From Clostridia bacterium (GTDB taxonomy: Bacteria; Bacillota_A; Clostridia; Christensenellales; Aristaeellaceae), in contig JAFZQK010000025.1 in the NCBI GenBank assembly GCA_017620455.1, forward strand, positions 16,800-80,799: a stretch of 64,000 bases of DNA, written 5' to 3'. The notes below the pieces were generated by a model, which was not told the DNA's origin, ran no database searches, and saw nothing but the letters and a program-made list of their open reading frames with translations. Every line of letters begins with the position of its first letter. The stretch's first letter is position 1. Shown here piece by piece: positions 1 to 64,000 of the stretch. A program made the translations under genes and the position numbers.

Positions 1-2661
1 AAAGGCTTCCTTCCCGTCGATCACGCAGGAGCCGTCCTCCCGGAATTCCATGCTGACGCCCTTGGCCGTTTCCCATTTGCCCATGACCTGATACACGGTT
101 TTTTTGAGCCGCTTGGTGCTCACGTCCTTGTAATCGGGAATCTGCCGGTAATATTTCAGCGCCTCGAAGGGCTGCCTGTCGGCGTACAGGTCGTTGGCGC
201 AGCGGTAGCAGGCCTCCTGGTATACCCCCGGCAGGTTTTCGTACGCTTCGGGCACGTTATCCTTCGCCAGGGGGGCCAGGATGTCCGCCGCGGTTTTGTA
301 ATCCTTTTTTTCCATGGCCTCCACCGCGGCGGCGTAGGCGTCGGCGTAATACCGGTCGGCAGCGGCCTGGGCCCGGGCGGAAGCGTCCTGATAATCCCCG
401 GCCTGGGTGAACAGGGAGGCGGCGCGGCTCAGATCGCCCTGGGCCAGGGCGGTTTCCGCCGCGGCATAGGCGTAAGCCCGGCGTTTTGCGTCCGCGTCCT
501 GATAGCCGGAGACGGTTTCAAACAATGCCAGGGCGGTTTCCATATCGCCCGCCTGGGCGGACTGCTCCGCCCGGGCATAAATGCAGCCGCGCAGCTGATC
601 GGCGGCGTCGCCGTATTCCCCCAACGCCTCGTAGATGGTCTGGGCGCCTTCCAGGTCCCCCGCTTCCTTCAGCCTTCCCGCCAGGAGATAGCGGGCCTCG
701 GAGAGCTGCTCCTGGGCGGACTGATAATCCCCCAGGGCGGAGAACAGCTCCACCGCCTCTTCGTATTTTCCTTCGTTCACCCGCTGCTGGGCCAGGCCGT
801 AACGGGCGGCCATCAGGGCGTCTTCGGTATCCGGCCGGCTTTCCAGGGCCGTCAGGATGCCGATGGCGTCCTCCCAGGCCTGGTCCGCCAGCTTCTGCCG
901 GGCTTCCTCAAAGCGCAGGGCATACAGCAGTTCCGCGGCGTCCTTGTAATCCGGGATGGTTTCCAGCAGGGCAGCGGCCCGCTGGACGTCCCCGGCGTCC
1001 CGGGCCGCGACGGCCGGGCGGTATACGCATTCCAGGCGGGCGCTTTGCGCTTCGGGCAGCCCGGGCGCCAGCTCAAACAGCGCGGCGGCGGCTTCGTATT
1101 CTTCCTGCTCCAGCATGTCCAGGCCCATATGATAATAGCACTGGGCCAGCAGATCCCTGGAATCCTGATAGGCGGGGATCTTTTCCAGGATGCCCGCGGC
1201 CAGGGCCCAGTCGCCCCGCTCGATGGCGTTGACCGCCGGGGTGTACAGGCAGCCGGCGGCTCGGCGGTAGGCGTCGGAATAATCCCCGGCTAAAAGGAAG
1301 TATTCCGCCGCGGTCTCGTAATCCTGGGATTCGTAGGCCTGATCGCCGGCGGCGTAATACGCCCGCTTCAGCAGGAGGGGGCTGTCCCGGTATTCGTCCA
1401 GCTCCACGAAATAATCCGCCGCGGCCAGGGGATCGCCGTTTTCCAGGGCGTTCACGGCGGGCCGGTACAGGCATTCCAGGGCGTTGGTTTCGGCGTCCTG
1501 ATAGGCGCCCAGGGAAAGGAATTTTTCCCGGGCGTCGGCATAACTGCCTTTTTCCATCAGGCTTTCAGCCCAGCAGTACCGGGCCAGGCGGGCCTTCTCC
1601 TCCGCGTCGGCATAGCCGGGCACCTGGGCGTAGGCGGCGATGGCCTCCTCCCAGTTTTCGGAGAGGAAGAGCTTTTCGGCGTAAATATAGCGGGCTTCCA
1701 GGGCGCGCTGGGCGCTGTCGCTGTAATCCCCCAGGGCGTCGAAGGCACTCTGCGCGGTGCGCAGGGAGGTAAAGGTGCCGCTGCTCAGGGCGGCGGCGGC
1801 GGCGCGGTAATCGCATTCCAGGGCCATGTCCGCGCTGTCCCGGTAGTCCTTGAGCGCCAGGAACTGCTCCTTGGCGGCGGCGAACTGGCCGTTGTCCAGG
1901 GTGCGGACGGCGGCGCTGTAACGGTAATTGGGGATCAGATGGAAATAGACGCCGTAGCCCGCGGCGCCCAGCAGCACCAGGGCGATCAGCGCGGTGAAAA
2001 GCAGCCGGCAGACCCGGCGGCGCTTTTTTTTCTTCGCCTCCAGGGCCTGGGCGGCGCGGCGGGCCTCTTCCCGGTCCTGCCGCTGCTTTTCCTCCAGGGC
2101 GTTCTGCCGGGCGATGAGGATCCTTTCGATGGCGGCTTCGTTGAGCTTGGTGAATATCTCGTGCTTGTCCCGGCGGCAGCGGCGGCATTTATCCTCCCGG
2201 GCGGCGTTGGCCCGGCCGCAGACGCACACCCACACCGCCCCCTGATCGCTGGGGCAGCAGGCGGCGTCCTGGCCGGCCAGCTCCCGCATGATCTGCAGCC
2301 GTTGGCCCTGCAGCAGCGGCGTCGGGCGGTATTCGGCGCTTTCCGCCGCGCCCCGGCGCCACACCGTCCCGTCCGAGAACCATACCTTTTCGATCCACAC
2401 CTCCAGGTCCCGGGCGTCGATGCCTTCCTCCAGGTCCGCCGTGGCCTCGAACACGTGCATGGCCGGGGCGGAAAGACTCTGGATGCGCTCCACATGCCGG
2501 GCGTAGGGGCTGCCCTCCGCATCAAAGCACACCACGCAGACCTGCAGGCTGGAAACATCCTTGTCCGACAGGTTATAGATCTGCATGGTCACGCAGGGGT
2601 ATTGGGGGGTGGGCATTTTGCAGTGCCACACCTCCACCGGGCAGCTCAGGTCAATGCGCAT
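1..2661 (-). CDS. Membrane-anchored TPR-like repeat protein with zinc ribbon (3' end outside window)
   Basis: No known gene recognised. 887 codons are visible and the frame stays open to the left edge. Seen in order: a small N-terminal domain (about 1-120); a four-Cys knuckle (C146, C148, C159, C162) resembling a zinc ribbon; a basic, Gln/Glu-rich helix; one membrane helix (about 219-240); then 16 helical repeats of about 35-40 residues, most ending in a Y-x-D-A/S signature. After the repeats, from about residue 855, a new beta-type domain starts (W-E-T-A-K-G then D-G-x-x-x-I-D-G) and is cut by the edge. The start has GGAGG about 10 nt upstream. It is the last visible gene of a minus-strand group with the exported protein at 2730-3896 and pyrimidine-nucleoside phosphorylase. 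Topology suggests a cytoplasmic zinc-ribbon head and an external repeat arm, but the repeats could also face inwards. Function unknown. Confidence 0.8.
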   Translation of the reverse strand, partial: MRIDLSCPVEVWHCKMPTPQYPCVTMQIYNLSDKDVSSLQVCVVCFDAEGSPYARHVERIQSLSAPAMHVFEATADLEEGIDARDLEVWIEKVWFSDGTVWRRGAAESAEYRPTPLLQGQRLQIMRELAGQDAACCPSDQGAVWVCVCGRANAAREDKCRRCRRDKHEIFTKLNEAAIERILIARQNALEEKQRQDREEARRAAQALEAKKKKRRRVCRLLFTALIALVLLGAAGYGVYFHLIPNYRYSAAVRTLDNGQFAAAKEQFLALKDYRDSADMALECDYRAAAAALSSGTFTSLRTAQSAFDALGDYSDSAQRALEARYIYAEKLFLSENWEEAIAAYAQVPGYADAEEKARLARYCWAESLMEKGSYADAREKFLSLGAYQDAETNALECLYRPAVNALENGDPLAAADYFVELDEYRDSPLLLKRAYYAAGDQAYESQDYETAAEYFLLAGDYSDAYRRAAGCLYTPAVNAIERGDWALAAGILEKIPAYQDSRDLLAQCYYHMGLDMLEQEEYEAAAALFELAPGLPEAQSARLECVYRPAVAARDAGDVQRAAALLETIPDYKDAAELLYALRFEEARQKLADQAWEDAIGILTALESRPDTEDALMAARYGLAQQRVNEGKYEEAVELFSALGDYQSAQEQLSEARYLLAGRLKEAGDLEGAQTIYEALGEYGDAADQLRGCIYARAEQSAQAGDMETALALFETVSGYQDADAKRRAYAYAAAETALAQGDLSRAASLFTQAGDYQDASARAQAAADRYYADAYAAAVEAMEKKDYKTAADILAPLAKDNVPEAYENLPGVYQEACYRCANDLYADRQPFEALKYYRQIPDYKDVSTKRLKKTVYQVMGKWETAKGVSMEFREDGSCVIDGKEAF

Positions 2662-2729
2662 GGAGCGTACGCCTCCGTCAGCAACGAATGAAGAAAATCA
2701 GGGGAGCAGGCCCTCCCCGGGCGGCCGCG

Positions 2730-3896
2730 TCACCGCAGCAGCAGGCGGGCCTCCTGCAGTTCGCCGTCGGAAAAGGTCATGTACCACACGACGGCGGCTT
2801 CCCCCTCCAGGGGCAGGGAATAGGCGAGGGTGGCGGAATCGGCGGAATAGGACAGACGGCCGTAGCTCGTGCTGCTGCCGTCGCCGTAGAGCATCACTTC
2901 GCCGGCGGACAGAACGGCGTAATCCTCCCGGTAGAACCGGTTGATCACCGTATCCAGATAATCGCCGGGCCGCACCCCGCGGGGGCCTTCAAAATCGGCG
3001 TTGGTGAAGATCAGGCTGTCCGGCCGGAGGAAGGTTTTTTCAGCGGTGTAAAGCAGCTGCACGGAAACGCCGTCCCACTGCATCAGGCGGATCCATTCGC
3101 CGGTGGAATCCTCCGTCCATTCGTCCACATTCGGGGCCCCGAAGGCGGCGAAGGCGCTTTCCGCGGTGAGATCCAGGAAATCAATGCCGGAGAAGGACAG
3201 ATCCTCCCGCTGGAAGGGCGCCAGGGTCGCTCCGTCCTTCGACTGGGGATAGGCGCCGTATTCCCGGTTTTCCTGCATGGCAGCCACGTCGGACAGGGTT
3301 TCCAGGGCTTCCGTTTCCTCCACGATGCGCTGCATGTCCACGATGGAAATGGCGGTCACCGTGCCCTGATCCAGATCATACACGATGCTGCACTCCACCA
3401 CGCCTTCCGAAGACCAGTGCTCCACGGTGTGGCAGACCTGGAGGATGCGCTGGCCGTCCCGCAGGATGTAGCCCACGGTGGCCTCCGGCTTTTCGCCCCG
3501 GATGTAGAGCGCCGCGTCGTACCGGGTGCCGTACAGGCCGGGATTATCGTTAGGGTAAGCGTCCAGCACGTCCTGGAGGGAGCAGCCCAGATACAGCCCC
3601 CGGGGGTCCTCCTGCCCGGGCAGGATGGCCGCGCCCACGACGGCGGTGCTGTCGGTGAGCTCTTCGTCGGCGATCTGCAGCGCCCCGCCGTCCCACACGG
3701 CCCAGGTGCCGCGCTCGTCGGACTGCACGGCGACGCCGTCGGCGGCCAGGGCTTCCTTCGCCTGGGCCGTCAGATAAATTTCCAGTTCTTCATAGGTCAA
3801 CTCTGCGCTTTCTTCCCGGGGGGCGGTTTCTCCCAGCGCGGGGAAAATGCACAGCAGCATCAGCAGCGCGGTCAGCAGGGCAATCAGCTTTTTCAT
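2730..3896 (-). CDS. Exported protein of unknown function with an internally duplicated domain
   Basis: 388 residues with a clear signal peptide (MKKLIALL start, hydrophobic core, cleavage likely after a FPALG-type site near residue 23). No lipobox, so a secreted or wall-associated protein is expected. The mature part contains two similar segments: one around residues 100-190 begins P-R-G-L-x-L-G and continues to a Y-x-x-D repeat start, and one around residues 300-388 begins P-R-G-V-x-P-G; both are followed by a beta-rich stretch ending in a strand-turn-strand. This suggests a duplicated alpha/beta domain. The ATG is preceded by AAGGAG. It sits 16 nt downstream of the nucleoside phosphorylase gene and 68 nt upstream of the repeat-protein gene, so the three are probably cotranscribed. 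No family name can be assigned from sequence alone. Confidence 0.75.
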   Translation of the reverse strand: MKKLIALLTALLMLLCIFPALGETAPREESAELTYEELEIYLTAQAKEALAADGVAVQSDERGTWAVWDGGALQIADEELTDSTAVVGAAILPGQEDPRGLYLGCSLQDVLDAYPNDNPGLYGTRYDAALYIRGEKPEATVGYILRDGQRILQVCHTVEHWSSEGVVECSIVYDLDQGTVTAISIVDMQRIVEETEALETLSDVAAMQENREYGAYPQSKDGATLAPFQREDLSFSGIDFLDLTAESAFAAFGAPNVDEWTEDSTGEWIRLMQWDGVSVQLLYTAEKTFLRPDSLIFTNADFEGPRGVRPGDYLDTVINRFYREDYAVLSAGEVMLYGDGSSTSYGRLSYSADSATLAYSLPLEGEAAVVWYMTFSDGELQEARLLLR

Positions 3897-3912
3897 AGCG
3901 GTGATCTCCTTT

Positions 3913-5241
3913 TTATTCGTTCAGGGGCTGCACGCCCTGGGGGGTGATGAGCGCGTATAGCAGCCGCGCCCGGGGCACGGGGACGGGGGAGAAGCTGAGG
4001 GCGGAAAGGATGCTGTCCGCCGCCTCCCGGGCGCTTGCTTCCGTCCGGGGATGCAGCGTGACGATCACGTCGCCCTTCTTCACGAAATCGCCGATGCGCT
4101 TTTCCATCACGAAGCCCACGGCGGGGTCGATCACGTCTTCCTTCTTCACGCGGCCCGCGCCCATGCGCTGGGCGGCCAGGCCCAGGGCGGTGCCGTTCAC
4201 GTGGCTGAGATAGCCCTCCTCCCGGGCCAGGACGGGCACGGTGGCGTCGATGTGGGGCAGCAGGGAGATATCGTCGCAGATCCGGGGGTCGCCTCCCTGG
4301 GCGGCGATCATTTCCTTCAGCTTATTCAGGCCCGCGCCGCTGGCGACGGCGTTTTCCAGCCGCGCAAGGGCTTCTTCCTCCGTATCGGCCAGACCGGAGG
4401 CCATCAGCATCCGGGCGCCCAGGAACAGGGACACCTTTTTCAGCGGCCCGCCCGTGCGGCCGGCCAGCACGTCCACGGCCTCCTTCACCTCCAGGGCGTT
4501 GCCCACGTGGCTGCCCAGGGGCTCCTCCATGCCGGACACCACCGCCGTCACGCTGCGCCCCGCCAGGCGGCCGATGTCCACCATGGCCTTCGCCAGCTCC
4601 ACGGAGGCTTCCAGCGTGGGCATCAGCGCGCCGGACCCGGTTTTCACGTCCAGCACGATGGCCTTGGAGCCGCCGGCGAATTTCTTGCTTAAAATACTGG
4701 ATACGATCAGGGGCACGCTGTCCACGGTGGCGGTCACGTCCCGCAAGGCGTAGAGCCGCTTGTCCGCCGGGGCCAGCTGGGCGCTCTGACCCACCACCGC
4801 GCAGCCGATCCTGCGCACGATGGACACGAATTCGTCCTCGGGCAGGGAGGTGCGCATGCCGGGGATGCTCTCCAGCTTATCCACCGTGCCGCCGGTGTGC
4901 CCCAGGCCCCGGCCGCTCATCTTCAGCACCTTGCCCCCGCAGGCGGCCACCAGCGGGGCCAGAATCAGCGTAGTGGTATCGCCCACGCCGCCGGTGGAAT
5001 GCTTGTCCACCGGCACGCCGCCCACCTCGGGCTCCAGTAGATCCCCGGACCGGGCCATGGCCATGGTCAGCTGCGCCGTTTCCTCCGGCGTCATGCCGTT
5101 CAGGCGGATGGCCATCAGCAGGGCGGCCAGCTGATAATCCGGGACGGAGCCGTCCGCGGCCCCCCGGACAAAGTATCCGATCTGCTCCGGCGTCAGGGCT
5201 TTTCCCCGTTTCTTGGTTTCCAGGATAGAAAGCATGTCCAT
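3913..5241 (-). CDS. pdp: Pyrimidine-nucleoside phosphorylase
   Basis: Catalyses reversible phosphorolysis of uridine, thymidine and deoxyuridine to the base and (deoxy)ribose-1-phosphate in the cytoplasm (nucleoside salvage). 442 residues, the usual length for the family. The thymidine-phosphorylase family signature K-H-S-T-G-G-V-G-D (residues 80-88) binds phosphate, followed by K-M-S-G-R-G-L-G-H-T-G-G-T and the K-L-E-S-I-P-G segment. The C-terminal PYNP-type domain contains the G-x-V-x-E-K-R-I-G-D-F-V-K-K-G-D segment. Gram-positive enzymes of this type act on both uridine and thymidine, unlike DeoA; which it is cannot be told here. Start ATG at 5241 has AAGGAAGG upstream. First gene of the minus-strand group, with a recognisable promoter. 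A second salvage phosphorylase (deoD) lies at 52359-53063. Confidence 0.93.
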   Translation of the reverse strand: MDMLSILETKKRGKALTPEQIGYFVRGAADGSVPDYQLAALLMAIRLNGMTPEETAQLTMAMARSGDLLEPEVGGVPVDKHSTGGVGDTTTLILAPLVAACGGKVLKMSGRGLGHTGGTVDKLESIPGMRTSLPEDEFVSIVRRIGCAVVGQSAQLAPADKRLYALRDVTATVDSVPLIVSSILSKKFAGGSKAIVLDVKTGSGALMPTLEASVELAKAMVDIGRLAGRSVTAVVSGMEEPLGSHVGNALEVKEAVDVLAGRTGGPLKKVSLFLGARMLMASGLADTEEEALARLENAVASGAGLNKLKEMIAAQGGDPRICDDISLLPHIDATVPVLAREEGYLSHVNGTALGLAAQRMGAGRVKKEDVIDPAVGFVMEKRIGDFVKKGDVIVTLHPRTEASAREAADSILSALSFSPVPVPRARLLYALITPQGVQPLNE

Positions 5242-5280
5242 TCTGTTAATCCTTCCTTAATATAAAGGTGATACAGGCAC

Positions 5281-5309
5281 AGTATAGCATACTTCTGCGG
5301 TCCCGTAAA
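5281..5309 (-). promoter_or_regulatory. Probable sigma-A promoter of pdp
   Basis: Read on the minus strand: -35 TTTACG (5309-5304), 17-bp spacer, -10 TATACT (5286-5281), about 40 nt upstream of the pdp start. Confidence 0.6.
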
Positions 5310-5340
5310 GCGAATCGACAAAATATTGCCCCAAATTCGT

Positions 5341-5378
5341 GTAACAAATTTAAGAAAATGCTTGACGGCGTAACAAAT
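5341..5378. promoter_or_regulatory. Direct repeat GTAACAAAT in the divergent intergenic region
   Basis: Two exact copies of GTAACAAAT (5341-5349 and 5370-5378), start to start 29 bp. The second lies in the spacer of the plus-strand promoter. The spacing is near three helical turns, which is compatible with an operator, but no regulator is recognisable nearby. Confidence 0.3.
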
Positions 5379-5390
5379 GTGTAATACAAT
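5362..5390 (+). promoter_or_regulatory. Probable sigma-A promoter of the SH3b wall protein
   Basis: -35 TTGACG (5362-5367), 17-bp spacer, -10 TACAAT (5385-5390). It leaves an untranslated leader of about 90 nt before the start at 5486. Confidence 0.7.
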
Positions 5391-5485
5391 GCAAAAGAAG
5401 GATTCTATTCTTCTTTTTGCGCGCTCATTTTCCCGCGCTCGACACGCGGGGGTCCAAATACAAGCAGATGGGGTGGAAGGGCTTT

Positions 5486-8400
5486 ATGAAGCAAACAGGC
5501 ATGATGAAACGGTGGATTTCCCTGGTGCTGCTGGCGGCGATGGTGCTGTCGCTGGCGCCCGCTCAGGCGGCGGAAACCGAAAAGGTGCGGATTGGATATA
5601 TCGTCATCCGCAACACCACCACCAATCGGGTGGTGAATTTCCGGCCCAAGCCCGGATCCACGGATTATCTGGATCAGCTGCCCGAATACCGGGTGGTGGA
5701 GATCCTGGAGGACGCCACCTATAACAAGACCGCCTGGTACAAGGCGAAGCCCTACGGCTCCACTGTGGTGGGCTTCCTGATGGCGGAATTCGTGCAGGAA
5801 ATGAACGACGCGGAACGCGCGGAATGGGAGCTGACCAAGGGCCAGCTGTACCGGCCCGGCATGTCCTCGGTCACGCCTGTTCCTTCGGCGACGCCCACCC
5901 CTACTCCCGGGGTCGTGATCATTTCCGCGCCCACCACCGCGCCCGCCTCGGCGGCGAAGGGATACATCCGTACGGTGCTGGACAAGGTGAACCTGCGCCA
6001 GACCCCCGGCGGCGTTTCCCTGAATGAAAACAACCAGATCCCCCTGGGCACGGTGCTGGCGTATTACAGCGTGACCCGGTTCGGGGAATTTGACTGGGTG
6101 CAGGTGTATTACGACGGCAAGGCGGGCTATGTGCGGTCCGACTGCTATAAGCTGTGCGACGCCGCGGGCAACCTGCTCTCCGGCGCCAACGGCACCAATA
6201 CCATTAACTATAAAGAAGGCGCCACCTACGGCCGCGTCACCACGGACAACGTCTTCTTCCGCAAGGATACGAACCTCAACGGCGATTTCTGGGCCCGTCT
6301 GCCCGCAGGCTGGGTGCTGGAGGTGCTGGGCACCGAAAAGAAGGGCGACGTCACCTGGTACAAGGTTAAGGGCGGCACCCCCACCAATCCCAGCCGCACC
6401 TATACCGGCTTCGTTCACGGCAATTTCTTCACCCTGATCGACAACCCCGCCGACTCCACGACCCCCACGTCCCCCGAGAGCAATTACGGATTGATCACCG
6501 TGGACGGCGTGAACCTGCGCCAGACCGCCGGCGGCACGCCCCTGGCCGTGCTTTCGGCCAACACGGTGGTGAATATCTTCGGCAAGCCCGCCGGGAACAC
6601 GGCGGACGACTGGTATATCATTGAAACCAACGGCGTGTACGGCTTTGTGCCCGCCACGGCGCTGCGGGTGCTGACCCAGGCGGAGCTGGGCGGCTACACC
6701 CTGCCGCCCGCCCCGGTCACCTCTCCCGGCCCCGCCACCCCGGTCATAGGCTCCGGCTATGTGAAGCTGATCCTGGACAAGGTGAACCTGCGCAAGACCC
6801 CGGGCGGCACCGTGCTGACCCCCCGGGCGGCGGACAAGCTGCCCGTGGGCACCGTGCTGGCCTATACCGCCGGCCCCACCCAGGCGGACAATTACAACTG
6901 GGTGCTGGTGACCTATAACGGCATCACGGGCTATGTGCGGTCCGACTGCTGGACGTACTGCGACGCTTCCGGCGCGCCCGTGCAGGCCCCGACCCCCGCG
7001 GCGACGCCGGCGGCGACTCCCGCCGCCACCCCCGCCGGGCCTTCCGGCAGCACGGTGGTGGGCTATATCAAGCTGGTCAAGGGCGGCGTGAACGTGCGCG
7101 TGAAGCCCTGGGGCACCTCCTACGGCCAGCTGCCGCTGGGCACGGAGCTGCCCTTCTACGGAACGGCGTATTCCGGCGGCTCGGAGCTGTGGTATCTGGT
7201 GTACTCCAATCAGTTTGGCGCCTTCGGCTACGTGCTGGGGGATATGGCCAAGGTCGTCAGCGAAAGCGGCTCCGCCACGCCCACTACCCCGCCCGATACC
7301 GTTGTCACCACCGGGTACGCGGCCACCACGGCTTCCTCCGTGTGGCTGCGGCTCAAGCCCGAACCCAACGCGGAGACTGCCGGCCAGGTGAAGGAAAAGG
7401 GCACCGTGCTGCCCATGACGGGCGCTCCCGTCGCCAACGCCGGGTATCTGTGGTATCCCGTGGTCACGGCGGACGGCACCCGGGCCTATCTCCGGGGCGA
7501 CTTCACATATCAGCTGGCCGACTGGCAGCTGGATGCGTATAAAGCCACGGGCAAGCTGCCTTCGCCCACCCCCGGCGCCGCTTCGCCGCGGCCCGGCAAC
7601 AGCAACTACATCACCATCACCGCGGACAAGGTCTGGGTGCGGGAAAAGGCCAGCACCAAGGCCGGCACCCTGGGCCAGGTGAACAAGGGCGCTGTGCTGC
7701 CCTTCACCAAGAAGGAAACCGTGGGCCAGGTCACCTGGTACCGCGTCACCTATAACGGCAAGACCGCCTACATCCACGGCAATTTCGCCCGGGTGCTCAC
7801 CAATGCGGAATACGACGCCATGCGCGGCACGCCCACGCCGCCGCCCAACGTGGTGACGCTGGCGCCCGACGCCACGCCCAACACCACGGATCTGAGCAAC
7901 CTGGCCATGACCACCAAGGAAAAGGTGATCATCCGCAAGGATCCCTCCATGCAGGGCCGCGAGCTGACCACCGTGCGCGCAGCCGGCACCATGCTGACCT
8001 ACCTGGGCAATTATCAGGCTCCCACCGCCCAGAACCCCTATTACTGGTTCAACATCCGCTACGGCACCATCACCGGCTGGATGCGGGGCGATCTGGTGCG
8101 GGTGCTGACCAGCGCGGAAAAGAAGGCCTACGAGCAGACCGGCAATCCCAGCGCGCCCAAGGAAGCCACTTACCGGACGCTGTCCAAGAACGATACGGGC
8201 ACCGACGTGACCGCCCTGCAGCAGAAGCTGGTGGAAAAGGGCTTCCTCACCGCCGATCAGGTGACCGGCACGTACCTGACCAGCACGGAGACCGCCATCA
8301 TCAACTTCCAGAAGGCCAACGGCCTGACGGTGGACGGCATCGCCGGGGAAAAGACCCAGCACGCCCTGTTCGGCACCGTGCCCGTGGGCACCTATGACGG

Positions 8401-8911
8401 CAGCAGCGCCACCACCACGCTGTACCCGGTGGAGAAGATCGACTGGTACACCGGCGGCATCCAGGGCATCTGGGGCGTGGGCACCGTGGCGGTGATCACC
8501 GACGTGTACACCGGCATTTCCTTCAAGGCCCAGCGCCTCTACGGCGACAACCACGCCGACTGCGAGCCGCTGACCACCGCGGATACCGCCGCCATCTGCC
8601 AGATCTACGGCGTGAGCAACGCCCAGGAGATCTCCGACCGGGAGAAGGAGCTGGAGTCCTGGCGCCGCCGGCCCCTGTGGGTCACCATCGGCGGGCGCAC
8701 CTTCGCGGCCTCCATGTACGGCATCCCGCATAACTTCAAGGGCGACCGGATCCCGGACAACAATTACAACGGTCAGTTCTGCGTCCACTTCACCAACAGC
8801 AGAACCCATAACACCGACCACGTGGACGTGGACGCCAGCTACAACGGCTGGTTCGGTGCGGTGAGCGCCATCGAGTACGCCTACAAGAACTCCAAGAGCG
8901 GCACCAAATAA
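5486..8911 (+). CDS. Secreted cell-wall protein: nine SH3b-like repeats, peptidoglycan-binding domain, conserved C-terminal domain
   Basis: About 1141 residues. I chose the ATG at 5486 (reading MKQTGMMKRW) because GGAAGG lies about 6 nt upstream and the signal peptide follows directly; the frame itself extends further upstream. After the signal peptide come nine bacterial SH3-like modules, each with a V-N-L-R / V-W-V-R core and a G-Y-V or G-F-V ending, joined by Pro/Thr/Ala-rich linkers. These are followed by a PG_binding_1-type domain (around residues 895-960, with D-V-T-A-L-Q-Q-K-L and the G-L-T-V-D-G-I-A-G core). The last about 170 residues form a domain found in other clostridial wall proteins (I-D-W-Y-T-G-G, D-V-Y-T-G, N-H-A-D, F-C-V-H-F-T-N-S-R-T-H); its Cys/His content could be catalytic, but I know of no proven activity. 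Role inferred: wall binding or remodelling. It ends 4 nt before the next gene. Confidence 0.85.
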   Translation: MKQTGMMKRWISLVLLAAMVLSLAPAQAAETEKVRIGYIVIRNTTTNRVVNFRPKPGSTDYLDQLPEYRVVEILEDATYNKTAWYKAKPYGSTVVGFLMAEFVQEMNDAERAEWELTKGQLYRPGMSSVTPVPSATPTPTPGVVIISAPTTAPASAAKGYIRTVLDKVNLRQTPGGVSLNENNQIPLGTVLAYYSVTRFGEFDWVQVYYDGKAGYVRSDCYKLCDAAGNLLSGANGTNTINYKEGATYGRVTTDNVFFRKDTNLNGDFWARLPAGWVLEVLGTEKKGDVTWYKVKGGTPTNPSRTYTGFVHGNFFTLIDNPADSTTPTSPESNYGLITVDGVNLRQTAGGTPLAVLSANTVVNIFGKPAGNTADDWYIIETNGVYGFVPATALRVLTQAELGGYTLPPAPVTSPGPATPVIGSGYVKLILDKVNLRKTPGGTVLTPRAADKLPVGTVLAYTAGPTQADNYNWVLVTYNGITGYVRSDCWTYCDASGAPVQAPTPAATPAATPAATPAGPSGSTVVGYIKLVKGGVNVRVKPWGTSYGQLPLGTELPFYGTAYSGGSELWYLVYSNQFGAFGYVLGDMAKVVSESGSATPTTPPDTVVTTGYAATTASSVWLRLKPEPNAETAGQVKEKGTVLPMTGAPVANAGYLWYPVVTADGTRAYLRGDFTYQLADWQLDAYKATGKLPSPTPGAASPRPGNSNYITITADKVWVREKASTKAGTLGQVNKGAVLPFTKKETVGQVTWYRVTYNGKTAYIHGNFARVLTNAEYDAMRGTPTPPPNVVTLAPDATPNTTDLSNLAMTTKEKVIIRKDPSMQGRELTTVRAAGTMLTYLGNYQAPTAQNPYYWFNIRYGTITGWMRGDLVRVLTSAEKKAYEQTGNPSAPKEATYRTLSKNDTGTDVTALQQKLVEKGFLTADQVTGTYLTSTETAIINFQKANGLTVDGIAGEKTQHALFGTVPVGTYDGSSATTTLYPVEKIDWYTGGIQGIWGVGTVAVITDVYTGISFKAQRLYGDNHADCEPLTTADTAAICQIYGVSNAQEISDREKELESWRRRPLWVTIGGRTFAASMYGIPHNFKGDRIPDNNYNGQFCVHFTNSRTHNTDHVDVDASYNGWFGAVSAIEYAYKNSKSGTK

Positions 8912-8915
8912 TCCC

Positions 8916-10154
8916 ATGACATACGATGTGCTGATCATCGGCGGAGGCGCGGCGGGTTTGTCCGCCGCGCTTTCCGCATCGAATCAGGGCGCCCGCGCAG
9001 CCGTGCTGGAGGCCGCTCCCCGGGTGGGGCGGAAGATCCTGGCCAGCGGCAACGGCCGGTGCAATCTGGCCAACACCGGGCCCCTCAATTACCCCGGCGG
9101 CGCTTCCCTGGCCCGGCGGGTGCTGGAAAACTGCCCGGCGGACCGGGTGCTGGCGTTCTTTCACGGCCTGGGGCTTCTGACGGTGCAGGAGGAGCAGGGG
9201 CGGGTGTACCCCGCCTGCGGCCAGGCTGCCGCCGTGCTGGACGTGCTCCGCGGCGCGCTGGAGAGGCGGAGCATCCCGGTCCTGAGCGAGACCCCCGTCG
9301 CCCGGATCGAACAGACCGGCGCGGGCTTCTGCCTGTACACCCCCCGCGGCGCGTACGGCGCCCGGGCGGTGATCGCCGCCTGCGGGGGCATGGCCGGGGG
9401 AAAGCTGGGCCACGACGGCGGCGCGTATCGGCTGCTGACGGATTTGGGCCACACCCTGGTCCCGCCCCGGCCCGCGCTGACCCCGCTGACGGCGGAAAAA
9501 GCCGCGGTGAAGGGCCTTTCCGGCCTGCGGCTGCCCGCCATTCTGACCCTGTGCCGCCGACGGGACGGCATGCCCTTCGCCCAATCCCAGGGGGAGGCGC
9601 TGTTCACCGATTACGGGGTCAGCGGCGTGTGCGCTATGGAGCTTTCCCGCAGCGCCGGGGAAGAAAAAGAGAAAAGCGGCGCGTGGCCGCTGCTGTACCT
9701 GGATTTTTCGCCCATGCTGGGCTTCGCCCCCCGGCGCTTTTTCGTGACCGGCGCGCCGGAGGACCCCTTCCGGAATGCCCCGGCGGCCCTGGCATTGCTG
9801 AAGGAGCGGCTGCATATCCTGCCCCGGGAGGCGCTTTTGAAGGGGCTGGCGCCCCGGCTGCTGGCGGAAAGGCTGGCGGGACAGGACAAAGAAAATCTGG
9901 CGCGGAGCCTGACGGCCTTCCCCGTGCCCCTGACCGGCGTGCGGGGGATGGACGCCGCCCAGGTCACTTCCGGCGGCATCCGCACCGGGGAATTTGACCC
10001 GGACACCCTGGAATCCCGCCTGGTCCCCGGATTGTTCGCCGCGGGAGAAATGCTGGACGTGGACGGCGGATGCGGCGGGTTCAATCTGCTCTTCGCCTTC
10101 GCCTCCGGCCTGACCGCCGGGGAAAACGCCGCCCGCATCGCCCCGGACCGATAA
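8916..10154 (+). CDS. HI0933/BaiN-type FAD-dependent oxidoreductase
   Basis: 412-residue flavoprotein of the HI0933 (YhiN, BaiN-like) family. The Rossmann FAD-binding motif G-G-G-A-A-G is at residues 9-14, followed by the family hallmark G-R-K-I-L-A-S-G-N-G-R-C-N and, near the C-terminus, the second FAD contact E-M-L-D-V-D-G-x-C-G-G-F-N. Members are NAD(P)/FAD oxidoreductases; BaiN has been linked to bile-acid dehydroxylation, but most homologues have unknown substrates and nothing here suggests bile acids. There is no convincing ribosome-binding site and the gene starts 4 nt after the wall-protein stop, so translation is probably coupled. It is followed 12 nt later by a flavin-reductase-family gene, so the pair may share redox chemistry (inference). 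Confidence 0.88.
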   Translation: MTYDVLIIGGGAAGLSAALSASNQGARAAVLEAAPRVGRKILASGNGRCNLANTGPLNYPGGASLARRVLENCPADRVLAFFHGLGLLTVQEEQGRVYPACGQAAAVLDVLRGALERRSIPVLSETPVARIEQTGAGFCLYTPRGAYGARAVIAACGGMAGGKLGHDGGAYRLLTDLGHTLVPPRPALTPLTAEKAAVKGLSGLRLPAILTLCRRRDGMPFAQSQGEALFTDYGVSGVCAMELSRSAGEEKEKSGAWPLLYLDFSPMLGFAPRRFFVTGAPEDPFRNAPAALALLKERLHILPREALLKGLAPRLLAERLAGQDKENLARSLTAFPVPLTGVRGMDAAQVTSGGIRTGEFDPDTLESRLVPGLFAAGEMLDVDGGCGGFNLLFAFASGLTAGENAARIAPDR

Positions 10155-10166
10155 AGGAGGACGCTT

Positions 10167-10769
10167 ATGGAAAATGGATTCGTGCAGCTCAAGCCCGGCA
10201 CACTGCTGGCCCCCGTGCCCGCGGTGATGGTTTCCTGCGCCCGGGCGGGGGAAAAGCCCAACATCGTCACCCTGGCCTGGGTGGGCACGGTGAATTCCGA
10301 GCCGCCCATGTGCTCCGTTTCCGTCCGGAAGGAGCGCTTTTCTCATGGCATCATCCGGGAAACCGGGGAATTTGTGATCAATCTGGTGGGCGAGGATCAG
10401 CTGAAAGCTACGGATTTCTGCGGCGTCAAGTCAGGCCGGGACGTGGACAAATTCGCCGCCTGCGGCCTGACCCCCGCGGCGGTGGAGGGCTTTGCCGCCC
10501 CGGCCATCGCCGAATGTCCCCTGTATCTGGCCTGCCGCGTCACGTCCGTGCAGGATCTGGGCAGCCACGATCTGTTTCTGGGCAAAATCGAACGGGTGGG
10601 CGTGAAAAAGGAAATGATGGACGCTTCCGGCCGCCTGGATTTCGGCCGGATGAAGCTGATCGCCTACAACCACGGCGTTTATTATGCCCTGGGCGGGGCC
10701 CTGGGCTTTTTCGGGTACAGCGTGGCCGCGCAGGAGGTGCTGGAGCGGCGGATGCGGGAAATCAAATAA
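10167..10769 (+). CDS. Flavin reductase / flavoredoxin family protein
   Basis: 200 residues with the FMN-binding split-barrel fold of the flavoredoxin (DIM6/NTAB) family. The conserved features are visible: V-P-A-V-M-V-S-C-x-x-x-G-x-x-P-N-I, then W-V-G-T-V-N-S-E-P-P-M, S-V-R-K-E-R-F-S, the segment F-V-I-N-L-V, and F-C-G-V-K-S-G-R-D-V-D-K-F. Such proteins bind FMN and transfer electrons, or reduce free flavin with NAD(P)H; the precise partner is unknown. The ATG has AAAGGAGG 8 nt upstream. It lies 12 nt after the HI0933-type flavoprotein and upstream of dnaX on the same strand. Confidence 0.87.
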   Translation: MENGFVQLKPGTLLAPVPAVMVSCARAGEKPNIVTLAWVGTVNSEPPMCSVSVRKERFSHGIIRETGEFVINLVGEDQLKATDFCGVKSGRDVDKFAACGLTPAAVEGFAAPAIAECPLYLACRVTSVQDLGSHDLFLGKIERVGVKKEMMDASGRLDFGRMKLIAYNHGVYYALGGALGFFGYSVAAQEVLERRMREIK

Positions 10770-10830
10770 TGCGCGGCGGGTGGAATACGGCGCGCTTTCA
10801 CAACGATCCCTAAACGGGGAGGAATGAAGT

Positions 10831-12444
10831 TTGTATCAGGCTTTGTACCGGGTCTGGCGGCCCAGGACGTTTTCGGAAATGGTGGGCCAGGAAGCCATCG
10901 TGCGCACCCTGCGCAATCAGGTGACCACGGGGCGCATCGCCCACGCCTATCTGTTCTGCGGCAGCCGGGGCACCGGCAAAACCAGCGCGGCCCGCATCCT
11001 CACCCGGGCCATTAACTGCGAGCATCCCGTGGACGGCGATCCCTGCGGGGAGTGCCAAAGCTGCAAAACCATCGAAAGCGGCGCGTCCTTCGACGTGTAC
11101 GAAATGGACGCCGCCAGCAACAGCCGGGTGGAGGAGATCCGGGACCTGCTGGAAAAGGTGGATTATCCGCCCCAGTTCGGAAAATACAAGGTGTACATCA
11201 TCGACGAAGTGCACATGCTTTCCAACGCGGCCTTCAACGCCCTGCTCAAGACCCTGGAGGAGCCGCCGGAATACATGGTGTTCATCCTGGCCACCACCGA
11301 GCCCCAGAAGCTGCCCGCCACCATCCTCAGCCGCTGCCAGCGGTACGATTTCGGGCGGTACAGCGAGGACCAGATCGCGGGGCATCTGAAAACCGTGACG
11401 GAAAAAAGCGGCCTGACCGCCGAGCCCGAGGCCCTTTCCCTCATCGCCCGGGCGGCGGAGGGCGGCATGCGGGATGCGCTTTCCATCCTGGATATGTGCA
11501 TGGGCGCCGGGGACGTGATCACCGAGGCCCACGTCCGGGACGCCCTGGGCACGGCGGACCGGGCCTTCCTGTTTTCCTTTGCCGATGCCCTGGCCCGGCA
11601 GGAGGGCGGGGAAGCCCTGCGCCTGATCGACGAACTGATGCGGGGCGGACGGGACGTACAGGTGTTCCTCAAGGATCTGTCCGCCCATTTCCGGCTGCTG
11701 ATGGCGGCGAAGCTCTGCGGCCCCGGGGAGGCGCTGCCCGGCGCCACCGGCGAGAACCGCAAACGGTACGCCGCCCAGGCGGAAGCCTTTTCCGCGGAAC
11801 GGCTGCTGCGGACGCTGGAGGGCTGTATGAAGGCGGAGGCGGACACCCGCTGGGCGTCCTCCGCCCGGTCTGTGCTGGAAATCTTCGCCCTGCGCGCCTG
11901 CGATCAGCCGGAGGACCAGGATGTGAGCGCCCTGCTGGAAAGGATCGGGGAACTGGAAAACCGACTGGCGGCGCTGGAAAAAAGCGGGGTGCGCGCAGCG
12001 CCGGCGGCGTCCGATGCGGCAAAGCCGGCTGCCGCCGCCCCGGCCCGGGCGGTCAGGCCCGCCCCCCGGCCCGCGGAGGAAGCGCCCGCCCCTGAGGGCG
12101 GCAAAATGCCCAAGGACGTATGGAACGACGCGCTCAAGATGCTCAAGAAGACGGATCCCGCCGTGTACGCGCCCCTGAGCCGGGGCAAGTACGGCGGTTT
12201 CAAGGAGGGGGCGTACCGGGCGCTGTTCGCCCCCGGGGAAGCGATTTTCATGAACATGCTGGTCAGCGCGGAGCGCCGGGAAAAAATCGAAAAGGCGCTG
12301 CAGCAGTGCGGCGGCGGGGACGCCCGGTTCGAGGCCCTGCCCCAGGAGGCGGCCCCGGCCCCGGACGACGGCCTGCGGGAAGAAAAAACGCTGTCCGGCC
12401 TGATCGACACCTTCGGACGGGACAAGGTGCAGATCGACGAATGA
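10831..12444 (+). CDS. dnaX: DNA polymerase III subunits gamma/tau
   Basis: ATPase of the clamp loader that opens the beta clamp and organises the replisome. 537 residues. I use the TTG at 10831 because it gives the canonical N-terminus (Y-Q-A-L-Y-R-x-W-R-P) with GGGGAGG 8 nt upstream. Visible: Walker A G-S-R-G-T-G-K-T (44-51), four zinc-binding Cys (63, 72, 75, 78), Walker B D-E-V-H (125-128), the E-E-P-P segment and sensor-1 A-T-T-E. After domain III (about residue 370) comes an Ala/Pro-rich linker, then a short C-terminal tau-like domain (about 425-537). recR and the ybaB nucleoid-protein gene, usual downstream neighbours in Bacillota, are absent here; a membrane-protein gene follows instead. 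Confidence 0.95.
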   Translation: MYQALYRVWRPRTFSEMVGQEAIVRTLRNQVTTGRIAHAYLFCGSRGTGKTSAARILTRAINCEHPVDGDPCGECQSCKTIESGASFDVYEMDAASNSRVEEIRDLLEKVDYPPQFGKYKVYIIDEVHMLSNAAFNALLKTLEEPPEYMVFILATTEPQKLPATILSRCQRYDFGRYSEDQIAGHLKTVTEKSGLTAEPEALSLIARAAEGGMRDALSILDMCMGAGDVITEAHVRDALGTADRAFLFSFADALARQEGGEALRLIDELMRGGRDVQVFLKDLSAHFRLLMAAKLCGPGEALPGATGENRKRYAAQAEAFSAERLLRTLEGCMKAEADTRWASSARSVLEIFALRACDQPEDQDVSALLERIGELENRLAALEKSGVRAAPAASDAAKPAAAAPARAVRPAPRPAEEAPAPEGGKMPKDVWNDALKMLKKTDPAVYAPLSRGKYGGFKEGAYRALFAPGEAIFMNMLVSAERREKIEKALQQCGGGDARFEALPQEAAPAPDDGLREEKTLSGLIDTFGRDKVQIDE

Positions 12445-12449
12445 ACCGG

Positions 12450-12470
12450 CGCCGGGATCAAATCCCGGCG
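12450..12470 (+). terminator. Hairpin after dnaX (possible weak terminator or attenuator)
   Basis: Perfect 9-bp stem CGCCGGGAT / ATCCCGGCG with loop CAA, just after the dnaX stop. No T-run follows at once (the next bases are GAGGGGCGTTTT), so it may slow or stabilise the transcript rather than end it. Confidence 0.35.
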
Positions 12471-12542
12471 GAGGGGCGTTTTATGATGGGAGATTTGTTT
12501 TCGCCGGCGGAGGTTCTCCGCGCGGGCTGAAAGGAGCACAGA

Positions 12543-13625
12543 ATGAATTCCAATCGCGGTCAGTATAATTCCGCGCCGCTGTACAATATGAAAAACCGGC
12601 GGCATGCCCAGGCGGACAAGCCCGCCCAGCCGGGGGAGGCCCCCCAGCCCGCCGGAAAGGGGAAAAGGTATCAGGCGCTGTCCATCGTGCTGTCGGCGGT
12701 GCTGCCGGCGCTTTTCCTGCTGTGCCTGCTGATCCCCAATCTGTTTCTGCGGCTGCTGTTCCTGGGGGCCGTGGCGGTTTCGCTGGTGCTGATGTGGATG
12801 CTGAAGGCCTTTGTGAAAAGCGCCCGCAGCACCCTCACCGTGGTGTACGCGGCCCTGGCGCTGGTGATCGCGGTGGCCATCCTGGTGCCCGGCGGCGATC
12901 CCGTGGACGCGGGCAAGCGCGGGGACACCCCGGTGAACGCTTTCAGCAATTTCAGCGTGTCCGTGCCCGCCGCCCCCACGGCGGAGCCCACCGAAAACCC
13001 GGATACCCAGGTGACGCTGCCCGCCGCGCAGCAGCGGCTGGAGGAATTCCTGGCCCAGTGGGCGCTGTTCCGGGTGGATGAAATGGTGAAATACTGCCAG
13101 CCCGCCTGGGTGAGCTCCCAGTCCTCCCCGGAAACCACGCTGTACCAGATGGTGCAGGGCAGCCGGCCGGCCAGCTTCGCGGTGGAGAACATCGACGGCA
13201 GCGACGGCGACAATACCCGCACCATCACGGTCCGGGTGCTGTTCAATGAAAACGACAACACCCAGGTCTGGAAACGGCTGCAGGTGCTGATGTTCCGGGT
13301 GAACGACGTGTGGTATGTGGGGCCCCAGAGCCTGGGCGGCGTGGTGATCAACGAATCCGGCCAGGAAGGGCCCGCCCCCACCATGCCCGCCTCCACCATC
13401 GCCCCCACCGCCACGCCCAATCCCGACGGCAGCAGCGCCGTTACCGTGTATTACAACAAGGAGGGCGGCAAGTATTACCACGCCATGCCCAACTGCCCCG
13501 CAGTGGACGAGCGCTATTGGCCGCTGTCCAGCTTCTCCTTCGATCTGATCAACAGCCAGGAATACAAAAACCTGGTGCGCTGCCCCCGGTGCAATCCTCC
13601 GGAGAGGCCCGCCGTGGGACGGTGA
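12543..13625 (+). CDS. Membrane protein with extracytoplasmic domain and Cys-rich C-terminal motif
   Basis: 360 residues, no family name recognised. A Gln/Pro-rich cytoplasmic N-terminus (1-42) is followed by three membrane helices (about 44-64, 67-87, 97-117). A Pro/Thr-rich linker leads to an external alpha/beta domain (about 165-270) of the kind often seen in NTF2-like stress or wall proteins (E-F-L-A-Q-W-A-L-F-R, then V-R-V-L-F-N-E). A second Pro/Thr linker leads to a C-terminal motif with Y-H-A-M-P-N-C and C-P-R-C (last about 55 residues), which resembles a small metal-binding knuckle such as the Ada-type zinc site. The ATG is preceded by AAAGGAG at 7 nt. It converges with the SPOR-domain gene, the two stops being adjacent. 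Confidence 0.78.
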   Translation: MNSNRGQYNSAPLYNMKNRRHAQADKPAQPGEAPQPAGKGKRYQALSIVLSAVLPALFLLCLLIPNLFLRLLFLGAVAVSLVLMWMLKAFVKSARSTLTVVYAALALVIAVAILVPGGDPVDAGKRGDTPVNAFSNFSVSVPAAPTAEPTENPDTQVTLPAAQQRLEEFLAQWALFRVDEMVKYCQPAWVSSQSSPETTLYQMVQGSRPASFAVENIDGSDGDNTRTITVRVLFNENDNTQVWKRLQVLMFRVNDVWYVGPQSLGGVVINESGQEGPAPTMPASTIAPTATPNPDGSSAVTVYYNKEGGKYYHAMPNCPAVDERYWPLSSFSFDLINSQEYKNLVRCPRCNPPERPAVGR

Positions 13626-14444
13626 TCATTCCGCCAGGGTATCAGCCCAGGCTTGCAGGCGGCACAGCGCGGCCAGGTGGCAGTATTTGATCTGCGCGCC
13701 CAGCCGCACGCTGCCCTGTTCCTCCAGCGCGGTTTTCAGCGCGTCCGCGAGGAATGCGATCTGGCCGCGCAGCTGCTCCGCCGCTTCTGGGGCGGCGCCC
13801 CCGAAGCATTCGTCCAGGCGCGATGCCTGGGCGGAGAGGGTATCCCGCCAGGAGGCGAGGGCCTGCCGGGCGGCGGTTTCGTCCATTGTCCTTTTGTCCA
13901 GCCCGGAGGAAAGGGAAAACAGCTGCTCCGCCGTCTGGGAAAGGAGGCGCAGCGCGTCCTCCACGGCGTCCAGCTGATCCTTCCGTCCGGTGAGGCGGAA
14001 GCGGATCTCCGGCCAGGCGATCTCCGTCTGCGCCGTTTCCAGGCCGTGATGGGCCAGCAGCCGCTTCTGCACCTGCTGGGCGTCCGCCCGGGCGGGATAA
14101 GCCGCCGCCAGCAGGCGGTTTTCCCCGTCCCGGTATCCCCCCGCGCCCCGGGCGCGGAAGCTGTCCGCCGCCTGCCGGGCCGCGGCGGCGTCCCGGTACG
14201 TGCCGAGGGACAGGGCGTGCCACTGCCCGCCGGGCAGGGTCACTTCCCGGGTCTCTGCCATTTCCTCGTCAGGGAGGGCGGGAGCGCCGGGCAGCAGGGA
14301 CAGAAAGTATGCCTGCAGCCGGGGAAAAACGGGGCTGCGGGCCAGGAAAAACGCCCCGATGCCCAGCAGCGCCAGCACCAGGAATACCCTGCGGCGGGTC
14401 CGCCGGACCCGGTAACGCCGCGTCTGCAAGCGCCCTGCGCGCAT
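13626..14444 (-). CDS. SPOR-like domain membrane protein
   Basis: 272 residues from the ATG at 14444 (AGGGGGCGGG upstream). Basic N-terminus, one membrane helix (about 19-35), then an external segment with a SPOR-type fold signature (about 68-140: W-H-A-L-S-L-G-T-Y-R-D-A-A-A-A, then A-A-Y-P-A-R-A-D-A-Q-Q-V). SPOR domains bind glycan strands lacking stem peptides at division sites or in spore walls. The remaining about 120 residues are predicted helical (L-D-A-V-E-D-A-L-R-L-L-S-Q-T-A-E-Q). The assignment rests on pattern similarity and a profile search should test it. The gene is transcribed alone on the minus strand, divergent from the DUF6062 gene. Confidence 0.72.
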   Translation of the reverse strand: MRAGRLQTRRYRVRRTRRRVFLVLALLGIGAFFLARSPVFPRLQAYFLSLLPGAPALPDEEMAETREVTLPGGQWHALSLGTYRDAAAARQAADSFRARGAGGYRDGENRLLAAAYPARADAQQVQKRLLAHHGLETAQTEIAWPEIRFRLTGRKDQLDAVEDALRLLSQTAEQLFSLSSGLDKRTMDETAARQALASWRDTLSAQASRLDECFGGAAPEAAEQLRGQIAFLADALKTALEEQGSVRLGAQIKYCHLAALCRLQAWADTLAE

Positions 14445-14507
14445 TTTCCCGCCCCCTTTCAGGCAAGGATATGTCCGGGAACGCCCCGTTATTCCAAAGG
14501 AGGACCT

Positions 14508-15263
14508 ATGCGATATCATTTGGATACCATTCCCGTATGGGACGCGGTGAAGCTGGAGGGCGAATGTCCCCTGTGCGCCCTGCGGCGGCATAACGAGCGG
14601 GTGGACGTGGACAGGTATCTGGGCGCGTCGGTGATGGAGCCGGACACCCGGATCCAGGTGAACGCCCTGGGCTTCTGCCCGAAGCACCAGGAAATGCTTT
14701 ACGCCCAGAAGAACCGCCTGGGCCACGCGCTGATGATGCACTCCCATCTGAAGGAAACCATGCGCCGCCTGGCCCCCATCCTGGAGGAAGCGAAGGCCGG
14801 GGAAGGGAAGAAGCCCTCCCTGTTCCGCCGGGCGGAGGGCGGCGCTCCCGGCGCGGCGGCGGCGGGGAAGATCCGGGAGCTGACGGGCACGTGCATCCTG
14901 TGCCGGTCGGTGGAAGAAAACACCAACCGTTACGCCTATACCCTGCTGCATCTTTATGAAACGGACGACGCCTTTCGCCGGGCTTTTTCCCAGTCCAAGG
15001 GCGTATGCCTGCAGGACATGGCGCTGCTTTTGCAGATGGCGGGGGAGGAAATGAAGCCCGAAATGTACCGGCGCTTCGCTTCGGACCTGTGCGCCGCGGT
15101 GGAAAAGAGCCTGGAGAAACTGGAAAAAGACCTGGAGGGCTTTACCCTGAAATTCGACTACCGCAACGCCGATAAGCCCTGGGGCGACAGCCGGGGCAGC
15201 CTGGAGCGCACGGTGAATAAGCTGCGGGGCTGGTGCCTGGGCGAGGAGCCCTGGCCCCAATGA
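14508..15263 (+). CDS. DUF6062 family protein
   Basis: 251 residues from ATG 14508 (AAAGGAGG 5 nt upstream). Soluble and Cys-containing: C-P-L-C at about residues 20-23, F-C-P-K-H at about 57-61 and C-I-L-C at about 129-132, a pattern that looks like one or two split zinc-binding knuckles, with long helices between. This matches clostridial proteins catalogued as DUF6062; no function is known. The stop overlaps the next start (ATGA), so it is translationally coupled to the first GerMN lipoprotein and probably belongs to the same envelope-related operon. Confidence 0.75.
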   Translation: MRYHLDTIPVWDAVKLEGECPLCALRRHNERVDVDRYLGASVMEPDTRIQVNALGFCPKHQEMLYAQKNRLGHALMMHSHLKETMRRLAPILEEAKAGEGKKPSLFRRAEGGAPGAAAAGKIRELTGTCILCRSVEENTNRYAYTLLHLYETDDAFRRAFSQSKGVCLQDMALLLQMAGEEMKPEMYRRFASDLCAAVEKSLEKLEKDLEGFTLKFDYRNADKPWGDSRGSLERTVNKLRGWCLGEEPWPQ

Positions 15264-16216
15264 AGGGCGCGCGCCGCTGGGCGCTCCTGATCCTGTGCGC
15301 GGCGCTTCTGTCCGGCTGCGGCGCGCCGCCGCAGGAGGAAGAAAAGCCGCAGCCCGTGGAGGAAACGGCGCTGATCAGCGCCGATACGGGCGGGCTGCCC
15401 GCGTCGGGGTTCACCGCCGTGCTGTATTTCCGCTACGGAACGACGGCGTACCTGGCGCCCCAGACGCGGCAGGTGGAGGTGGGCAGGAACGAAGCGCCGG
15501 AGCACGCCCTGGTGCAGGCCCTGCTGGACGGGCCTTCCGGCGCGGCGCCCATTCTGGGCGGCCTGTTCCCGCCCGGCACAGAGGTGCTTTCCACCCTGAG
15601 CCAGGGGGACACCCTGTTCGTGACCTTCAATGAAGCCATGATGGGCCGGTACGCCGACGAGGGCCAGGACGCCGCCGACAGGACGGAGGGCGTGCTGCGC
15701 CGGCAGATGTGCCTGGACGCCCTGAGCGCCACGCTCACCGAAGCCGGGCTGTGCGCCCGGGTGCAGGTGCTGGTTTACCGGGGGGTGGACCAGGGAAAAT
15801 CCCTGCGCCTGACCGCGGGGTTCCTGGACCAGAGCGGGGATGAAACGCTTCTGCCGCCCCTGACCCGGCGGGAAGACCGGCTGCTGACCCCCCACAATAC
15901 CGCCGTGCTGATCCTGGATGCGTGGCAGCGGCAGGAGTGGGCCGCCCTGTACGATCTGACGGCCCGGGACGCCGCGCGCCCCCGGGAACAGGCCGCCTGC
16001 GACGCCTTTGCGGACGGCGGCACCCTGGTCAGCTTTTCCGTGAGCCCGGGCAGCGTGAGCCCGGACGGGCAGAGCGCCGTGGTCAGCGTGGATCTGACGC
16101 TGCTGGGCGAGGCGGGCGACCGGGAGATAGGGGGCTATCCCCTGCGGATGCGGCGGGAGGACGGATTGTGGAAAATCGGATATGACGAGCTTGAGAAGCT
16201 GATGAATCAGGACTGA
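15260..16216 (+). CDS. GerMN-domain lipoprotein
   Basis: 318 residues. The lipoprotein signal peptide ends in lipobox L-L-S-G-C (Cys about residue 20), so the protein is expected to be tethered on the outer face of the membrane. A GerMN domain spans about residues 50-180 (A-V-L-Y-F-R-Y-G-x-x-A-Y-L, L-V-Q-A-L-L-D-G-P, F-P-P-G-T-E-V, V-T-F-N-E-A). The C-terminal about 110 residues look like an NTF2/SnoaL-like small domain (A-V-L-I-L-D-A-W-Q-R-Q-E-W). GerMN domains occur in the germination protein GerM and in many vegetative lipoproteins, and probably bind wall components. Overlaps DUF6062 by 4 nt; a second GerMN lipoprotein follows 14 nt later. Confidence 0.85.
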   Translation: MKGARRWALLILCAALLSGCGAPPQEEEKPQPVEETALISADTGGLPASGFTAVLYFRYGTTAYLAPQTRQVEVGRNEAPEHALVQALLDGPSGAAPILGGLFPPGTEVLSTLSQGDTLFVTFNEAMMGRYADEGQDAADRTEGVLRRQMCLDALSATLTEAGLCARVQVLVYRGVDQGKSLRLTAGFLDQSGDETLLPPLTRREDRLLTPHNTAVLILDAWQRQEWAALYDLTARDAARPREQAACDAFADGGTLVSFSVSPGSVSPDGQSAVVSVDLTLLGEAGDREIGGYPLRMRREDGLWKIGYDELEKLMNQD

Positions 16217-16230
16217 GGGATGGAGCAGAA

Positions 16231-17766
16231 ATGGATCGACGCTGGAAACGCCTGGGCTGCCTGATGGCGGCGGCGCTGCTTTTGTCCGGCTGCGTGGGCC
16301 AGGAGAAAGCCCCTGGTGGGCCGCAGCTGACGCTGCCGCCGGCGGAAAAACGCTACGAGGCGCCGGAAAACGATATCAACCAGGGCTACGAGCAGACGGT
16401 GCTGCTGTATCTGCCTTCCCTGGAGGGCACCCAGCTGCTGGCTTACCCGGTGAAGGCGCAGTTTTCCGCCTCCCGCCATAACGCCCAGACGCTGTGCGAA
16501 ATGCTCCTGTCCCAGCCCTCCGCGGGGGCGGCCCAGGCCGTGGGCGGCGACGTGACGCTGACGCTGTCGGGCACGGACGCGGTGGAGGTATCCGGCCAGG
16601 TGGCCACGGTGAGCCTGGGGGCCTCGGCGCTGCGGCTGTCTCACGAGCAGCTGTACCTGGTGGGCCAGGCCCTGGCCAATACCCTGTGCCAGTTTGGGGA
16701 TCTGCAGTATGTGAACGTGCTCATCGCCGGGGTGCAGCCGGGGCTGAACGTGGCTTCCACCCTGCCGGCGGGGGCTTTCCAGCCCAACACCCGGGAGGAT
16801 CTTTCCACCCTGTGGGCCCGGGCGGGCGCGCCCGCCACGGCGGGCCGGCGGTCCTTTGCCGCGGCGGTGTATTTCCCGGCGCCGGCGGGCAAGGGCATCC
16901 TGTGCGAAGGGCGCACGCTGTCCTTCTCCAGCCAGGATCTGCCCGGCATGGCGGTGACGCTGCTGGAGGCCATCGGGGCCGGGGCGGAGAAGCTGCCCAA
17001 CGCCCCAGCCTGCCCCCGGCTGCGGGAAATGCTGGCGGACAGCCCCGTATTGGAGGAAACGGGGGGCGTGCGGCGGCTTTCGCTGCACTTCCGGGAAGAA
17101 ATGAATTCCGCGCTCATCGACGCGGGGATCACCCGGTCCGTGATGATGGCGGCCATGACGTATACGTTCACCACCTTCCTGCCGGGACTGGACGGCATCG
17201 AGGTCGTGATCGGCGAGGAGAGCATTACGTCCCTGACGCCGTCCGGCACCTATTCCGGCGCCGGGGAGCAGATCCGGTTTGCGGACGGGCTGATGCGGCG
17301 GCGGGATTTTTCCGGCTTCCTGCTGGCCGAATGCGCGCTGTATTTTTCGGACGGGAACGGAAGGCTGACCCGGGTGCTCCGGCCCGTGCCCTTCTACGAG
17401 GCGTACAGCGCCCGGGCGCTGGTGCAGCAGCTGCTGCTGGGGCCCCAGCCCTTCGACAGCGTATCGGGCCTGCGGCCCGTGCTGCCCCAGGGCCTGCGCC
17501 CGGCCGACCTGCTGGGGGTCAGCTATGCGGATCAGGCGCTGGTGCTGAATTTTTCCGGGCAGTGGCCGGCCCTCTGCGCAGGGATGGACGCCGCGGCGGA
17601 GAAGCAGATGATCTACGCCCTGGTGAATACCCTGTGCGAACTGCAGGGGGTGAAAAAGGCCGCCTTCTTCGTTCAGGGCGAGCAGCCCGATTCCCTGGCG
17701 GGGCACATTTACCTGCCCGGGGATTTCCTGCCAAACGCGGATCTGGTAACCAACGGTATGAATTAG
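16231..17766 (+). CDS. Large lipoprotein with two GerMN-like domains
   Basis: 511 residues; lipobox L-L-S-G-C (Cys about residue 21). Two related halves: residues about 50-190 (V-L-L-Y-L-P-S, A-Q-T-L-C-E-M-L-L, V-S-L-G-A-S, L-V-G-Q-A-L-A-N-T-L) and about 360-505 (C-A-L-Y-F-S-D-G-N-G-R-L, A-R-A-L-V-Q-Q-L-L-L-G-P, L-N-F-S-G-Q-W, I-Y-A-L-V-N-T-L-C-E-L). Both fit the GerMN pattern. The middle region also has a beta-rich stretch. With the preceding single-GerMN lipoprotein this gives three GerMN units in one operon. Sporulation or germination links cannot be shown: nothing nearby is a spore gene, so a vegetative envelope role is as likely. Confidence 0.82.
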   Translation: MDRRWKRLGCLMAAALLLSGCVGQEKAPGGPQLTLPPAEKRYEAPENDINQGYEQTVLLYLPSLEGTQLLAYPVKAQFSASRHNAQTLCEMLLSQPSAGAAQAVGGDVTLTLSGTDAVEVSGQVATVSLGASALRLSHEQLYLVGQALANTLCQFGDLQYVNVLIAGVQPGLNVASTLPAGAFQPNTREDLSTLWARAGAPATAGRRSFAAAVYFPAPAGKGILCEGRTLSFSSQDLPGMAVTLLEAIGAGAEKLPNAPACPRLREMLADSPVLEETGGVRRLSLHFREEMNSALIDAGITRSVMMAAMTYTFTTFLPGLDGIEVVIGEESITSLTPSGTYSGAGEQIRFADGLMRRRDFSGFLLAECALYFSDGNGRLTRVLRPVPFYEAYSARALVQQLLLGPQPFDSVSGLRPVLPQGLRPADLLGVSYADQALVLNFSGQWPALCAGMDAAAEKQMIYALVNTLCELQGVKKAAFFVQGEQPDSLAGHIYLPGDFLPNADLVTNGMN

Positions 17767-17820
17767 TTGCCAAGGGGTTCAGGGAAACGATTTCTGCGGG
17801 GCTCTAAAAAATCCAAAGAA

Positions 17821-17997
17821 GCGAGCTGCGGCGATGGGTATATAGATTTCCTTGCCGATCGTATTCAGCGCCAATATCCCGGTATAAAGGGCTTTCATCG
17901 CCGTGGCCTTTATCGCATGAAGCAGCCTTACGAAACATATTCCGACAACGAAAAAGTGTCAGCACTGCTGACACTTTTCTATAATATGAATTTGTGA
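17821..17997 (+). pseudogene. Remnant of a DUF1016 (YhcG-type PDDEXK nuclease family) gene
   Basis: An in-frame stretch of about 58 codons ending in TGA at 17995-17997 reads like part of a DUF1016 N-terminal domain (D-F-L-A-D-R-I-Q, Y-P-G-I-K-G-F-H-R-R-G-L-Y-R-M-K-Q, then Y-E-T-Y and K-V-S-A-L-L-T). It has no proper start codon or ribosome-binding site, lacks the C-terminal nuclease domain (the family is usually over 300 residues), and is AT-richer than its neighbours. I therefore call it a decayed fragment of an acquired gene. The last codons form the arms of a perfect terminator hairpin. Confidence 0.7.
17952..17978. terminator. Perfect bidirectional terminator closing the GerMN operon
   Basis: 12-bp perfect inverted repeat AAAAGTGTCAGC / GCTGACACTTTT with loop ACT. 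The A- and T-rich ends make it work in either direction. It lies inside the DUF1016 remnant. Confidence 0.85.
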
Positions 17998-18076
17998 TTC
18001 ATAAAAAGATATTTGGATTGGTGTACAAATCTCCCTTTCCATCCGTCATAATTGGTGCAGAGAGGAGGTGATCGGT

Positions 18077-18598
18077 ATGGAGCGTGCTGCGGTACCCGGC
18101 ATGACCCGGGAGCAGATATTGGAAACATGGGTCCACACCTATGCGGGAGCGATCCTGAAAACCTGCTTCATTTATCTGGCCGATTATGATCTTGCACAGG
18201 ATGCCATGCAGGACACGTTTATGAAAGCGTGGAGATACCTGGAGAGGAACAGCGCAGCTTCCATCCGGAATGAAAAGGCGTGGCTGATGCGGGTGGCGAT
18301 GAATATTTGCCGGGACTATCACCGGACGCAATGGTTCAAACAGATTGACTTCAAAACGAGCCTGGATGAATTGCCGCCTGGCTATATTTCCGTGCCGGAG
18401 GAAGATCGCGACCTGGTGATCGAAATAGGAAAACTTCCGGATAAGTATAAGCGGCCTGTATTGCTGTATTACTATTCCAACTTGACCTTGCAGGACACGG
18501 CGGAGGCGCTGGGCATTCCCAAATCCACCGCCAGCAAAAGACTCAAACGGGCGGAGGAAATGCTCCGGCACAGCTTGACGGGAGGTGAAGCAAAATGA
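18077..18598 (+). CDS. ECF-family RNA polymerase sigma factor
   Basis: 173 residues from ATG 18077, chosen because GAGGAGGT lies 7 nt upstream (a GTG at 18068 would overlap that site). Region 2: A-Y-A-G-A-I-L-K-T-C then D-L-A-Q-D-A-M-Q-D-T-F-M-K-A-W (about 22-60). Region 4: L-P-x-K-Y-K-R-P-V-L-L-Y-Y-Y, L-T-L-Q-D-T-A-E-A-L-G-I-P-K-S-T-A-S-K-R-L (about 120-165). It directs RNA polymerase to a stress or envelope regulon. Translation is coupled (ATGA) to the next gene, a membrane protein of the size expected for its anti-sigma factor. Base composition is less GC-rich than in the surrounding genes. Confidence 0.9.
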   Translation: MERAAVPGMTREQILETWVHTYAGAILKTCFIYLADYDLAQDAMQDTFMKAWRYLERNSAASIRNEKAWLMRVAMNICRDYHRTQWFKQIDFKTSLDELPPGYISVPEEDRDLVIEIGKLPDKYKRPVLLYYYSNLTLQDTAEALGIPKSTASKRLKRAEEMLRHSLTGGEAK

Positions 18599-19554
18599 AA
18601 GACTTGAGATTTCAAAAACGTCTTGAAAACGCCGTTGATACCACGTTGGCCTCTCTCGATCCTTCTGCTCGGGAATGCAATCAGATCATTGGGAAGGCGA
18701 TGGAGGGCAGAAATGTGAAGAAAATCCATTTTACAGCAAAACCAATCTTCATCTTCGTGATCATCCTGTTGCTGATGACCGCGTCGGCCCTGGCCGCCGG
18801 GATCATCTTTGCCAAACGCGTGCCCGCCACGGAAATTGCGGATCGGGCGCTGCTCAAAACCTACGGGATTACCGCCCAGATGCAGTCCATGTTCATTCGG
18901 GAAACTGCGGAAGGGGAAGGAGGAACCACCGTTGTAACGTATGAAGGAAAAGAGCACCTGGCTTATGTGCTGGGTAAGTATACAGTGATCGTGGACGGCC
19001 AAACCGTGAAAAGCATATCCTGGAGCCATGACGGGGAGGACATGAGCGGCGGGCTGGAGGCCTCCGCCTGGGGGAAGGATCAGCTGGAGGAAATCCTTAG
19101 GATCGACCCGGAAACCGGAGAACAGGCCCAGCTGCTTGTGTTCGATCCTTACGTCGAGCGGATCAACCGGGAGCATGGTTTTGACTATCAAGCGTATTGG
19201 AATGAAAAAGAGGATGAAAAAAACGTAGTTGTTTTGGAGGGGGAAGATATTGAGAAAGCGAAAGAGAAACAAGCTTTTTCTGCGCACGACTTCGTCCAAA
19301 TCGCAAAGGAAGCCGTTGGCGTAAGGTATCACTTGACTTCCCGGCAGATTTCTTTGATGTCAATAAACGTGGATGAGAATTGGGCCTATGTACTGCTGGA
19401 TGGAACGCTCTGTTATTGTTGCCAGATCTTCGTGGGGGAATTGTCCGATGAAGAAACGGAGCAGGACGGAACTTACACTGTTTATCTGAACCTGGAGACC
19501 GGCGTTGTGGAGGATATCCTGTTCCTGTCTGAGCATGGCGGCGGAAATGGCTGA
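18595..19554 (+). CDS. Putative anti-sigma factor, single-pass membrane protein
   Basis: 319 residues. Cytoplasmic N-terminus of about 48 residues, one membrane helix (about 49-69: F-I-F-V-I-I-L-L-L-M-T-A-S-A-L-A-A), then an external part with a likely sensor region of beta strands (V-V-T-Y-E-G-K-E-H-L-A-Y-V-L-G, T-Y-T-V-Y-L-N-L-E-T-G). No known anti-sigma motif (such as HxxxCxxC) is visible, so the role is inferred from position: its start overlaps the sigma stop by 4 nt and its own site GGGAGGTG lies inside the sigma gene. It could instead be a target of the sigma factor. Confidence 0.6.
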   Translation: MKDLRFQKRLENAVDTTLASLDPSARECNQIIGKAMEGRNVKKIHFTAKPIFIFVIILLLMTASALAAGIIFAKRVPATEIADRALLKTYGITAQMQSMFIRETAEGEGGTTVVTYEGKEHLAYVLGKYTVIVDGQTVKSISWSHDGEDMSGGLEASAWGKDQLEEILRIDPETGEQAQLLVFDPYVERINREHGFDYQAYWNEKEDEKNVVVLEGEDIEKAKEKQAFSAHDFVQIAKEAVGVRYHLTSRQISLMSINVDENWAYVLLDGTLCYCCQIFVGELSDEETEQDGTYTVYLNLETGVVEDILFLSEHGGGNG

Positions 19555-19624
19555 TGAAAAGCGTGACACAAGTGCTTCCAGGTACGTCGAAGAATTCTGT
19601 TAGCCATATTATGAAATACGCCCC

Positions 19625-19653
19625 TTGACGCCGGGGCGGCGACGCATTATAAT
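19625..19653 (+). promoter_or_regulatory. Promoter of the riboflavin operon
   Basis: -35 TTGACG (19625-19630), 17-bp spacer, -10 TATAAT (19648-19653), just upstream of the FMN aptamer. Confidence 0.85.
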
Positions 19654-19678
19654 AAGGCCGACAACTGAATGAACAGCG

Positions 19679-19826
19679 CATCTTCAGGGCAGGGTGAAAA
19701 TCCCGATCGGCGGTAAAGTCCGCGAGCCTCGCTCCGTTTTTACGGAGGGGCAGAGCCGGTGAGCATTCCGGCACCGACAGTAAGCCGCGGCGCGCAGCGC
19801 GCGGCAAGTCTGGATGAAAGAAGATG
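19679..19826 (+). promoter_or_regulatory. FMN riboswitch (RFN element)
   Basis: The class hallmarks are all present in order: TCTTCAGGGCAGGGTGAAA, then CCCGA..CGGCGGTAAAGTC, CCGCGAGC, a variable hairpin (CTCCG..CGGAG), GAGCCGGTGAG, the CCGACAGT box, a second variable hairpin (GCCGCGGC..GCGCGCGGC), and AAGTCTGGATG-AAAGAAGATG closing the basal stem. It senses FMN and would turn off ribU and the riboflavin kinase gene when flavin is plentiful, through the terminator that follows. Confidence 0.95.
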
Positions 19827-19858
19827 GACAGGGAAGCCTCAAATACGGCAGTCTCTGA

Positions 19859-19898
19859 TCCCCTGAAAGATCAACGCGGTGCTTTCAGGGGATTTTTT
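19859..19898 (+). terminator. Expression-platform terminator of the FMN riboswitch
   Basis: 11-bp stem TCCCCTGAAAG (19859-19869) / CTTTCAGGGGA (19882-19892) followed by six T, 24 nt before the ribU start. Confidence 0.9.
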
Positions 19899-19921
19899 GA
19901 TGAAAAACGGAGGGAAAAAGC

Positions 19922-20575
19922 ATGAACAGCAAAACCGGGAAAATCACCCTGATCGGCATGTTCTGCGCCATGGCCGTGCTGGCGGTGGCGCTGATCCGGA
20001 TACCGGTGGTGCTCTTCCTCAAGTACGAGCCCAAGGACGTGGTCATCGTGCTGGGCGGGCTGATGATGGGGCCGGTGCCCGCGGCGATCATTTCGGCCAT
20101 TTCGTCGGTGATCGAGATGGTCACCATCAGCGATACGGGCCCCTGGGGGCTGCTGATGAACGTGGTCTCCAGCTGCGCCTACGCCTGCACGGCGGCGGCG
20201 ATCTACCAGAAAAAGCGCACGGCCGACGGCGCGGTGGCGGGCCTGCTGTGCGGCACGGCGGTCATGGCGGCGATGATGCTGCTGTGGAATTACATCGTCA
20301 CCCCCATTTACACGGGCACCCCCCGGGAGGTGGTGGCGGGCATGCTGCTGCCCACCTTCCTGCCCTTTAACCTGCTCAAGGGAGGGCTTAACACGGGGAT
20401 CACGCTGCTGATCTACAAGCCGCTGATCACCGCGCTGCGCAAGGCCCGCATCCTCACCGGGGCGGACCAGCCCAAGAAAGCGGAGCTGAAGATCGACCCG
20501 GCCATGATGGTGCTGGGCGCGGTGCTGCTGGCGGGCTGCGTGCTGCTGGTGATGCGGCTGAGAGGAACGATCTGA
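19922..20575 (+). CDS. ribU: Riboflavin ECF transporter S component
   Basis: Membrane-embedded substrate-binding subunit that captures riboflavin and works with a shared ECF energising module (EcfA/A'/T) encoded elsewhere. 217 residues with about six membrane helices. RibU signatures: V-V-L-F-L-K-Y-E-P-K-D-V-V-I-V-L-G-G near residues 30-47, and the F-N-L-L-K-G-G-L-N-T-G-I segment near 150. The first helices carry small residues as in the AxxxA surface that contacts EcfT. A cytoplasmic loop with several Lys (T-G-A-D-Q-P-K-K) precedes a last helix. GGAGGGAAAAAGC precedes the ATG. Directly controlled by the FMN riboswitch, which supports the substrate assignment. Confidence 0.93.
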   Translation: MNSKTGKITLIGMFCAMAVLAVALIRIPVVLFLKYEPKDVVIVLGGLMMGPVPAAIISAISSVIEMVTISDTGPWGLLMNVVSSCAYACTAAAIYQKKRTADGAVAGLLCGTAVMAAMMLLWNYIVTPIYTGTPREVVAGMLLPTFLPFNLLKGGLNTGITLLIYKPLITALRKARILTGADQPKKAELKIDPAMMVLGAVLLAGCVLLVMRLRGTI

Positions 20576-20577
20576 AA

Positions 20578-20988
20578 ATGGATGCTCCCATGCGCGGCGA
20601 AGGCCCGCTGTACGTGCTTTCCGGCCCCGTGATCCACGGCCGGGGCAACGGGCGCACCGTGGGGATGCCCACGGCCAATCTGCCTGTGCCCTCCGGCGCG
20701 GCGCTGCCGCCCTTCGGGGTGTACGCCGCCCGGGTGCGGGTGGGGGACAGGGAATACCTGGGGGTCACCAACGTGGGGCTGCGGCCCACGTTGACCGCCG
20801 ATCCCGTCCCCACGGTGGAAACCTTCCTGCCCGGTTTTTCCGGCGATCTCTACGGCCGGGAAATCACGGTGTCGCTGTACGCGTTTCTGCGGCCCACCCG
20901 GAAGATGGCGTCCCTGCGGGAGGTGGAAGCCCAGGTGGAAAAGGACGCAGAGGAGGCCCGGCGGCTGCTGGGCGGGAACGGAATGTGA
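20578..20988 (+). CDS. Stand-alone riboflavin kinase
   Basis: 136 residues: only the C-terminal kinase half of the usual bifunctional RibF/RibC. It phosphorylates riboflavin to FMN with ATP. The kinase motif G-x-P-T-A-N is at residues 29-34, followed by P-F-G-V-Y-A-A-R-V, the V-T-N-V-G-L-R-P-T segment, and V-E-T-F with the phosphate-contact region; the C-terminal helix R-K-M-A-S-L-R-E-V-E-A-Q-V is also typical. The N-terminal FAD synthetase (nucleotidyl-transferase) domain is missing, so FAD must be made by another protein. It lies 2 nt after ribU, so uptake and trapping of riboflavin are coupled under one riboswitch. Confidence 0.9.
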   Translation: MDAPMRGEGPLYVLSGPVIHGRGNGRTVGMPTANLPVPSGAALPPFGVYAARVRVGDREYLGVTNVGLRPTLTADPVPTVETFLPGFSGDLYGREITVSLYAFLRPTRKMASLREVEAQVEKDAEEARRLLGGNGM

Positions 20989-20996
20989 ATCAAACG

Positions 20997-21023
20997 CCGC
21001 CGGGGGCTCTCCGGCGGTTTTTT
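20997..21023 (+). terminator. Terminator of the riboflavin operon
   Basis: Stem CCGCCGG (20997-21003) / CCGGCGG (21011-21017), loop of 7, followed by six T. Confidence 0.9.
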
Positions 21024-21058
21024 GCGGAAAAAGCGGCTGTTTTTGCGATGGAAAGCAG

Positions 21059-21087
21059 TTGAACAAAACCCAAGAATCGTATATAAT
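21059..21087 (+). promoter_or_regulatory. Promoter of the DUF2461-phosphohexomutase operon
   Basis: -35 TTGAAC (21059-21064), 17-bp spacer, -10 TATAAT (21082-21087). Confidence 0.8.
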
Positions 21088-21120
21088 ATAGCCGTGCAAT
21101 TTTGCTCGGGAGGAAAGCGC

Positions 21121-21825
21121 GTGTTTCAAGGCTTCGGAAAGGAAATGATCCCTTTCTTTCTGGATTTGCGGTTTCATAACGACAAATCTTTTATGGACGC
21201 CAACCGGGACAGGTATTACCGCGCGGTGCGGGATCCCTTTTACGCGTTCATCGGCGCCATGGGCCCGGGCATGCAGCAGATCGCGGAGGACATGGAGGTG
21301 CGGCCCGCCAAGTGCTTAAGCCGCATCAACCGGGACACCCGCTTTTCCAAAGACAAATCCCCCTACCGGGATCATCTGTGGGTCTCCTTCCGGCAGAGCG
21401 GCCGGCCCAACGACGGCACGCCCTTCTACTGGTTCGAGGCCGGGGCGGATCACGTGAACTGGGGCGTGGGCATCTGGGGCGAGACCCGGGAGATCATGGA
21501 CGCCATGCGCCGGCGGATGGCCGCCCACCCGGACGATTTCCTGCGGATCCTGCCGGTGCTCCGGCAGCGCGGGTTCGCGCTTTCCGGCCAGGAATGGAAG
21601 AAAATGAAGCCCCCGGAAGGGCTGCCGGAAGCGCTGATCCCCTGGTACCTGAAAAAGCAGGTGTACGCCGAGCGGCTGGGCGCGAAAATGGCCTGGCTGC
21701 AGTCGCCGGGGATCGTGGACCGGGTGATGGAGGATTACCGGGCGCTCGCCCCGCTGTACTGGATCTTCCGGGGCTGCGTGGAGGACGCGATGGAGCAAAT
21801 GGACGAACGGGGAGGAAACGTATGA
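21121..21825 (+). CDS. DUF2461 domain-containing protein
   Basis: 234 residues from GTG 21121, supported by GGGAGGA about 6 nt upstream and the conserved N-terminus (F-F-L-D-L-R-F-H-N-D-K-S-F-M-D-A-N-R). The family core follows: L-S-R-I-N-R-D-T-R-F-S-K-D-K-S-P-Y-R (about 66-83), then W-F-E-A-G and the N-W-G-V-G-I-W segment, ending with a helical C-terminus. DUF2461 proteins are widespread cytoplasmic proteins without an established function. The stop overlaps the phosphohexomutase start (ATGA), so the two are coupled. Confidence 0.88.
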   Translation: MFQGFGKEMIPFFLDLRFHNDKSFMDANRDRYYRAVRDPFYAFIGAMGPGMQQIAEDMEVRPAKCLSRINRDTRFSKDKSPYRDHLWVSFRQSGRPNDGTPFYWFEAGADHVNWGVGIWGETREIMDAMRRRMAAHPDDFLRILPVLRQRGFALSGQEWKKMKPPEGLPEALIPWYLKKQVYAERLGAKMAWLQSPGIVDRVMEDYRALAPLYWIFRGCVEDAMEQMDERGGNV

Positions 21826-23327
21826 GCTGGGACTTGCGCACCCTCAGGAACGGCACGGATGTGCGCGGACGGGCCATGGGGGACGGCGCGCCCCTGACGG
21901 CGGCGGCAGCCGGCCGGATCGGCGCGGCGTTTGTGAAGTGGCTGCGGGACAGGGGCGTGCCCAACCCGCGGATCGCCCTCGGGCGGGACTGCCGCCTCAC
22001 CGGGGAAGCGCTGCTTGACGCCTGCGCGGAGGGGTGCCATCAGGCGGGGGCCCAGGTGGAATGCTACGGGCTGTGCACCACCCCGGCCATGTATATGAGC
22101 CTGATCACCGAAGGCTTTGCCTGCGACGGCAGCGTGATGATCACGGCGGATCATTTTTCATCCGAATACAACGGCATGAAGTTTTTCACCCGGACCGGCG
22201 GCATCGAGAAGGCCGATCTGGACGCGATCCTGGAGATCGCCAGCGGCGATTCGCCCCTGCTGGGCGACGCGGGCCCCATCGTGAAAAGGGATTTCATGCC
22301 CGTGTACTGCGAGCAGCTGAAGGCCCTGATCCGCAGGAAGCTGAACACCGACGTGCAAAAGCCCCTGCTGGGCCTGCACGTGCTGGTGGACGCCGGCAAC
22401 GGCATGGGCGGCTTCTTCCAGGAAATGCTGGACGATTTGGGCGCCTGGGTGGAGGGCAGCCAGTTCCTGGAGCCGGACGGCGCGTTCCCCCATCACGTTC
22501 CCGGCACGGACGATCCCCGGGCCGTCGCCGCCGTGACCGAAGCGGTGGTGAAATACGGCGCGGACATGGGCGTGCTTTTCGACGCCGACTGCGACCGCGC
22601 CGCCATTGTGGACCGTACCGGCCGGCAGATCGACCGCAACCGGCTCATCGCCCTGATCAGCGCCGTGCTGCTGGATAAAAAGCCGGGGCTGACCATCGTC
22701 ACCGATTCGGTCACCTCCACCGGCCTTCATGAGTTCATCATGGAGTGGGGCGGCGAGCATTACCGTTACAAGCGGGGCTACCGCAACGTGATCAACGAGG
22801 CCATCCGCCTGAACGAGGCGGGCATCGACTGCCCCCTGGCCATCGAAACCAGCGGCCACGCCGCCCTGCGGGAAAACCATTTCCTGGACGACGGAACGTA
22901 TCTTGTGACGGCGCTGATCTGCGAGGCCATGCGCATGAAGCAGGAAGGCCGGGAGCTGAGCGAGCTGATCGCGGATCTGAAGGAGCCCAAGGAGAGCGTG
23001 GAGCTGCGGCTCACCATCGGCGCCGAGGATTTCCGCGCCGCCGGGCGGGCGGCCATCGAAAAGGTGATGGATCACGCGGCCTTCGCCCCGGGCTGGCACA
23101 TCGCCCCGGACAACCGGGAGGGCGTGCGCATTTCCTTCGATCTGCAGGACGGCGCCAACAACGGCTGGTTCCTGCTGCGCCTCAGCGTGCACGATCCGGT
23201 GCTGCCGCTGAACATCGAAAGCGACGTGGAAGGCGGCGTGCATGAAATGGCGTTGGCGCTGCTGGGCGTGCTGTCCGGCGCGGAGGGCGTGGACCTGAGC
23301 CGTCTGGAAAAATTTGTGCAGGCGTAA
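21822..23327 (+). CDS. Phosphomannomutase/phosphoglucomutase family protein with Asp at the catalytic Ser position
   Basis: 501 residues of the alpha-D-phosphohexomutase superfamily, which moves a phosphate between C1 and C6 of hexoses. Four domains in order: the phospho-acceptor loop (about 106-119), the metal loop D-A-D-C-D-R (254-259), the sugar-selectivity loop E-T-S-G-H (342-346), and a C-terminal phosphate-binding domain with N-I-E-S. The acceptor loop reads T-A-D-H at 108-111, where family enzymes have T-A-S-H with the Ser that carries the phosphate; D110 thus replaces it. A following F-S-S-E-Y-N-G-M-K keeps the rest of the loop. Asp may mimic or carry the phosphate, or one of the two nearby Ser could act, or the protein may be inactive as a mutase. 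Expressed with DUF2461. Confidence 0.88.
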   Translation: MSWDLRTLRNGTDVRGRAMGDGAPLTAAAAGRIGAAFVKWLRDRGVPNPRIALGRDCRLTGEALLDACAEGCHQAGAQVECYGLCTTPAMYMSLITEGFACDGSVMITADHFSSEYNGMKFFTRTGGIEKADLDAILEIASGDSPLLGDAGPIVKRDFMPVYCEQLKALIRRKLNTDVQKPLLGLHVLVDAGNGMGGFFQEMLDDLGAWVEGSQFLEPDGAFPHHVPGTDDPRAVAAVTEAVVKYGADMGVLFDADCDRAAIVDRTGRQIDRNRLIALISAVLLDKKPGLTIVTDSVTSTGLHEFIMEWGGEHYRYKRGYRNVINEAIRLNEAGIDCPLAIETSGHAALRENHFLDDGTYLVTALICEAMRMKQEGRELSELIADLKEPKESVELRLTIGAEDFRAAGRAAIEKVMDHAAFAPGWHIAPDNREGVRISFDLQDGANNGWFLLRLSVHDPVLPLNIESDVEGGVHEMALALLGVLSGAEGVDLSRLEKFVQA

Positions 23328-23358
23328 CGAAAGATTATTATACAGGGAGGAAATCATC

Positions 23359-25335
23359 ATGGACATCCGGCAGAAAACCATCAACAACATCCGCACCCTG
23401 GCGGCGGACACCGTGCAGAAGGCCAAGAGCGGCCATCCCGGCGCCCCCATGGGCATGGCGCCCATGGCCTACGCCGTATGGATCAAGGAAATGAAGCACA
23501 ATCCCAAGGACCCCGCCTGGAAGGACAGGGACCGGTTCGTCCTTTCCTCCGGCCATGCCAGCTCTTTGATCTATACCATGCTGCACCTGACCGGCTACGG
23601 CCTCACCATGGACGATATGAAGCAGTTCCGTCAGTGGGGCAGCAAGACCCCCGGCCATCCCGAATACCGCCACACCGTGGGCGTGGAAACCACCTCCGGC
23701 CCCCTGGGCCAGGGCGTGGCCAACGCCGTGGGCTTCGCCATCGCCGAAACCATGATGGCCGCCCATTTCAACCGCCCCGGCTTCCCGGTGGTGGACCATC
23801 GGGTGTACGCCTTCTGCGGCGACGGCTGCATGATGGAGGGCATCGCCAGCGAAGCGGCCTCCCTGGCCGGCACCCTGGAACTGGGCAAGCTGACGCTGCT
23901 GTACGACGACAATGAAATCTCCATCGAAGGCAATACCGATATCGCCTTCAAGGAGGACGTGGGCAAGCGGTTCGAGGCCTACGGCTGGCAGGTGATCCGC
24001 CTGAAGGACGGCAACGACGTGGACGCCGTGTGCGCCGCCATCGAGGACGGCAAGAAGGACCCGCGGCCCACCCTGATCGTCTGCCCCACCAAGATTGGCT
24101 TCGGCTGCCCCGCCAAGGAAGGCAAGCCCTCCGCCCACGGCGAACCCCTGGGCGATGAGAACGTGGCGGAAACCAAGAAAAACCTGGGCATGCCCGCCGA
24201 CAGCTTCTGCGTGCTGCCCGAGGTGTACGCCCACGTGGAAGAGGAAATGAAAAAGAACGAAGCGACGGAAAAGGCCTGGGACGATCTGTTCGCCGCGTAT
24301 TGCCGGGAATACCCCGATCTCGCCGCGGAATGGGAGCAGTGGCACAATCCCGAACTGACCGACGACGTGGCGCTGAACGACGCCCTGTGGCAGTGGGAAG
24401 GCAAGATCGCCACCCGCGCCACTTCCGGCGAAATGATCAACCGCCTGGCCAAGCTGCTGCCCAACCTGGTAGGCGGCAGCGCCGACCTGGCCCCCTCCAA
24501 TAAGACTTACATCAAGGACGGCGGCGATTATTCCGCCCAGAACCGGGCCGGCCGCAACCTGCATTTCGGCGTCCGCGAGCACGCCATGGGCGCCATCTGC
24601 AACGCCATCGCCCTGCACGGCGGGCTCAGGGTGTTCTGCGGCACGTTCTTCGTGTTCAGCGATTACATGAAGCACGCCGTCCGCATGGCGGCCATCATGA
24701 AGCTGCCCGTCACCTTCGTATTCACCCACGATTCCATCGGCGTGGGCGAGGACGGCGCCACCCACGAGCCCATCGAGCAGCTGGCGGGCCTCCGGGCCAT
24801 CCCGGACCTGCTGGTGTTCCGTCCCGCCGACGGCAAGGAAACCACCGCCGGCTGGCTCACGGCCCTGACCGCCGGGCTGCCCACCTGCCTGATCCTCACC
24901 CGGCAGAACCTGCCCCAGTACGAAAACAGCGGCTGCGAGGCCATGAAGGGCGGCTATATCCTGGCGGATTCCGACAAGGAAACCCCGGACGTGCTGCTTC
25001 TGGCCAGCGGCAGCGAAGTGGAGCAGATGATGGGCGCGAAGGAAGAGCTGAAGAAGGAAGGCGTCGACGCCCGCGTGGTTTCCATGCCCTGCATGGAGCT
25101 GTTCCTCCGCCAGAGCAAGGAGTACCAGGAAAAGGTGATCCCCGCCGCGGTCCGCGCCCGGGTGGCCATGGAAGCCGGCGCCACCATGCCCTGGTACCGC
25201 TTCACCGGGCTGGACGGCCGGGTGATCGGCATCGACCATTACGGCGCTTCCGCCCCCTACGCGGTCCTGTTCCGGGAATTCGGCTTCACCGTGGAAAACG
25301 CGGTGCAGACCGTTAAGGAAGTGCTGGGCAAGTAA
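23359..25335 (+). CDS. tkt: Transketolase
   Basis: Thiamine-diphosphate enzyme of the non-oxidative pentose-phosphate pathway; moves two-carbon ketol units between sugar phosphates. 658 residues, full length. Seen: S-G-H-P-G-A-P-M-G (24-32), D-R-F-V-L-S-S-G-H-A-S, the P-L-G-Q-G motif, the ThDP/Mg site G-D-G-C-M-M-E-G-I followed by Y-D-D-N-E-I, then the pyrimidine domain with G-V-R-E-H-A-M-G (catalytic Glu) and T-H-D-S-I-G-V-G-E-D-G-x-T-H-x-P, and the C-terminal domain with S-M-P-C-M-E and D-H-Y-G-A-S-A-P-Y. GGGAGGAAATC precedes the ATG. Terminated by its own hairpin. Confidence 0.96.
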   Translation: MDIRQKTINNIRTLAADTVQKAKSGHPGAPMGMAPMAYAVWIKEMKHNPKDPAWKDRDRFVLSSGHASSLIYTMLHLTGYGLTMDDMKQFRQWGSKTPGHPEYRHTVGVETTSGPLGQGVANAVGFAIAETMMAAHFNRPGFPVVDHRVYAFCGDGCMMEGIASEAASLAGTLELGKLTLLYDDNEISIEGNTDIAFKEDVGKRFEAYGWQVIRLKDGNDVDAVCAAIEDGKKDPRPTLIVCPTKIGFGCPAKEGKPSAHGEPLGDENVAETKKNLGMPADSFCVLPEVYAHVEEEMKKNEATEKAWDDLFAAYCREYPDLAAEWEQWHNPELTDDVALNDALWQWEGKIATRATSGEMINRLAKLLPNLVGGSADLAPSNKTYIKDGGDYSAQNRAGRNLHFGVREHAMGAICNAIALHGGLRVFCGTFFVFSDYMKHAVRMAAIMKLPVTFVFTHDSIGVGEDGATHEPIEQLAGLRAIPDLLVFRPADGKETTAGWLTALTAGLPTCLILTRQNLPQYENSGCEAMKGGYILADSDKETPDVLLLASGSEVEQMMGAKEELKKEGVDARVVSMPCMELFLRQSKEYQEKVIPAAVRARVAMEAGATMPWYRFTGLDGRVIGIDHYGASAPYAVLFREFGFTVENAVQTVKEVLGK

Positions 25336-25348
25336 GAAAACTCCTCAT

Positions 25349-25386
25349 CGGCCCGGGGCGAAGGACAGCCCCGGGCCGGTTTCGTT
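25349..25386 (+). terminator. Terminator after tkt
   Basis: Perfect 11-bp stem CGGCCCGGGGC (25349-25359) / GCCCCGGGCCG (25368-25378), loop of 8, followed by GTTTCGTTTT. Confidence 0.88.
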
Positions 25387-25477
25387 TTGGGCGAGTGGGA
25401 AAACGGCATTGACGAAGCCAGCCGGGTCGTTTGCTTTGCAAAAATGCCGCGACGCTTCCGGGCCTGCGGATGCGGGA

Positions 25478-25506
25478 TTGACAAACCCGGGACGCCGCGC
25501 TATAAT
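25478..25506 (+). promoter_or_regulatory. Consensus promoter of the mutS2-like gene leader
   Basis: Exact consensus -35 TTGACA (25478-25483), 17-bp spacer, -10 TATAAT (25501-25506). Transcription should start near 25513, leaving a leader of about 220 nt. Confidence 0.88.
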
Positions 25507-25512
25507 CAAAGC

Positions 25513-25664
25513 GACAGCGGACCCGACCAGAGCGGGCGGCGCTGGGGAGGCAGTGTTTGGAATCGGTTCTGTAACGGGGATCATGACGAACAAAAAACAG
25601 CGGTGACATGACCGCTTGTTTTCTGACGTCATGGCGCGGTACGGACGATGCCGGGCACTTTTTT
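25513..25664 (+). promoter_or_regulatory. Structured leader with short reading frames and a terminator-like hairpin (candidate attenuator or sRNA)
   Basis: Downstream of a perfect promoter the leader has (a) GGGGAGG at 25544-25550 followed by a TTG frame of five codons (25557-25574); (b) an ATG frame M-T-N-K-K-Q-R-stop (25583-25606), also readable from GTG 25553; (c) a composite hairpin 25582-25633: outer stem CATGACG/CGTCATG, inner stem AAAACAGCGGT/ACCGCTTGTTTT with one bulge, the stop codon falling in the loop; and (d) directly abutting, a second hairpin 25634-25656 with a G-G mismatch, followed by ACTTTTTTG. This layout resembles ribosome-mediated attenuators of antibiotic-response genes. 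No known riboswitch class fits. It could also be an independent small RNA. Confidence 0.55.
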
Positions 25665-25733
25665 GTTTGCCTTTTTCCCGCCGCCGTCCCCGATCCTTCA
25701 TCATGTCGATCAAAACGAAAACGAGGGATCAGC

Positions 25734-27641
25734 ATGAATAAGGACTGGATCACCCTGGAATTTGACAAAATCATCGAACGGCTGCAGGCCCAGGCCGTTT
25801 CCCAAGCTGCGCGCCGCCGCCTGGCGGAGACCGCGCCCATCCTGAACGAGGGCCTTTGCCGGGCGCGCATGGAGGAAACCACCGCGGCGCGGACCGTGCT
25901 GGAAAACGCGGGAACGCCGCCCCTTGCCGAAACGGAAGGCACGGAGGAAAGCCTTTCCCAGGCCCTTCAGGGCGGCATGCTGCCGCCGGGCCAGCTTACC
26001 GCCGTGGCGCGGTTCTGCGCGGCGATCCGCCGCCTGCGCCGGTATCTGCAGGACGCCCGGCTGTTCAGCGCCGGCATCGCCTCCTGGCACACGGAGCTGC
26101 CCGACCTGAACGGGCTGGAGGAAGAGATCGTCCGCTCCGTCCGGGAGGACGCGATCCTGGACGACGCTTCCCCCGCCCTCAAGGCCCTGCGCCGCCAGCG
26201 GGAGCGCGGGGAACAGGAGATCCGGGAAAAGCTCAGCCAGATCCTCCTGCGCCATAAAAAGGAATTGGCCGACAGCTATATCACCCAGCGCGGCGGGGCG
26301 TACGTTCTTCCCGTGCAGAAGCGGTATCAGAGCGCGTTCCCGGGGCGGGCGGTGGACGCTTCCGCCAAGGGGGGCACCGTGTTCATGGAGCCCAACGCCG
26401 TACAGTCGCTGCGGCAGGCGCTGGAAGCGCTGCTGATCGACATCGACGCGGAGGAGCGGCGCATCCTCTGGGCCCTGAGCGACCGGGTGGCCGCGGAGGA
26501 AGAAGCGCTGCGCAGCGCCGTCCGGGTGATGACGGAGATGGATATCCTCTTTGCCAGGGCCAAGCTGAGCGCGGAAATGGACGCCCGGCCCGTGGAGCTC
26601 ACCGCGGAGCGCGCGATCCGCTTGCGGGACGCCCGGCACCCGCTGCTGGATCCGGCAGCCTGCGTGCCGCTGAACCTTACGCTTTCGCTGCCGGACGCCG
26701 GCATCGCCGTCACCGGCCCCAACACCGGGGGCAAGACCGTGTGCCTCAAAACCACCGGGTTATTGACGCTGATGGCCCAAAGCGGGCTGCATATCCCCTG
26801 CGGGGAGGGCACGGTGATCGGCATGATGGACCGGGTGCTCTGCGATATCGGCGACAGCCAGAGCATCAGCCAGAACCTGTCCACTTTTTCCGGCCACATG
26901 ACCAATGTGATCCGCATTCTGCGGGAATGCAGCCGGGACAGCCTGGTGCTGCTGGACGAACTGGGCAGCGGCACGGACCCGGCGGAGGGCTCCGGCCTGG
27001 CGGCGGCGGTATTGGAGGAGCTGCTCCGGCGGCGGTGCTTTTTCCTGGTGACCACCCACGACCCCCAGATCAAGCAGTGGGCGGAGCAGACGGAGGGCGT
27101 GATCTCCGCCCGGATGGCCTTCGATCAGGAATCCCTCCGGCCCCTGTACCGGCTGGAAATGGGGATGAGCGGGGAAAGCTGCGCCATCGAGATCGCTCGC
27201 CGCCTGGGCATGGACCCCGGGCTGCTCAGCCGCGCCCGGCAGGTGGCCGATCACGGGCCGCAGTCCGCGCCGGAAACGCGGCCCCGGCCCATGGGCGTGC
27301 CCGGGAGCCGGCTGCAGCGGCTGCAAACAAAGAAAGAGGGCGATTTCCAGCGCTTCAGCATGGGAGACAGCGTGCAGCTTATGCCGGAAAAGAAGACCGC
27401 AATCGTATACCGCCCCGCGGACGAGGAGGGCAACGTGGTGATCCAGCTTCAGGGGCGGAAGCTCACCGTGCGCCACAACCGGCTGAAGCTGCTGGTGCCC
27501 GCGGCGGAACTGTACCCGCCGGATTACGATTTTTCCATCGTGTTCGATACCGTGGAAAACCGCAAGGCGGCCCACACCATTGCCCGCAGATACGACGCGG
27601 ACGCGGAGGTGGTGCTGCGGGAGGGGAAGGAAGAAGAATAA
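25734..27641 (+). CDS. MutS2-like ATPase lacking the Smr domain
   Basis: 635 residues from ATG 25734 (GAGGGA 5 nt upstream). An in-frame ATG at 25608 lies inside the leader hairpin and was not used. The N-terminal half has the MutS2 lever/core pattern (L-E-F-D-K-I-I-E-R-L at the start; R-G-G-A-Y-V-L-P-V about 184; G-G-T-V-F-M-E-P about 210). The ATPase shows Walker A G-P-N-T-G-G-K-T (328-335), the S-T-F-S-G-H-M signature loop, Walker B L-V-L-L-D-E-L-G-S-G-T-D-P and switch His T-T-H. MutS2 is usually about 780 residues with a C-terminal KOW/Smr nuclease part; here only a KOW-like beta segment (about 540-590) remains and Smr is absent. MutS2 proteins act on DNA structures and, in Bacillus subtilis, on collided ribosomes. 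Confidence 0.88.
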   Translation: MNKDWITLEFDKIIERLQAQAVSQAARRRLAETAPILNEGLCRARMEETTAARTVLENAGTPPLAETEGTEESLSQALQGGMLPPGQLTAVARFCAAIRRLRRYLQDARLFSAGIASWHTELPDLNGLEEEIVRSVREDAILDDASPALKALRRQRERGEQEIREKLSQILLRHKKELADSYITQRGGAYVLPVQKRYQSAFPGRAVDASAKGGTVFMEPNAVQSLRQALEALLIDIDAEERRILWALSDRVAAEEEALRSAVRVMTEMDILFARAKLSAEMDARPVELTAERAIRLRDARHPLLDPAACVPLNLTLSLPDAGIAVTGPNTGGKTVCLKTTGLLTLMAQSGLHIPCGEGTVIGMMDRVLCDIGDSQSISQNLSTFSGHMTNVIRILRECSRDSLVLLDELGSGTDPAEGSGLAAAVLEELLRRRCFFLVTTHDPQIKQWAEQTEGVISARMAFDQESLRPLYRLEMGMSGESCAIEIARRLGMDPGLLSRARQVADHGPQSAPETRPRPMGVPGSRLQRLQTKKEGDFQRFSMGDSVQLMPEKKTAIVYRPADEEGNVVIQLQGRKLTVRHNRLKLLVPAAELYPPDYDFSIVFDTVENRKAAHTIARRYDADAEVVLREGKEEE

Positions 27642-27866
27642 ACCCCGCGCGAAGCCGGGCGGCGGGGGGTGTACGGCGACGCATCAGTCCCCGGCCGCGG
27701 CAGCTTTCCCCAAGGGAAAGCCTCAAGGCGCCGTTTGCCGTATCTTTTTTAAGCAAAAATGAAAATGGCGCATGTTTTTCTTTCTTCCGGACAGGACAAT
27801 GACGATGCGGCGACGAATATAGAATTCAGCAAATTCCGGTAACGACGCAAGAGGAGGAATCCCCCA

Positions 27867-30263
27867 ATGAAATTCGGATACTTTGACAATCCCAAGCGCG
27901 AATACGTGATCACCGATCCCCGCACGCCCATGCCCTGGGCCAACTATCTGGGCTCGCCCGCCTACGGCGCCATCGTCACCCAGAATGCCGGCGGCTACAG
28001 CTTCGTCAAGTCCGGCGCGGCGGGGCGCATCCTGCGCTATACCTTCAACCAGTTCGACGAGCCGGGCCGGTATATTTACCTTCGGGACGAGGACACGGGG
28101 GATTTCTGGTCCGCCTCCTGGCGGCCGGTGGAAAAGCCGCTGGACGAATACAAGACCGTCACCCGTCACGGCACCTCCTACACCCAGATCGAATCCGGCT
28201 ACAAGGGCATCGAAAGCAAGGCCCTCTATTACGTGCCCATGGACGCCACCTACGAGGTATGGCGGCTGGAAGTGAAGAACACCGGCGATCAGAAGCGGAA
28301 GATCGGCGTGTTCGGCTACTGCGAGCTCACCACCGAATCCTTCTATACCCAGGATCTGGTGAATCTGCAGTACACCCAGTTCATCACCGTCACCGAATTC
28401 CACGGGGATCACATCATCCAGAAGATCAACCAGTTCTGCAATGTGAACGAGGACGGGGAAAACGGCCGGGAGCGGTTCTTCGGCCTGGCCGGAGCGCCGG
28501 TGGTCAGCTACACCGGGCGGCGCGAAAGGTTCCTGGGCACCAGCCGGTTCAACGCCCCCAAGGGCGTGACGGACGGGAAACTGGACGACAGCCTGAATTT
28601 CAACGGCAACCCCTGCGGCGCGCTGCATACCGTGATCGAGCTGCAGCCCGGGGAGAGCCGCTCCGTCGCCTTCCTGCTGGCCCAGAAGGGTACCCGGGAG
28701 GCTCGGAAGCTCATCGACCGGTACGCCGACGTGGAAAAAACCGTGGACGCCGAATGGAAGGAACTGATCGCTTACTGGCATGGCAAGCTGAACGGCCTGA
28801 ACGTGAACACCCCGGACGAGGATCTGAACACCATGGTGAACACCTGGAACGCCTTCCAGTGCTTCACCACCTTCGTCTGGTCCCGCGCCGCCAGCTTGGT
28901 GTACTGCGGCGAGCGCAACGGCTACGGCTACCGGGACACCGTGCAGGACATCCAGGGCATCATCCATCTGGACCCCGCCATGGCCAAGGAGCGCATCCGC
29001 TTCATGCTGTCCGCCCAGGTGCATCACGGCGCAGGCCTGCCGCTGGTGAAATTCACCCACAACGCCGGCCATGAGGACACCCCGGAGCAGGACAGCTATG
29101 TGAAATCCACCGGCCATCCCCATTATCGGGCGGACGACGCCATGTGGCTGTTCCCCACGGTGTACAAGTACGTGGCGGAGACCGGCGACAAGGATTTCCT
29201 CAATGAAGTGATCCCCTTTGCGGATTACGACGAGGGCACGGTGATCGAGCATCTTCGCCGCGCCATCGACTTTACCATGCACCATCTGGGCCACCACGGC
29301 ATGCCCGCCGGCCTCCATGCCGACTGGAACGACTGTCTGCAGCTGGGCGCCCAGGGGGAGAGCAGCTTCGTGGCCTTCCAGTTCTATTACGCCATGAACC
29401 TGCTGAACGAAATGCTGCCCAAGACGGCGGAATACGCCGAATACAGCCAATGGCTCACGGAAAAGGCGGCGGAGCAGCTGAATAAGATCAACGAATTCTT
29501 CTGGGAGGACGACCGGTTCCTCCGGGGCTACACCCAGGACGGCGCGGTCATCGGCAGCAAGAAGGACCCCGAGGCCGCCATGTGGCTCAATCCCCAGGCC
29601 TGGGGCGTCATTTCCCGGGGCGCCACGCCGGAGCAGGCGGAAAAGAGCATGGAATCCGTCCATCGGCTGCTGAATACCGAAAACGGCATCGAGCTCATGG
29701 CCCCCTGCTATAAGAAGCACTATTTTGAAACCGCGTTCATGAAGCTGTTCAACCCCACCACCAAGGAAAACGGCGGCATCTTCTGCCAGCCCCAGGGCTG
29801 GGCCATCCTGGCCGAAGCGCTGCTGGGCCACGGCGGACGGGCCTTTGAATACTTCAAGGAGAGCTGCCCCTCCGCGTACAACGACCGGGCGGAGATCCGC
29901 GAGGTGGAGCCCTACGTGCATTCCCAGTTCATCGAAGGCCATGAAACGCCCCAGCCGGGCCGCGCCCACGTGCACTGGCTCACCGGCACCGCCTCTACCG
30001 TCATGGTGGGCATGGTGGAGGGCATCCTGGGGCTGCGGCCCACGCCGGAGGGGCTGTGCATTTCGCCCGCCATTCCCGCCGAATGGGACGGCTTCACCAT
30101 GGACAAGACCTTCCGGGGCAAGCGCCTCCACATCGTGGTGGACAACAGCGCCCATCACGAAGGCGGCGTGCAGAAGCTGCTGGTGAACGGCAAGGCGGCG
30201 GGCAGCGCCGTGCTGACCGACGATATGATCCGGGACGGCGACGAAATCACCGTGGTGATGTAA
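27867..30263 (+). CDS. GH94 family beta-glycoside phosphorylase (cellobiose/chitobiose phosphorylase-like)
   Basis: Cytoplasmic enzyme that splits a beta-linked disaccharide with phosphate to give a sugar-1-phosphate, saving ATP. 798 residues, typical of GH94. The N-terminal sandwich starts M-K-F-G-Y-F-D-N and contains N-Y-L-G-S and G-G-Y-S-F; the helical barrel contains G-Y-G-Y-R-D-T-V-Q-D (substrate/phosphate region), the D-D-A-M-W-L segment, and A-D-W-N-D-C-L at 485-491, in which D489 matches the general acid; the C-terminal part has W-L-T-G-T-A. The N-terminal region resembles chitobiose phosphorylases and the rest is equally close to cellobiose phosphorylases, so substrate is undecided. 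GAGGAGG precedes the ATG. Followed by DUF3795 and a GH27 gene on the same strand. Confidence 0.9.
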   Translation: MKFGYFDNPKREYVITDPRTPMPWANYLGSPAYGAIVTQNAGGYSFVKSGAAGRILRYTFNQFDEPGRYIYLRDEDTGDFWSASWRPVEKPLDEYKTVTRHGTSYTQIESGYKGIESKALYYVPMDATYEVWRLEVKNTGDQKRKIGVFGYCELTTESFYTQDLVNLQYTQFITVTEFHGDHIIQKINQFCNVNEDGENGRERFFGLAGAPVVSYTGRRERFLGTSRFNAPKGVTDGKLDDSLNFNGNPCGALHTVIELQPGESRSVAFLLAQKGTREARKLIDRYADVEKTVDAEWKELIAYWHGKLNGLNVNTPDEDLNTMVNTWNAFQCFTTFVWSRAASLVYCGERNGYGYRDTVQDIQGIIHLDPAMAKERIRFMLSAQVHHGAGLPLVKFTHNAGHEDTPEQDSYVKSTGHPHYRADDAMWLFPTVYKYVAETGDKDFLNEVIPFADYDEGTVIEHLRRAIDFTMHHLGHHGMPAGLHADWNDCLQLGAQGESSFVAFQFYYAMNLLNEMLPKTAEYAEYSQWLTEKAAEQLNKINEFFWEDDRFLRGYTQDGAVIGSKKDPEAAMWLNPQAWGVISRGATPEQAEKSMESVHRLLNTENGIELMAPCYKKHYFETAFMKLFNPTTKENGGIFCQPQGWAILAEALLGHGGRAFEYFKESCPSAYNDRAEIREVEPYVHSQFIEGHETPQPGRAHVHWLTGTASTVMVGMVEGILGLRPTPEGLCISPAIPAEWDGFTMDKTFRGKRLHIVVDNSAHHEGGVQKLLVNGKAAGSAVLTDDMIRDGDEITVVM

Positions 30264-30280
30264 TTTCAAATGATTTGCCT

Positions 30281-30314
30281 GCGGGGGAGCCGGGATCCGG
30301 TTCCCCCGCGATTT
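30281..30314 (+). terminator. Terminator after the GH94 gene
   Basis: 13-bp stem with one G-T pair (GCGGGGGAGCCGG, 30281-30293; CCGGTTCCCCCGC, 30297-30309), loop GAT, followed by GATTTT. Confidence 0.75.
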
Positions 30315-30328
30315 TGGGAGGATGAAAA

Positions 30329-30730
30329 ATGAAACGGGAATTGGGGATTGCCCGGTGCGGGCTGGCGTGCTGTCTGTGCTCCGAAAACGTGCAGTGTAAG
30401 GGCTGCCACCGGGACGGCTTTGCGGAGCTTTCCTGGTGCAAGGACGCCAACTGGTGCGAAAACCGGAAATGCGGCATCGCAAAGGGCCTGGCGGGCTGCT
30501 GGGAATGCGGCGAAACCGAGTGCCGGAAGGGCCTGTTCGCCGAAAAGATCAAGCCCCGGGGGTTCAACGAATATGTGCGCCGGTACGGCCTGGAAGCGCT
30601 GCTGGACCGGCTGGAGGCCAACGAAAAGGCCGGCGTCGTTTACCACCGGCAGGGCGTCATGGGGGATTACGACGATTTTGACGACATCGAGGCGCTGATC
30701 GCGTTCATTCAGACGGGCCGCAGGGAATGA
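30329..30730 (+). CDS. DUF3795 cysteine-rich protein
   Basis: 133 residues, twelve Cys in the first 72 residues arranged as in DUF3795 proteins: C-G-L-A-C-C-L-C near the start, C-K-G-C-H-R, W-C, C-E-N, a K-C-G-I-A-K segment, then C-W-E-C and C-R-K-G. The pattern suggests metal or Fe-S binding; function unknown, common in anaerobes. C-terminal about 55 residues are acidic and helical. AGGAGGATG lies just upstream of the ATG. It sits between two glycoside-processing genes, 22 nt before the GH27 gene. Confidence 0.88.
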   Translation: MKRELGIARCGLACCLCSENVQCKGCHRDGFAELSWCKDANWCENRKCGIAKGLAGCWECGETECRKGLFAEKIKPRGFNEYVRRYGLEALLDRLEANEKAGVVYHRQGVMGDYDDFDDIEALIAFIQTGRRE

Positions 30731-30752
30731 CCGCGGCGGAAAGGCGGATACC

Positions 30753-31994
30753 ATGATCGCGCAATACCCGCCCATGGGGTGGAACAGCTGGGATTGCTGG
30801 GGCGCCGCGGTGACGGAGGATACCGTGCGCCGCAACGCGGCGTACATGGCGGAGCATTTGAAGGAATACGGATGGGAATATGTGGTGGTGGACATCCAGT
30901 GGTATCAGCCCACGGCGGCGTCCCACGCCTACGAGCCGTTTTCCGATCTGGCCATGGACGGATACGGCCGGCTGCTGCCGGCGGAGAACCGCTTTCCCAG
31001 CGCCGCCGGAGGGAAGGGCTTCGGGCCCCTGGCGGATTACGTCCACGGCCTGGGGCTGAAATTCGGCATCCATATCATGCGGGGGCTGCCCCGGACGGCG
31101 GCCCACCGGAAGCTGCCCATCCAGGACAGCCCGTACACCTGCGCCCAGGCGGCGGACCCCAATTCCATCTGCTTGTGGAACCCGGACATGTACGGCACCC
31201 GGGCGGAGGAGCCCGCGGCGAAGGCGTATTACGACAGCATTTTCCGCCTGTATGCGGACTGGGGCGTGGACTATGTCAAGTGCGACGATATTGCCCGGGA
31301 ATACCCCCGCTGCCAAAGGGAAATCGAGATCATTTCGGAGGCCTGCCGCCGCTGCGGGCGGGAGATCGTGCTCAGTTTGTCGCCCGGTCCCGCGCCCCTG
31401 GAGCGGGCGGAGCATCTGAAGCAATACGCCAATCTCTGGCGGATCACCGACGATTTCTGGGATGACTGGCGGCTGCTGAAGGCCATGTTCGAGCGGGCGG
31501 AAAAATGGTGCGTCCACGCCGGGCCGGGCCATTGGCCGGACGCGGACATGCTGCCCCTGGGGGCCCTGCGGCAGTGCTATCCCGGGGAGGAAGGAAAGCG
31601 GACCCGCTTCACCCCCGCCGAGCAGCGCACGATGATGACCCTCTGGTGCATGATGCGTTCGCCCCTCATGATGGGCGGGGACATGACGAAGAACGATCCG
31701 TTCACACTGTCGCTGCTCACCAACGGGGCGCTGCTGGCCATAGAAAGGGAAAGCTGGTGCGCCCATCCCCTGCGGACCGGGGAGGAAGAGGCGGTGTGGA
31801 TCGCCCCGCGGACGGACGGGACGGGCTGCTACGCCGCGGCGTTCAATCTGTCGGAAAAGAAGCGCCGCGTGGCCGTGCCGGATCTGGGCCGCCCGTTCCG
31901 GATGGCGACGGAATTGTGGACCGGAAAAACGGGAAGGAGCCTCAGCGCCCTGCTGCCCGCTCACGATACGGCGGTGTGGCGGATTCAATTCTGA
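30753..31994 (+). CDS. GH27 family alpha-galactosidase-like glycoside hydrolase
   Basis: 413 residues, no signal peptide, so cytoplasmic. GH27 features: P-P-M-G-W-N-S-W-D (6-14), V-V-V-D-I-Q-W at 44-50, K-F-G-I-H at 103-107, nucleophile in Y-V-K-C-D-D-I (D178), acid/base in W-R-I-T-D-D-F-W (D233 or D234), P-G-H-W-P-D-A-D-M, and S-P-L-M-M-G-G-D. A short beta-sandwich domain closes the protein. The usual reaction is release of terminal alpha-galactose, but GH27 also contains alpha-N-acetylgalactosaminidases and isomalto-dextranases. Context with GH94 suggests internal breakdown of imported oligosaccharides. Confidence 0.88.
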   Translation: MIAQYPPMGWNSWDCWGAAVTEDTVRRNAAYMAEHLKEYGWEYVVVDIQWYQPTAASHAYEPFSDLAMDGYGRLLPAENRFPSAAGGKGFGPLADYVHGLGLKFGIHIMRGLPRTAAHRKLPIQDSPYTCAQAADPNSICLWNPDMYGTRAEEPAAKAYYDSIFRLYADWGVDYVKCDDIAREYPRCQREIEIISEACRRCGREIVLSLSPGPAPLERAEHLKQYANLWRITDDFWDDWRLLKAMFERAEKWCVHAGPGHWPDADMLPLGALRQCYPGEEGKRTRFTPAEQRTMMTLWCMMRSPLMMGGDMTKNDPFTLSLLTNGALLAIERESWCAHPLRTGEEEAVWIAPRTDGTGCYAAAFNLSEKKRRVAVPDLGRPFRMATELWTGKTGRSLSALLPAHDTAVWRIQF

Positions 31995-32036
31995 TCCCGG
32001 AACCCGCCCGCCATAGCAAATGTTTTCACAAGAAAA

Positions 32037-32055
32037 AGCCCCCGGATTGCTCCGG
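32037..32055 (+). repeat. Extra copy of the CCCCCGGATTGCTCCGG half-terminator
   Basis: AGCCCCCGGATTGCTCCGG is identical to 32379-32397. The first copy follows the GH27 gene and the second lies in the terminator of the opposite operon; together they bracket repeat element copy A. Confidence 0.7.
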
Positions 32056-32090
32056 AGGTCCAGATGATCAACAAAGTGCTTTGGGGTAGT

Positions 32091-32375
32091 ATGAAGGGGC
32101 CGCAGCCCCTTCATCAATGATCCGCAGCGGCGGCATGTACGCCGCGGGGCCCGAAGCGCCCGGAAAACGATCCTGTGGATCATTTTCAGCGGAGGGCGGG
32201 CGGAAGCCCCGGGCAGGCAGTCGGTCATACCGCTTCCTCTATCAATTTTCGGCCGTAAAATGAGCGTTTCTGGGCATGTCTGCCCAGAAACGCCATTTTG
32301 CAGAAAATTGATGTACTCATCGAAAGACGGCTTTAGCTGGCTTTCGATGACAGTGTGTCGACTTTGTCGACACAC
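32091..32375. repeat. Multi-hairpin dispersed element, copy A
   Basis: Successive hairpins: H1 ATGAAGGGGC/GCCCCTTCAT with loop CGCA (32091-32114); H2 GCGGCG/CGCCGC (32127-32145); a variable region with GATCC/GGATC; H4, a long stem 32241-32312 (ATCAATTTTC with GAAAATTGAT, GTAAAATG with CATTTTGC, GCGTTTCTGGGCA with TGCCCAGAAACGC); H5 CATCGAAAG/CTTTCGATG (32318-32349); H6 GTGTGTCGAC/GTCGACACAC with loop TTT (32353-32375). The same order is found at 56119-56331 with compensating base changes. It fills most of the 430-bp gene-free stretch between two convergent transcription units. No coding sense and no transposase. Confidence 0.85.
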
Positions 32376-32377
32376 GA

Positions 32378-32401
32378 AAGCCCCCGGATTGCTCCGGGGG
32401 C
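32378..32401 (-). terminator. Terminator of the sugar-transport locus
   Basis: On the minus strand: GCCCCCGGA / TCCGGGGGC with a four-base loop, followed by TTTCG, about 24 nt after the last stop codon. Confidence 0.8.
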
Positions 32402-32423
32402 CTTGCTTTGTTCAGGGATTGAA

Positions 32424-33779
32424 TCAGTCGCCGTTGAACTCGTTGCACAGGCCTTCCCAAACGGGCATCTGGGCTTCGATCAGGGCAGCGGGATCGTTGC
32501 CGTAGACGTTCCACAGGAAGCCGTTGCCGATGATGTCGTTGTTGGTGCCCATGGCCAGGGTCATGTTGAAGGCGGAATGATCCGCTTCACGCAGCATGGC
32601 ATAGGTCTCGTACACAGCGCGGTCATCGGTGTAGTTCAGCTTGTTGCCAACCCAGGCATTCTCATCGTCATAGCCGGGGGTGGGGTTGGTCCACATGTCG
32701 TAGATGAAGGCCAGGTTCGCAGCGGTCTGGTCGTCATACACGTCGGGGATCAGGGTGATGTTATCGGACACAACGTGCACATACGTGTCGCCCTTGGGGC
32801 CGATGGGGAACGCAACGCAGCCCCACGGATCAGCCATATCAGCCATTTCGGAATTGTCGTTGAATCCGCCGTAGGTCTGGTACATATAGAAGCCGCAGTA
32901 GCCCTGCTTCCAGGCATTCTTGTACCAATCCCAGTTGGCGCCTTCACCGGCGGGAGCACCGTAGTTCAGCCAGGTTTCCTTGGCCCAGGTCAGGGCTTCC
33001 ATAGCCACGTCGCTGTTCATGACGGGCTGCAGCTTGCCTTCGTCGTCCGTGGCGAAGAACGCGCCGCCGTTGGAGAACACGGAGATGATGAGGAAGTCGG
33101 TGTTGTCGCCGATGATGCCGTAGATATCGTTGATACCGTCGCCATCGGTGTCACGGGTCAGCTTCGCCAGCAGTTCCACGAAGGCATCCCAGGTCCAGGT
33201 GCCAGCTTCCTGCATGTCGTAGATCTCGTTCCAGTCGATGCCGGCATCTTCCAGAACCTTCTTGTTGAAGTACAGGCACTGACGGGGTTCAGCTTCGCCG
33301 GCATAGACGCCGTAGGACTTGCCCTGCTTGGTGGTGAAGCCCAGGTCCTGCTTGTTCCACTTGTCGGCGCTCAGGTCAACCAGATCGTCCCAGGCACGAG
33401 CGCCGGCCTTGATGGCGTTGGCCACAGAGCCGGGCTCCAGGATGTAGAGGCGATAGGAGCCATCGGGCGCGGCCACGAAGTTGGTGAATTCGGTGATCTG
33501 GGAGCCCCAGTCGCCGCCCTGCTTCGCAACGATATGGCAGTTGTAGGTCTCATCCAGCCAATCGCGGTACGCATACAGCGCAGCCTGCTCTTCGGTGGGA
33601 TCTTCGGCGCGGGCGTCGCTGCCCACATCGCCAGACCAGTAGTCGAGGATGTAGATGGTGGCACCGCCAAAGTCAACGCCTTCGCGGACTTCCGGATAGC
33701 CTTCCGGAGCTTCCGCCAGCGCGGCAACGCTGACCAGCAGCAGCGCCAGCACCAGGAACAGGGAAACCAGTTTCTTCAT
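32424..33779 (-). CDS. Extracellular solute-binding protein (family 1, sugar-type)
   Basis: 451 residues from ATG 33779, chosen because AAGGAGG lies 8 nt upstream and the signal peptide follows directly. The signal peptide ends A-L-A-E-A and lacks a lipobox Cys, so the mature protein may be freely secreted or held by other means, unusual for a Gram-positive binding protein. Fold pattern of SBP_bac_1: early G-G-A-T-I-Y-I-L, the G-V-Y-A-G-E, W-T-W-D-A-F-V-E-L-L-A-K-L-T (hinge/sugar region) and a D-T-D-G-D-G-I-N-D-I-Y-G calcium-loop-like motif. Many Trp and Tyr suggest oligosaccharide binding. Last gene of the locus, 109 nt after the permease, with its own strong ribosome site, as expected for a highly expressed binding protein. 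Confidence 0.9.
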   Translation of the reverse strand: MKKLVSLFLVLALLLVSVAALAEAPEGYPEVREGVDFGGATIYILDYWSGDVGSDARAEDPTEEQAALYAYRDWLDETYNCHIVAKQGGDWGSQITEFTNFVAAPDGSYRLYILEPGSVANAIKAGARAWDDLVDLSADKWNKQDLGFTTKQGKSYGVYAGEAEPRQCLYFNKKVLEDAGIDWNEIYDMQEAGTWTWDAFVELLAKLTRDTDGDGINDIYGIIGDNTDFLIISVFSNGGAFFATDDEGKLQPVMNSDVAMEALTWAKETWLNYGAPAGEGANWDWYKNAWKQGYCGFYMYQTYGGFNDNSEMADMADPWGCVAFPIGPKGDTYVHVVSDNITLIPDVYDDQTAANLAFIYDMWTNPTPGYDDENAWVGNKLNYTDDRAVYETYAMLREADHSAFNMTLAMGTNNDIIGNGFLWNVYGNDPAALIEAQMPVWEGLCNEFNGD

Positions 33780-33888
33780 ATTGGGTTCCTCCTTTTTATT
33801 TTCCACGCATCCACCGTCTTCAGGGACCGGGTGCATGCATAGATTCGGTTTTTCATCCGGCTGGATACCGGATATCTCCACCTCTATT

Positions 33889-34896
33889 TTACTCCTTTGA
33901 GCCGGACATTGCAATACTTTCCACAAAAGTTCTCTGGGTGAAAATGTAAAGAATCACCAGCGGGATGCAGCAAATCAGCACGCCGATGGACACCAGCTGC
34001 TGCTGCCGGGCCGGGGGCACGATGATGGCCTTCTCGGCGTCCTGGGAGAAGTAGCGGCCCATACGGGTGAGGATGGAGGAGAGCTCGGTGGAGTAGATGA
34101 CCATGGTTTTGCTGATGAAATTGCGGGTGTAGAACAGGTCCGTCCACTGCCAGACGAAGGAGAACAGGAAGCAGCTGAGCACCGTGGGCATGGCGTCCGG
34201 CAGCATGATGGTGGTGAAGGTGCGCAGCGTGGAGCAGCCGTCCACGTACGCCGCCTCCTCCAGGGATTTGGGGATGCCCTTGAAATACTGCCGCAGCATG
34301 TAGATGTACAAGCCGTCCTTGAGGCCCATGCAGGTGGCGCTCATGAGCAGGTAGGGGGTCAGGTTGCTCAGCAGGTTCAGCGGCTCCCCGTTGAAGGTTT
34401 TGAAGATGCCGAAGATATCGAAGTAGCGGAAGTACATGTACAGCGGGGTGGCGATGGTCTGGGGCGGGACCACGATGGTGAGCACCACGCAGGCGAACCA
34501 GAACCGCTTGAGCGGGAACTCATACCGGGCGAAGCCGTAGCCCACCAGGGTGCAGGCGATCACCTGCAGCACGCTCACCAGGAGGGACGTCCATGCCGTG
34601 TTGATCAGCGACCGGGGGAAATTGGTCAGATCGAACACGATGGAGTAATTCTCCAGCGTCACGTTCCGGGGCAGCAGCACGATGGTGGAATCGTACAGGT
34701 CCTTTTCCTGCATCAGGCTGGTGCCGAAGCGGGTCAGCATGGGCTGGATGATCATGAAGCACAGTCCGAACACCAGCAGCCCGCGGACGATGGAGACCGT
34801 CCAGCGCTTGACGCCGGATTTGAACAGATAGCCTCCGCTCTTTTTGTTGGCGGAGCGTTTGTCGCTGCGCGGGAGCGATTCTGCCTTAAGTGTCAT
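33889..34896 (-). CDS. Carbohydrate ABC transporter permease (MalG-type)
   Basis: 335 residues, six predicted membrane helices after a basic N-terminal stretch of about 35 residues. The permease-ATPase coupling loop shows the EAA motif (S-L-E-E-A-A-Y-V-D-G-C-S-T, then I-M-L-P-D) near residues 225-250. Belongs to the CUT1 MalG/UgpE-like branch, which moves oligosaccharides with a shared ATPase such as MsmX (not in this window). Its start overlaps the previous permease by 11 nt; together they form a heterodimer served by the 451-residue binding protein downstream (inference from gene order). Confidence 0.9.
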   Translation of the reverse strand: MTLKAESLPRSDKRSANKKSGGYLFKSGVKRWTVSIVRGLLVFGLCFMIIQPMLTRFGTSLMQEKDLYDSTIVLLPRNVTLENYSIVFDLTNFPRSLINTAWTSLLVSVLQVIACTLVGYGFARYEFPLKRFWFACVVLTIVVPPQTIATPLYMYFRYFDIFGIFKTFNGEPLNLLSNLTPYLLMSATCMGLKDGLYIYMLRQYFKGIPKSLEEAAYVDGCSTLRTFTTIMLPDAMPTVLSCFLFSFVWQWTDLFYTRNFISKTMVIYSTELSSILTRMGRYFSQDAEKAIIVPPARQQQLVSIGVLICCIPLVILYIFTQRTFVESIAMSGSKE

Positions 34897-35860
34897 ACTG
34901 CTTCACCACCCTGTTGATAATGAAGGACGCGATGCCGATGAAGGCCAGCGCCACGCCGAAGTAGATCCAGCTCTCCGCCGTGCTTTCGCCGTACCGGGTG
35001 CGGGTAAACTGGGTGTTGATCCACTCCATGACCTGGTTGTCGTTTTTCATGAAGAAGTCGATGATGGTGTAGATGGCGTTCACCAGCAGCAGGGGGCTGA
35101 CCATGGGGAAGGTGATCTTCCAGAAGGCCTCCCAGGCCGTGCACCCTTCCACGTCCGCCGCCTCGTACAGGGAGGGGGAGATGGCGGACAGGCCGGAGAG
35201 GAACACGATGATCTGGATGCCGCTGGCCATGACGATATCGTAGATGGCGTCGATCATCTGGAACAGCACGTCGAACACGCCGCTGCCCACGCCGGAGACC
35301 ATCAGCAGATCCTGCAGTGCGCCGGAAATGTTGATGCCCGACTGGGCGGCGATCTCATCGGATACGCCCTGCAGCATGTTGTAGGTCAGCTGGCTTTCCA
35401 CGCCGGGCAGCACGCCGGAGGCCAGGATCACAGGCAGGAAGAAGATGGCGCGCGCCACGGTGCGGCCCTTGAACTTCTGGTTCAGGATGACTGCCACCAC
35501 GAACGCCAGCACCAGGGTAGCGATAGCGTTTACGGCCATGCGCCCGCATTCCTCCACCAGGTACTGGTTGAAGTACGGGTCCACGCCCATGGCGTATCTG
35601 TAGTTTTCAAAGTTATTCCAGGTGAGCTGATAGCCGTGGCCGGGAACCAGCACCACCTTGTTGAGGCTCATGATGACCGATTGGATCATCGGCTTCACCA
35701 TGAAGATGAGGAAGCCCAGAATGAACGGAAGGACGAAGAGCACGCCGGTGCGGGCGTTGCGGGAGCGCATGGTGTCGTAATTTTCATTGACGGGCAGCAA
35801 AGCCGATACGGATTCGCCCAGGCTCCAGCGCTCGCTTCTGTCTCTTTTCTTTCTGCTCAT
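34886..35860 (-). CDS. Carbohydrate ABC transporter permease (MalF/UgpA-type)
   Basis: 324 residues, six membrane helices; the first follows a 40-residue cytoplasmic lead. EAA loop: S-L-Y-E-A-A-D-V-E-G-C-T-A-W-E-A-F-W-K-I-T-F-P around residues 235-257. A loop of about 70 residues between helices 3 and 4 (S-Q-L-T-Y through F-Q-M-I-D-A) is longer than in typical UgpA homologues. The stop overlaps the next permease and the start overlaps the DUF5696 stop by 4 nt, so translation is coupled along the chain. Confidence 0.9.
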   Translation of the reverse strand: MSRKKRDRSERWSLGESVSALLPVNENYDTMRSRNARTGVLFVLPFILGFLIFMVKPMIQSVIMSLNKVVLVPGHGYQLTWNNFENYRYAMGVDPYFNQYLVEECGRMAVNAIATLVLAFVVAVILNQKFKGRTVARAIFFLPVILASGVLPGVESQLTYNMLQGVSDEIAAQSGINISGALQDLLMVSGVGSGVFDVLFQMIDAIYDIVMASGIQIIVFLSGLSAISPSLYEAADVEGCTAWEAFWKITFPMVSPLLLVNAIYTIIDFFMKNDNQVMEWINTQFTRTRYGESTAESWIYFGVALAFIGIASFIINRVVKQYDT

Positions 35861-38800
35861 TTTTTATCCCCTCCTTCCTCTGTTCCTGACGCTTGATCGG
35901 GCGGTGTCTCCGCGGCCGGGGCCTCTGCCGCCGGCTCTTCCGCCGCCGGCTCCTCCGCCGCCGGCTCCTCTGCCGGCGGCTCCGTGACCGGCTCGGGGAT
36001 CAGCACCTGGCCGGCGGGAACGGTGACGGCGCCGAACGGAACGTCCGCGTCGCTGAGGTTGTAGAAGATCACTTTTTCCAGGCCCTCGGGCAGCGGGGCT
36101 TCGCCGATGGCGGCGCTGTCCGGCGCCCAGCACATGCCCTGTACGTTGACGCCGTTGACGGCCAGCGGCGTGGTGCCGTGGTTGACGTAGCGCCGCGTGC
36201 CGTCCGCAAGGAGGATGATCTCGGCCGCCCCGTCGGCGTTCTCCGTCTTGGCGGTGCCCTTGGCGGGGATGGCGATGTCGCCCACCTTGATTTCCTTGTC
36301 GGTGCTGTTCACCCACAGATCGCCGTCCGGCAGCACCAGCACGTCCAGATCGATTTCCGCGGTCACCAGCTGATAGTTGCCGGCGCCGGTGTTGCGGCTG
36401 TTGGTGTTGTCGGTTTTCACCATGGCGTCGGTGAAGTTGGCGTACATGCGGCTGCCGTCCGGCAGGAAGACCACCGTGACGCCGGCTTCGGCGGGCTCCA
36501 GCACGCTGCTGTGGGCGGGGATCTCGGTTTCCCCTGCGGTGATCGCCGCGTCGGAGGCGTTCACCCAGACGCGGTTCCCGTCGCCGGGCAGCAGGAGATC
36601 CAGGGCCTGGTCGCCGCTGACGGGCAGCCAGTTCAGCGCGCCCACCGTGCGGGTGCCGGGCTTGAGATCGGCCTCCGTGCGGTTCAGGTACATGCGGCTG
36701 CCGTCTGCGCGGAAGATCACCTGCACCGGATCGGGATTTTCGGATTTGATCCAGCTTCTGGCGGGCACGGTCTCACCGTTCACCGGCAGGGCTTCATCCG
36801 TGCAGTTGACCAGCAGCACCGTGCCGTCCGCCAGGATCATGGCGTCCACGTTCTGCGTATCCCGGACGCGCACGTAGGTGCCGGGGTTGAGGACGGCCGC
36901 CTTGTCGACGTTGCCGTCTTCCTTGAAGGTATAGCCGTAATTGATGGCGGTATCGCCGTAATTGACGTACATCCGGCTGCCGTCCGGCAGGAGGATCGCT
37001 TCGGCCTGGGTATCGTCCGTGGCCCAGCGGTAGCTCCTGGCCGGGATCTCCAGGCCGCCGCTGACGGCGACCGCCTCGTCGGAGGCGTTCACGTACACGC
37101 GGGTGTGCTGCCCTTCCGGCAATTCGCTTTCCAGCGCGTCGGCGAAAATCACGTCGAAGATTTCACCGTCCTGAATGCGCACGGTGGAGCAGGGCCGGAG
37201 GGCGGTGTCGCCCGCGGTCAGGGAGACGGCGGTGAAGTTGACGAGGCTGCGGGCGCCGTTGGGCTCAAAGACAGCCTGGATCTTCGCGTCCTCCACGCCC
37301 TCCTGCTCGCGGACCACCAGATAGTCGCGGGCGGGGACCACGTCCCCATCGTCCAGCGTGTAATCGCCGCTGCCGTAGTTGACGTAAACGTCCGTGCCGT
37401 CGGCGTACGTGGTTTTGGTGACGCTCAGCGGCAGTTCCATGTGGCCGGTGATGCGCGTCCGGTTCAGCCCGGCCATCTCCCGCTGATAGCGGGTGATGGT
37501 GTCGATGGCCTCCTGGCGCCAGGCGCTGTAGCTGGCCCCGTAGTACGCGGTGTGCATCGTATCCTGCAGGATCTTGGCGTCTTCATAGAAGAAGGTGAAG
37601 TTCAGCCCGGCGCCGTATTCCACGCAGCGCAGCAGGTTGGTGCGCCAGTCGCTGGAAAGGTTGAGGGAGGGGCCCGTGTAATCCAGAGAGCCGTGAATGG
37701 CGATCTGGTAGAAGGGCACCGCGGCGTCCAGCAGGGAATAGCTGAAACCGCTCAGATCCATATCGGTGACGATATCGGCATAGGGGAGGGCGAAATCAAA
37801 TCCGTCGCGGATCATGATGCTTTCGCCGCTGTCCCGCGCCTGCTTCATCGTATCGATGTTCATCGTCTTGACGGTTTCGCGGGTGGTGGTGTTCCGGGGA
37901 TCGTAGTTGCCGCTGAGCAGATGGCCGATATCCCGGAACGCCACGCCGTAGGCGCCATTGTCCTTGAGCGCTTTGATCAGGTTGGAGGCGTTCTGCTGGG
38001 CGTAGTCGGGACGGGTGAGGTAATAGACGGCCTGATCGTTGTCTTCCGTGTAATAGATCTTGGAATACGGGGTGATCTCCACGATCTCCCGGGTGGTGAA
38101 CCGCGCCGCGTTAGCCCGGGGCGTGAAGCCCTGGAGGAGCTTGGTATCGTAGGCGAAAGCGGTGATGCCGTCGAAGTAGAGGCGCACGCCCTTCTCCTTG
38201 GCGTAGGCGATCAGGTCCTTCATGCCCTGGGCGCCGCCCAGCACGCCTTCCGCGTTGACGCTGGTGAGCACGTGCTGCCGGATGCCGCCGTTGCACCAGC
38301 CGGAAGCCCGGACGCTGATTTCCCGGATGCCCTGGGATACCAGATCGTCAATGATGGTTTTCATTTCGCTGAAGGTGGTGGTGGCCAGCACGCGCTGCAC
38401 CGGCAGGCCGGCGGTCACGATGCGCTTGTCGATGGCGCCCACCAGCTCCACGGATACCGGCATATCCTCGGAAGCGTCGTTTGCCAGCATTTCCGGATGA
38501 TTATCCCGCAGGTAATCGCCGTATGCGTTGGCCATGTCCACGTAGCTGTCGCTGTTGAGGAAGCGGTAGCGCTGCCGCACGGTGTCCTGCGGCAGGGATT
38601 TTTCATACATGATGACCATGCTGGGCGTTTTGTTGGAAACGTTGTACTGGTCCGAATGCAGCACGTGGTATTTGGCGCTGACGGTGTTGAAGCTGTTGGG
38701 ATGGAAAGCGGTGTTGATGCCGGGCTTGCCGTTGATGTCGGCCTTGATGCTGGCGTAGGAAGCGCCGCCCTCGATGATGCAGATGAACGAGCCGCCTTTG

Positions 38801-40668
38801 CTGGTCAGGCCGAAGACGGGGAAGGTGATCTTTGTTTCGTTCACTACTTCGGAACGCTTGGAGGCGTAATCCCAGCCGTACAGGTTCGCGATGTAGCTGT
38901 TCTGCTGCAGCTTTCCGTTGTTGTAGCGGATCAGCGCGCCGCCGCCTTCGGGCACGAAGAGGAATCCGTCTTCGTATTTTCCGTCTTTGCCGCCCACCGC
39001 GCCGAACATGGGCAGGATATTCAGGTAGGTGATGGGGGCTTCTTCGTTATAGGTGATCTGGTCGTAGGGGACCTCCACAATGAAGTCGGGGCCGTCCAGC
39101 CGGTAGACCACCGTGATATCGAAGCGGATGGAGGAGTCCGAATCCCCCGACAGCGCCCACTGCGCGTCCCGGAGGTATTCCTCGCTGGTGTAGTCGATGC
39201 CCTGCACCTTTTCGTCGCCCTTGAGAGCTTTGAGGATGTTTTCCTTCGCCTCGGCGCGCATGAATTTCGCTCTGCGGAACGCGCGGTCCAGCAGTTCCTT
39301 GCGCGCCGGGTCCGCATCGGCTTCCTCGATCATGCCCTTGACGGCGCTGTTATCATAATCCTCGCTGCCGGAGGCGTCCAGCGCGTCGGCCATGACGGCG
39401 ATCCACTGGTTTTCCTCCTTGGAAAGCTCGGCTTCGGAAACGAGCTCCCGGATCTGCTCCGCGGCGGTCATTTTGTCTTCATATTCTTCGGATTGCACCA
39501 GGGCCAGGATCGGCTCCATTTTTTCCTGGGCGGCATCCTCTTCTTTGCCGAAGAACCCGTTGGGATTGGAGGTGATGGTGGCGGCCATGGCCTCCAGGTC
39601 CACCGGCTCCACGTTGGGACGCTCGATCATGCCCTGCAATTCGCTCATCCATTCAATGGCGGCTTCTGCGGCTTCTTCCGATTCGTCCTCCGCGTTTTCC
39701 AGTTCCTTGATCCTGTCTGCCAGCAGCTCGGACGCCTGCTTGCGTTCTTCCTCGTCCTCCGACAGCGCCCATTCAGCGAAGGATTCCAGGTCCTTGAGCT
39801 CCTCTGCGTGCTCGTCGATAACGGCCTGGACGGCCTCCCGCTGATAGGGGATGATGGAGGCGGTTTCCAGATCGTCGATAAGCGTCTGGATCCAAAGGTT
39901 TTCCTCCAGCTCCAGGGCGTTCATGGTGACGGACAGGCGCAACACGTGGGCCGCCAGCCGGCGGAGCTCCAGACGGGTGGACAGCGCCATATCGCGGATC
40001 GTCTGGGCGTTTTCGTAGTTCGGGGTGAACGCTTTGTCCAGACGTTTGGTTTTATCGTCCGGGGAGTTCTTGATGCGGCTGAGGATCTCGTCGTAGCGTT
40101 CGTTGGTCAGCACCTGGGGGATGGTGGCGATGCCCTGGATCTGGCCGACGGTGTAGTGGACGCGGATCTCGGTGGTCACGTCCTCTTCGTTCTTGACTTC
40201 CTCGATCACGTAGGCCTGCTTGTCGATGGAGTATTCCCAGTTGTTCATATCCTTGTCAGCCGAGGAGGCGGAGTAGGATACGATCAGCGTGGAACGCATA
40301 TCGTTGAGCTGGGACGTGCCGATGGCCACCTTGCCCGGGTCTTCCGAAACGCCGCCTTTGTCGGCGTCCGGGTTGGACATCCAGACGCGGCCCGTTTTCT
40401 TTTCCTTCAGGGTAAAATGGCTGGTGGTGGGGTACATGGTGAATTCGAGATACTCGTTGGACATTTTCTTGTCCTTGGTGGTGGTATCGTACGAATTCCG
40501 GCGGATCCTGTTTTCTTCCGTTTCCGCCTTGTTTTCCGCGGGCCACAGCTTCGTGCCCAGGTAATACAGCCCGCCCAGGACCGCCAGCGTCAGCACGGCG
40601 GCGATGACGCGCTTGATGATGACGGATTTCTTCACGCGCTTTTTGGGAGCGCCGTTTTCCTTTTTCAT
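35857..40668 (-). CDS. Giant membrane-anchored DUF5696 protein with C-terminal beta-repeat array
   Basis: 1603 residues. Basic N-terminus, one membrane helix (about 20-37), then an outside part: a beta domain (to about 190) interrupted by a Glu-rich helical insertion (about 190-470), a second beta region, and a (beta/alpha)-type domain (about 740-1080) that contains I-R-E-I-S-V-R-A-S-G-W and Y-G-V-A-F-R-D-I-G. This core matches proteins catalogued as DUF5696, and its shape recalls glycoside-hydrolase barrels (inference). The last third holds 11 copies of a 35-40-residue module with a D-G-S-R-M-Y-V-N core, and the protein ends in a Pro/Glu/Ala tail with four E-P-A-A-E units. Between two permease pairs; it could process or present the transported glycan. 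RBS: AGGAGG, though the spacing is short. Confidence 0.82.
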   Translation of the reverse strand: MKKENGAPKKRVKKSVIIKRVIAAVLTLAVLGGLYYLGTKLWPAENKAETEENRIRRNSYDTTTKDKKMSNEYLEFTMYPTTSHFTLKEKKTGRVWMSNPDADKGGVSEDPGKVAIGTSQLNDMRSTLIVSYSASSADKDMNNWEYSIDKQAYVIEEVKNEEDVTTEIRVHYTVGQIQGIATIPQVLTNERYDEILSRIKNSPDDKTKRLDKAFTPNYENAQTIRDMALSTRLELRRLAAHVLRLSVTMNALELEENLWIQTLIDDLETASIIPYQREAVQAVIDEHAEELKDLESFAEWALSEDEEERKQASELLADRIKELENAEDESEEAAEAAIEWMSELQGMIERPNVEPVDLEAMAATITSNPNGFFGKEEDAAQEKMEPILALVQSEEYEDKMTAAEQIRELVSEAELSKEENQWIAVMADALDASGSEDYDNSAVKGMIEEADADPARKELLDRAFRRAKFMRAEAKENILKALKGDEKVQGIDYTSEEYLRDAQWALSGDSDSSIRFDITVVYRLDGPDFIVEVPYDQITYNEEAPITYLNILPMFGAVGGKDGKYEDGFLFVPEGGGALIRYNNGKLQQNSYIANLYGWDYASKRSEVVNETKITFPVFGLTSKGGSFICIIEGGASYASIKADINGKPGINTAFHPNSFNTVSAKYHVLHSDQYNVSNKTPSMVIMYEKSLPQDTVRQRYRFLNSDSYVDMANAYGDYLRDNHPEMLANDASEDMPVSVELVGAIDKRIVTAGLPVQRVLATTTFSEMKTIIDDLVSQGIREISVRASGWCNGGIRQHVLTSVNAEGVLGGAQGMKDLIAYAKEKGVRLYFDGITAFAYDTKLLQGFTPRANAARFTTREIVEITPYSKIYYTEDNDQAVYYLTRPDYAQQNASNLIKALKDNGAYGVAFRDIGHLLSGNYDPRNTTTRETVKTMNIDTMKQARDSGESIMIRDGFDFALPYADIVTDMDLSGFSYSLLDAAVPFYQIAIHGSLDYTGPSLNLSSDWRTNLLRCVEYGAGLNFTFFYEDAKILQDTMHTAYYGASYSAWRQEAIDTITRYQREMAGLNRTRITGHMELPLSVTKTTYADGTDVYVNYGSGDYTLDDGDVVPARDYLVVREQEGVEDAKIQAVFEPNGARSLVNFTAVSLTAGDTALRPCSTVRIQDGEIFDVIFADALESELPEGQHTRVYVNASDEAVAVSGGLEIPARSYRWATDDTQAEAILLPDGSRMYVNYGDTAINYGYTFKEDGNVDKAAVLNPGTYVRVRDTQNVDAMILADGTVLLVNCTDEALPVNGETVPARSWIKSENPDPVQVIFRADGSRMYLNRTEADLKPGTRTVGALNWLPVSGDQALDLLLPGDGNRVWVNASDAAITAGETEIPAHSSVLEPAEAGVTVVFLPDGSRMYANFTDAMVKTDNTNSRNTGAGNYQLVTAEIDLDVLVLPDGDLWVNSTDKEIKVGDIAIPAKGTAKTENADGAAEIILLADGTRRYVNHGTTPLAVNGVNVQGMCWAPDSAAIGEAPLPEGLEKVIFYNLSDADVPFGAVTVPAGQVLIPEPVTEPPAEEPAAEEPAAEEPAAEAPAAETPPDQASGTEEGGDKK

Positions 40669-40682
40669 TCTACGTCACCTCC

Positions 40683-41366
40683 TCAACTGAGCCGGAACAC
40701 GATCTCACGATACATCGAGGCGAAATAACCGAACGCATCGCTGAGAAGGCTGAAGAATACCAGCAGCAGGAACAGGATCACCATGGCGCCGAACACCGTG
40801 GCCACGATGGAAATGAGCGTTTTGCCCGGGCCGAAATCGTGCACCTCCATCAGGCCCACAAAGGCCAGGAAGAGGCACCAGATCTCCGAAATGCTCATCA
40901 GCACCGTGTAGAAGGAGCCCTCGTCGAAGGCCAGCACGTTGCTCACGAGGATCAGCGGCAGCTGGATGATGATGTAGGGCACCAGGGCGTAGCACATGGC
41001 CATGTAGATGTCCTTGAAGCGGCCCTTGCCGTCGAACAGGGTGGAAAGGCTCCAGTTCGAGATGCACAGGACCAGGAAGGGCAGCAGGAGCGATGCCCAG
41101 CGCTCGTAAATGTTGATGTACTGGATCGCCGTGGTGATGAACTGGAAGCTGGTGTACATCAGCTTGAGCACGTAGGTCAGCAGGAACAGCAGCACGAAGG
41201 TGTGCGCCGCCGCCAGGGAGCCCCGCTTTTCATGCACCAGATCCCAGAACCCGTCGAAGGGATGGAAGATCACGTACTTGGCGTATAAAAGCGTTTCTTT
41301 ATAGCGGCGCAGACGCGGATGTTCCTTGCGGGCAACGGCGTCATTTAGCGACTTTGTTATGCTCAT
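40683..41366 (-). CDS. YIP1 family membrane protein
   Basis: 227 residues, five predicted membrane helices and a soluble N-terminus of about 50 residues. YIP1-like layout with a conserved N-terminal amphipathic segment (Y-A-K-Y-V-I-F-H-P-F-D-G-F-W) leading into the first helix and a D-I-Y-M-A-M-C-Y-A-L-V-P-Y motif in the middle. Bacterial YIP1 proteins have no settled role. GGGAGGTGG is 9 nt before the ATG. Start overlaps the beta-propeller gene by 26 nt; the DUF5696 gene begins 14 nt after its stop, so the three are a tight unit. Confidence 0.87.
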   Translation of the reverse strand: MSITKSLNDAVARKEHPRLRRYKETLLYAKYVIFHPFDGFWDLVHEKRGSLAAAHTFVLLFLLTYVLKLMYTSFQFITTAIQYINIYERWASLLLPFLVLCISNWSLSTLFDGKGRFKDIYMAMCYALVPYIIIQLPLILVSNVLAFDEGSFYTVLMSISEIWCLFLAFVGLMEVHDFGPGKTLISIVATVFGAMVILFLLLVFFSLLSDAFGYFASMYREIVFRLS

Positions 41367-43002
41367 ACGCTGCCACCTCCCATTTTACTTTTCTGATCGT
41401 CTTCCGGACGAAGGAGAATACCACCAGCACCACGATGATCAGCACTACCCACAGGATGTTTTTTTCCACCCAGATCTTCCGGTAGTAGCGGAACGCCTGG
41501 CCGTAATTGTCCCGGTCGTGGGCCATTTTGAACAGGGCCATGGCCTCTTCGTATTCCTCGGCGCGCATCTTGGAGCGGCCGATGCCGATGAACGCCAGGT
41601 TGTAGTTCGCGTTGTGCTGCAGCACCTTTTCCCACGTGTCGGCGGAGCCGTCGTAATCCCCCCGCAGGTACTGCTCGGACGCCAGGAAGATCAGATTGCC
41701 GTATTCCGTGGGGGAGAACACCGTCACGCTGCAGTCCAGCTCGTCCAGCACCAGCAGGTCCGTGCCCATATGCTCGATGGAGTTGGCGCGGGAGAACACG
41801 CCTTCGGCGTTGACGCCGGAGGTGCCGAACGCCCAGAGCATGATGCCCTGAGGATCGTAGCCGAACACGCGGCCGCGGGTCTGGTCGATCACCACGTACA
41901 CGTCGTTGTCCAGCACGGTGATGTCGTAGAGCTTCGAGGGTCCGTGGTCGGAGGACTGTTCCACCCATTCCAGATCGCCGATGGGGGGATAGCGGTCGTT
42001 CTTGACCAGGATATCCTGGCCCACCGCGTTCAGGAGGCGGATGGGCTTTGCGTTGTCCCACAGCAGATCGTACTCGCTGAAGGAGGTATTGGTGGCGTAG
42101 ATGAAGCCGTCGTTGTTGATGTAGATGTTCTGGTATTCGGTGGGCACGAAGGCGGCCTGCTGGGAGCGCTGCTCCTTGGTCATGAAATAGGTTTTCCAGA
42201 TGTAGTCCCAGAGGTTGTAGGTAACGGGATTTGCGCCGATGAAGCCGGTGAACGTGCCGTCTGCTTCAAACTTGACCAGACCCTTGTTGATGTTGTTCGC
42301 CAGCACGAACACGCGCCCCGAGGTGTCCACCACCAGCTTGTTGGGCAGGAAGGACTGGTTCTGGTCGAAGGTGGAATCGCTGGGCTTGGTGAACAGCTGA
42401 ACGAATTCCAGATCCTTGTTCATCACGATGACGCGGTTGTTGTCCCGGTCGGCCACGTAGATCTTTCCCTCCGGGTCCACCGAAACGTCGTTGGGGTTGT
42501 TGAAGTACGTCACGTTTTCGCTGGTCAGCGCCAGGGGGCCTTTTTCCGCCGAGCTGCCGACGGGCGGCTTGAGGTAATAGCTGCCGTCCTCGTCGGTCAG
42601 GTAGCTGCCGTCCTCGTTCTTCATCAGGTCGCTGGCCGCCATGAATTCCTGCAGCTTGTCCGCGCCGACGGTCACCTGGTCGATCACGCGCACCAGGTCG
42701 AAGCTGGCGCCGGTCCGGGTAAGGTGCAGGATGCGGTTGTTGCCGGTATCGACGATGTAAAGATCCTGATCCCGGACGAACAGGGATTTGGGCGAGCGCA
42801 TGGCCTTGTCCAGCGCCAGGGAGGAGCTGTAGATCACGTCGGTGACGCGGTAAGCGTCCGGGCTCTCCCTCAGCTCGCCCCAGTAATCGTAGTTATAGGT
42901 GTAGGTGCTGGAATAGCCGTCTTCCGCCGCGAACGCCACGGTCATGGGCGCGAGGATGGCCAGCGCGGCGAGGACCGCCAGCAGCCTTTTCATTGTTTTC
43001 AC
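41341..43002 (-). CDS. Exported NHL-repeat beta-propeller protein with C-terminal membrane anchor
   Basis: 553 residues from GTG 43002 (GGAGGG 8 nt upstream; the ATG three codons later is too far). Signal peptide to about residue 27. NHL-type blades follow, for example L-Y-I-V-D-T-G-N-N-R-I-L-H-L, I-Y-V-A-D-R-D-N-N-R-V-I-V-M and V-F-V-L-A-N-N-I-N-K-G-L; then a helical TPR-like pair (about 440-505: Y-L-R-G-D-Y-D-G-S-A-D-T-W, Y-E-E-A-M-A-L-F-K-M-A) and a C-terminal membrane helix (about 512-533) with a basic cytoplasmic tail. It would sit on the outer membrane face and could scaffold the transporter or bind glycan. Function unknown. Confidence 0.85.
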   Translation of the reverse strand: MKTMKRLLAVLAALAILAPMTVAFAAEDGYSSTYTYNYDYWGELRESPDAYRVTDVIYSSSLALDKAMRSPKSLFVRDQDLYIVDTGNNRILHLTRTGASFDLVRVIDQVTVGADKLQEFMAASDLMKNEDGSYLTDEDGSYYLKPPVGSSAEKGPLALTSENVTYFNNPNDVSVDPEGKIYVADRDNNRVIVMNKDLEFVQLFTKPSDSTFDQNQSFLPNKLVVDTSGRVFVLANNINKGLVKFEADGTFTGFIGANPVTYNLWDYIWKTYFMTKEQRSQQAAFVPTEYQNIYINNDGFIYATNTSFSEYDLLWDNAKPIRLLNAVGQDILVKNDRYPPIGDLEWVEQSSDHGPSKLYDITVLDNDVYVVIDQTRGRVFGYDPQGIMLWAFGTSGVNAEGVFSRANSIEHMGTDLLVLDELDCSVTVFSPTEYGNLIFLASEQYLRGDYDGSADTWEKVLQHNANYNLAFIGIGRSKMRAEEYEEAMALFKMAHDRDNYGQAFRYYRKIWVEKNILWVVLIIVVLVVFSFVRKTIRKVKWEVAAYEHNKVAK

Positions 43003-43039
43003 GTTCGTTTCCCTCCTGTCTTCATGATTCACGTACGGG

Positions 43040-44851
43040 TCAGTCTTTGAGACCGGAGCTTGCCATGGTTTCAAGGATCCGGCTCTGAGACAGGATGAAA
43101 ATGACAACGGGGACGATCATGACGATGACCGATACCGCGGCGGCCTGACCGGTACGGGCGACGCCGCCTGCCTGGATCTGCTGCAGGGCGTAGACCAGGG
43201 TCTTGTTCTTTTCGGTGTAGATGACGGTGGCCGCGTTGTTGTTCCACAGGCTCTGCACGGAGAAAATGATGATCGTCAGCCAGGCGGGCTTGACGTTGGG
43301 CATCACGATGCTCCAGAAGATGCGGAACTCGCCGGCGCCGTCCAGATGGGCGGCCTCAATCAGCGCCGTGGGCAGGCTTTCCATGAACTGCTTCATCAGG
43401 AACAGCCCGATGGGCGCGGCGAAGGCCGGCAGGATGATGGCCCAAAAGGTGTCGATAAAGCCCAGGCGGCTCATGATCACGTAGTTCGGGATGCCCGTTA
43501 CGTAACCGGAGAACATCAGGGCTGTCACCACGATGGAGAAGAAGGTGCGCCCGCCCGGGAAATCATACTTCGCCAGGACGAAGGCGGCCATGGAAGCGAT
43601 GATCACGTGGCCGAAGGTGCCCACGAAGGTGATCAGCACCGTATTGGTCAGGTAACGGGAGAAGGGCACGTAGCTCTGGCCCATGGTGACGAACAGATCC
43701 GAGAAGTTGTCCAGCGTGGGATGCTGGGCGAACACCTTGGGCGGGAAGCGGAACAGTTCGTCCAGGGGCTTGAGGGACGCGGCGATGTTGAACACCAGCG
43801 GGAAGGCCATCGCCACGGCGAAGAGCGCCATCATGAAGTAGATGCCGAAATCGCCCCAGAAGCTGCGGTTCGGCTTGCGGCGCTTGGGGTGCGCCAGCTT
43901 GACCAGCATGAACACCCCGTAGCAGACCAGCAGCACAATGAGCAGGAAGTGAGCCAGATTCCAGGTGGCGATGCTGGTGTCGATCTGATTGTCCGTGTCT
44001 GCGGCGCGCTCGGTGGCGGCGGCGCCTTCGCCTTCTTCGGCGGCGGCGTCCTCGCCGGCGTCCGCAGCCACGGTTTCAACGGCGGCGGCCTGGGGCTCGC
44101 TGCTGTCCGCCAGGATGCCGAAGATGACCACGCCCGCCAGCAGCAGCGCCAGGATGACGCACATCATGGACACCTGCTTTTTGGTGCGTCCCTCCGGAGG
44201 ACGGCGCTTCATCACGGCATAGAACGCGATGGCGCAGGCGATGAGCAGCAGCAGGAACACGATGCGGATGATTTCAAACGTCCGCGCCTTGCTGCTTTCC
44301 GCGGTTTCCGCGGGGGCCGCCGTGGCGCCGGCCGCCGCGCTTTCGGTGACCGTCTGCGCAGCGCCTTCTTCCGTGATTGCGGCTTTTTCCGTAACGGTAG
44401 CGACGTCCGCGGGGGCGGCTTCTTCCGTAACGGTGGCAACGTCCGCGGGGGCGGCCTCTTCCGTGACGGCGGCGACGTCCGCGGGGGCGGCTTCTTCCGT
44501 AACGGTGGCGACGTCCGCGGGGGCGGCCTCTTCCGTAACGGTGGCGACGTCCGCGGGGGCGTTCTCCGCAGGCGCTGCGGCGAGGCCCTGTTCCGTCTTC
44601 TGCTGCGCCAGGCGCTGGGCGGCGATGACGTCCTCGTTATGCCGGTTGATCTGGTTGATCTTGGCGGAGGTGAAAACCAGCCCGCCCGCCAGGATCGCAA
44701 TAATGATCGCGGAGATCAGCAGGAAGCGCTTCACATTGAGCTTCGGCTTATCTTCCTCGACTTCGCCCCGCAGCTGCGCCAGGAAGCGCAGCTGCTCCGT
44801 GCGGCTGCTGGTTTTGGGCTGTACGTATTTTACGATCTGCTTCTTGCTCAT
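43040..44851 (-). CDS. Carbohydrate ABC permease (MalG-type) with a large repeat-containing N-terminal extension
   Basis: 603 residues, about twice the usual length. Start ATG 44851 (GAGGAAGGTGG upstream) overlaps the preceding gene by 4 nt. N-terminal half: cytoplasmic lead, membrane helix (about 42-62), a low-complexity external stretch with five tandem 12-residue units A-P-A-D-V-A-T-V-T-E-E-A (about 98-157), a second and third helix (about 195-215, 230-250), another Glu/Ala-rich loop and a fourth helix. The true permease starts at about 330 (G-I-Y-F-M-M-A-L-F-A-V) with the EAA-loop-like L-I-E-A-A-H-L-D-G-A-G-E-F-R-I-F-W near 510-530. The extension has no counterpart in ordinary permeases and may be an envelope spacer or docking arm. 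Confidence 0.88.
   Translation of the reverse strand: MSKKQIVKYVQPKTSSRTEQLRFLAQLRGEVEEDKPKLNVKRFLLISAIIIAILAGGLVFTSAKINQINRHNEDVIAAQRLAQQKTEQGLAAAPAENAPADVATVTEEAAPADVATVTEEAAPADVAAVTEEAAPADVATVTEEAAPADVATVTEKAAITEEGAAQTVTESAAAGATAAPAETAESSKARTFEIIRIVFLLLLIACAIAFYAVMKRRPPEGRTKKQVSMMCVILALLLAGVVIFGILADSSEPQAAAVETVAADAGEDAAAEEGEGAAATERAADTDNQIDTSIATWNLAHFLLIVLLVCYGVFMLVKLAHPKRRKPNRSFWGDFGIYFMMALFAVAMAFPLVFNIAASLKPLDELFRFPPKVFAQHPTLDNFSDLFVTMGQSYVPFSRYLTNTVLITFVGTFGHVIIASMAAFVLAKYDFPGGRTFFSIVVTALMFSGYVTGIPNYVIMSRLGFIDTFWAIILPAFAAPIGLFLMKQFMESLPTALIEAAHLDGAGEFRIFWSIVMPNVKPAWLTIIIFSVQSLWNNNAATVIYTEKNKTLVYALQQIQAGGVARTGQAAAVSVIVMIVPVVIFILSQSRILETMASSGLKD
44381..44560 (-). repeat. Five tandem 36-bp repeats inside the permease gene
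   Basis: Five exact-length 36-bp units (44381-44416, 44417-44452, 44453-44488, 44489-44524, 44525-44560), differing by a few bases, each coding twelve residues. Contiguous and in frame, so copy number can change by slippage without frameshift. Confidence 0.92.
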
Positions 44852-45786
44852 GTGCCCACCTTCCTCAGCATCGCCTGAATGGCTTTGTTGCACAGGATCA
44901 TCGCCAGGAACAGCACCACGGCGATGGCCGACGCGTAGCCCATCTCAAACCGGGAGAAGCCGAAGTCGAACAGATGGGTCACGATGGTGCGGGCCGCGTA
45001 GTCCGTGCTGGGATAGCCGGCCAGGGCCCGGGGCACGTCGGATACGTTGAATGCGGAGGTGATGCTCATCACCGCGCCGAAGAGCAGCATGGGCTTCATC
45101 TGCGGCAGGGTGATGAAGTACAATTCCTGCCAGCGGTTGCGGATGCCGTCCACGTAGCCGGCTTCGTACAGGCTGGGGTCCACGCCCTTGAGGCCGGCCA
45201 CGAAGGAAAGGAAGCCGGTGCCCATGCTCATCCACAGGGTAACGATGATGATGACGGTCAGGATGTAGCGGGGATCCAGCAGGAACAGGATCGGCGCGTC
45301 GATGAAGCCGAACTGCATCAGGATGGAGTTCAGCCAGCCGTAGCTGTCGCCCTGGAAGAGGATCGCGAACACGGTGTACGCGCCGCCGGCAATGGACGGG
45401 GCGTAGAACACCACCACGGCGACGGTGCGCAGCCAGCGGGGCAGCTCGTTGATGAACCAGGCGAACAGGAAGGAGAGGATGTACCCGATGGGGCCCGTGA
45501 CCACGGCGATCACGAAGGTGTTCTTGATGGCGGTGAGGAACACCTCATCCTGCAGCACCAGGTTGATGTAGTTCTGGAAGCCGATGAACCGGGGCGCTTC
45601 CAGGATGTTGTAGTAGGTGAAGCTGTAGTATATGGACGTACAGATCGGGAGGATGAGGAAGGTGAAGAACAGCACGGCATAGGGCAGCAGGAAGAGATAG
45701 CAGACCTTCATCTTGCCGGCTTTCTTGAGCCCGTACATGAACTTTTCCTTTTTCATGCTCCAGTAGCTTGTTTTGACCGACTGCAT
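44848..45786 (-). CDS. Carbohydrate ABC transporter permease (MalF-type)
   Basis: 312 residues, six membrane helices, no long extension. Conserved first external segment (L-P-I-C-T-S-I-Y-Y-S-F-T-Y-Y-N) and the EAA loop S-L-Y-E-A-G-Y-V-D-G-I-R-N-R-W-Q-E-L-Y-F-I-T-L-P (about 212-235, with Gly at the third conserved position). Partner of the extended MalG-type permease, with which it overlaps by 4 nt. It follows the 1109-residue binding protein by 21 nt, so the three form the first transporter of the locus. Confidence 0.92.
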   Translation of the reverse strand: MQSVKTSYWSMKKEKFMYGLKKAGKMKVCYLFLLPYAVLFFTFLILPICTSIYYSFTYYNILEAPRFIGFQNYINLVLQDEVFLTAIKNTFVIAVVTGPIGYILSFLFAWFINELPRWLRTVAVVVFYAPSIAGGAYTVFAILFQGDSYGWLNSILMQFGFIDAPILFLLDPRYILTVIIIVTLWMSMGTGFLSFVAGLKGVDPSLYEAGYVDGIRNRWQELYFITLPQMKPMLLFGAVMSITSAFNVSDVPRALAGYPSTDYAARTIVTHLFDFGFSRFEMGYASAIAVVLFLAMILCNKAIQAMLRKVGT

Positions 45787-45807
45787 ACGGTTTCCCTCCT
45801 TTCTCCC

Positions 45808-48800
45808 TTACTGGCTTTCGCCGGGCGTTTCGTTGGGCGTTTCAAGGGGCGTTTCGCCGGGTGCTTCCCCGCCGGTTTCCTCGGCGGGAGGCGCGGGGGA
45901 AGCGGCCTCGGCGCTGGCCAGGATCTGCCGCAGCTCTTCCGCGTTGGTGGACAGCCCGAATTCCTGACGCTTGATCCTGATTTCCTCGTTGATCGTCTTG
46001 GAATAGGTCAGGAGCGTTTCGCGGGCGTCTTCCTTGGTGTTGATGACGCGGCGGATGGCGTTGGTCATGTGGCGGGTGGTGGAGTAGCCGCCGGCGATCT
46101 CCGGGAAGCCGCGGGTGTGGGCCATCTGCTCCTGCAGCACCTTGAGCTGCTTGTCGCTCCAGCCCAGCTGGACCATGGCCTTCTTATTGGCCGTGGTATA
46201 GCTGGCGGAGGCGCCGAGGATGGATTCCATTTCCCGGCCGAAGTTGACCTGGGTTTCGGCGTCGGCCCACCACTGCACGAACGTCCAGGCGTTCTGGCGG
46301 ATCGTCTCGTTATCGGTCTTGATGATCATGGAGCAGGTCCCGCCGGAATGCACGGTGTTGTCCAGGTAGGTCGTTCCGTCCTCGGCGGTGCGCAGGGTGC
46401 CGGGGAAGTAGGTGAAATCCCACAGGCCGCGGATCTCGGGGGCGGAAACGGCGAGGTTGTTGTACAAGCCGTAATCGGCGACGCCGATGGGCATTTCGCC
46501 GGTACGGAAGCGGCTGACGAAATCGTAGATCGTGGGCAGGCCGTAGTCGTTGTACAGGGAAGTGTAGAGCTTAAAGGCCGCCACGCCTTCCTCGGTGTCG
46601 ATCATGGTCCGGATATTGAATTCGTCGTAAATGGAGCCGCCCTGCTGATAGATCATGGAATTCAGGACGGAGGTATCCAGGGAATTGATGTTGGGGAAGG
46701 GCACGCCCACCGTCATGTTTTCGCCCTGGATGGTGGGCAGCAGCTCGATCAGGCCGCGCCAGGTCTCCAGCACGTGCCAGTCGCTCAGGTCATCCCAGCT
46801 CTCCGGAGCCATGCCCAGCTCTTCCAGCACGTCCTTGCGGTAGAACACCAGGGGGAAGTTCATCGTTTCCGGGATGCCGTAGACGCCCACGTGGGTGGGG
46901 TCCACCACCTCGTCGCGGTACTGGAACGGGGCCAGGGCGCTGCGCTCGTAGATATCCAGCGCGGTGGCCTCCTCGAAGCTCTTGACGTGCACCTGCTGCC
47001 CGTTGAATTCGTAATCCCGGGCCTGGAACTGGGTCATATCCTCCACGGCGTGGCGCAGGGCGTAGTTCACCGGGAACCAGGAGCCCACGGACAGCACCAC
47101 GTCCGGGCCGTTGCCCGCCACCACGGCGGTGAGCAGCGTATCCGCCACCACCAGCTTGACGTTGACGTTCACGCCGTAATTGGGGGTGAAGTCCTGGTCG
47201 ATGAGGGTCTTTAAGATGGTGGACTGATCGCGGCCGGTGGTGATCCAGACGTCCAGCACGTCGCCGCCCTCGTATTTGTTGCCCAGGGCGTCATAATCCA
47301 CGGAATAGGAAGCGGCCAGGGAACGGACCTCGTTCCCCGCGTTGGCGGTCAGCCCGTCGTTGACCTTGGGCACCTGGTAATCGGCGCCGTGCACCAGGAT
47401 CAGATCGATATCCAGCTTGGTTTCGGACATGTTCTGCATGGAGGTGCCCAGGGCGGTGATGTTGTCCTTGAAATTGGAGAAGGTCTGGGTGATGCGCTCG
47501 GTATGGTTGACGAAGCCCTCCAGCTGGACGGCCAGGGTCTGGGCCACGGCGATGCGGTCCGATTTCTGGCCGGTCACGGCCACGGTGTCGTCCACCAGCT
47601 TGAAGAGGCGCTTGCTCTCCAGGTCCATGCCCTTGATGACCTCGGGGTAGATGCTTTCCAGGTTATAATCGCGGAAGCGGTCGGGATTGACGCCGGTGAG
47701 CACCAGGATCTTGCGGTAGATCTGGTTCAGGCGGTAGATGGAATCGTCCATATCCTGCAGGATGGAGCCCATCTCGCCCAGCGTGGCCTCCAGGCGGATG
47801 GTGTGATCGCCTGCGGGCAGATAGAAGCGATAGGGCGTTCCCGCCTGGTCGCTGAGGGTGTACATTTCCCAGGCGGTGTCATAGCTGAAGGAAATGGAGG
47901 AAACCTCCCCGAAGGGGATCTTGCCGTCGATATACAGGGAACGGCAGGAAATGGCGCCGCGCTGATGATTCTGGCGAGCCTTGATGGTGATGGAGTACCA
48001 GCCGCTCTCCGGCACGTTCAGCGGCCATTCGATCCACTGGCCGGCGTTGTTCCAGGAATCGCCGCCGATATAGTTGAGGATCGTGTGGTACACGTCGTAG
48101 GGCTCGGTGGAGGGGGAGGACCGGTCGTAACGGGGATAGAGGGAGGGAGAGGAGCGCCGCGTGGCGTCCTCGCCCTGGATGGTGGCCACCAGCTGGTCGC
48201 TGGTGCCGGCCTGTTCGCTTTCCGGATGCTCCTGCTTCACCTGGGCCACGTACTGCTCGTAGGTATTGAATTTCTGCGGGGCGGTGAGCTCGATGGAGCG
48301 GATCTCCATGGGCTCGTTCACGGCGCGCAGGGCGATGGTATGCTCTTTGCCCGCTTCAAAATAGAAGCGGTAGGGCTCCGCCACGTAGCCCATGGAGTCC
48401 CGGAAGGCGACCTTCTGCCAGTCGAAAAGCTCTTCCTGCCGGGCCCGGCGCTGGTTGCCCTGGTTGTCGAAGCGGTCTTCTTCCTTCTCGAAGGGCTGAT
48501 CGTGCCACAGCAGCGTGAACATCAGCTCGGACGCCCCGCTGAAGGGGGATTTCTGGTTCAGCACCGGCTGGCCGTTTTCATCCAGGACGGGCTGGCCGTC
48601 CGCGTCCACGGAGGGCTGGCCGTAGTCGATATACACGGCGCGCTCGATGTCCACGCCGCGCCCGCCGGCTTCCGGGCTCAGGGCGCGGTAGTCGATCTGC
48701 ACGTTATACCAGCCGGATTCGGGCACGCTCACCTTCCACTGCAGGAAGGACCCGTCGCCCGTGAACAGGACGGTGTCCCCGTCCTGGGTATAAACGCGGG

Positions 48801-49137
48801 CGATCTCGCTTTCGTCCCTGTCCCCGGTCCCCGCCGAGGGCAGGATCTCGAACTGATCCAGCGGCAGCGCGATGGGCTCCGCCGGATTCGCGTCCTGCGC
48901 GTCCTTGTACTGCGGCAGCGCGAGATACTTGCTGTAAGTCAGCTCGCTGCGGGATACGCCCTCCACGTCCGCGGTCAGATCCTGGTCCTGATACTTGGCG
49001 GAGAAGTTTTCTTCATCCCCGCCCAGCCGCACCAGAAGAACGATCGCGGCGACGACCACGGCGATGCCCAGCAGCCACCGGACCCACTTGTTCCCGAAGA
49101 ACCGGCCTGCCATGTCACGAAAGCGCTTCTTCTGCAT
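45808..49137 (-). CDS. Membrane-anchored solute-binding protein with two carbohydrate-binding-like modules
   Basis: 1109 residues, more than twice the normal length. ATG 49137 is preferred over 49143 because AGGGGAG lies 7 nt away from it. One N-terminal membrane helix (about 19-37) instead of a lipobox. Two beta-sandwich modules (about 95-310 and 325-480) share the V-P-E-S-G-W-Y-x-V/I phrase, a GW-Y pattern seen in CBM6/CBM35-like domains. A helical linker (about 480-620) leads into an SBP_bac_1 domain (about 620-1060; D-V-V-L-S-V-G-S-W, G-I-P-E-T-M-N-F-P-L-V-F-Y-R-K-D-V-L, W-W-A-D-A-E-T). The C-terminus is a Pro/Thr/Glu-rich tail. First gene of the nine-gene locus; inferred to catch a polymeric or long-chain glycan. 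Confidence 0.87.
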   Translation of the reverse strand: MQKKRFRDMAGRFFGNKWVRWLLGIAVVVAAIVLLVRLGGDEENFSAKYQDQDLTADVEGVSRSELTYSKYLALPQYKDAQDANPAEPIALPLDQFEILPSAGTGDRDESEIARVYTQDGDTVLFTGDGSFLQWKVSVPESGWYNVQIDYRALSPEAGGRGVDIERAVYIDYGQPSVDADGQPVLDENGQPVLNQKSPFSGASELMFTLLWHDQPFEKEEDRFDNQGNQRRARQEELFDWQKVAFRDSMGYVAEPYRFYFEAGKEHTIALRAVNEPMEIRSIELTAPQKFNTYEQYVAQVKQEHPESEQAGTSDQLVATIQGEDATRRSSPSLYPRYDRSSPSTEPYDVYHTILNYIGGDSWNNAGQWIEWPLNVPESGWYSITIKARQNHQRGAISCRSLYIDGKIPFGEVSSISFSYDTAWEMYTLSDQAGTPYRFYLPAGDHTIRLEATLGEMGSILQDMDDSIYRLNQIYRKILVLTGVNPDRFRDYNLESIYPEVIKGMDLESKRLFKLVDDTVAVTGQKSDRIAVAQTLAVQLEGFVNHTERITQTFSNFKDNITALGTSMQNMSETKLDIDLILVHGADYQVPKVNDGLTANAGNEVRSLAASYSVDYDALGNKYEGGDVLDVWITTGRDQSTILKTLIDQDFTPNYGVNVNVKLVVADTLLTAVVAGNGPDVVLSVGSWFPVNYALRHAVEDMTQFQARDYEFNGQQVHVKSFEEATALDIYERSALAPFQYRDEVVDPTHVGVYGIPETMNFPLVFYRKDVLEELGMAPESWDDLSDWHVLETWRGLIELLPTIQGENMTVGVPFPNINSLDTSVLNSMIYQQGGSIYDEFNIRTMIDTEEGVAAFKLYTSLYNDYGLPTIYDFVSRFRTGEMPIGVADYGLYNNLAVSAPEIRGLWDFTYFPGTLRTAEDGTTYLDNTVHSGGTCSMIIKTDNETIRQNAWTFVQWWADAETQVNFGREMESILGASASYTTANKKAMVQLGWSDKQLKVLQEQMAHTRGFPEIAGGYSTTRHMTNAIRRVINTKEDARETLLTYSKTINEEIRIKRQEFGLSTNAEELRQILASAEAASPAPPAEETGGEAPGETPLETPNETPGESQ

Positions 49138-49237
49138 AAGCATACTCCCCTGTCAAATTTGAAATTTACTGTGTTTGGTCAGCCACCGCTTTCGGAGCCG
49201 ATGATATGGTGATACGATAGTTCGAATTCCCCTATGA

Positions 49238-49266
49238 AATATACCTTAAATCTTTCTTTCTGTCAA
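49238..49266 (-). promoter_or_regulatory. Promoter of the nine-gene sugar-transport locus
   Basis: On the minus strand: -35 TTGACA (49266-49261), 17-bp spacer, -10 TATATT (49243-49238), leaving a leader of about 95 nt. No operator or catabolite box was convincing nearby. Confidence 0.8.
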
Positions 49267-49433
49267 TGAAAAATTGTTCCCGGCCGACGGGGAGCAGGGG
49301 CAAAAAGGCGGGCGGCGGGCACGGTTTTTCCGCACGATCCCCCTGAGACGGGCGGGAGGGGCCCGGAAAGGGGGAAAACCGGTTGTTTCCGATTAATAAT
49401 GCGCTCCCGGCGGGCGATTCTTCGGGAAAGGAA

Positions 49434-49462
49434 TTGCAATTCCCGGCCGGATCGGGTACAAT
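49434..49462 (+). promoter_or_regulatory. Promoter of the GH10 xylanase gene
   Basis: -35 TTGCAA (49434-49439), 17-bp spacer, -10 TACAAT (49457-49462). The rest of the 350-bp divergent gap shows no other clear signal. Confidence 0.65.
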
Positions 49463-49489
49463 AGAAGAAAAAACGGAGGGATGAAGAGC

Positions 49490-51022
49490 ATGAAGAAGAT
49501 CCTGTCCCTGATGCTGGTCCTGGCCCTGACGCTGGGATGCGTGCCTGCGCTGGCGGCGGGCGTTACGGTATATTCGTCTGATTTTACCCAGGGGCCCGAC
49601 GGCTGGGTGGCCCGCAGCATGGGCAGCGCCTGGATCACCGCCGAAAACGGCACCCTGCGCATCGAGGGGAGAGAAAGCGACTGGCATTCCCCGGGCCGGG
49701 ATTTCGATTTGAAGGAGGGCGTGCGCTACACCCTGCGGGTGCTGGTAATGCAGAGCGAAACGGAGCATGCGGATTTCATGATCTCCGTGGCGCATAAGCT
49801 GAACGGCCAGGAGACCTATGAAAACCTGGCTTTCGCCACGGTGAACCGCGGGGCCTGGACCACGCTGCAGTGCGAATACACCCCCGCGTATTTCGACAGC
49901 TATGTGCTGTATGTGGAAACCAAGGGCGCGTCGACGCTGAGCTATTCCATCAAGAATTTCGTGGTGGCGGCCCCCGACGGGATCCCCCGGGACGGGGAAG
50001 AGGCGGTGCAGCTGCCCATCCTTAAGGACGTTTACGCCGGCCAGTTCGATATCGGCATCGCCGTGCCCCAGTTCGTGATCCGCAACGGCGGCCCGGCCCT
50101 GGCGCTGGTGCAGGAGCAGTTCAATATCCTGACCCCCGAAAACGAGCTGAAGCCCGATTCGGTATTGGACGTGGCGGCCAGCAAACGCCTGGCCCAGGAG
50201 GACGAGACCGCGGCGGCGGTGCATTTCGACGCGGCCAAGCCCCTGTTGGATTTTGCCAAGGAAAACGGCATCAAGGTGCACGGCCACGTGCTGGTATGGC
50301 ACAGCCAGACGCCGGAAGCCTTCTTCCACGAGGGCTACGACCCGGCCAAGCCCTACGTGAGCCGGGAAGTGATGCTGGGGCGGCTGGAAAACTACATCCG
50401 GGGCGTCATGGAATACATGGATGAAAACTATCCCGGCGTGGTGGTGAGCTGGGACGTGGTGAACGAGGCCATCGACGACGGCGGGAATTACCTGCGGCCC
50501 TCCAACTGGACCAAGGTGGTGGGCGACGATTTCCTGGCCCGGGCTTTCGAGCTGGCCCGGAAGTACGCCCCCGAAGGCACCTTGCTGTATTACAACGATT
50601 ACAATACCGCCGTGTCCGGTAAGCTGATCAAGATCGTGAAGCTGCTGGAGAGCCTGATCCCCGAGGGGAACATCGACGGCTACGGCTTCCAGATGCACCA
50701 CAGCATCACTTACCCCGGCATCCGGGCCATCGAAAACTGCGTGGCGAAGATCGCCGCCCTGGGCCTGCGCCTGCGCATCAGCGAGCTGGACGTGGGCATC
50801 GACAAAAACGACGACGCCAGCCTGGAGGCCCAGGCCCTGCTGTACGCCCAGGTGATGCGTCTGGCCCGGAAGTACGCCGATCAGTTCGAGGCCGTGCAGA
50901 TCTGGGGCCTGACGGACAGCCTGAGCTGGCGCTCCGGGAATTTCCCGCTGATCTTCGACGGCGCCCGGAGCCCCAAGCCCGCCTTCTGGGCCGTGGCCGA
51001 TCCGGACAGCTATACGGACTGA
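49490..51022 (+). CDS. Secreted GH10 endo-1,4-beta-xylanase
   Basis: 510 residues from ATG 49490 (GGAGGG 9 nt upstream; the in-frame ATG at 49481 touches the ribosome site). Signal peptide to about residue 23, without lipobox. Residues about 25-160 look like a CBM22-type module (W-V-A-R, L-R-I-E-G-R, G-x-D-F-D-L-K). The GH10 barrel (about 175-510) shows N-E-L-K-P-D (218-223), H-V-L-V-W-H-S-Q, the acid/base in W-D-V-V-N-E-A (E326), the nucleophile in I-S-E-L-D-V-G-I-D (E432), and a W-G-L-T-D-S-L-S-W end. It cuts internal xylan bonds outside the cell. The divergent sugar-transport locus is a natural importer for the products. Confidence 0.94.
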   Translation: MKKILSLMLVLALTLGCVPALAAGVTVYSSDFTQGPDGWVARSMGSAWITAENGTLRIEGRESDWHSPGRDFDLKEGVRYTLRVLVMQSETEHADFMISVAHKLNGQETYENLAFATVNRGAWTTLQCEYTPAYFDSYVLYVETKGASTLSYSIKNFVVAAPDGIPRDGEEAVQLPILKDVYAGQFDIGIAVPQFVIRNGGPALALVQEQFNILTPENELKPDSVLDVAASKRLAQEDETAAAVHFDAAKPLLDFAKENGIKVHGHVLVWHSQTPEAFFHEGYDPAKPYVSREVMLGRLENYIRGVMEYMDENYPGVVVSWDVVNEAIDDGGNYLRPSNWTKVVGDDFLARAFELARKYAPEGTLLYYNDYNTAVSGKLIKIVKLLESLIPEGNIDGYGFQMHHSITYPGIRAIENCVAKIAALGLRLRISELDVGIDKNDDASLEAQALLYAQVMRLARKYADQFEAVQIWGLTDSLSWRSGNFPLIFDGARSPKPAFWAVADPDSYTD

Positions 51023-51045
51023 CGGCCCGAGCCGGCAGGAATACG

Positions 51046-51084
51046 ATGGCGCAGCCCGCGCGGAAAACATGCGGGCTGCGCCAT
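51046..51084 (+). terminator. Terminator after the xylanase gene
   Basis: Perfect 14-bp stem ATGGCGCAGCCCGC / GCGGGCTGCGCCAT with an 11-base loop. The tail TCTGTGTC is only weakly T-rich. Confidence 0.7.
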
Positions 51085-51170
51085 TCTGTGTCAAAAACGC
51101 TTCCAAATGAAGTCGGTATATCTTTTCCGGATCGGATCGCTTACAATCCTGCCTGAAAGGAGGGAAAAAC

Positions 51171-51917
51171 ATGGGATACAGAAACGCGCAGGACATCTTC
51201 CCGGAAGGGCTGCTGCGGCAGATTCAGCGGTACGTATCCGGGGAAGCCGTGTATATCCCCGCCCGAGAAGAAAGACGGGCCTGGGGCGAGACCTCCGGCT
51301 ATCAGCGATACATCCGGGAGAGAAACGAGGAGATCCGCGCGCTTTTCGCGGCGGGTCAGTCCATGGAAGATCTGATGGAAAAATACGCGCTGTCCTATGA
51401 TTCCGTCAAGCGGATCGTATACAGCAGAAAGGAGACGGCCATGCTGAAATACAGCGCCACCCTGTCCTCGGCCAGGGCGTATGCCCAGGCGGGCAAACTG
51501 GACGCCTGGATCCACCTGTACCTGAACCAGGACGGGCGGAACATCCCGTTTTCGGACGGGCTGAAGCTGATGGACAGGTACTATATCGCCCCGGCGCGGT
51601 TCCCGGCGCATTTCTTCCGGCGCTGCGCGGGGCCGGAGCCGGAAATGAAATACCGGATCGACCGGGACTGGTGGAACCAAAAGGTAGCGGAACTGGAAAA
51701 AGCCCTGCGGACGGAAGAGGACATGCCGCCGTTCATCGTTCATTATACCGAAGGGGGATTTGAACTGAACGACGGGAACCACCGCCGCAAGGCCTGTGAA
51801 AATTTGGGGATCGACACGGTCTGGGCCATCGTATGGATCACGGAAAAGGCCGAACTGGACGATTTCATGGAAAAATACGGGGAGTACGTGAAGGACTGTA
51901 CGGTAATCCGCAGATGA
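51171..51917 (+). CDS. CD3324-family HTH protein fused to a ParB-like domain
   Basis: 248 residues. N-terminal about 85 residues match the CD3324-family helix-turn-helix proteins (M-G-Y-R-N-A-Q-D-I-F-P, L-L-R-Q-I-Q-R-Y-V-x-G, Y-I-P-A-R-E, a recognition-helix-like Y-A-L-S-Y-D-S-V-K-R-I-V-Y). The C-terminal part (from about residue 91) is a separate domain with L-N-D-G-N-H-R-R-K-A, a ParB/sulfiredoxin-type D-G-x-H-R motif that usually binds nucleotide. A second ATG at 51441, the start of that domain, has its own AAAGGAG 6 nt upstream inside the frame, so the domain may also be made alone. GGAGG precedes the main ATG. Probably a DNA-binding regulator; target unknown. Confidence 0.75.
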   Translation: MGYRNAQDIFPEGLLRQIQRYVSGEAVYIPAREERRAWGETSGYQRYIRERNEEIRALFAAGQSMEDLMEKYALSYDSVKRIVYSRKETAMLKYSATLSSARAYAQAGKLDAWIHLYLNQDGRNIPFSDGLKLMDRYYIAPARFPAHFFRRCAGPEPEMKYRIDRDWWNQKVAELEKALRTEEDMPPFIVHYTEGGFELNDGNHRRKACENLGIDTVWAIVWITEKAELDDFMEKYGEYVKDCTVIRR

Positions 51918-51918
51918 A

Positions 51919-52362
51919 TCAGAAAACGGCGCCGCCGGCGGAAAACAAGTCCTTCTCGGTGAGGACGCGGACACCGTGGTCCTTGAGCAGCTGGGCCGTG
52001 ATGCCGCTGCCGGGGACCAGCACGCCGGAAAAGGAGCCGTCGTAAACCTGCCCGCAGCCGCAGGAGGGGCTGTTGGCCTTGAGCACCGCGGCGCGGCACC
52101 CCGTCAGGCGGCAGAGCCCAAGCGTTTCCTCCGCGCCTTTTCGGTACGCGGCTGTGACGTCTTCGCCCGTCCGGCTGATCACCCGTCCGTTTTTTTGGAT
52201 CTCCGCCGGGGGCCGGGGCGTGGGCAGCCCGCCCAGCTGCTCCGGGCAGACGGGGATCAGTTCGTAGTTTTCCAAAAGCCGGACGGCCTCGGGGCACGCC
52301 CGGCTTTTGCCGTCGTACCGGCAGGCGACGCCCAGCAGACAGGCGCTGATCAGCACCCTCAT
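51919..52362 (-). CDS. DUF523 family protein
   Basis: 147 residues from ATG 52362. Typical DUF523: N-terminal S-A-C-L-L-G-V-A-C-R-Y-D-G-K, V-C-P-E-Q-L-G-G-L-P-T-P-R-P-P-A-E-I in the middle, and the Cys motif S-P-S-C-G-C-G-Q-V-Y-D-G-S-F near residue 100. Conserved Cys suggest an Fe-S or catalytic-thiol site; function not established. The start overlaps the deoD stop by 4 nt. Ends one base from the convergent CD3324/ParB-like gene. Confidence 0.9.
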   Translation of the reverse strand: MRVLISACLLGVACRYDGKSRACPEAVRLLENYELIPVCPEQLGGLPTPRPPAEIQKNGRVISRTGEDVTAAYRKGAEETLGLCRLTGCRAAVLKANSPSCGCGQVYDGSFSGVLVPGSGITAQLLKDHGVRVLTEKDLFSAGGAVF

Positions 52363-53063
52363 GCGATCTCCAGCGCGATCTCCATCATCTGGGTGAAGGT
52401 TTCGCGTACCTCCTGGGCCGTCAGGCATTCGCCGGTAAAGACGTTATCGGAAATGGTCAAAAGCGCCAGGGCGTTCTTGCCCGCCCGGGCCGCGGTCAGG
52501 TACAGGGCGTAGGCCTCCATTTCCACGCACAGCACGCCCAGGTCCTTGAGGATCTGGGTGGGCTTTACCTCGCTTTGATCGTAGAAGGTATCCGTGGAAT
52601 AGATGGGCCCCACGGGCATTTCCACGCCCATCCGCCGGGCGGCGGCCACGGCCTTTTCCAGCAGCGCATAGGAGCAGCACGGCCCCAGATTGCCCTTGAA
52701 GCCGAACTGGGCCCCGAAATTGGAATTGGTGTAGGCGCTCATGCCCGCCACCACGCTGCGCAGGCGCAGCCGGGGGGAGATCATGCCGCCGGAGCCCACG
52801 CGGATGATGTTCTGCACGTCGTACTGGGTGAACAGCTCCCAGGAATAGATGCCAATGGAGGGCATGCCCATGCCGCTGGCCATGACGGACACGCGCTTTC
52901 CCTTGTATTCGCCGGTGTAGCCCTGGATGCCCCGGACGTTATTGACCAGCACGGCGCGGTCCAGGTAGGTATCGGCGATGAATTTGGCCCGCAGGGGATC
53001 TCCGGGCATGAGGACGGTGGGGGCGAAATCGCCCTTGTTGGCGGTGTTGTGCAGGGTAGGCAT
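52359..53063 (-). CDS. deoD: Purine-nucleoside phosphorylase, DeoD type
   Basis: 234 residues, the usual size of the hexameric NP-I enzyme. It splits purine (deoxy)nucleosides with phosphate to base and (deoxy)ribose-1-phosphate. Motifs: M-P-T-L-H-N-T at the N-terminus, V-L-M-P-G-D-P-L-R-A-K (phosphate Arg), the M-A-S-G-M-G-M-P-S segment with I-x-S-W-E-L, I-R-V-G-S-G-G, and V-E-M-E-A-Y-A-L-Y with catalytic region L-T-I-S-D-N at the C-terminal third. AAGGAGGGATTCCC precedes the ATG. Complements pdp at the other end of the window. Cotranscribed with dut, the APH gene and DUF523 by overlaps and short gaps. Confidence 0.94.
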   Translation of the reverse strand: MPTLHNTANKGDFAPTVLMPGDPLRAKFIADTYLDRAVLVNNVRGIQGYTGEYKGKRVSVMASGMGMPSIGIYSWELFTQYDVQNIIRVGSGGMISPRLRLRSVVAGMSAYTNSNFGAQFGFKGNLGPCCSYALLEKAVAAARRMGVEMPVGPIYSTDTFYDQSEVKPTQILKDLGVLCVEMEAYALYLTAARAGKNALALLTISDNVFTGECLTAQEVRETFTQMMEIALEIA

Positions 53064-53102
53064 GGGAATCCCTCCTTTTTTGTTGTTAACAGCATATCAG
53101 AA

Positions 53103-53897
53103 TCAGAAAAATTCGTCCAGCAGCGTATAATAGCGCAGCTTCTCCCAGTCCGGGCGGACGCCCAGGAAATCGAACAGCCTTTCCGGCTTGAAGCCGGGTA
53201 CGGCATGCCCGTAATGGCCGTCGGTGTTGTGCCGGAGACTGCGGTAGCACAAGGCCAGATCCCGCCATTTGTCGGCGATGCCGGCGTCCCCCAGGTCGAT
53301 AAAGCCGCTGACCCGGTTCCCGTCAAGAAGGATGTTGGGCAGGCAGCAGTCGCCGTGGGAAAAGGCGGCTTCCAGGGGCGGCTTGTTGTCCTCCAGCCAG
53401 CGCAGCAGCTTTTCCGGGCTTTCAAACCCGCCGGGGCCGAAGGTTTCCGGCTCGCACCGGGAAAAATCCACCAGCCCGTTTTCCAGGCTGTACCGGGCGT
53501 GGGCCAGTTCCCCCTCCACGGACCGGCTTACGGGGCAGGCGGCGACGTCCACCTGCCACAGCATTTGAACGGCCTCCGCCAGCAGGGAGAGCAGCAGCTC
53601 CGGCTGATCCAGATAAACGGGATCGCAGGCCATTTTGCCCGGCACCCGGGTCATCAGCAGGTATTCCGTATCCCGGTCCTTTTCAAAGGCCAGGACGCGC
53701 GGGGCGGGCAGCCTGCCCTCCAGAAAGCGCATCACGCGCACCATGCCCTCGGTGAGCGGGCTGATCCTTCCGATTTTCAGCACGGCTTCCGGGAAGATGA
53801 GCACCCGGGAGCCGGACATGCCCGTTTCGTTGACGGTATACGCAAGCCCCTCCACCTGTGATCGGATCGCGGTGGGCAACAAAGAAAAGTCTGTCAT
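53103..53897 (-). CDS. APH(3')-type aminoglycoside phosphotransferase family protein
   Basis: 264 residues, exactly the length of APH(3')-IIIa. Kinase-like fold: ATP-binding Lys in V-L-K-I-G (K41), catalytic loop S-H-G-D-C-C-L-P-N (D183, N188), metal site [14 protein letters not shown] (D201), and the C-terminal phrase [15 protein letters not shown] that closely follows APH(3')-IIIa. The catalytic loop differs from the H-G-D-L-G-D-S-N of the resistance enzyme. It may confer kanamycin/neomycin-type resistance or act on another aminosugar; sequence alone cannot decide. It is embedded in a housekeeping operon (start overlaps dut stop by 4 nt) with no mobile element, which points to a long-resident chromosomal gene. 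Confidence 0.85.
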
Positions 53898-54337
53898 TTT
53901 TCCCCCGTGGAGCCGAAGCCGCCCCGGTCCGGCGAAGAGAGGAATTCCACCGTTTCCAGGGCCGCGTCCGGCATTTTTTTCATGATTCGGAACTGGCAGA
54001 TCCGGTCGCCTTTTTCGATGCGGGTATCCCGCAGGGCCACGGCGGAAAAAAACCATTGGTCGCCGTCCCCGCAGTAGCTTTCGTCGATGATCCCGATGGA
54101 ATTGGTCATTAAAACGCCCCATTTTTTGAACGTGGAGGACCTGGGAGCCACGTGGGCCTCATAGCCCCTGGGCAGGCGCATGGAGACTCCCAGGGGGATC
54201 AGCCGGTATTCCCCGGACCGCATCTCCACCGTTTCGGCGGCCCGCAGGTCGATCCAGTCCCCCTGGGGCAGCTTTTCCAGGGGCGGAAGGTCCGCGTGAT
54301 AGCGCACCTGAATGGTGAGCGGAGCCTTTTCCTGCAT
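53894..54337 (-). CDS. dut: dUTP diphosphatase
   Basis: 147 residues. Hydrolyses dUTP to dUMP and PPi, keeping uracil out of DNA and feeding thymidylate synthesis. All five trimeric dUTPase motifs: D-W-I-D-L-R-A (27-33), A-P-R-S-S-T-F (64-70), [10 protein letters not shown] with catalytic D85, G-D-R-I-C-Q-F (110-116), and R-G-G-F-G-S-T-G (138-145), which closes over the active site. I use ATG 54337 because AGGTGA lies 5 nt upstream; a GTG at 54346 would overlap that site. First gene of the dut-APH-deoD-DUF523 group. Confidence 0.93.
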
Positions 54338-54381
54338 CAAAATCACCTGTTCCTTTTACGAAATTGGTCTTACGGAAATGA

Positions 54382-54456
54382 AGTCCCCCTATTCAGAACG
54401 GTTTTCGAAAGGGGGCTGAGGAGGAAACGCTTTTGACGCAAAAGCGGTTCCCCCGG
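54382..54456. repeat. Hairpin family 2, copy 1
   Basis: Between yfbR and dut, both minus strand. Two stems: CCCCCT (54385-54390) / AGGGGG (54410-54415), and CGCTTTTG (54428-54435) / CAAAAGCG (54439-54446) extended by GG/CC pairs. Shares TTCAGA, TTTTCG-AAGGGGG and AAAAGCGGTTCCCCC with copy 2 at 61551-61622. Confidence 0.65.
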
Positions 54457-54473
54457 ATCACTCAACTTCCCCT

Positions 54474-55058
54474 TCACACCTCCGAAATCTCGTCCAGGGT
54501 CATGGCGAAGCCGGGCAGGCATTGGCTGATGAAATCCTGCACCTCGGGCAGGTCGATCTGATCCAGGGATTTTTTCACGGATTTCCGGGCGGACTCAAAT
54601 TCCTGATTGCCGTACTGCTTTTCCTCCAGGCATTTGATGTAGGCGCAGATCCGGTCCGCCGCCTTGACGATCTTCCACGCTTCGGCCGTTTCGTCGTGGG
54701 CGATGAGGGGGGTGTAATAATCCCGCAGATCGGGGGGCAGCATGGAAAGCAGCTTCTGGGCGGCGATGTCCTCCAGCTTGCTGTATTCGTTCTTGATGGC
54801 GGGATTGTGGTGCTTGATGGGGGTGGGCAGGTCGCCGGTGATCACCTCGCTGGCGTCGTGATACATCGCCAGGGCCATGATGTATTCGGCGTTGTATTCC
54901 CGGCCGTAGCGCACGTTGCCCATCACGGCGATGGCGTGGGCGATCATGGCGGCCTGCAGGGCGTGCTCCATGTCGTTTTCCGGCAGGGTATTGCGCATCA
55001 GGCCCCAGCGCTGGATGAATTTCATGCGGTTGATATAGGCGAAAAAATGATGTTCCAT
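54474..55058 (-). CDS. yfbR: HD-domain 5'-deoxynucleotidase YfbR
   Basis: 194 residues from ATG 55058 (AAGGAG about 9 nt upstream). HD phosphohydrolase that removes the phosphate from deoxynucleoside 5'-monophosphates. Motifs: R-W-G-L-M-R-N-T (17-24), E-N-D-M-E-H with metal ligand H32, Y-H-D-A-S-E (H67, D68, E71), G-D-L-P-T-P-I-K (75-82), and a distal D (K-A-A-D-R-I). Together with dut, mazG, pdp and deoD this window is rich in nucleotide sanitising and salvage. Divergent from thiT; its leader overlaps the -35 of the thiT promoter. Confidence 0.92.
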   Translation of the reverse strand: MEHHFFAYINRMKFIQRWGLMRNTLPENDMEHALQAAMIAHAIAVMGNVRYGREYNAEYIMALAMYHDASEVITGDLPTPIKHHNPAIKNEYSKLEDIAAQKLLSMLPPDLRDYYTPLIAHDETAEAWKIVKAADRICAYIKCLEEKQYGNQEFESARKSVKKSLDQIDLPEVQDFISQCLPGFAMTLDEISEV

Positions 55059-55071
55059 GTTTGTATTCTCC

Positions 55072-55099
55072 TTGACAAACGGCACTTGCGTGCTATAAT
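55072..55099 (+). promoter_or_regulatory. Promoter of thiT
   Basis: -35 TTGACA (55072-55077), 16-bp spacer, -10 TATAAT (55094-55099), just upstream of the TPP aptamer. Confidence 0.82.
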
Positions 55100-55109
55100 G
55101 TGTTTCGTG

Positions 55110-55200
55110 CATCCGCTGGGGGCGCCGCGCAAAGCGGCTGAGAGAGAACCCTTGGAACCTGTGTAGATCATCCTACCGAAGGGAAGCGGCGCGCGGGCGA
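55110..55200 (+). promoter_or_regulatory. TPP riboswitch (THI element)
   Basis: Class hallmarks in order: GGGGGCGCC, GCGGCTGAGA, ACCCTTGGAACCTG, GATCATCCTACCG and AAGGGAAGCGGC. It senses thiamine pyrophosphate and would close the following terminator when TPP is abundant. Confidence 0.93.
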
Positions 55201-55223
55201 AAGCCCTGCGTTCACACCGTTTC

Positions 55224-55251
55224 CCACGGGCTTAAGGCCCGTGGGTTTTTG
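55224..55251 (+). terminator. Expression-platform terminator of the TPP riboswitch
   Basis: Perfect 9-bp stem CCCACGGGC (55224-55232) / GCCCGTGGG (55238-55246), loop TTAAG, followed by five T; 39 nt before the thiT start. Confidence 0.88.
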
Positions 55252-55290
55252 CATGCGGGGATGCAACAAAAGCAAACGGAGGTAAGCAAC

Positions 55291-56055
55291 ATGTTTCCAT
55301 TCCTTGGATCGGCCCTGGCCGAAAGCGTATCGACGGTGACCGAAGCGGCCACGGCGACGGAAATCGCCACAGCCACGGAAATCGCCACGGTGACGGAGGC
55401 GGCCGCGGAAGAAGCGGCGGGCCCCGCCATTTCCCTCTCCGTGGTGGAGAAGCCCTTTGCGAAGCTGGCGGAGGCCGGCTGGCTGCAGATCCTGGTTTTT
55501 GCGGCGCTGCTGGCGGTGGGCGTCCTGCTGCTGCGCAAGTCGAAGAAGAAGACGCGGTGGACCGCCAAAATGCTGGCTCACGCCGCCATGTCCCTGGCGC
55601 TGTCCTTCGTGCTGAGCTATATCAAGCTGATCAGCATGGGCGACGGCGGCAGCGTGACGGCGGGCAGCATGCTGCCGGTGATGCTGTTCAGCGTGAATTA
55701 CGGTACCGTGCCGGGGCTGTTCGTGGGCTTTGTGTACGCGCTTTTGCAGCTGGTGCAGAAAAATTCCGCCGTCGGTTTCCTGGGCTATCTGCTGGATTAT
55801 TTCCTGGCGTTCTCCGCGCTGGGGCTGGCGGGCGTCGCCAAGCGCCTGCCCAAGCAGTGGGGCCTGTATCTGGGCATGCTGCTGGCGATGCTGGTGCGCT
55901 ATGCGTGCCATACGGTATCCGGCATCGTGATCTATCACGTGAACCTGTGGGGCAGCCTGCTCTATAACAGCTACATGGTGGCCGAGATCGTGATCTGCAT
56001 GATCCTGGGCGCCATGGTGGGCCAGCGCATCCTGAAGCTGATGAAGGAAACCTGA
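55291..56055 (+). CDS. thiT: Thiamine ECF transporter S component with Thr/Glu-repeat N-terminal extension
   Basis: 254 residues from ATG 55291 (GGAGGT 7 nt upstream). The C-terminal about 170 residues are ThiT: six membrane helices, with the loop S-Y-I-K-L-I-S-M-G-D-G-G-S-V-T (L1 region), the M-L-F-S-V-N-Y-G-T segment and Y-x-L-D-Y-F-L-A-F, which line the thiamine site; ECF-T-contact small residues lie in helix 1. The N-terminal about 80 residues are extra: a hydrophobic start, a low-complexity A-T-V-T-E-A-A / A-T-A-T-E-I repeat stretch, and one membrane helix (about 64-84) with a Lys-rich stop. This stretch resembles the tandem repeat of the long ABC permease at 43040-44851. The TPP riboswitch supports the substrate. 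Confidence 0.9.
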   Translation: MFPFLGSALAESVSTVTEAATATEIATATEIATVTEAAAEEAAGPAISLSVVEKPFAKLAEAGWLQILVFAALLAVGVLLLRKSKKKTRWTAKMLAHAAMSLALSFVLSYIKLISMGDGGSVTAGSMLPVMLFSVNYGTVPGLFVGFVYALLQLVQKNSAVGFLGYLLDYFLAFSALGLAGVAKRLPKQWGLYLGMLLAMLVRYACHTVSGIVIYHVNLWGSLLYNSYMVAEIVICMILGAMVGQRILKLMKET

Positions 56056-56118
56056 CGCGGCCGCCCTCGCCTCCCCGATGGGGAAGAACGCCGGCGTGTG
56101 GGAAAACTCCGGGAAAGG

Positions 56119-56331
56119 ATGAAAGGGTCGCAACCCTTTCATCAACGATCCGCAGCGGCGGCATGTACGCCGCGAGGAGCAGTCGGGACGACTGCTTCCT
56201 CTGTCAATTTCCGGCCGCAAAATGTGCGTTTTCCTATGAAAACGCCATTTTGCAGGAAATTGATGTGTCGAACGGAAGGACGGTTTTCCGGCCTTCCGTT
56301 CGCAGGCCGGTGAAAATGTTTTTTCACCGGC
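56119..56331. repeat. Multi-hairpin dispersed element, copy B
   Basis: Same order of hairpins as copy A: H1 ATGAAAGGGT/ACCCTTTCAT with the same CGCA loop (56119-56142); H2 GCGGCG/CGCCGC (56155-56173, identical in sequence); H3 GAGGAGCAGTCG with CGACTGCTTCCTC; H4 56204-56263 (TCAATTTCC with GGAAATTGA, GCAAAATG with CATTTTGC, GCGTTTTC with GAAAACGC, loop CTAT); H5 CGAACGGAAGG/CCTTCCGTTCG (56269-56302); H6 GCCGGTGAAAA/TTTTCACCGGC (56306-56331). H6 contains a T-run and can serve as a terminator. It fills the gap between thiT and the convergent RqcP gene. Confidence 0.85.
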
Positions 56332-56361
56332 TTGCCGCCTCTCCGATGAGGGAGGCGTTTT

Positions 56362-56637
56362 TTATTCGCCTCTTTCCGCGGCGATCTCGGGGCTTTCCTC
56401 CAGCACGCGGTACATTTCCGCGGCGTTTTCCTTGCGCACCACTTCCCGGACGTCGGTGATCTCGTACCGGCCCAGGCGGTTGCCGAAGCGGATCTCCATG
56501 ATGTCCCCGGCCTTGATTTCGGCCCCGGCCTTGCAGACCTTGCCGTTGACGGAGACCCTGCCGCCGTCGCAGGCTTCCTTGGCCACGGTGCGGCGCTTGA
56601 TGATCCGGGATACCTTCAGATACTTATCCAGGCGCAC
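56362..56637 (-). CDS. rqcP: S4-domain RNA-binding protein RqcP
   Basis: 91 residues from GTG 56637 (AGGAG about 10 nt upstream); an ATG 6 nt before is out of frame. Entire protein is an S4 domain of the YabO/RqcP type: M-R-L-D-K-Y-L-K-V-S-R-I-I-K-R-R-T-V-A-K, G-R-V-S-V-N-G-K, A-G-A-E-I-K-A-G-D. RqcP assists bacterial ribosome-associated quality control by holding the peptidyl-tRNA during Ala-tailing with RqcH. Part of a conserved order (spoVB-like, mazG, hup, rqcP); the usual downstream yabP/yabQ/divIC genes are missing here, where repeat element copy B follows. Confidence 0.92.
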   Translation of the reverse strand: MRLDKYLKVSRIIKRRTVAKEACDGGRVSVNGKVCKAGAEIKAGDIMEIRFGNRLGRYEITDVREVVRKENAAEMYRVLEESPEIAAERGE

Positions 56638-56658
56638 TTGTGCATTTCTCCTTTTTTG

Positions 56659-56688
56659 AAAAACAGGGGCGGATCTGGTCCGCCCCTG
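56659..56688 (-). terminator. Terminator between hup and rqcP
   Basis: 10-bp stem CAGGGGCGGA / TCCGCCCCTG with loop of five; read on the minus strand it is followed by TTTTTC. rqcP probably receives readthrough. Confidence 0.8.
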
Positions 56689-56717
56689 TCGCGCAGCCGC
56701 CGTGCGGCTGAATGGGA

Positions 56718-56990
56718 TTATTTCAGGCTGTCCTTGAGGGCCTTGCCCACCTTGAAGGAAACGGCCTTGCTGGCGGGGATCTTCACGGCTTCGCCGGTGC
56801 GGGGGTTCCGGGCGGTCCGGGCGGGACGATCCTTGCTCTCAAAAGTGCCGAAGCCAACCAGCTGCACCTTGTCGCCGGCCTTCATGGCGTCGGAAACCAC
56901 TTCGACGAAAGCGTTCAGGGCCTTTTCGGCGTCCTTCTTGCTCAGCTCAGCCTTGCCGGCCAGCGCGGCGACCAATTCAGTTTTGTTCAT
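56718..56990 (-). CDS. hup: HU family DNA-binding protein
   Basis: 90 residues, normal HU length; bends DNA and compacts the nucleoid as a dimer. N-terminus M-N-K-T-E-L-V-A-A-L-A; helices to about 42; then G-D-K-V-Q-L-V-G-F-G-T-F, the DNA-inserting arm R-T-A-R-N-P-R-T-G-E (Pro 63-region), and I-P-A-S-K-A-V-S-F-K-V-G-K-A-L-K at the C-terminus. GGAGG precedes the ATG. Between mazG and rqcP in a conserved clostridial order. Confidence 0.96.
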   Translation of the reverse strand: MNKTELVAALAGKAELSKKDAEKALNAFVEVVSDAMKAGDKVQLVGFGTFESKDRPARTARNPRTGEAVKIPASKAVSFKVGKALKDSLK

Positions 56991-57031
56991 TGTTATGACC
57001 TCCATTGATTGTAATGACAAGCCGCCGGGGC

Positions 57032-58480
57032 TTATGCCCGGGGGCATTGTTTACTGCCCTTCCAGTATACATCCATTTCCGATAATGTCAAGTCCTCAAA
57101 GCGTTTTCCGGCTTGTAAAATCGCTTTTTCCATGGCGCAGAAGCGGGAGATGAACTTTTCCGTGGCTTTTTGCAGCGCTTCCTCCGGGTCCACCCCGGAA
57201 AGCCGGGCGGCGTTCACGCAGGCAAAGAGCAGATCGCCGATCTCCTCTTCCAGCTTTTCCGGCGCGCGGGCGTTCCATTCCGCCTCCGCTTCTGATGTTT
57301 CCTCCCGCACCTTCTCATAGGCGGGCAGGGGGCCGTCCCAGTCGAAGCCCACGTCGCCGGCCTTTTTCTGGGCCTTGTAAGCGCGCACCATGGGCGGCAG
57401 GCCCGCGGGGATGTCCCGCAGCGCTTCGCCCTGGGTGGAAAATCCCCGCTCCTCTTTTTTGATTTTTTCCCAGTTGCGCAGCACTTCCTCCGCCGTGCCG
57501 CACTTGTCCGCGCCGAAAATGTGGCGGTGGCGGAAAATCATCTTGCGGCAGATGTGGGTCGTTACGTCGGACAGGTCAAAGGTGCCCGTCTGGCTGCCGA
57601 TTTTCGACTGGAACACCACCTGCAGCATCACGTCGCCCAGCTCCTCGGCCACGTGATCCCAGTCCTCCTCGTCGATGGCGGCGCCGGTTTCGTAGGCCTC
57701 CTCGATCAGGTATTTCCGCAGGGTGTGATGATTCTGCTCCCGGTCCCAGGGGCAGCCGTCCGGGGCCCGCAGGCGATCCATGATCCGCACCAGATCGAAA
57801 AAGTCAAAGCGCTTCCGGTCCGTAAGCGGAACGGGGGGCAAAAACACCGCGCAGGTATGGTCGTATTCCTGCTGCCGGTCGATTTCATACAGTGGCATGT
57901 TCAAATGAGAAGATAAATAGGGCCTTTCCTCCGATGATGACGGGGGAAAGAAGCACACCGGCTGATCGGGGTCGTACCAGCGCAGCAGCTGCAATTTGCA
58001 CTGGCCCATCAGCATCCGGGAATCGCACTCCAGGATCAGCAGAGGGTTTTGCAATGAGGTGATTTCCAGGCTGCTGGCGGTCTGGATTTCGATTTTTTCC
58101 AGGGAAGGAAACGCGGACAGATACGGCGCGGACAGGGGCACCCCCGCCACGACGCGTATCCCCGTTTTTTCCGCCAGGGCCTTCACTGTTTCGTCCGCCC
58201 CGGCGTCGAACACCGCGTAGCACACCGGCTGCTTTTGGGCCAGGAAAAGCAGACGGTCGACCGCGGCGGAAATGAGCTCGTCAAAATCCTCACACTGCTC
58301 GTGCAGGAAATCCAGGGTTTCAAAGGCGACGCCCTGCGATTCCAGATAATCTGCCGCTTCACAGGACACCCGGGTGCGCAGGACGATCCTTTCGGCGCTT
58401 TTCAGCGTTTCAATGGCCCCCAGGGTGAGAAACTCCTTCGGCCCCGGGCCCAGGGATACCACGGTGATGAGATGGGTCAT
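57032..58480 (-). CDS. mazG: Nucleoside triphosphate pyrophosphohydrolase MazG with N-terminal SAM-methyltransferase-like domain (YabN type)
   Basis: 482 residues. N-terminal about 215 residues form a tetrapyrrole-methylase-like domain (V-V-S-L-G-P-G at 7-13, as in YabN); C-terminal MazG domain has C-P-W-D at 243-246, E-E-A-Y-E at 260-264 and E-E-L-G-D at 279-283, followed by a second MazG-like helical half. It hydrolyses abnormal or excess NTPs to NMP and PPi. The start overlaps the spoVB-like stop by 4 nt. Good match to Bacillus YabN in both length and neighbours. Confidence 0.93.
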   Translation of the reverse strand: MTHLITVVSLGPGPKEFLTLGAIETLKSAERIVLRTRVSCEAADYLESQGVAFETLDFLHEQCEDFDELISAAVDRLLFLAQKQPVCYAVFDAGADETVKALAEKTGIRVVAGVPLSAPYLSAFPSLEKIEIQTASSLEITSLQNPLLILECDSRMLMGQCKLQLLRWYDPDQPVCFFPPSSSEERPYLSSHLNMPLYEIDRQQEYDHTCAVFLPPVPLTDRKRFDFFDLVRIMDRLRAPDGCPWDREQNHHTLRKYLIEEAYETGAAIDEEDWDHVAEELGDVMLQVVFQSKIGSQTGTFDLSDVTTHICRKMIFRHRHIFGADKCGTAEEVLRNWEKIKKEERGFSTQGEALRDIPAGLPPMVRAYKAQKKAGDVGFDWDGPLPAYEKVREETSEAEAEWNARAPEKLEEEIGDLLFACVNAARLSGVDPEEALQKATEKFISRFCAMEKAILQAGKRFEDLTLSEMDVYWKGSKQCPRA

Positions 58481-60078
58481 TTCAAAAACCTCCTGGCCTT
58501 GGCGGGCAGGTCCTCCCTGCGGATGGCGTCGGTGATCAGGGCCATGAGGACGTATACGACAGCCCCCAGGAACACGCAGAGCAGGATGCCCGCCGTCAGA
58601 CGGAAGCCGGTCAGGCGGCCCGGATCGCCGAACAGGAAATGCCATACGGCCCAGACCGCCGCGCCCATGACGGCGGCGCTGAAAAGCGGCTTCAAGATCA
58701 CGTCCCGGACGCTGAAGCGGTAGCCGGTGTATTTGCTGACGAAAAACAGGTTCGGGATCATGCTGGCGGTGTAGCACAGCAGCGACGCCCAGGGCGCGCC
58801 GTGGATATTGACCTCCGGCCGCTGCACCAGGGTATAGTTGAGGGCGATCTTCATGGCCACGCCGACGATCAGCGTGTACATGGGGATGCGCTGCTTTCCC
58901 GCGCCCTGCAGGATGCCGCTGGTGGCCTGCACCATGGTGAAAAGCACGATGGTGAGGGCGGAGATCTGCAGCAGCTCCGCGGCGGTATCCAGGTACACCG
59001 CGTCGTACCCGCTGCGGTAGCACAGGTACAGGATGGGCTTGGCCAGCAGGCTCATGCCCACGGAGCAGGGGAAGCCCACCACCGCGGCCATCCGCAGCCC
59101 GATGCCCGTTTCCCGGATCACGTAATCCCGGTCGCCCCGGGCCAGGCCGGAGGCGATGTCCGGCACCAGGTTGGTGCCCATAGCCATGGCGATGGCGGTG
59201 GGCACGTTGATGAGGGTGATCACCGGGCCGGTATAGACGCCGAAGAGGATGCGGGCCTCCTCAAAGGCGATGCCCGCGCCCTCCATCAGCGGGCGGATCA
59301 TGTGGCTGTCGATGAACCCGGCCAGGGGCACGATGCAGGCGCCCAGGGTGATGGGCACGGCCACCGCGAACAGGCGCCTGAGGATCATGCGGTCGGTCAG
59401 CGCCGGCGCATCCGGCCGCTGGGGCATCTGCTCCAGGGCCCGGGCGCTGCGGCGGTGCTGCAGGAGCATATAGATCAGGGACACGCCCTCCGCCGTGGTG
59501 GAGCCTAGCAGCGCCCCGGCCACGCCCCAGGCGATGCCGCCCCGGCGCATGCCCAGATAGGCCAGCGGCAGGGCCACGAACACCCGGCCGATCTGCTCGA
59601 TCAGCTGGGAAATGGCCGTGGGCACCATGTTCCGCTGCCCCTGCAGGAAACCGCGGTAGGCGCTCATGACGCAGACGAAGAACAGGCTGGGGGCGATGGC
59701 CATGAAGCCCAGGCGGGTGTCCGGGTCGTTATGGGAGGCGGCCAGGGCGCCGGAGAGGGCGAACATCAGCACGGAGGTGACGATGCCCAGCACGAACAGG
59801 ATCCGCAGGGCCGCGCGGAAAATGCGCCGGGCGTTGCGCGGGTCCTCCCGGGTGATATGGTGGGCCATCATGCGGGAGATCGCCACCGGCAAGCCCGCCG
59901 AGGAAATGGTCAGCAGCAGGTTATAGGTGGGGTAGACCGTGGAATAGACCCCCATGCCGTTCTGGGTGATCAGGTTGGTCAGCGGGATGCGGTACAGCAC
60001 CCCCACCACCTTGCAGATGATGCCGGCCAACCCCAGGATGGACACGCCGCCCACCAGCGTTTTCTGTTTCTGGGTCAT
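58477..60078 (-). CDS. SpoVB/YabM-type lipid flippase (MOP superfamily)
   Basis: 533 residues, about 14 predicted membrane helices. Characteristic N-terminus: G-V-S-I-L-G-L-A-G-I-I-C-K-V-V-G-V-L-Y-R-I, then Y-x-T-V-Y-P-T-Y-N-L-L-L, S-A-G-L-P-V-A-I-S-R, and Y-R-G-F-L-Q-G-Q-R-N-M. This is the stage V sporulation protein B / YabM branch of polysaccharide flippases, which move lipid-linked precursors across the membrane. In Bacillus yabM precedes yabN (mazG) as here, so vegetative YabM is as likely as spore-specific SpoVB. Confidence 0.92.
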   Translation of the reverse strand: MTQKQKTLVGGVSILGLAGIICKVVGVLYRIPLTNLITQNGMGVYSTVYPTYNLLLTISSAGLPVAISRMMAHHITREDPRNARRIFRAALRILFVLGIVTSVLMFALSGALAASHNDPDTRLGFMAIAPSLFFVCVMSAYRGFLQGQRNMVPTAISQLIEQIGRVFVALPLAYLGMRRGGIAWGVAGALLGSTTAEGVSLIYMLLQHRRSARALEQMPQRPDAPALTDRMILRRLFAVAVPITLGACIVPLAGFIDSHMIRPLMEGAGIAFEEARILFGVYTGPVITLINVPTAIAMAMGTNLVPDIASGLARGDRDYVIRETGIGLRMAAVVGFPCSVGMSLLAKPILYLCYRSGYDAVYLDTAAELLQISALTIVLFTMVQATSGILQGAGKQRIPMYTLIVGVAMKIALNYTLVQRPEVNIHGAPWASLLCYTASMIPNLFFVSKYTGYRFSVRDVILKPLFSAAVMGAAVWAVWHFLFGDPGRLTGFRLTAGILLCVFLGAVVYVLMALITDAIRREDLPAKARRFLK

Positions 60079-60151
60079 ACGTTTTTCGCGGAGCTTCCTT
60101 TCTCAAGGGTGTCGAGGTGCGGAACGAGGACGGAAAAATGCAGCCGGGAAA

Positions 60152-61513
60152 TCATTTGTTCAGCCAGTCCAGGGCGTCGGGATAGGTGTATTGCAGATCG
60201 TTCTCCTTACAGTATTCCTCGGCGTAGCTTCCGCGGCAGACCGTCGCCGTCAGCTTGAAGCATTTAGCAAAAGCATCTTTTTCGATGCTGGTGACGCTTT
60301 CTGGGATCGTAATGCTGCGTAGCTGACCGCATCCCTCGAACGCATCTCTTTGGATGCTGGTGACGCCGTCAGGAAGCACCACTTCGGTCAGGCTTTCGCA
60401 CCAGCAGAACGTCCAGATCTTAATAACGCTCACGCTGTTTGGGAACGAAATGGAAGTCAGTTTTCGACAGTTAAAAAACGCCCGCCCGCCCAGATCGGTC
60501 ACGCTCTCTGGAATCGTGATGTTGGTCAATCCGGTATTTTCAAATGCCGAAAACCCGATGCTGGTGACGCTGTCCGGGATCGTAACGGTCTTCAGCCTGG
60601 TACAGGCAATAAACGCGCCTTCCCCGATGGTGGTGACGCTGTCCGGGATCGTAACGTCGGTCAGGCGGGAACAGCCGTCAAACACCTGTTCCTCAAGGAC
60701 GGTGACGCTGTCCGGAATGACGATGCTGGTCAGGAGGGTGCCGCCGAACGCCTGCTTTCCGATGCTGGTAACGCTGTTTGGGATCGAAATTTCTGTAATT
60801 CCGGAGCATGCCAAAAATGCCTGATTGCCGATGGTGGTGACGCTGTCCGGAATGTCAATGCCGATAAGCCCAAAACAGGAAGAAAAAGCGTAATCGCCGA
60901 TGATCCGGATCCCCTGGGGGATCGCGTAGGAAAAATTCGGCGAAGCGTTGCTCAGCATATCCTGGTATTTTTCCACCATGTCCTTTTGCTTTTGAATGAC
61001 GGACGGGCTCTTTTCGCTGTCTGCGAGCCACCTGTCCAGCCGCCGTTGCTCTTCGTCCACTCTTTCCAGCAGTTGATCGTAGTCATAAGCGGCTTTCCCC
61101 CTGGGGAAACAGACCAACCGCTTGTCCGGTTTGGAAAACAGCACGTCGTCGATCACGGCCAGGGTGGGATGATCGGGGGATACGTAAAAAGATTTCAGGC
61201 TTTCACAGTTTTCAAAGGGGTTGGCCCCGGCGGATGTCACGATGTTGGGAATCGAAACGCCCGTAAGCGCCTGACAGCCGGAAAACGCCAGATCGCCAAG
61301 CGCTGTGACCGGATGATCGTCCAGCGTTTCAGGGATCGTCAAGATTTCCGTGCTGCCGGTATATTTTGTGATCTCCGCCGTGCCGTCCTCCAGCAGGATG
61401 TATTCGTAATCCTCGCAGGTGAACGTTTCGGGCGTCGCTTCCTCCGCCCCGGCGTTTTGAACTATTGCATATAGAAGCATGAGGCAAACAAACAAGGAAA
61501 GCAGCTTTTTCAT
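60152..61513 (-). CDS. Secreted leucine-rich-repeat (BspA-like) protein
   Basis: 453 residues with a signal peptide (cleavage around residue 23, no lipobox). Contains about ten LRR_5/BspA repeats of about 23 residues with core I-P-D-S-V-T-x-I-G-x-x-A-F, from about residue 60 on, interrupted by a charged coiled-coil insertion (about 145-190: L-L-E-R-V-D-E-E-Q-R-R-L, Q-K-Q-K-D-M-V-E-K-Y). A closing cap follows (Y-A-E-E-Y-C-K-E-N). Such proteins are surface or secreted binding proteins. No sorting signal or wall-binding domain is visible. AGGAGA lies upstream of the ATG. Confidence 0.9.
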   Translation of the reverse strand: MKKLLSLFVCLMLLYAIVQNAGAEEATPETFTCEDYEYILLEDGTAEITKYTGSTEILTIPETLDDHPVTALGDLAFSGCQALTGVSIPNIVTSAGANPFENCESLKSFYVSPDHPTLAVIDDVLFSKPDKRLVCFPRGKAAYDYDQLLERVDEEQRRLDRWLADSEKSPSVIQKQKDMVEKYQDMLSNASPNFSYAIPQGIRIIGDYAFSSCFGLIGIDIPDSVTTIGNQAFLACSGITEISIPNSVTSIGKQAFGGTLLTSIVIPDSVTVLEEQVFDGCSRLTDVTIPDSVTTIGEGAFIACTRLKTVTIPDSVTSIGFSAFENTGLTNITIPESVTDLGGRAFFNCRKLTSISFPNSVSVIKIWTFCWCESLTEVVLPDGVTSIQRDAFEGCGQLRSITIPESVTSIEKDAFAKCFKLTATVCRGSYAEEYCKENDLQYTYPDALDWLNK

Positions 61514-61550
61514 ACGTCATTCTCCTTTGACAATAGATCTTCTAGAATAA

Positions 61551-61622
61551 TTCAGAGTCGCTTTTTCGGAAGGGGGTACAGGGGGAAACCGCTTTTTGGC
61601 CTCAAAAAGCGGTTCCCCCCTG
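61551..61622. repeat. Hairpin family 2, copy 2 (also terminator-like)
   Basis: 20-base arms 61579-61598 and 61603-61622 pair with one mismatch around loop GCCT, making a stem with CAGGGGG and CGCTTTTTG. Lies 8 nt after the gyrA stop and 38 nt upstream of the LRR gene. Shares sequence with 54382-54456. Confidence 0.7.
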
Positions 61623-61629
61623 CTTGGTT

Positions 61630-64000
<2,371 letters not shown>

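What the first reader, a model, noticed from the sequence alone, without database searches (positions are those of the whole stretch)
32091..56331. Two copies of a multi-hairpin element with compensatory stem changes
The elements at 32091-32375 and 56119-56331 share an order of five or six hairpins. Seen directly: H1 is ATGAAGGGGC/GCCCCTTCAT in one and ATGAAAGGGT/ACCCTTTCAT in the other, both with loop CGCA, so two G-C or C-G pairs became A-T or T-A on both arms. H4 shows CAATTTTC/GAAAATTG versus CAATTTCC/GGAAATTG. The apical stem differs in length (13 versus 8 bp) but stays paired. H5 and H6 keep position but have quite different paired sequences. The H2 region is nearly identical in primary sequence. 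Paired-side changes imply selection on a folded RNA (or cruciform), not simple repeat decay. Neither copy carries a gene, and both lie where convergent units meet.
Basis: partly seen in the sequence, partly recalled or inferred. Interest (0 to 1): 0.78.

Follow-up and report, generated by a model that had tools for sequence, protein, structure and literature searches.

The report
Mobile hairpin element inserted into terminators
The two hairpin-rich stretches are copies of a small gene-free jumping element of rumen and gut bacteria that lands on the hairpin marking a gene's end, duplicates that hairpin on both sides of itself, and keeps its own folded shape by matched changes in its stems.

Summary
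Both stretches are copies of a ~250-320 bp, gene-free repeat with six hairpins. It gives 27 matches in the nearest genome (some copies give two) and occurs in 24 of 29 genomes of the genus. It is a miniature transposable element (MITE). Its ends (CAGACTGTCGACAAAG type) match the left ends of IS1182-family transposons of the same order. Many copies sit between direct duplicates of a whole intrinsic-terminator hairpin, mostly about 20-34 bp depending on the target. An empty site for copy 1, with one hairpin and no element, exists in a relative whose neighbouring gene is 97% identical. Two IS1182 elements, one with an open transposase frame, show the same whole-hairpin duplication. Stem covariation is strong: 157 double-changed pair cells against 37 in shuffles. 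IS1272 (IS1182 family) is reported to replace or partly delete such hairpins; whole-hairpin duplication was drawn as an alternative pathway in PMC5678879. Whether the folded strand that matters is RNA or single-stranded DNA, and what it does, is not settled here.

The parts
32035..32058 (.). Left copy of the target terminator hairpin, AAAGCCCCCGGATTGCTCCGGAGG; on the - strand it is followed by a U-rich tract
   Evidence: single copy at the empty site L302
32059..32376 (+). Whole element, copy 1 (ends inferred to within 1-2 nt)
   Evidence: between the duplicated hairpins; empty site; model R1 136.5 bits, E 5.6e-38
32061..32076 (+). Left terminal inverted repeat, CAGATGATCAACAAAG (12 of 16 to CAGACTGTCGACAAAG)
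   Evidence: compare IS1182 ends
32091..32114 (+). H1, stem ATGAAGGGGC/GCCCCTTCAT, loop CGCA
32127..32145 (+). H2, stem GCGGCG/CGCCGC, loop GCATGTA
32146..32216 (+). Optional branched module between H2 and H3
   Evidence: the pattern search found 7 places with it in the loci held, this one included
32217..32239 (+). H3 region (weak stem in this copy)
32241..32312 (+). H4, long stem ATCAATTTTC/GAAAATTGAT with GGCCG internal loop and apical stem
32317..32350 (+). H5
32353..32375 (+). H6, terminal hairpin carrying the right inverted repeat
32377..32400 (.). Right copy of the target terminator hairpin, AAAGCCCCCGGATTGCTCCGGGGG
56068..56084 (.). Decayed left duplicate of the terminator hairpin, CGCCTCCCCGATGGGGA
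   Evidence: score 24, 99th percentile of swapped pairs 20.5; end-free score 23, 99th percentile 22, highest control 31
56085..56335 (+). Whole element, copy 2 (left end approximate)
   Evidence: 158.6 bits, E 2.3e-44
56119..56142 (+). H1, stem ATGAAAGGGT/ACCCTTTCAT, loop CGCA
56155..56173 (+). H2, loop GCATGTA
56174..56201 (+). H3, GAGGAGCAGTC/GACTGCTTCCTC
56204..56263 (+). H4 with GGCCG internal loop
56269..56302 (+). H5
56303..56334 (+). H6
56336..56357 (+). Right terminator hairpin followed by TTTTTTATT

Best explanation
The two stretches are copies of a non-autonomous DNA transposon (MITE) of Christensenellaceae-like Clostridia, moved in trans by an IS1182-family transposase. The transposase joins the element to the target at the two feet of a palindrome, normally an intrinsic terminator, one foot on each strand. 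Repair then copies the whole hairpin, so the target duplication is the hairpin itself and varies in length with it. The cuts fall inside the A/T tracts, so much of the left A-tract and right T-tract ends up outside the pair. Transcripts from either side should therefore cross the element before they reach a hairpin with a full U-tract, and the element becomes part of the 3' UTR while termination is kept. Inside, H1-H4 form a fold kept by compensatory change, with conserved loops, which I take to be selected as a folded single strand (RNA or transposition-stage ssDNA). Shown: repeat family, ends, hairpin duplication, empty site, covariation, split tracts. Inferred: transposase in trans, cleavage at the hairpin feet, read-through transcription, function of the fold.
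For: Copies: 27 matches at E<=1e-3 in G001 and matches in 24 of 29 genus genomes. End pattern CAGNNTRTCGAMAAA: 46 places in G001 against 0 for the reversed control; 14, 30 and 6 in G023, G016 and G025 against 1 each. The same element end sits beside different terminators. Hairpin duplication: 20 of 24 copies with both ends set (4 of 28 mis-set ones dropped) exceed the 99th percentile of swapped flanks; end-free, 60 of 137 do, and 48 exceed every control. Of the 53 repeats scoring above 28, 48 fold with at least 5 bp, mean MFE -15.9 against -5.1 for shuffles. Empty site for copy 1. IS1182 loci with the same left end in 5 of 5 (13-15 of 16 bp; 0-1 of 300 shuffles as good), two with exact 33-bp and 22-bp hairpin duplicates; the L088 transposase scores 431 bits on NF033551, cut-off 270. 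Split tracts: runs of 3 or more A (left) in 25 of 53 and T (right) in 23 of 53 outside, 3 of 53 each inside. Covariation: 23 of 41 pairs, 157 cells against 36.9 +- 6.0 shuffled, slid controls at most 26.
Against: 77 of 137 copies do not pass the 99th percentile for a flanking duplicate, and copy 2 shows only a decayed one. Copies are not all independent: some loci of different genomes are the same insertion (for example L033, L034, L054). IS1182 transposase over the family cut-off was found in 2 of 29 genus genomes, one of them with a stop codon, with partial matches in 13 more and none in G001, which is 73% complete; at E<=1e-60 a relative of L088 was found in 3 of 297 genomes of the order, two with a stop. 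So the mobilising enzyme was not found in most carriers. Right ends match less well (10 or 11 of 16 in L088, L089 and L331). L332 has unlike hairpins at its two ends, L333 no evident one on the left, and the left flank of L331 is off the contig. Strand preference is not clear by events on the tree. No sigma-70-like promoter was found at either window copy.
Confidence: 0.86

Rival explanations
1. A host structured RNA family (for example a 3'-UTR regulator or RNA-stability element) that spreads by recombination; the flanking hairpins are just terminators of the neighbouring genes.
For: Strong covariation and conserved unpaired segments; + strand folds better in 81 of 101; elements lie at gene ends in most copies with callable neighbours (88 of 101 have at least one gene ending at the element).
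Against: Flanking hairpins are direct duplicates, identical in 22 of the 48 strongest, and single at the empty site; terminal repeats match IS1182 ends; 33 of 101 copies are convergent and 13 divergent.
Confidence: 0.06
2. The element is a MITE, but the compensatory stem changes come from templated arm-to-arm repair of imperfect palindromes during replication, not from selection on a fold.
For: 86 both-sided WC-to-WC events against few intermediates (16 to G-U, 10 to A-C, 17 to other mismatches); G-U and A-C events are not clearly different in number.
Against: The asymmetric GGCCG internal loop, the AATCCG linker and the RCRTGYR loop of H2 (32 of 40 in A2; 7 of 40 have another loop class) are kept while stems vary, and recur in diverged relatives; repair would tend to make internal loops symmetric. 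Folding energy differs between strands.
Confidence: 0.25
3. The element moves as single-stranded DNA or is recognised as a folded strand (as integron attC sites and IS200/IS605 ends are, recalled), and the fold is the substrate.
For: Covarying fold; strand bias in folding energy; orientation bias to the neighbouring gene, 75 of 101 right-hand genes pointing at the element.
Against: Terminal inverted repeats plus a duplicated target point to DDE-type strand transfer at both ends, and the related transposase has DDE domains; L088, a 1,544-bp element with a 1,440-bp gene, has no room for the fold.
Confidence: 0.2
4. Chance similarity of two intergenic hairpin regions.
For: None.
Against: Matches in 24 of 29 genus genomes.
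Confidence: 0.001

Closest known systems
IS1182 family of insertion sequences (NF033551)
   Same: Left terminal 16 bp match in 5 of 5 IS1182 loci read in the order; insertion at a hairpin with the whole hairpin duplicated in 2 of them.
   Different: No transposase gene; the interior is a conserved multi-hairpin fold instead.
IS1272 and TnSha1 of staphylococci (IS1182 family; passages seen of PMC4923244 and PMC5678879)
   Same: The target is a hairpin, often a transcription terminator, without sequence consensus.
   Different: Those papers report partial deletion or replacement of the hairpin and no target duplication; here the hairpin is duplicated whole, the outcome PMC5678879 drew as its alternative pathway b (joining at the 5' feet).
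bcr1 of the Bacillus cereus group (recalled; only a search listing seen)
   Same: Recalled as a short mobile repeat with a conserved RNA fold.
   Different: Different ends, host and target as recalled; not compared here.
BOX, RUP, ERIC and similar bacterial repeats (recalled)
   Same: Short, gene-free, many copies, hairpin-forming; BOX is recalled as modular.
   Different: Not recalled to duplicate terminator hairpins; not compared here.
Group IIC introns (recalled)
   Same: Recalled to insert next to intrinsic terminators.
   Different: No Rfam family match at gathering score at either copy and no gene; the target is duplicated.

Membership tests
MITE (miniature inverted-repeat transposable element) | Short, gene-free, repeated | tested here: met
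   about 250-320 bp; 27 matches in G001, 24 of 29 genus genomes
MITE (miniature inverted-repeat transposable element) | Terminal inverted repeats shared with an autonomous transposon | tested here: met
   IS1182 left ends 13-15 of 16 in 5 of 5 loci; right ends 10-15 of 16, weak in 3 of 5
MITE (miniature inverted-repeat transposable element) | Target-site duplication and empty site | tested here: met
   20 of 24, 60 of 137; empty site for copy 1
MITE (miniature inverted-repeat transposable element) | Mobilised in trans by the partner transposase | not testable with these tools
   needs a transposition assay; partner enzyme not found in most carriers
IS1182 family | Encodes an IS1182 transposase | tested here: not met
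   no such gene between the duplicated hairpins of either window copy; related by ends and target only
IS1182 family | Insertion at palindromes | tested here: met
   48 of 53 duplicated segments fold with at least 5 bp
Any Rfam 15 RNA family | Score at or above the gathering threshold | tested here: not met
   no match at either copy; matches below threshold only
Structured non-coding RNA | Covariation beyond controls | tested here: met
   (no phylogenetic null was run; tree-based counts)
Structured non-coding RNA | Transcript | not testable with these tools
   no RNA-seq here

The most novel reading that the evidence does not exclude
A MITE superfamily of one bacterial order carries a conserved folded RNA (H1-H4, with H2 loop RCRUGYR and a GNCCG internal loop) as cargo. 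By landing between a terminator hairpin and its U-tract in both directions, it makes itself a transcribed 3'-UTR module without breaking termination. The fold, not a protein, is what the element is selected for: it either regulates or stabilises host transcripts or is read by the transposase, so that transposition goes hairpin to hairpin by structure.
Probability: 0.28. Interest if true: 0.82.

Novelty: new variant of a known kind. Interest (0 to 1): 0.6.

Why it matters
In the passages seen of PMC5678879, whole-hairpin target duplication is drawn only as an alternative pathway for an IS1182-family element. Here it is seen in dozens of copies, with an empty site, so structure-led target choice by a DDE-type transposase becomes testable. 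The split of the A/T tracts suggests how a mobile element can fill gene ends without losing termination and be transcribed by its hosts. The conserved fold gives a large natural set of a structured element that has no Rfam 15 match at the two window copies.

Tried and rejected
Known RNA family: Rfam at gathering score and at E<=1 gave no match above a family threshold at the copies. Transposase by PF13751 in 6 genomes gave no consistent partner; PF01609 led, through a search for the element end, to L088 and L089. Partial hits were read as possible autonomous copies with inserted genes; those I read were truncated elements, contig ends, copies with the optional module, or a sister repeat. A first neighbour-gene call by longest ORF mis-called the window's own genes and was dropped for a codon-scored one. 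Concerted swapping of whole stems was considered: of 58 branches with double changes in four helices, 47 carry one pair only, so block replacement is not the main route. A promoter at the copies: none found by the consensus scan. The copy-2 empty site was sought, but the matches to the flanking gene were only 64-77% identical, G001 had none, and I did not read those loci.

Rows dropped. One search found 87 places by pattern; 28 had both ends, 4 mis-set ones were dropped. For the alignment, 53 of the 87 passed length and edge filters, 46 remained at 93% identity, and 6 of these (2 false, others truncated, with deletions or altered H1) were left out of A2. H1 was left out of the 41 pairs because its two classes align out of register; H2 was also left out of the tree counts. 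Of the 249 rows plus the two window copies went into; rows cut off by contig ends, partial or reverse-strand H4 rows and some weak full-length rows were left out. Of the 152 copies kept, 101 had usable neighbours.
Full report
What was checked. Each folds far better than shuffles of itself, z -10.6 and -11.8. No Rfam 15 family reaches its gathering score there.

Copies. The window's own assembly is not held; the nearest held genome, G001, shares 35% of the window's sampled words. A 166-bp piece of copy 2 finds 27 matches at E<=1e-3 in G001 and matches in 24 of 29 genomes of the genus. Of the first 100 of these loci, searched with the covariance model, 84 of the 85 titled to Clostridia or Christensenellaceae relatives (rumen, goat, sheep, deer, buffalo, chicken and others) match and none of the 15 titled to other phyla does. 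The pattern chose these loci, so 84 of 85 is not a rate. In the order, the model finds 19 of 297 genomes, in 13 of 125 genera (a lower bound). Of 14 diverged or distant loci read, 11 show an H2 loop RCRTGYR after an AATC linker by pattern (a twelfth, L256, has it after CATC), and 11 hold GNCCG downstream, though in L258 that match lies in H3, not H4.

It is mobile. In G001 the end pattern CAGNNTRTCGAMAAA occurs 46 times, its reversed control 0 times. The same element end abuts different terminators. Where both ends could be set, the left and right flanks share a hairpin that abuts the element or nearly so: own-pair score median 44.5 against 12 for swapped pairs, 20 of 24 above the 99th percentile. 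Without setting ends, 60 of 137 copies exceed the 99th percentile and 48 exceed every control; the 53 repeats scoring above 28 have median length 27 bp (15-44, including some overrun), and 48 of 53 fold with at least 5 bp. Of the 48 strongest, 22 are identical in both copies. The other 77 of 137 show no duplicate at that level. Copy 1 of the window shows it plainly: AAAGCCCCCGGATTGCTCCGG(A/G)GG on both sides. In L302 (G001), whose neighbouring gene is 97% identical, the same place holds one such hairpin and no element. Copy 2 scores only 23 end-free, just above the 99th percentile of 22 and below the highest control, 31.

Its partner. Searching transposase loci for the end led to L088 and L089, IS1182-family elements of about 1.54 kb (NF033551, 431 and 358 bits, cut-off 270); the L089 frame has a stop. 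Their left ends match the MITE end at 13 of 16, and each lies between exact duplicates of a palindrome, 33 bp and 22 bp. Three more IS1182-like loci of the order have left ends 13-15 of 16. Against this: right ends are weak in three of five, L332 has unlike hairpins at its two ends, L333 none evident on the left, and matches over the family cut-off occur in only 2 of 29 genus genomes. That the enzyme works in trans is inferred.

What the insertion does to termination. The duplicated segment takes the hairpin but little of the A- and T-tracts. Outside the pair, runs of three or more A (left) or T (right) occur in 25 and 23 of 53; inside, in 3 and 3. In copy 1 the terminator scan finds the - strand terminator only at the left hairpin and the + strand terminator only at the right one. 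So transcripts from either side should cross the element before a full terminator. This is read from sequence; no RNA data were available. In 75 of 101 copies the right-hand gene points at the element, and in 46 of 101 the left-hand one does; the reason for this bias is not known, and it sets the better-folding + strand antisense to the more frequent neighbour, which does not favour a simple 3'-UTR role of the + strand RNA.

The fold. On 40 sequences (of 46 representatives) and 41 pairs of H2-H4, 95.2% of cells pair, 23 pairs change on both sides, and 157 cells do so against 36.9 in shuffles and at most 26 when slid. Most branches with double changes change one pair only, not a whole stem (47 of 58). 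Two facts limit the claim of RNA selection: intermediates are rare, as templated repair of palindromes would also give, and the strand test is mixed. The + strand folds better in 81 of 101 dereplicated copies (flank control 52 of 92, p 0.08), and G-U cells exceed A-C cells 38 to 14 in H3-H4, but on a tree the events are 18 to 11. The kept asymmetric internal loop and unpaired linkers argue for a selected fold. Whether RNA or ssDNA is open.

Relation to the literature. Passages of PMC4923244 say that TnSha1/IS1272 inserts into hairpins, several confirmed as terminators, with partial deletion and no target duplication, and that a review reports palindrome targeting by some IS1182 members. Passages of PMC5678879 describe hairpin replacement by IS1272 and draw a pathway b in which joining at the 5' feet may duplicate the whole stem-loop. 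The present elements fit pathway b. Ten text searches listed no paper that by title or abstract start describes this element; most subscription papers are not in that library and lists were capped, so earlier description is not excluded.

Verdict. It is a new variant of a known kind: an IS1182-type MITE with whole-terminator duplication and a conserved folded interior.

Noticed in passing
window 32146-32216; L062, L063, L064, L071, L043, L120: An optional branched module (CGAAGCGCC..AAAA-hairpin-TTTT-AGCG) sits between H2 and H3 in some copies and in place of H2 in L043 and L120; its inner hairpin varies.
   Followed up: partly
L060, L061, L072, L073: A sister repeat shares the H2 motif (AATCCGCAG..GCATGTA..CGAGGA) but has different hairpins after it; in L061 its left end is CAGACCGTTGACAAACC beside a small palindrome.
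   Followed up: partly
L008: The two flanking hairpins agree better as reverse complements (20 of 22 by eye) than as direct repeats (17 of 22), as if one copy had been inverted.
   Followed up: no
G001 contig ends (L101-L105, L107-L111, L113, L115, L116): Many contigs of G001 break inside the element, so this assembly undercounts it.
   Followed up: no
window 19676-19829 and 55108-55201: FMN riboswitch, and a TPP riboswitch upstream of a ThiT-like thiamine transporter gene at 55249-56055.
   Followed up: no
101 copies: Orientation bias: the right-hand gene points at the element in 75 of 101 copies; unexplained.
   Followed up: partly
H2 loop in alignment A2: First and last loop bases swap together, G..A in 28 and A..G in 5 of 40 sequences, a possible non-canonical pair.
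   Followed up: no
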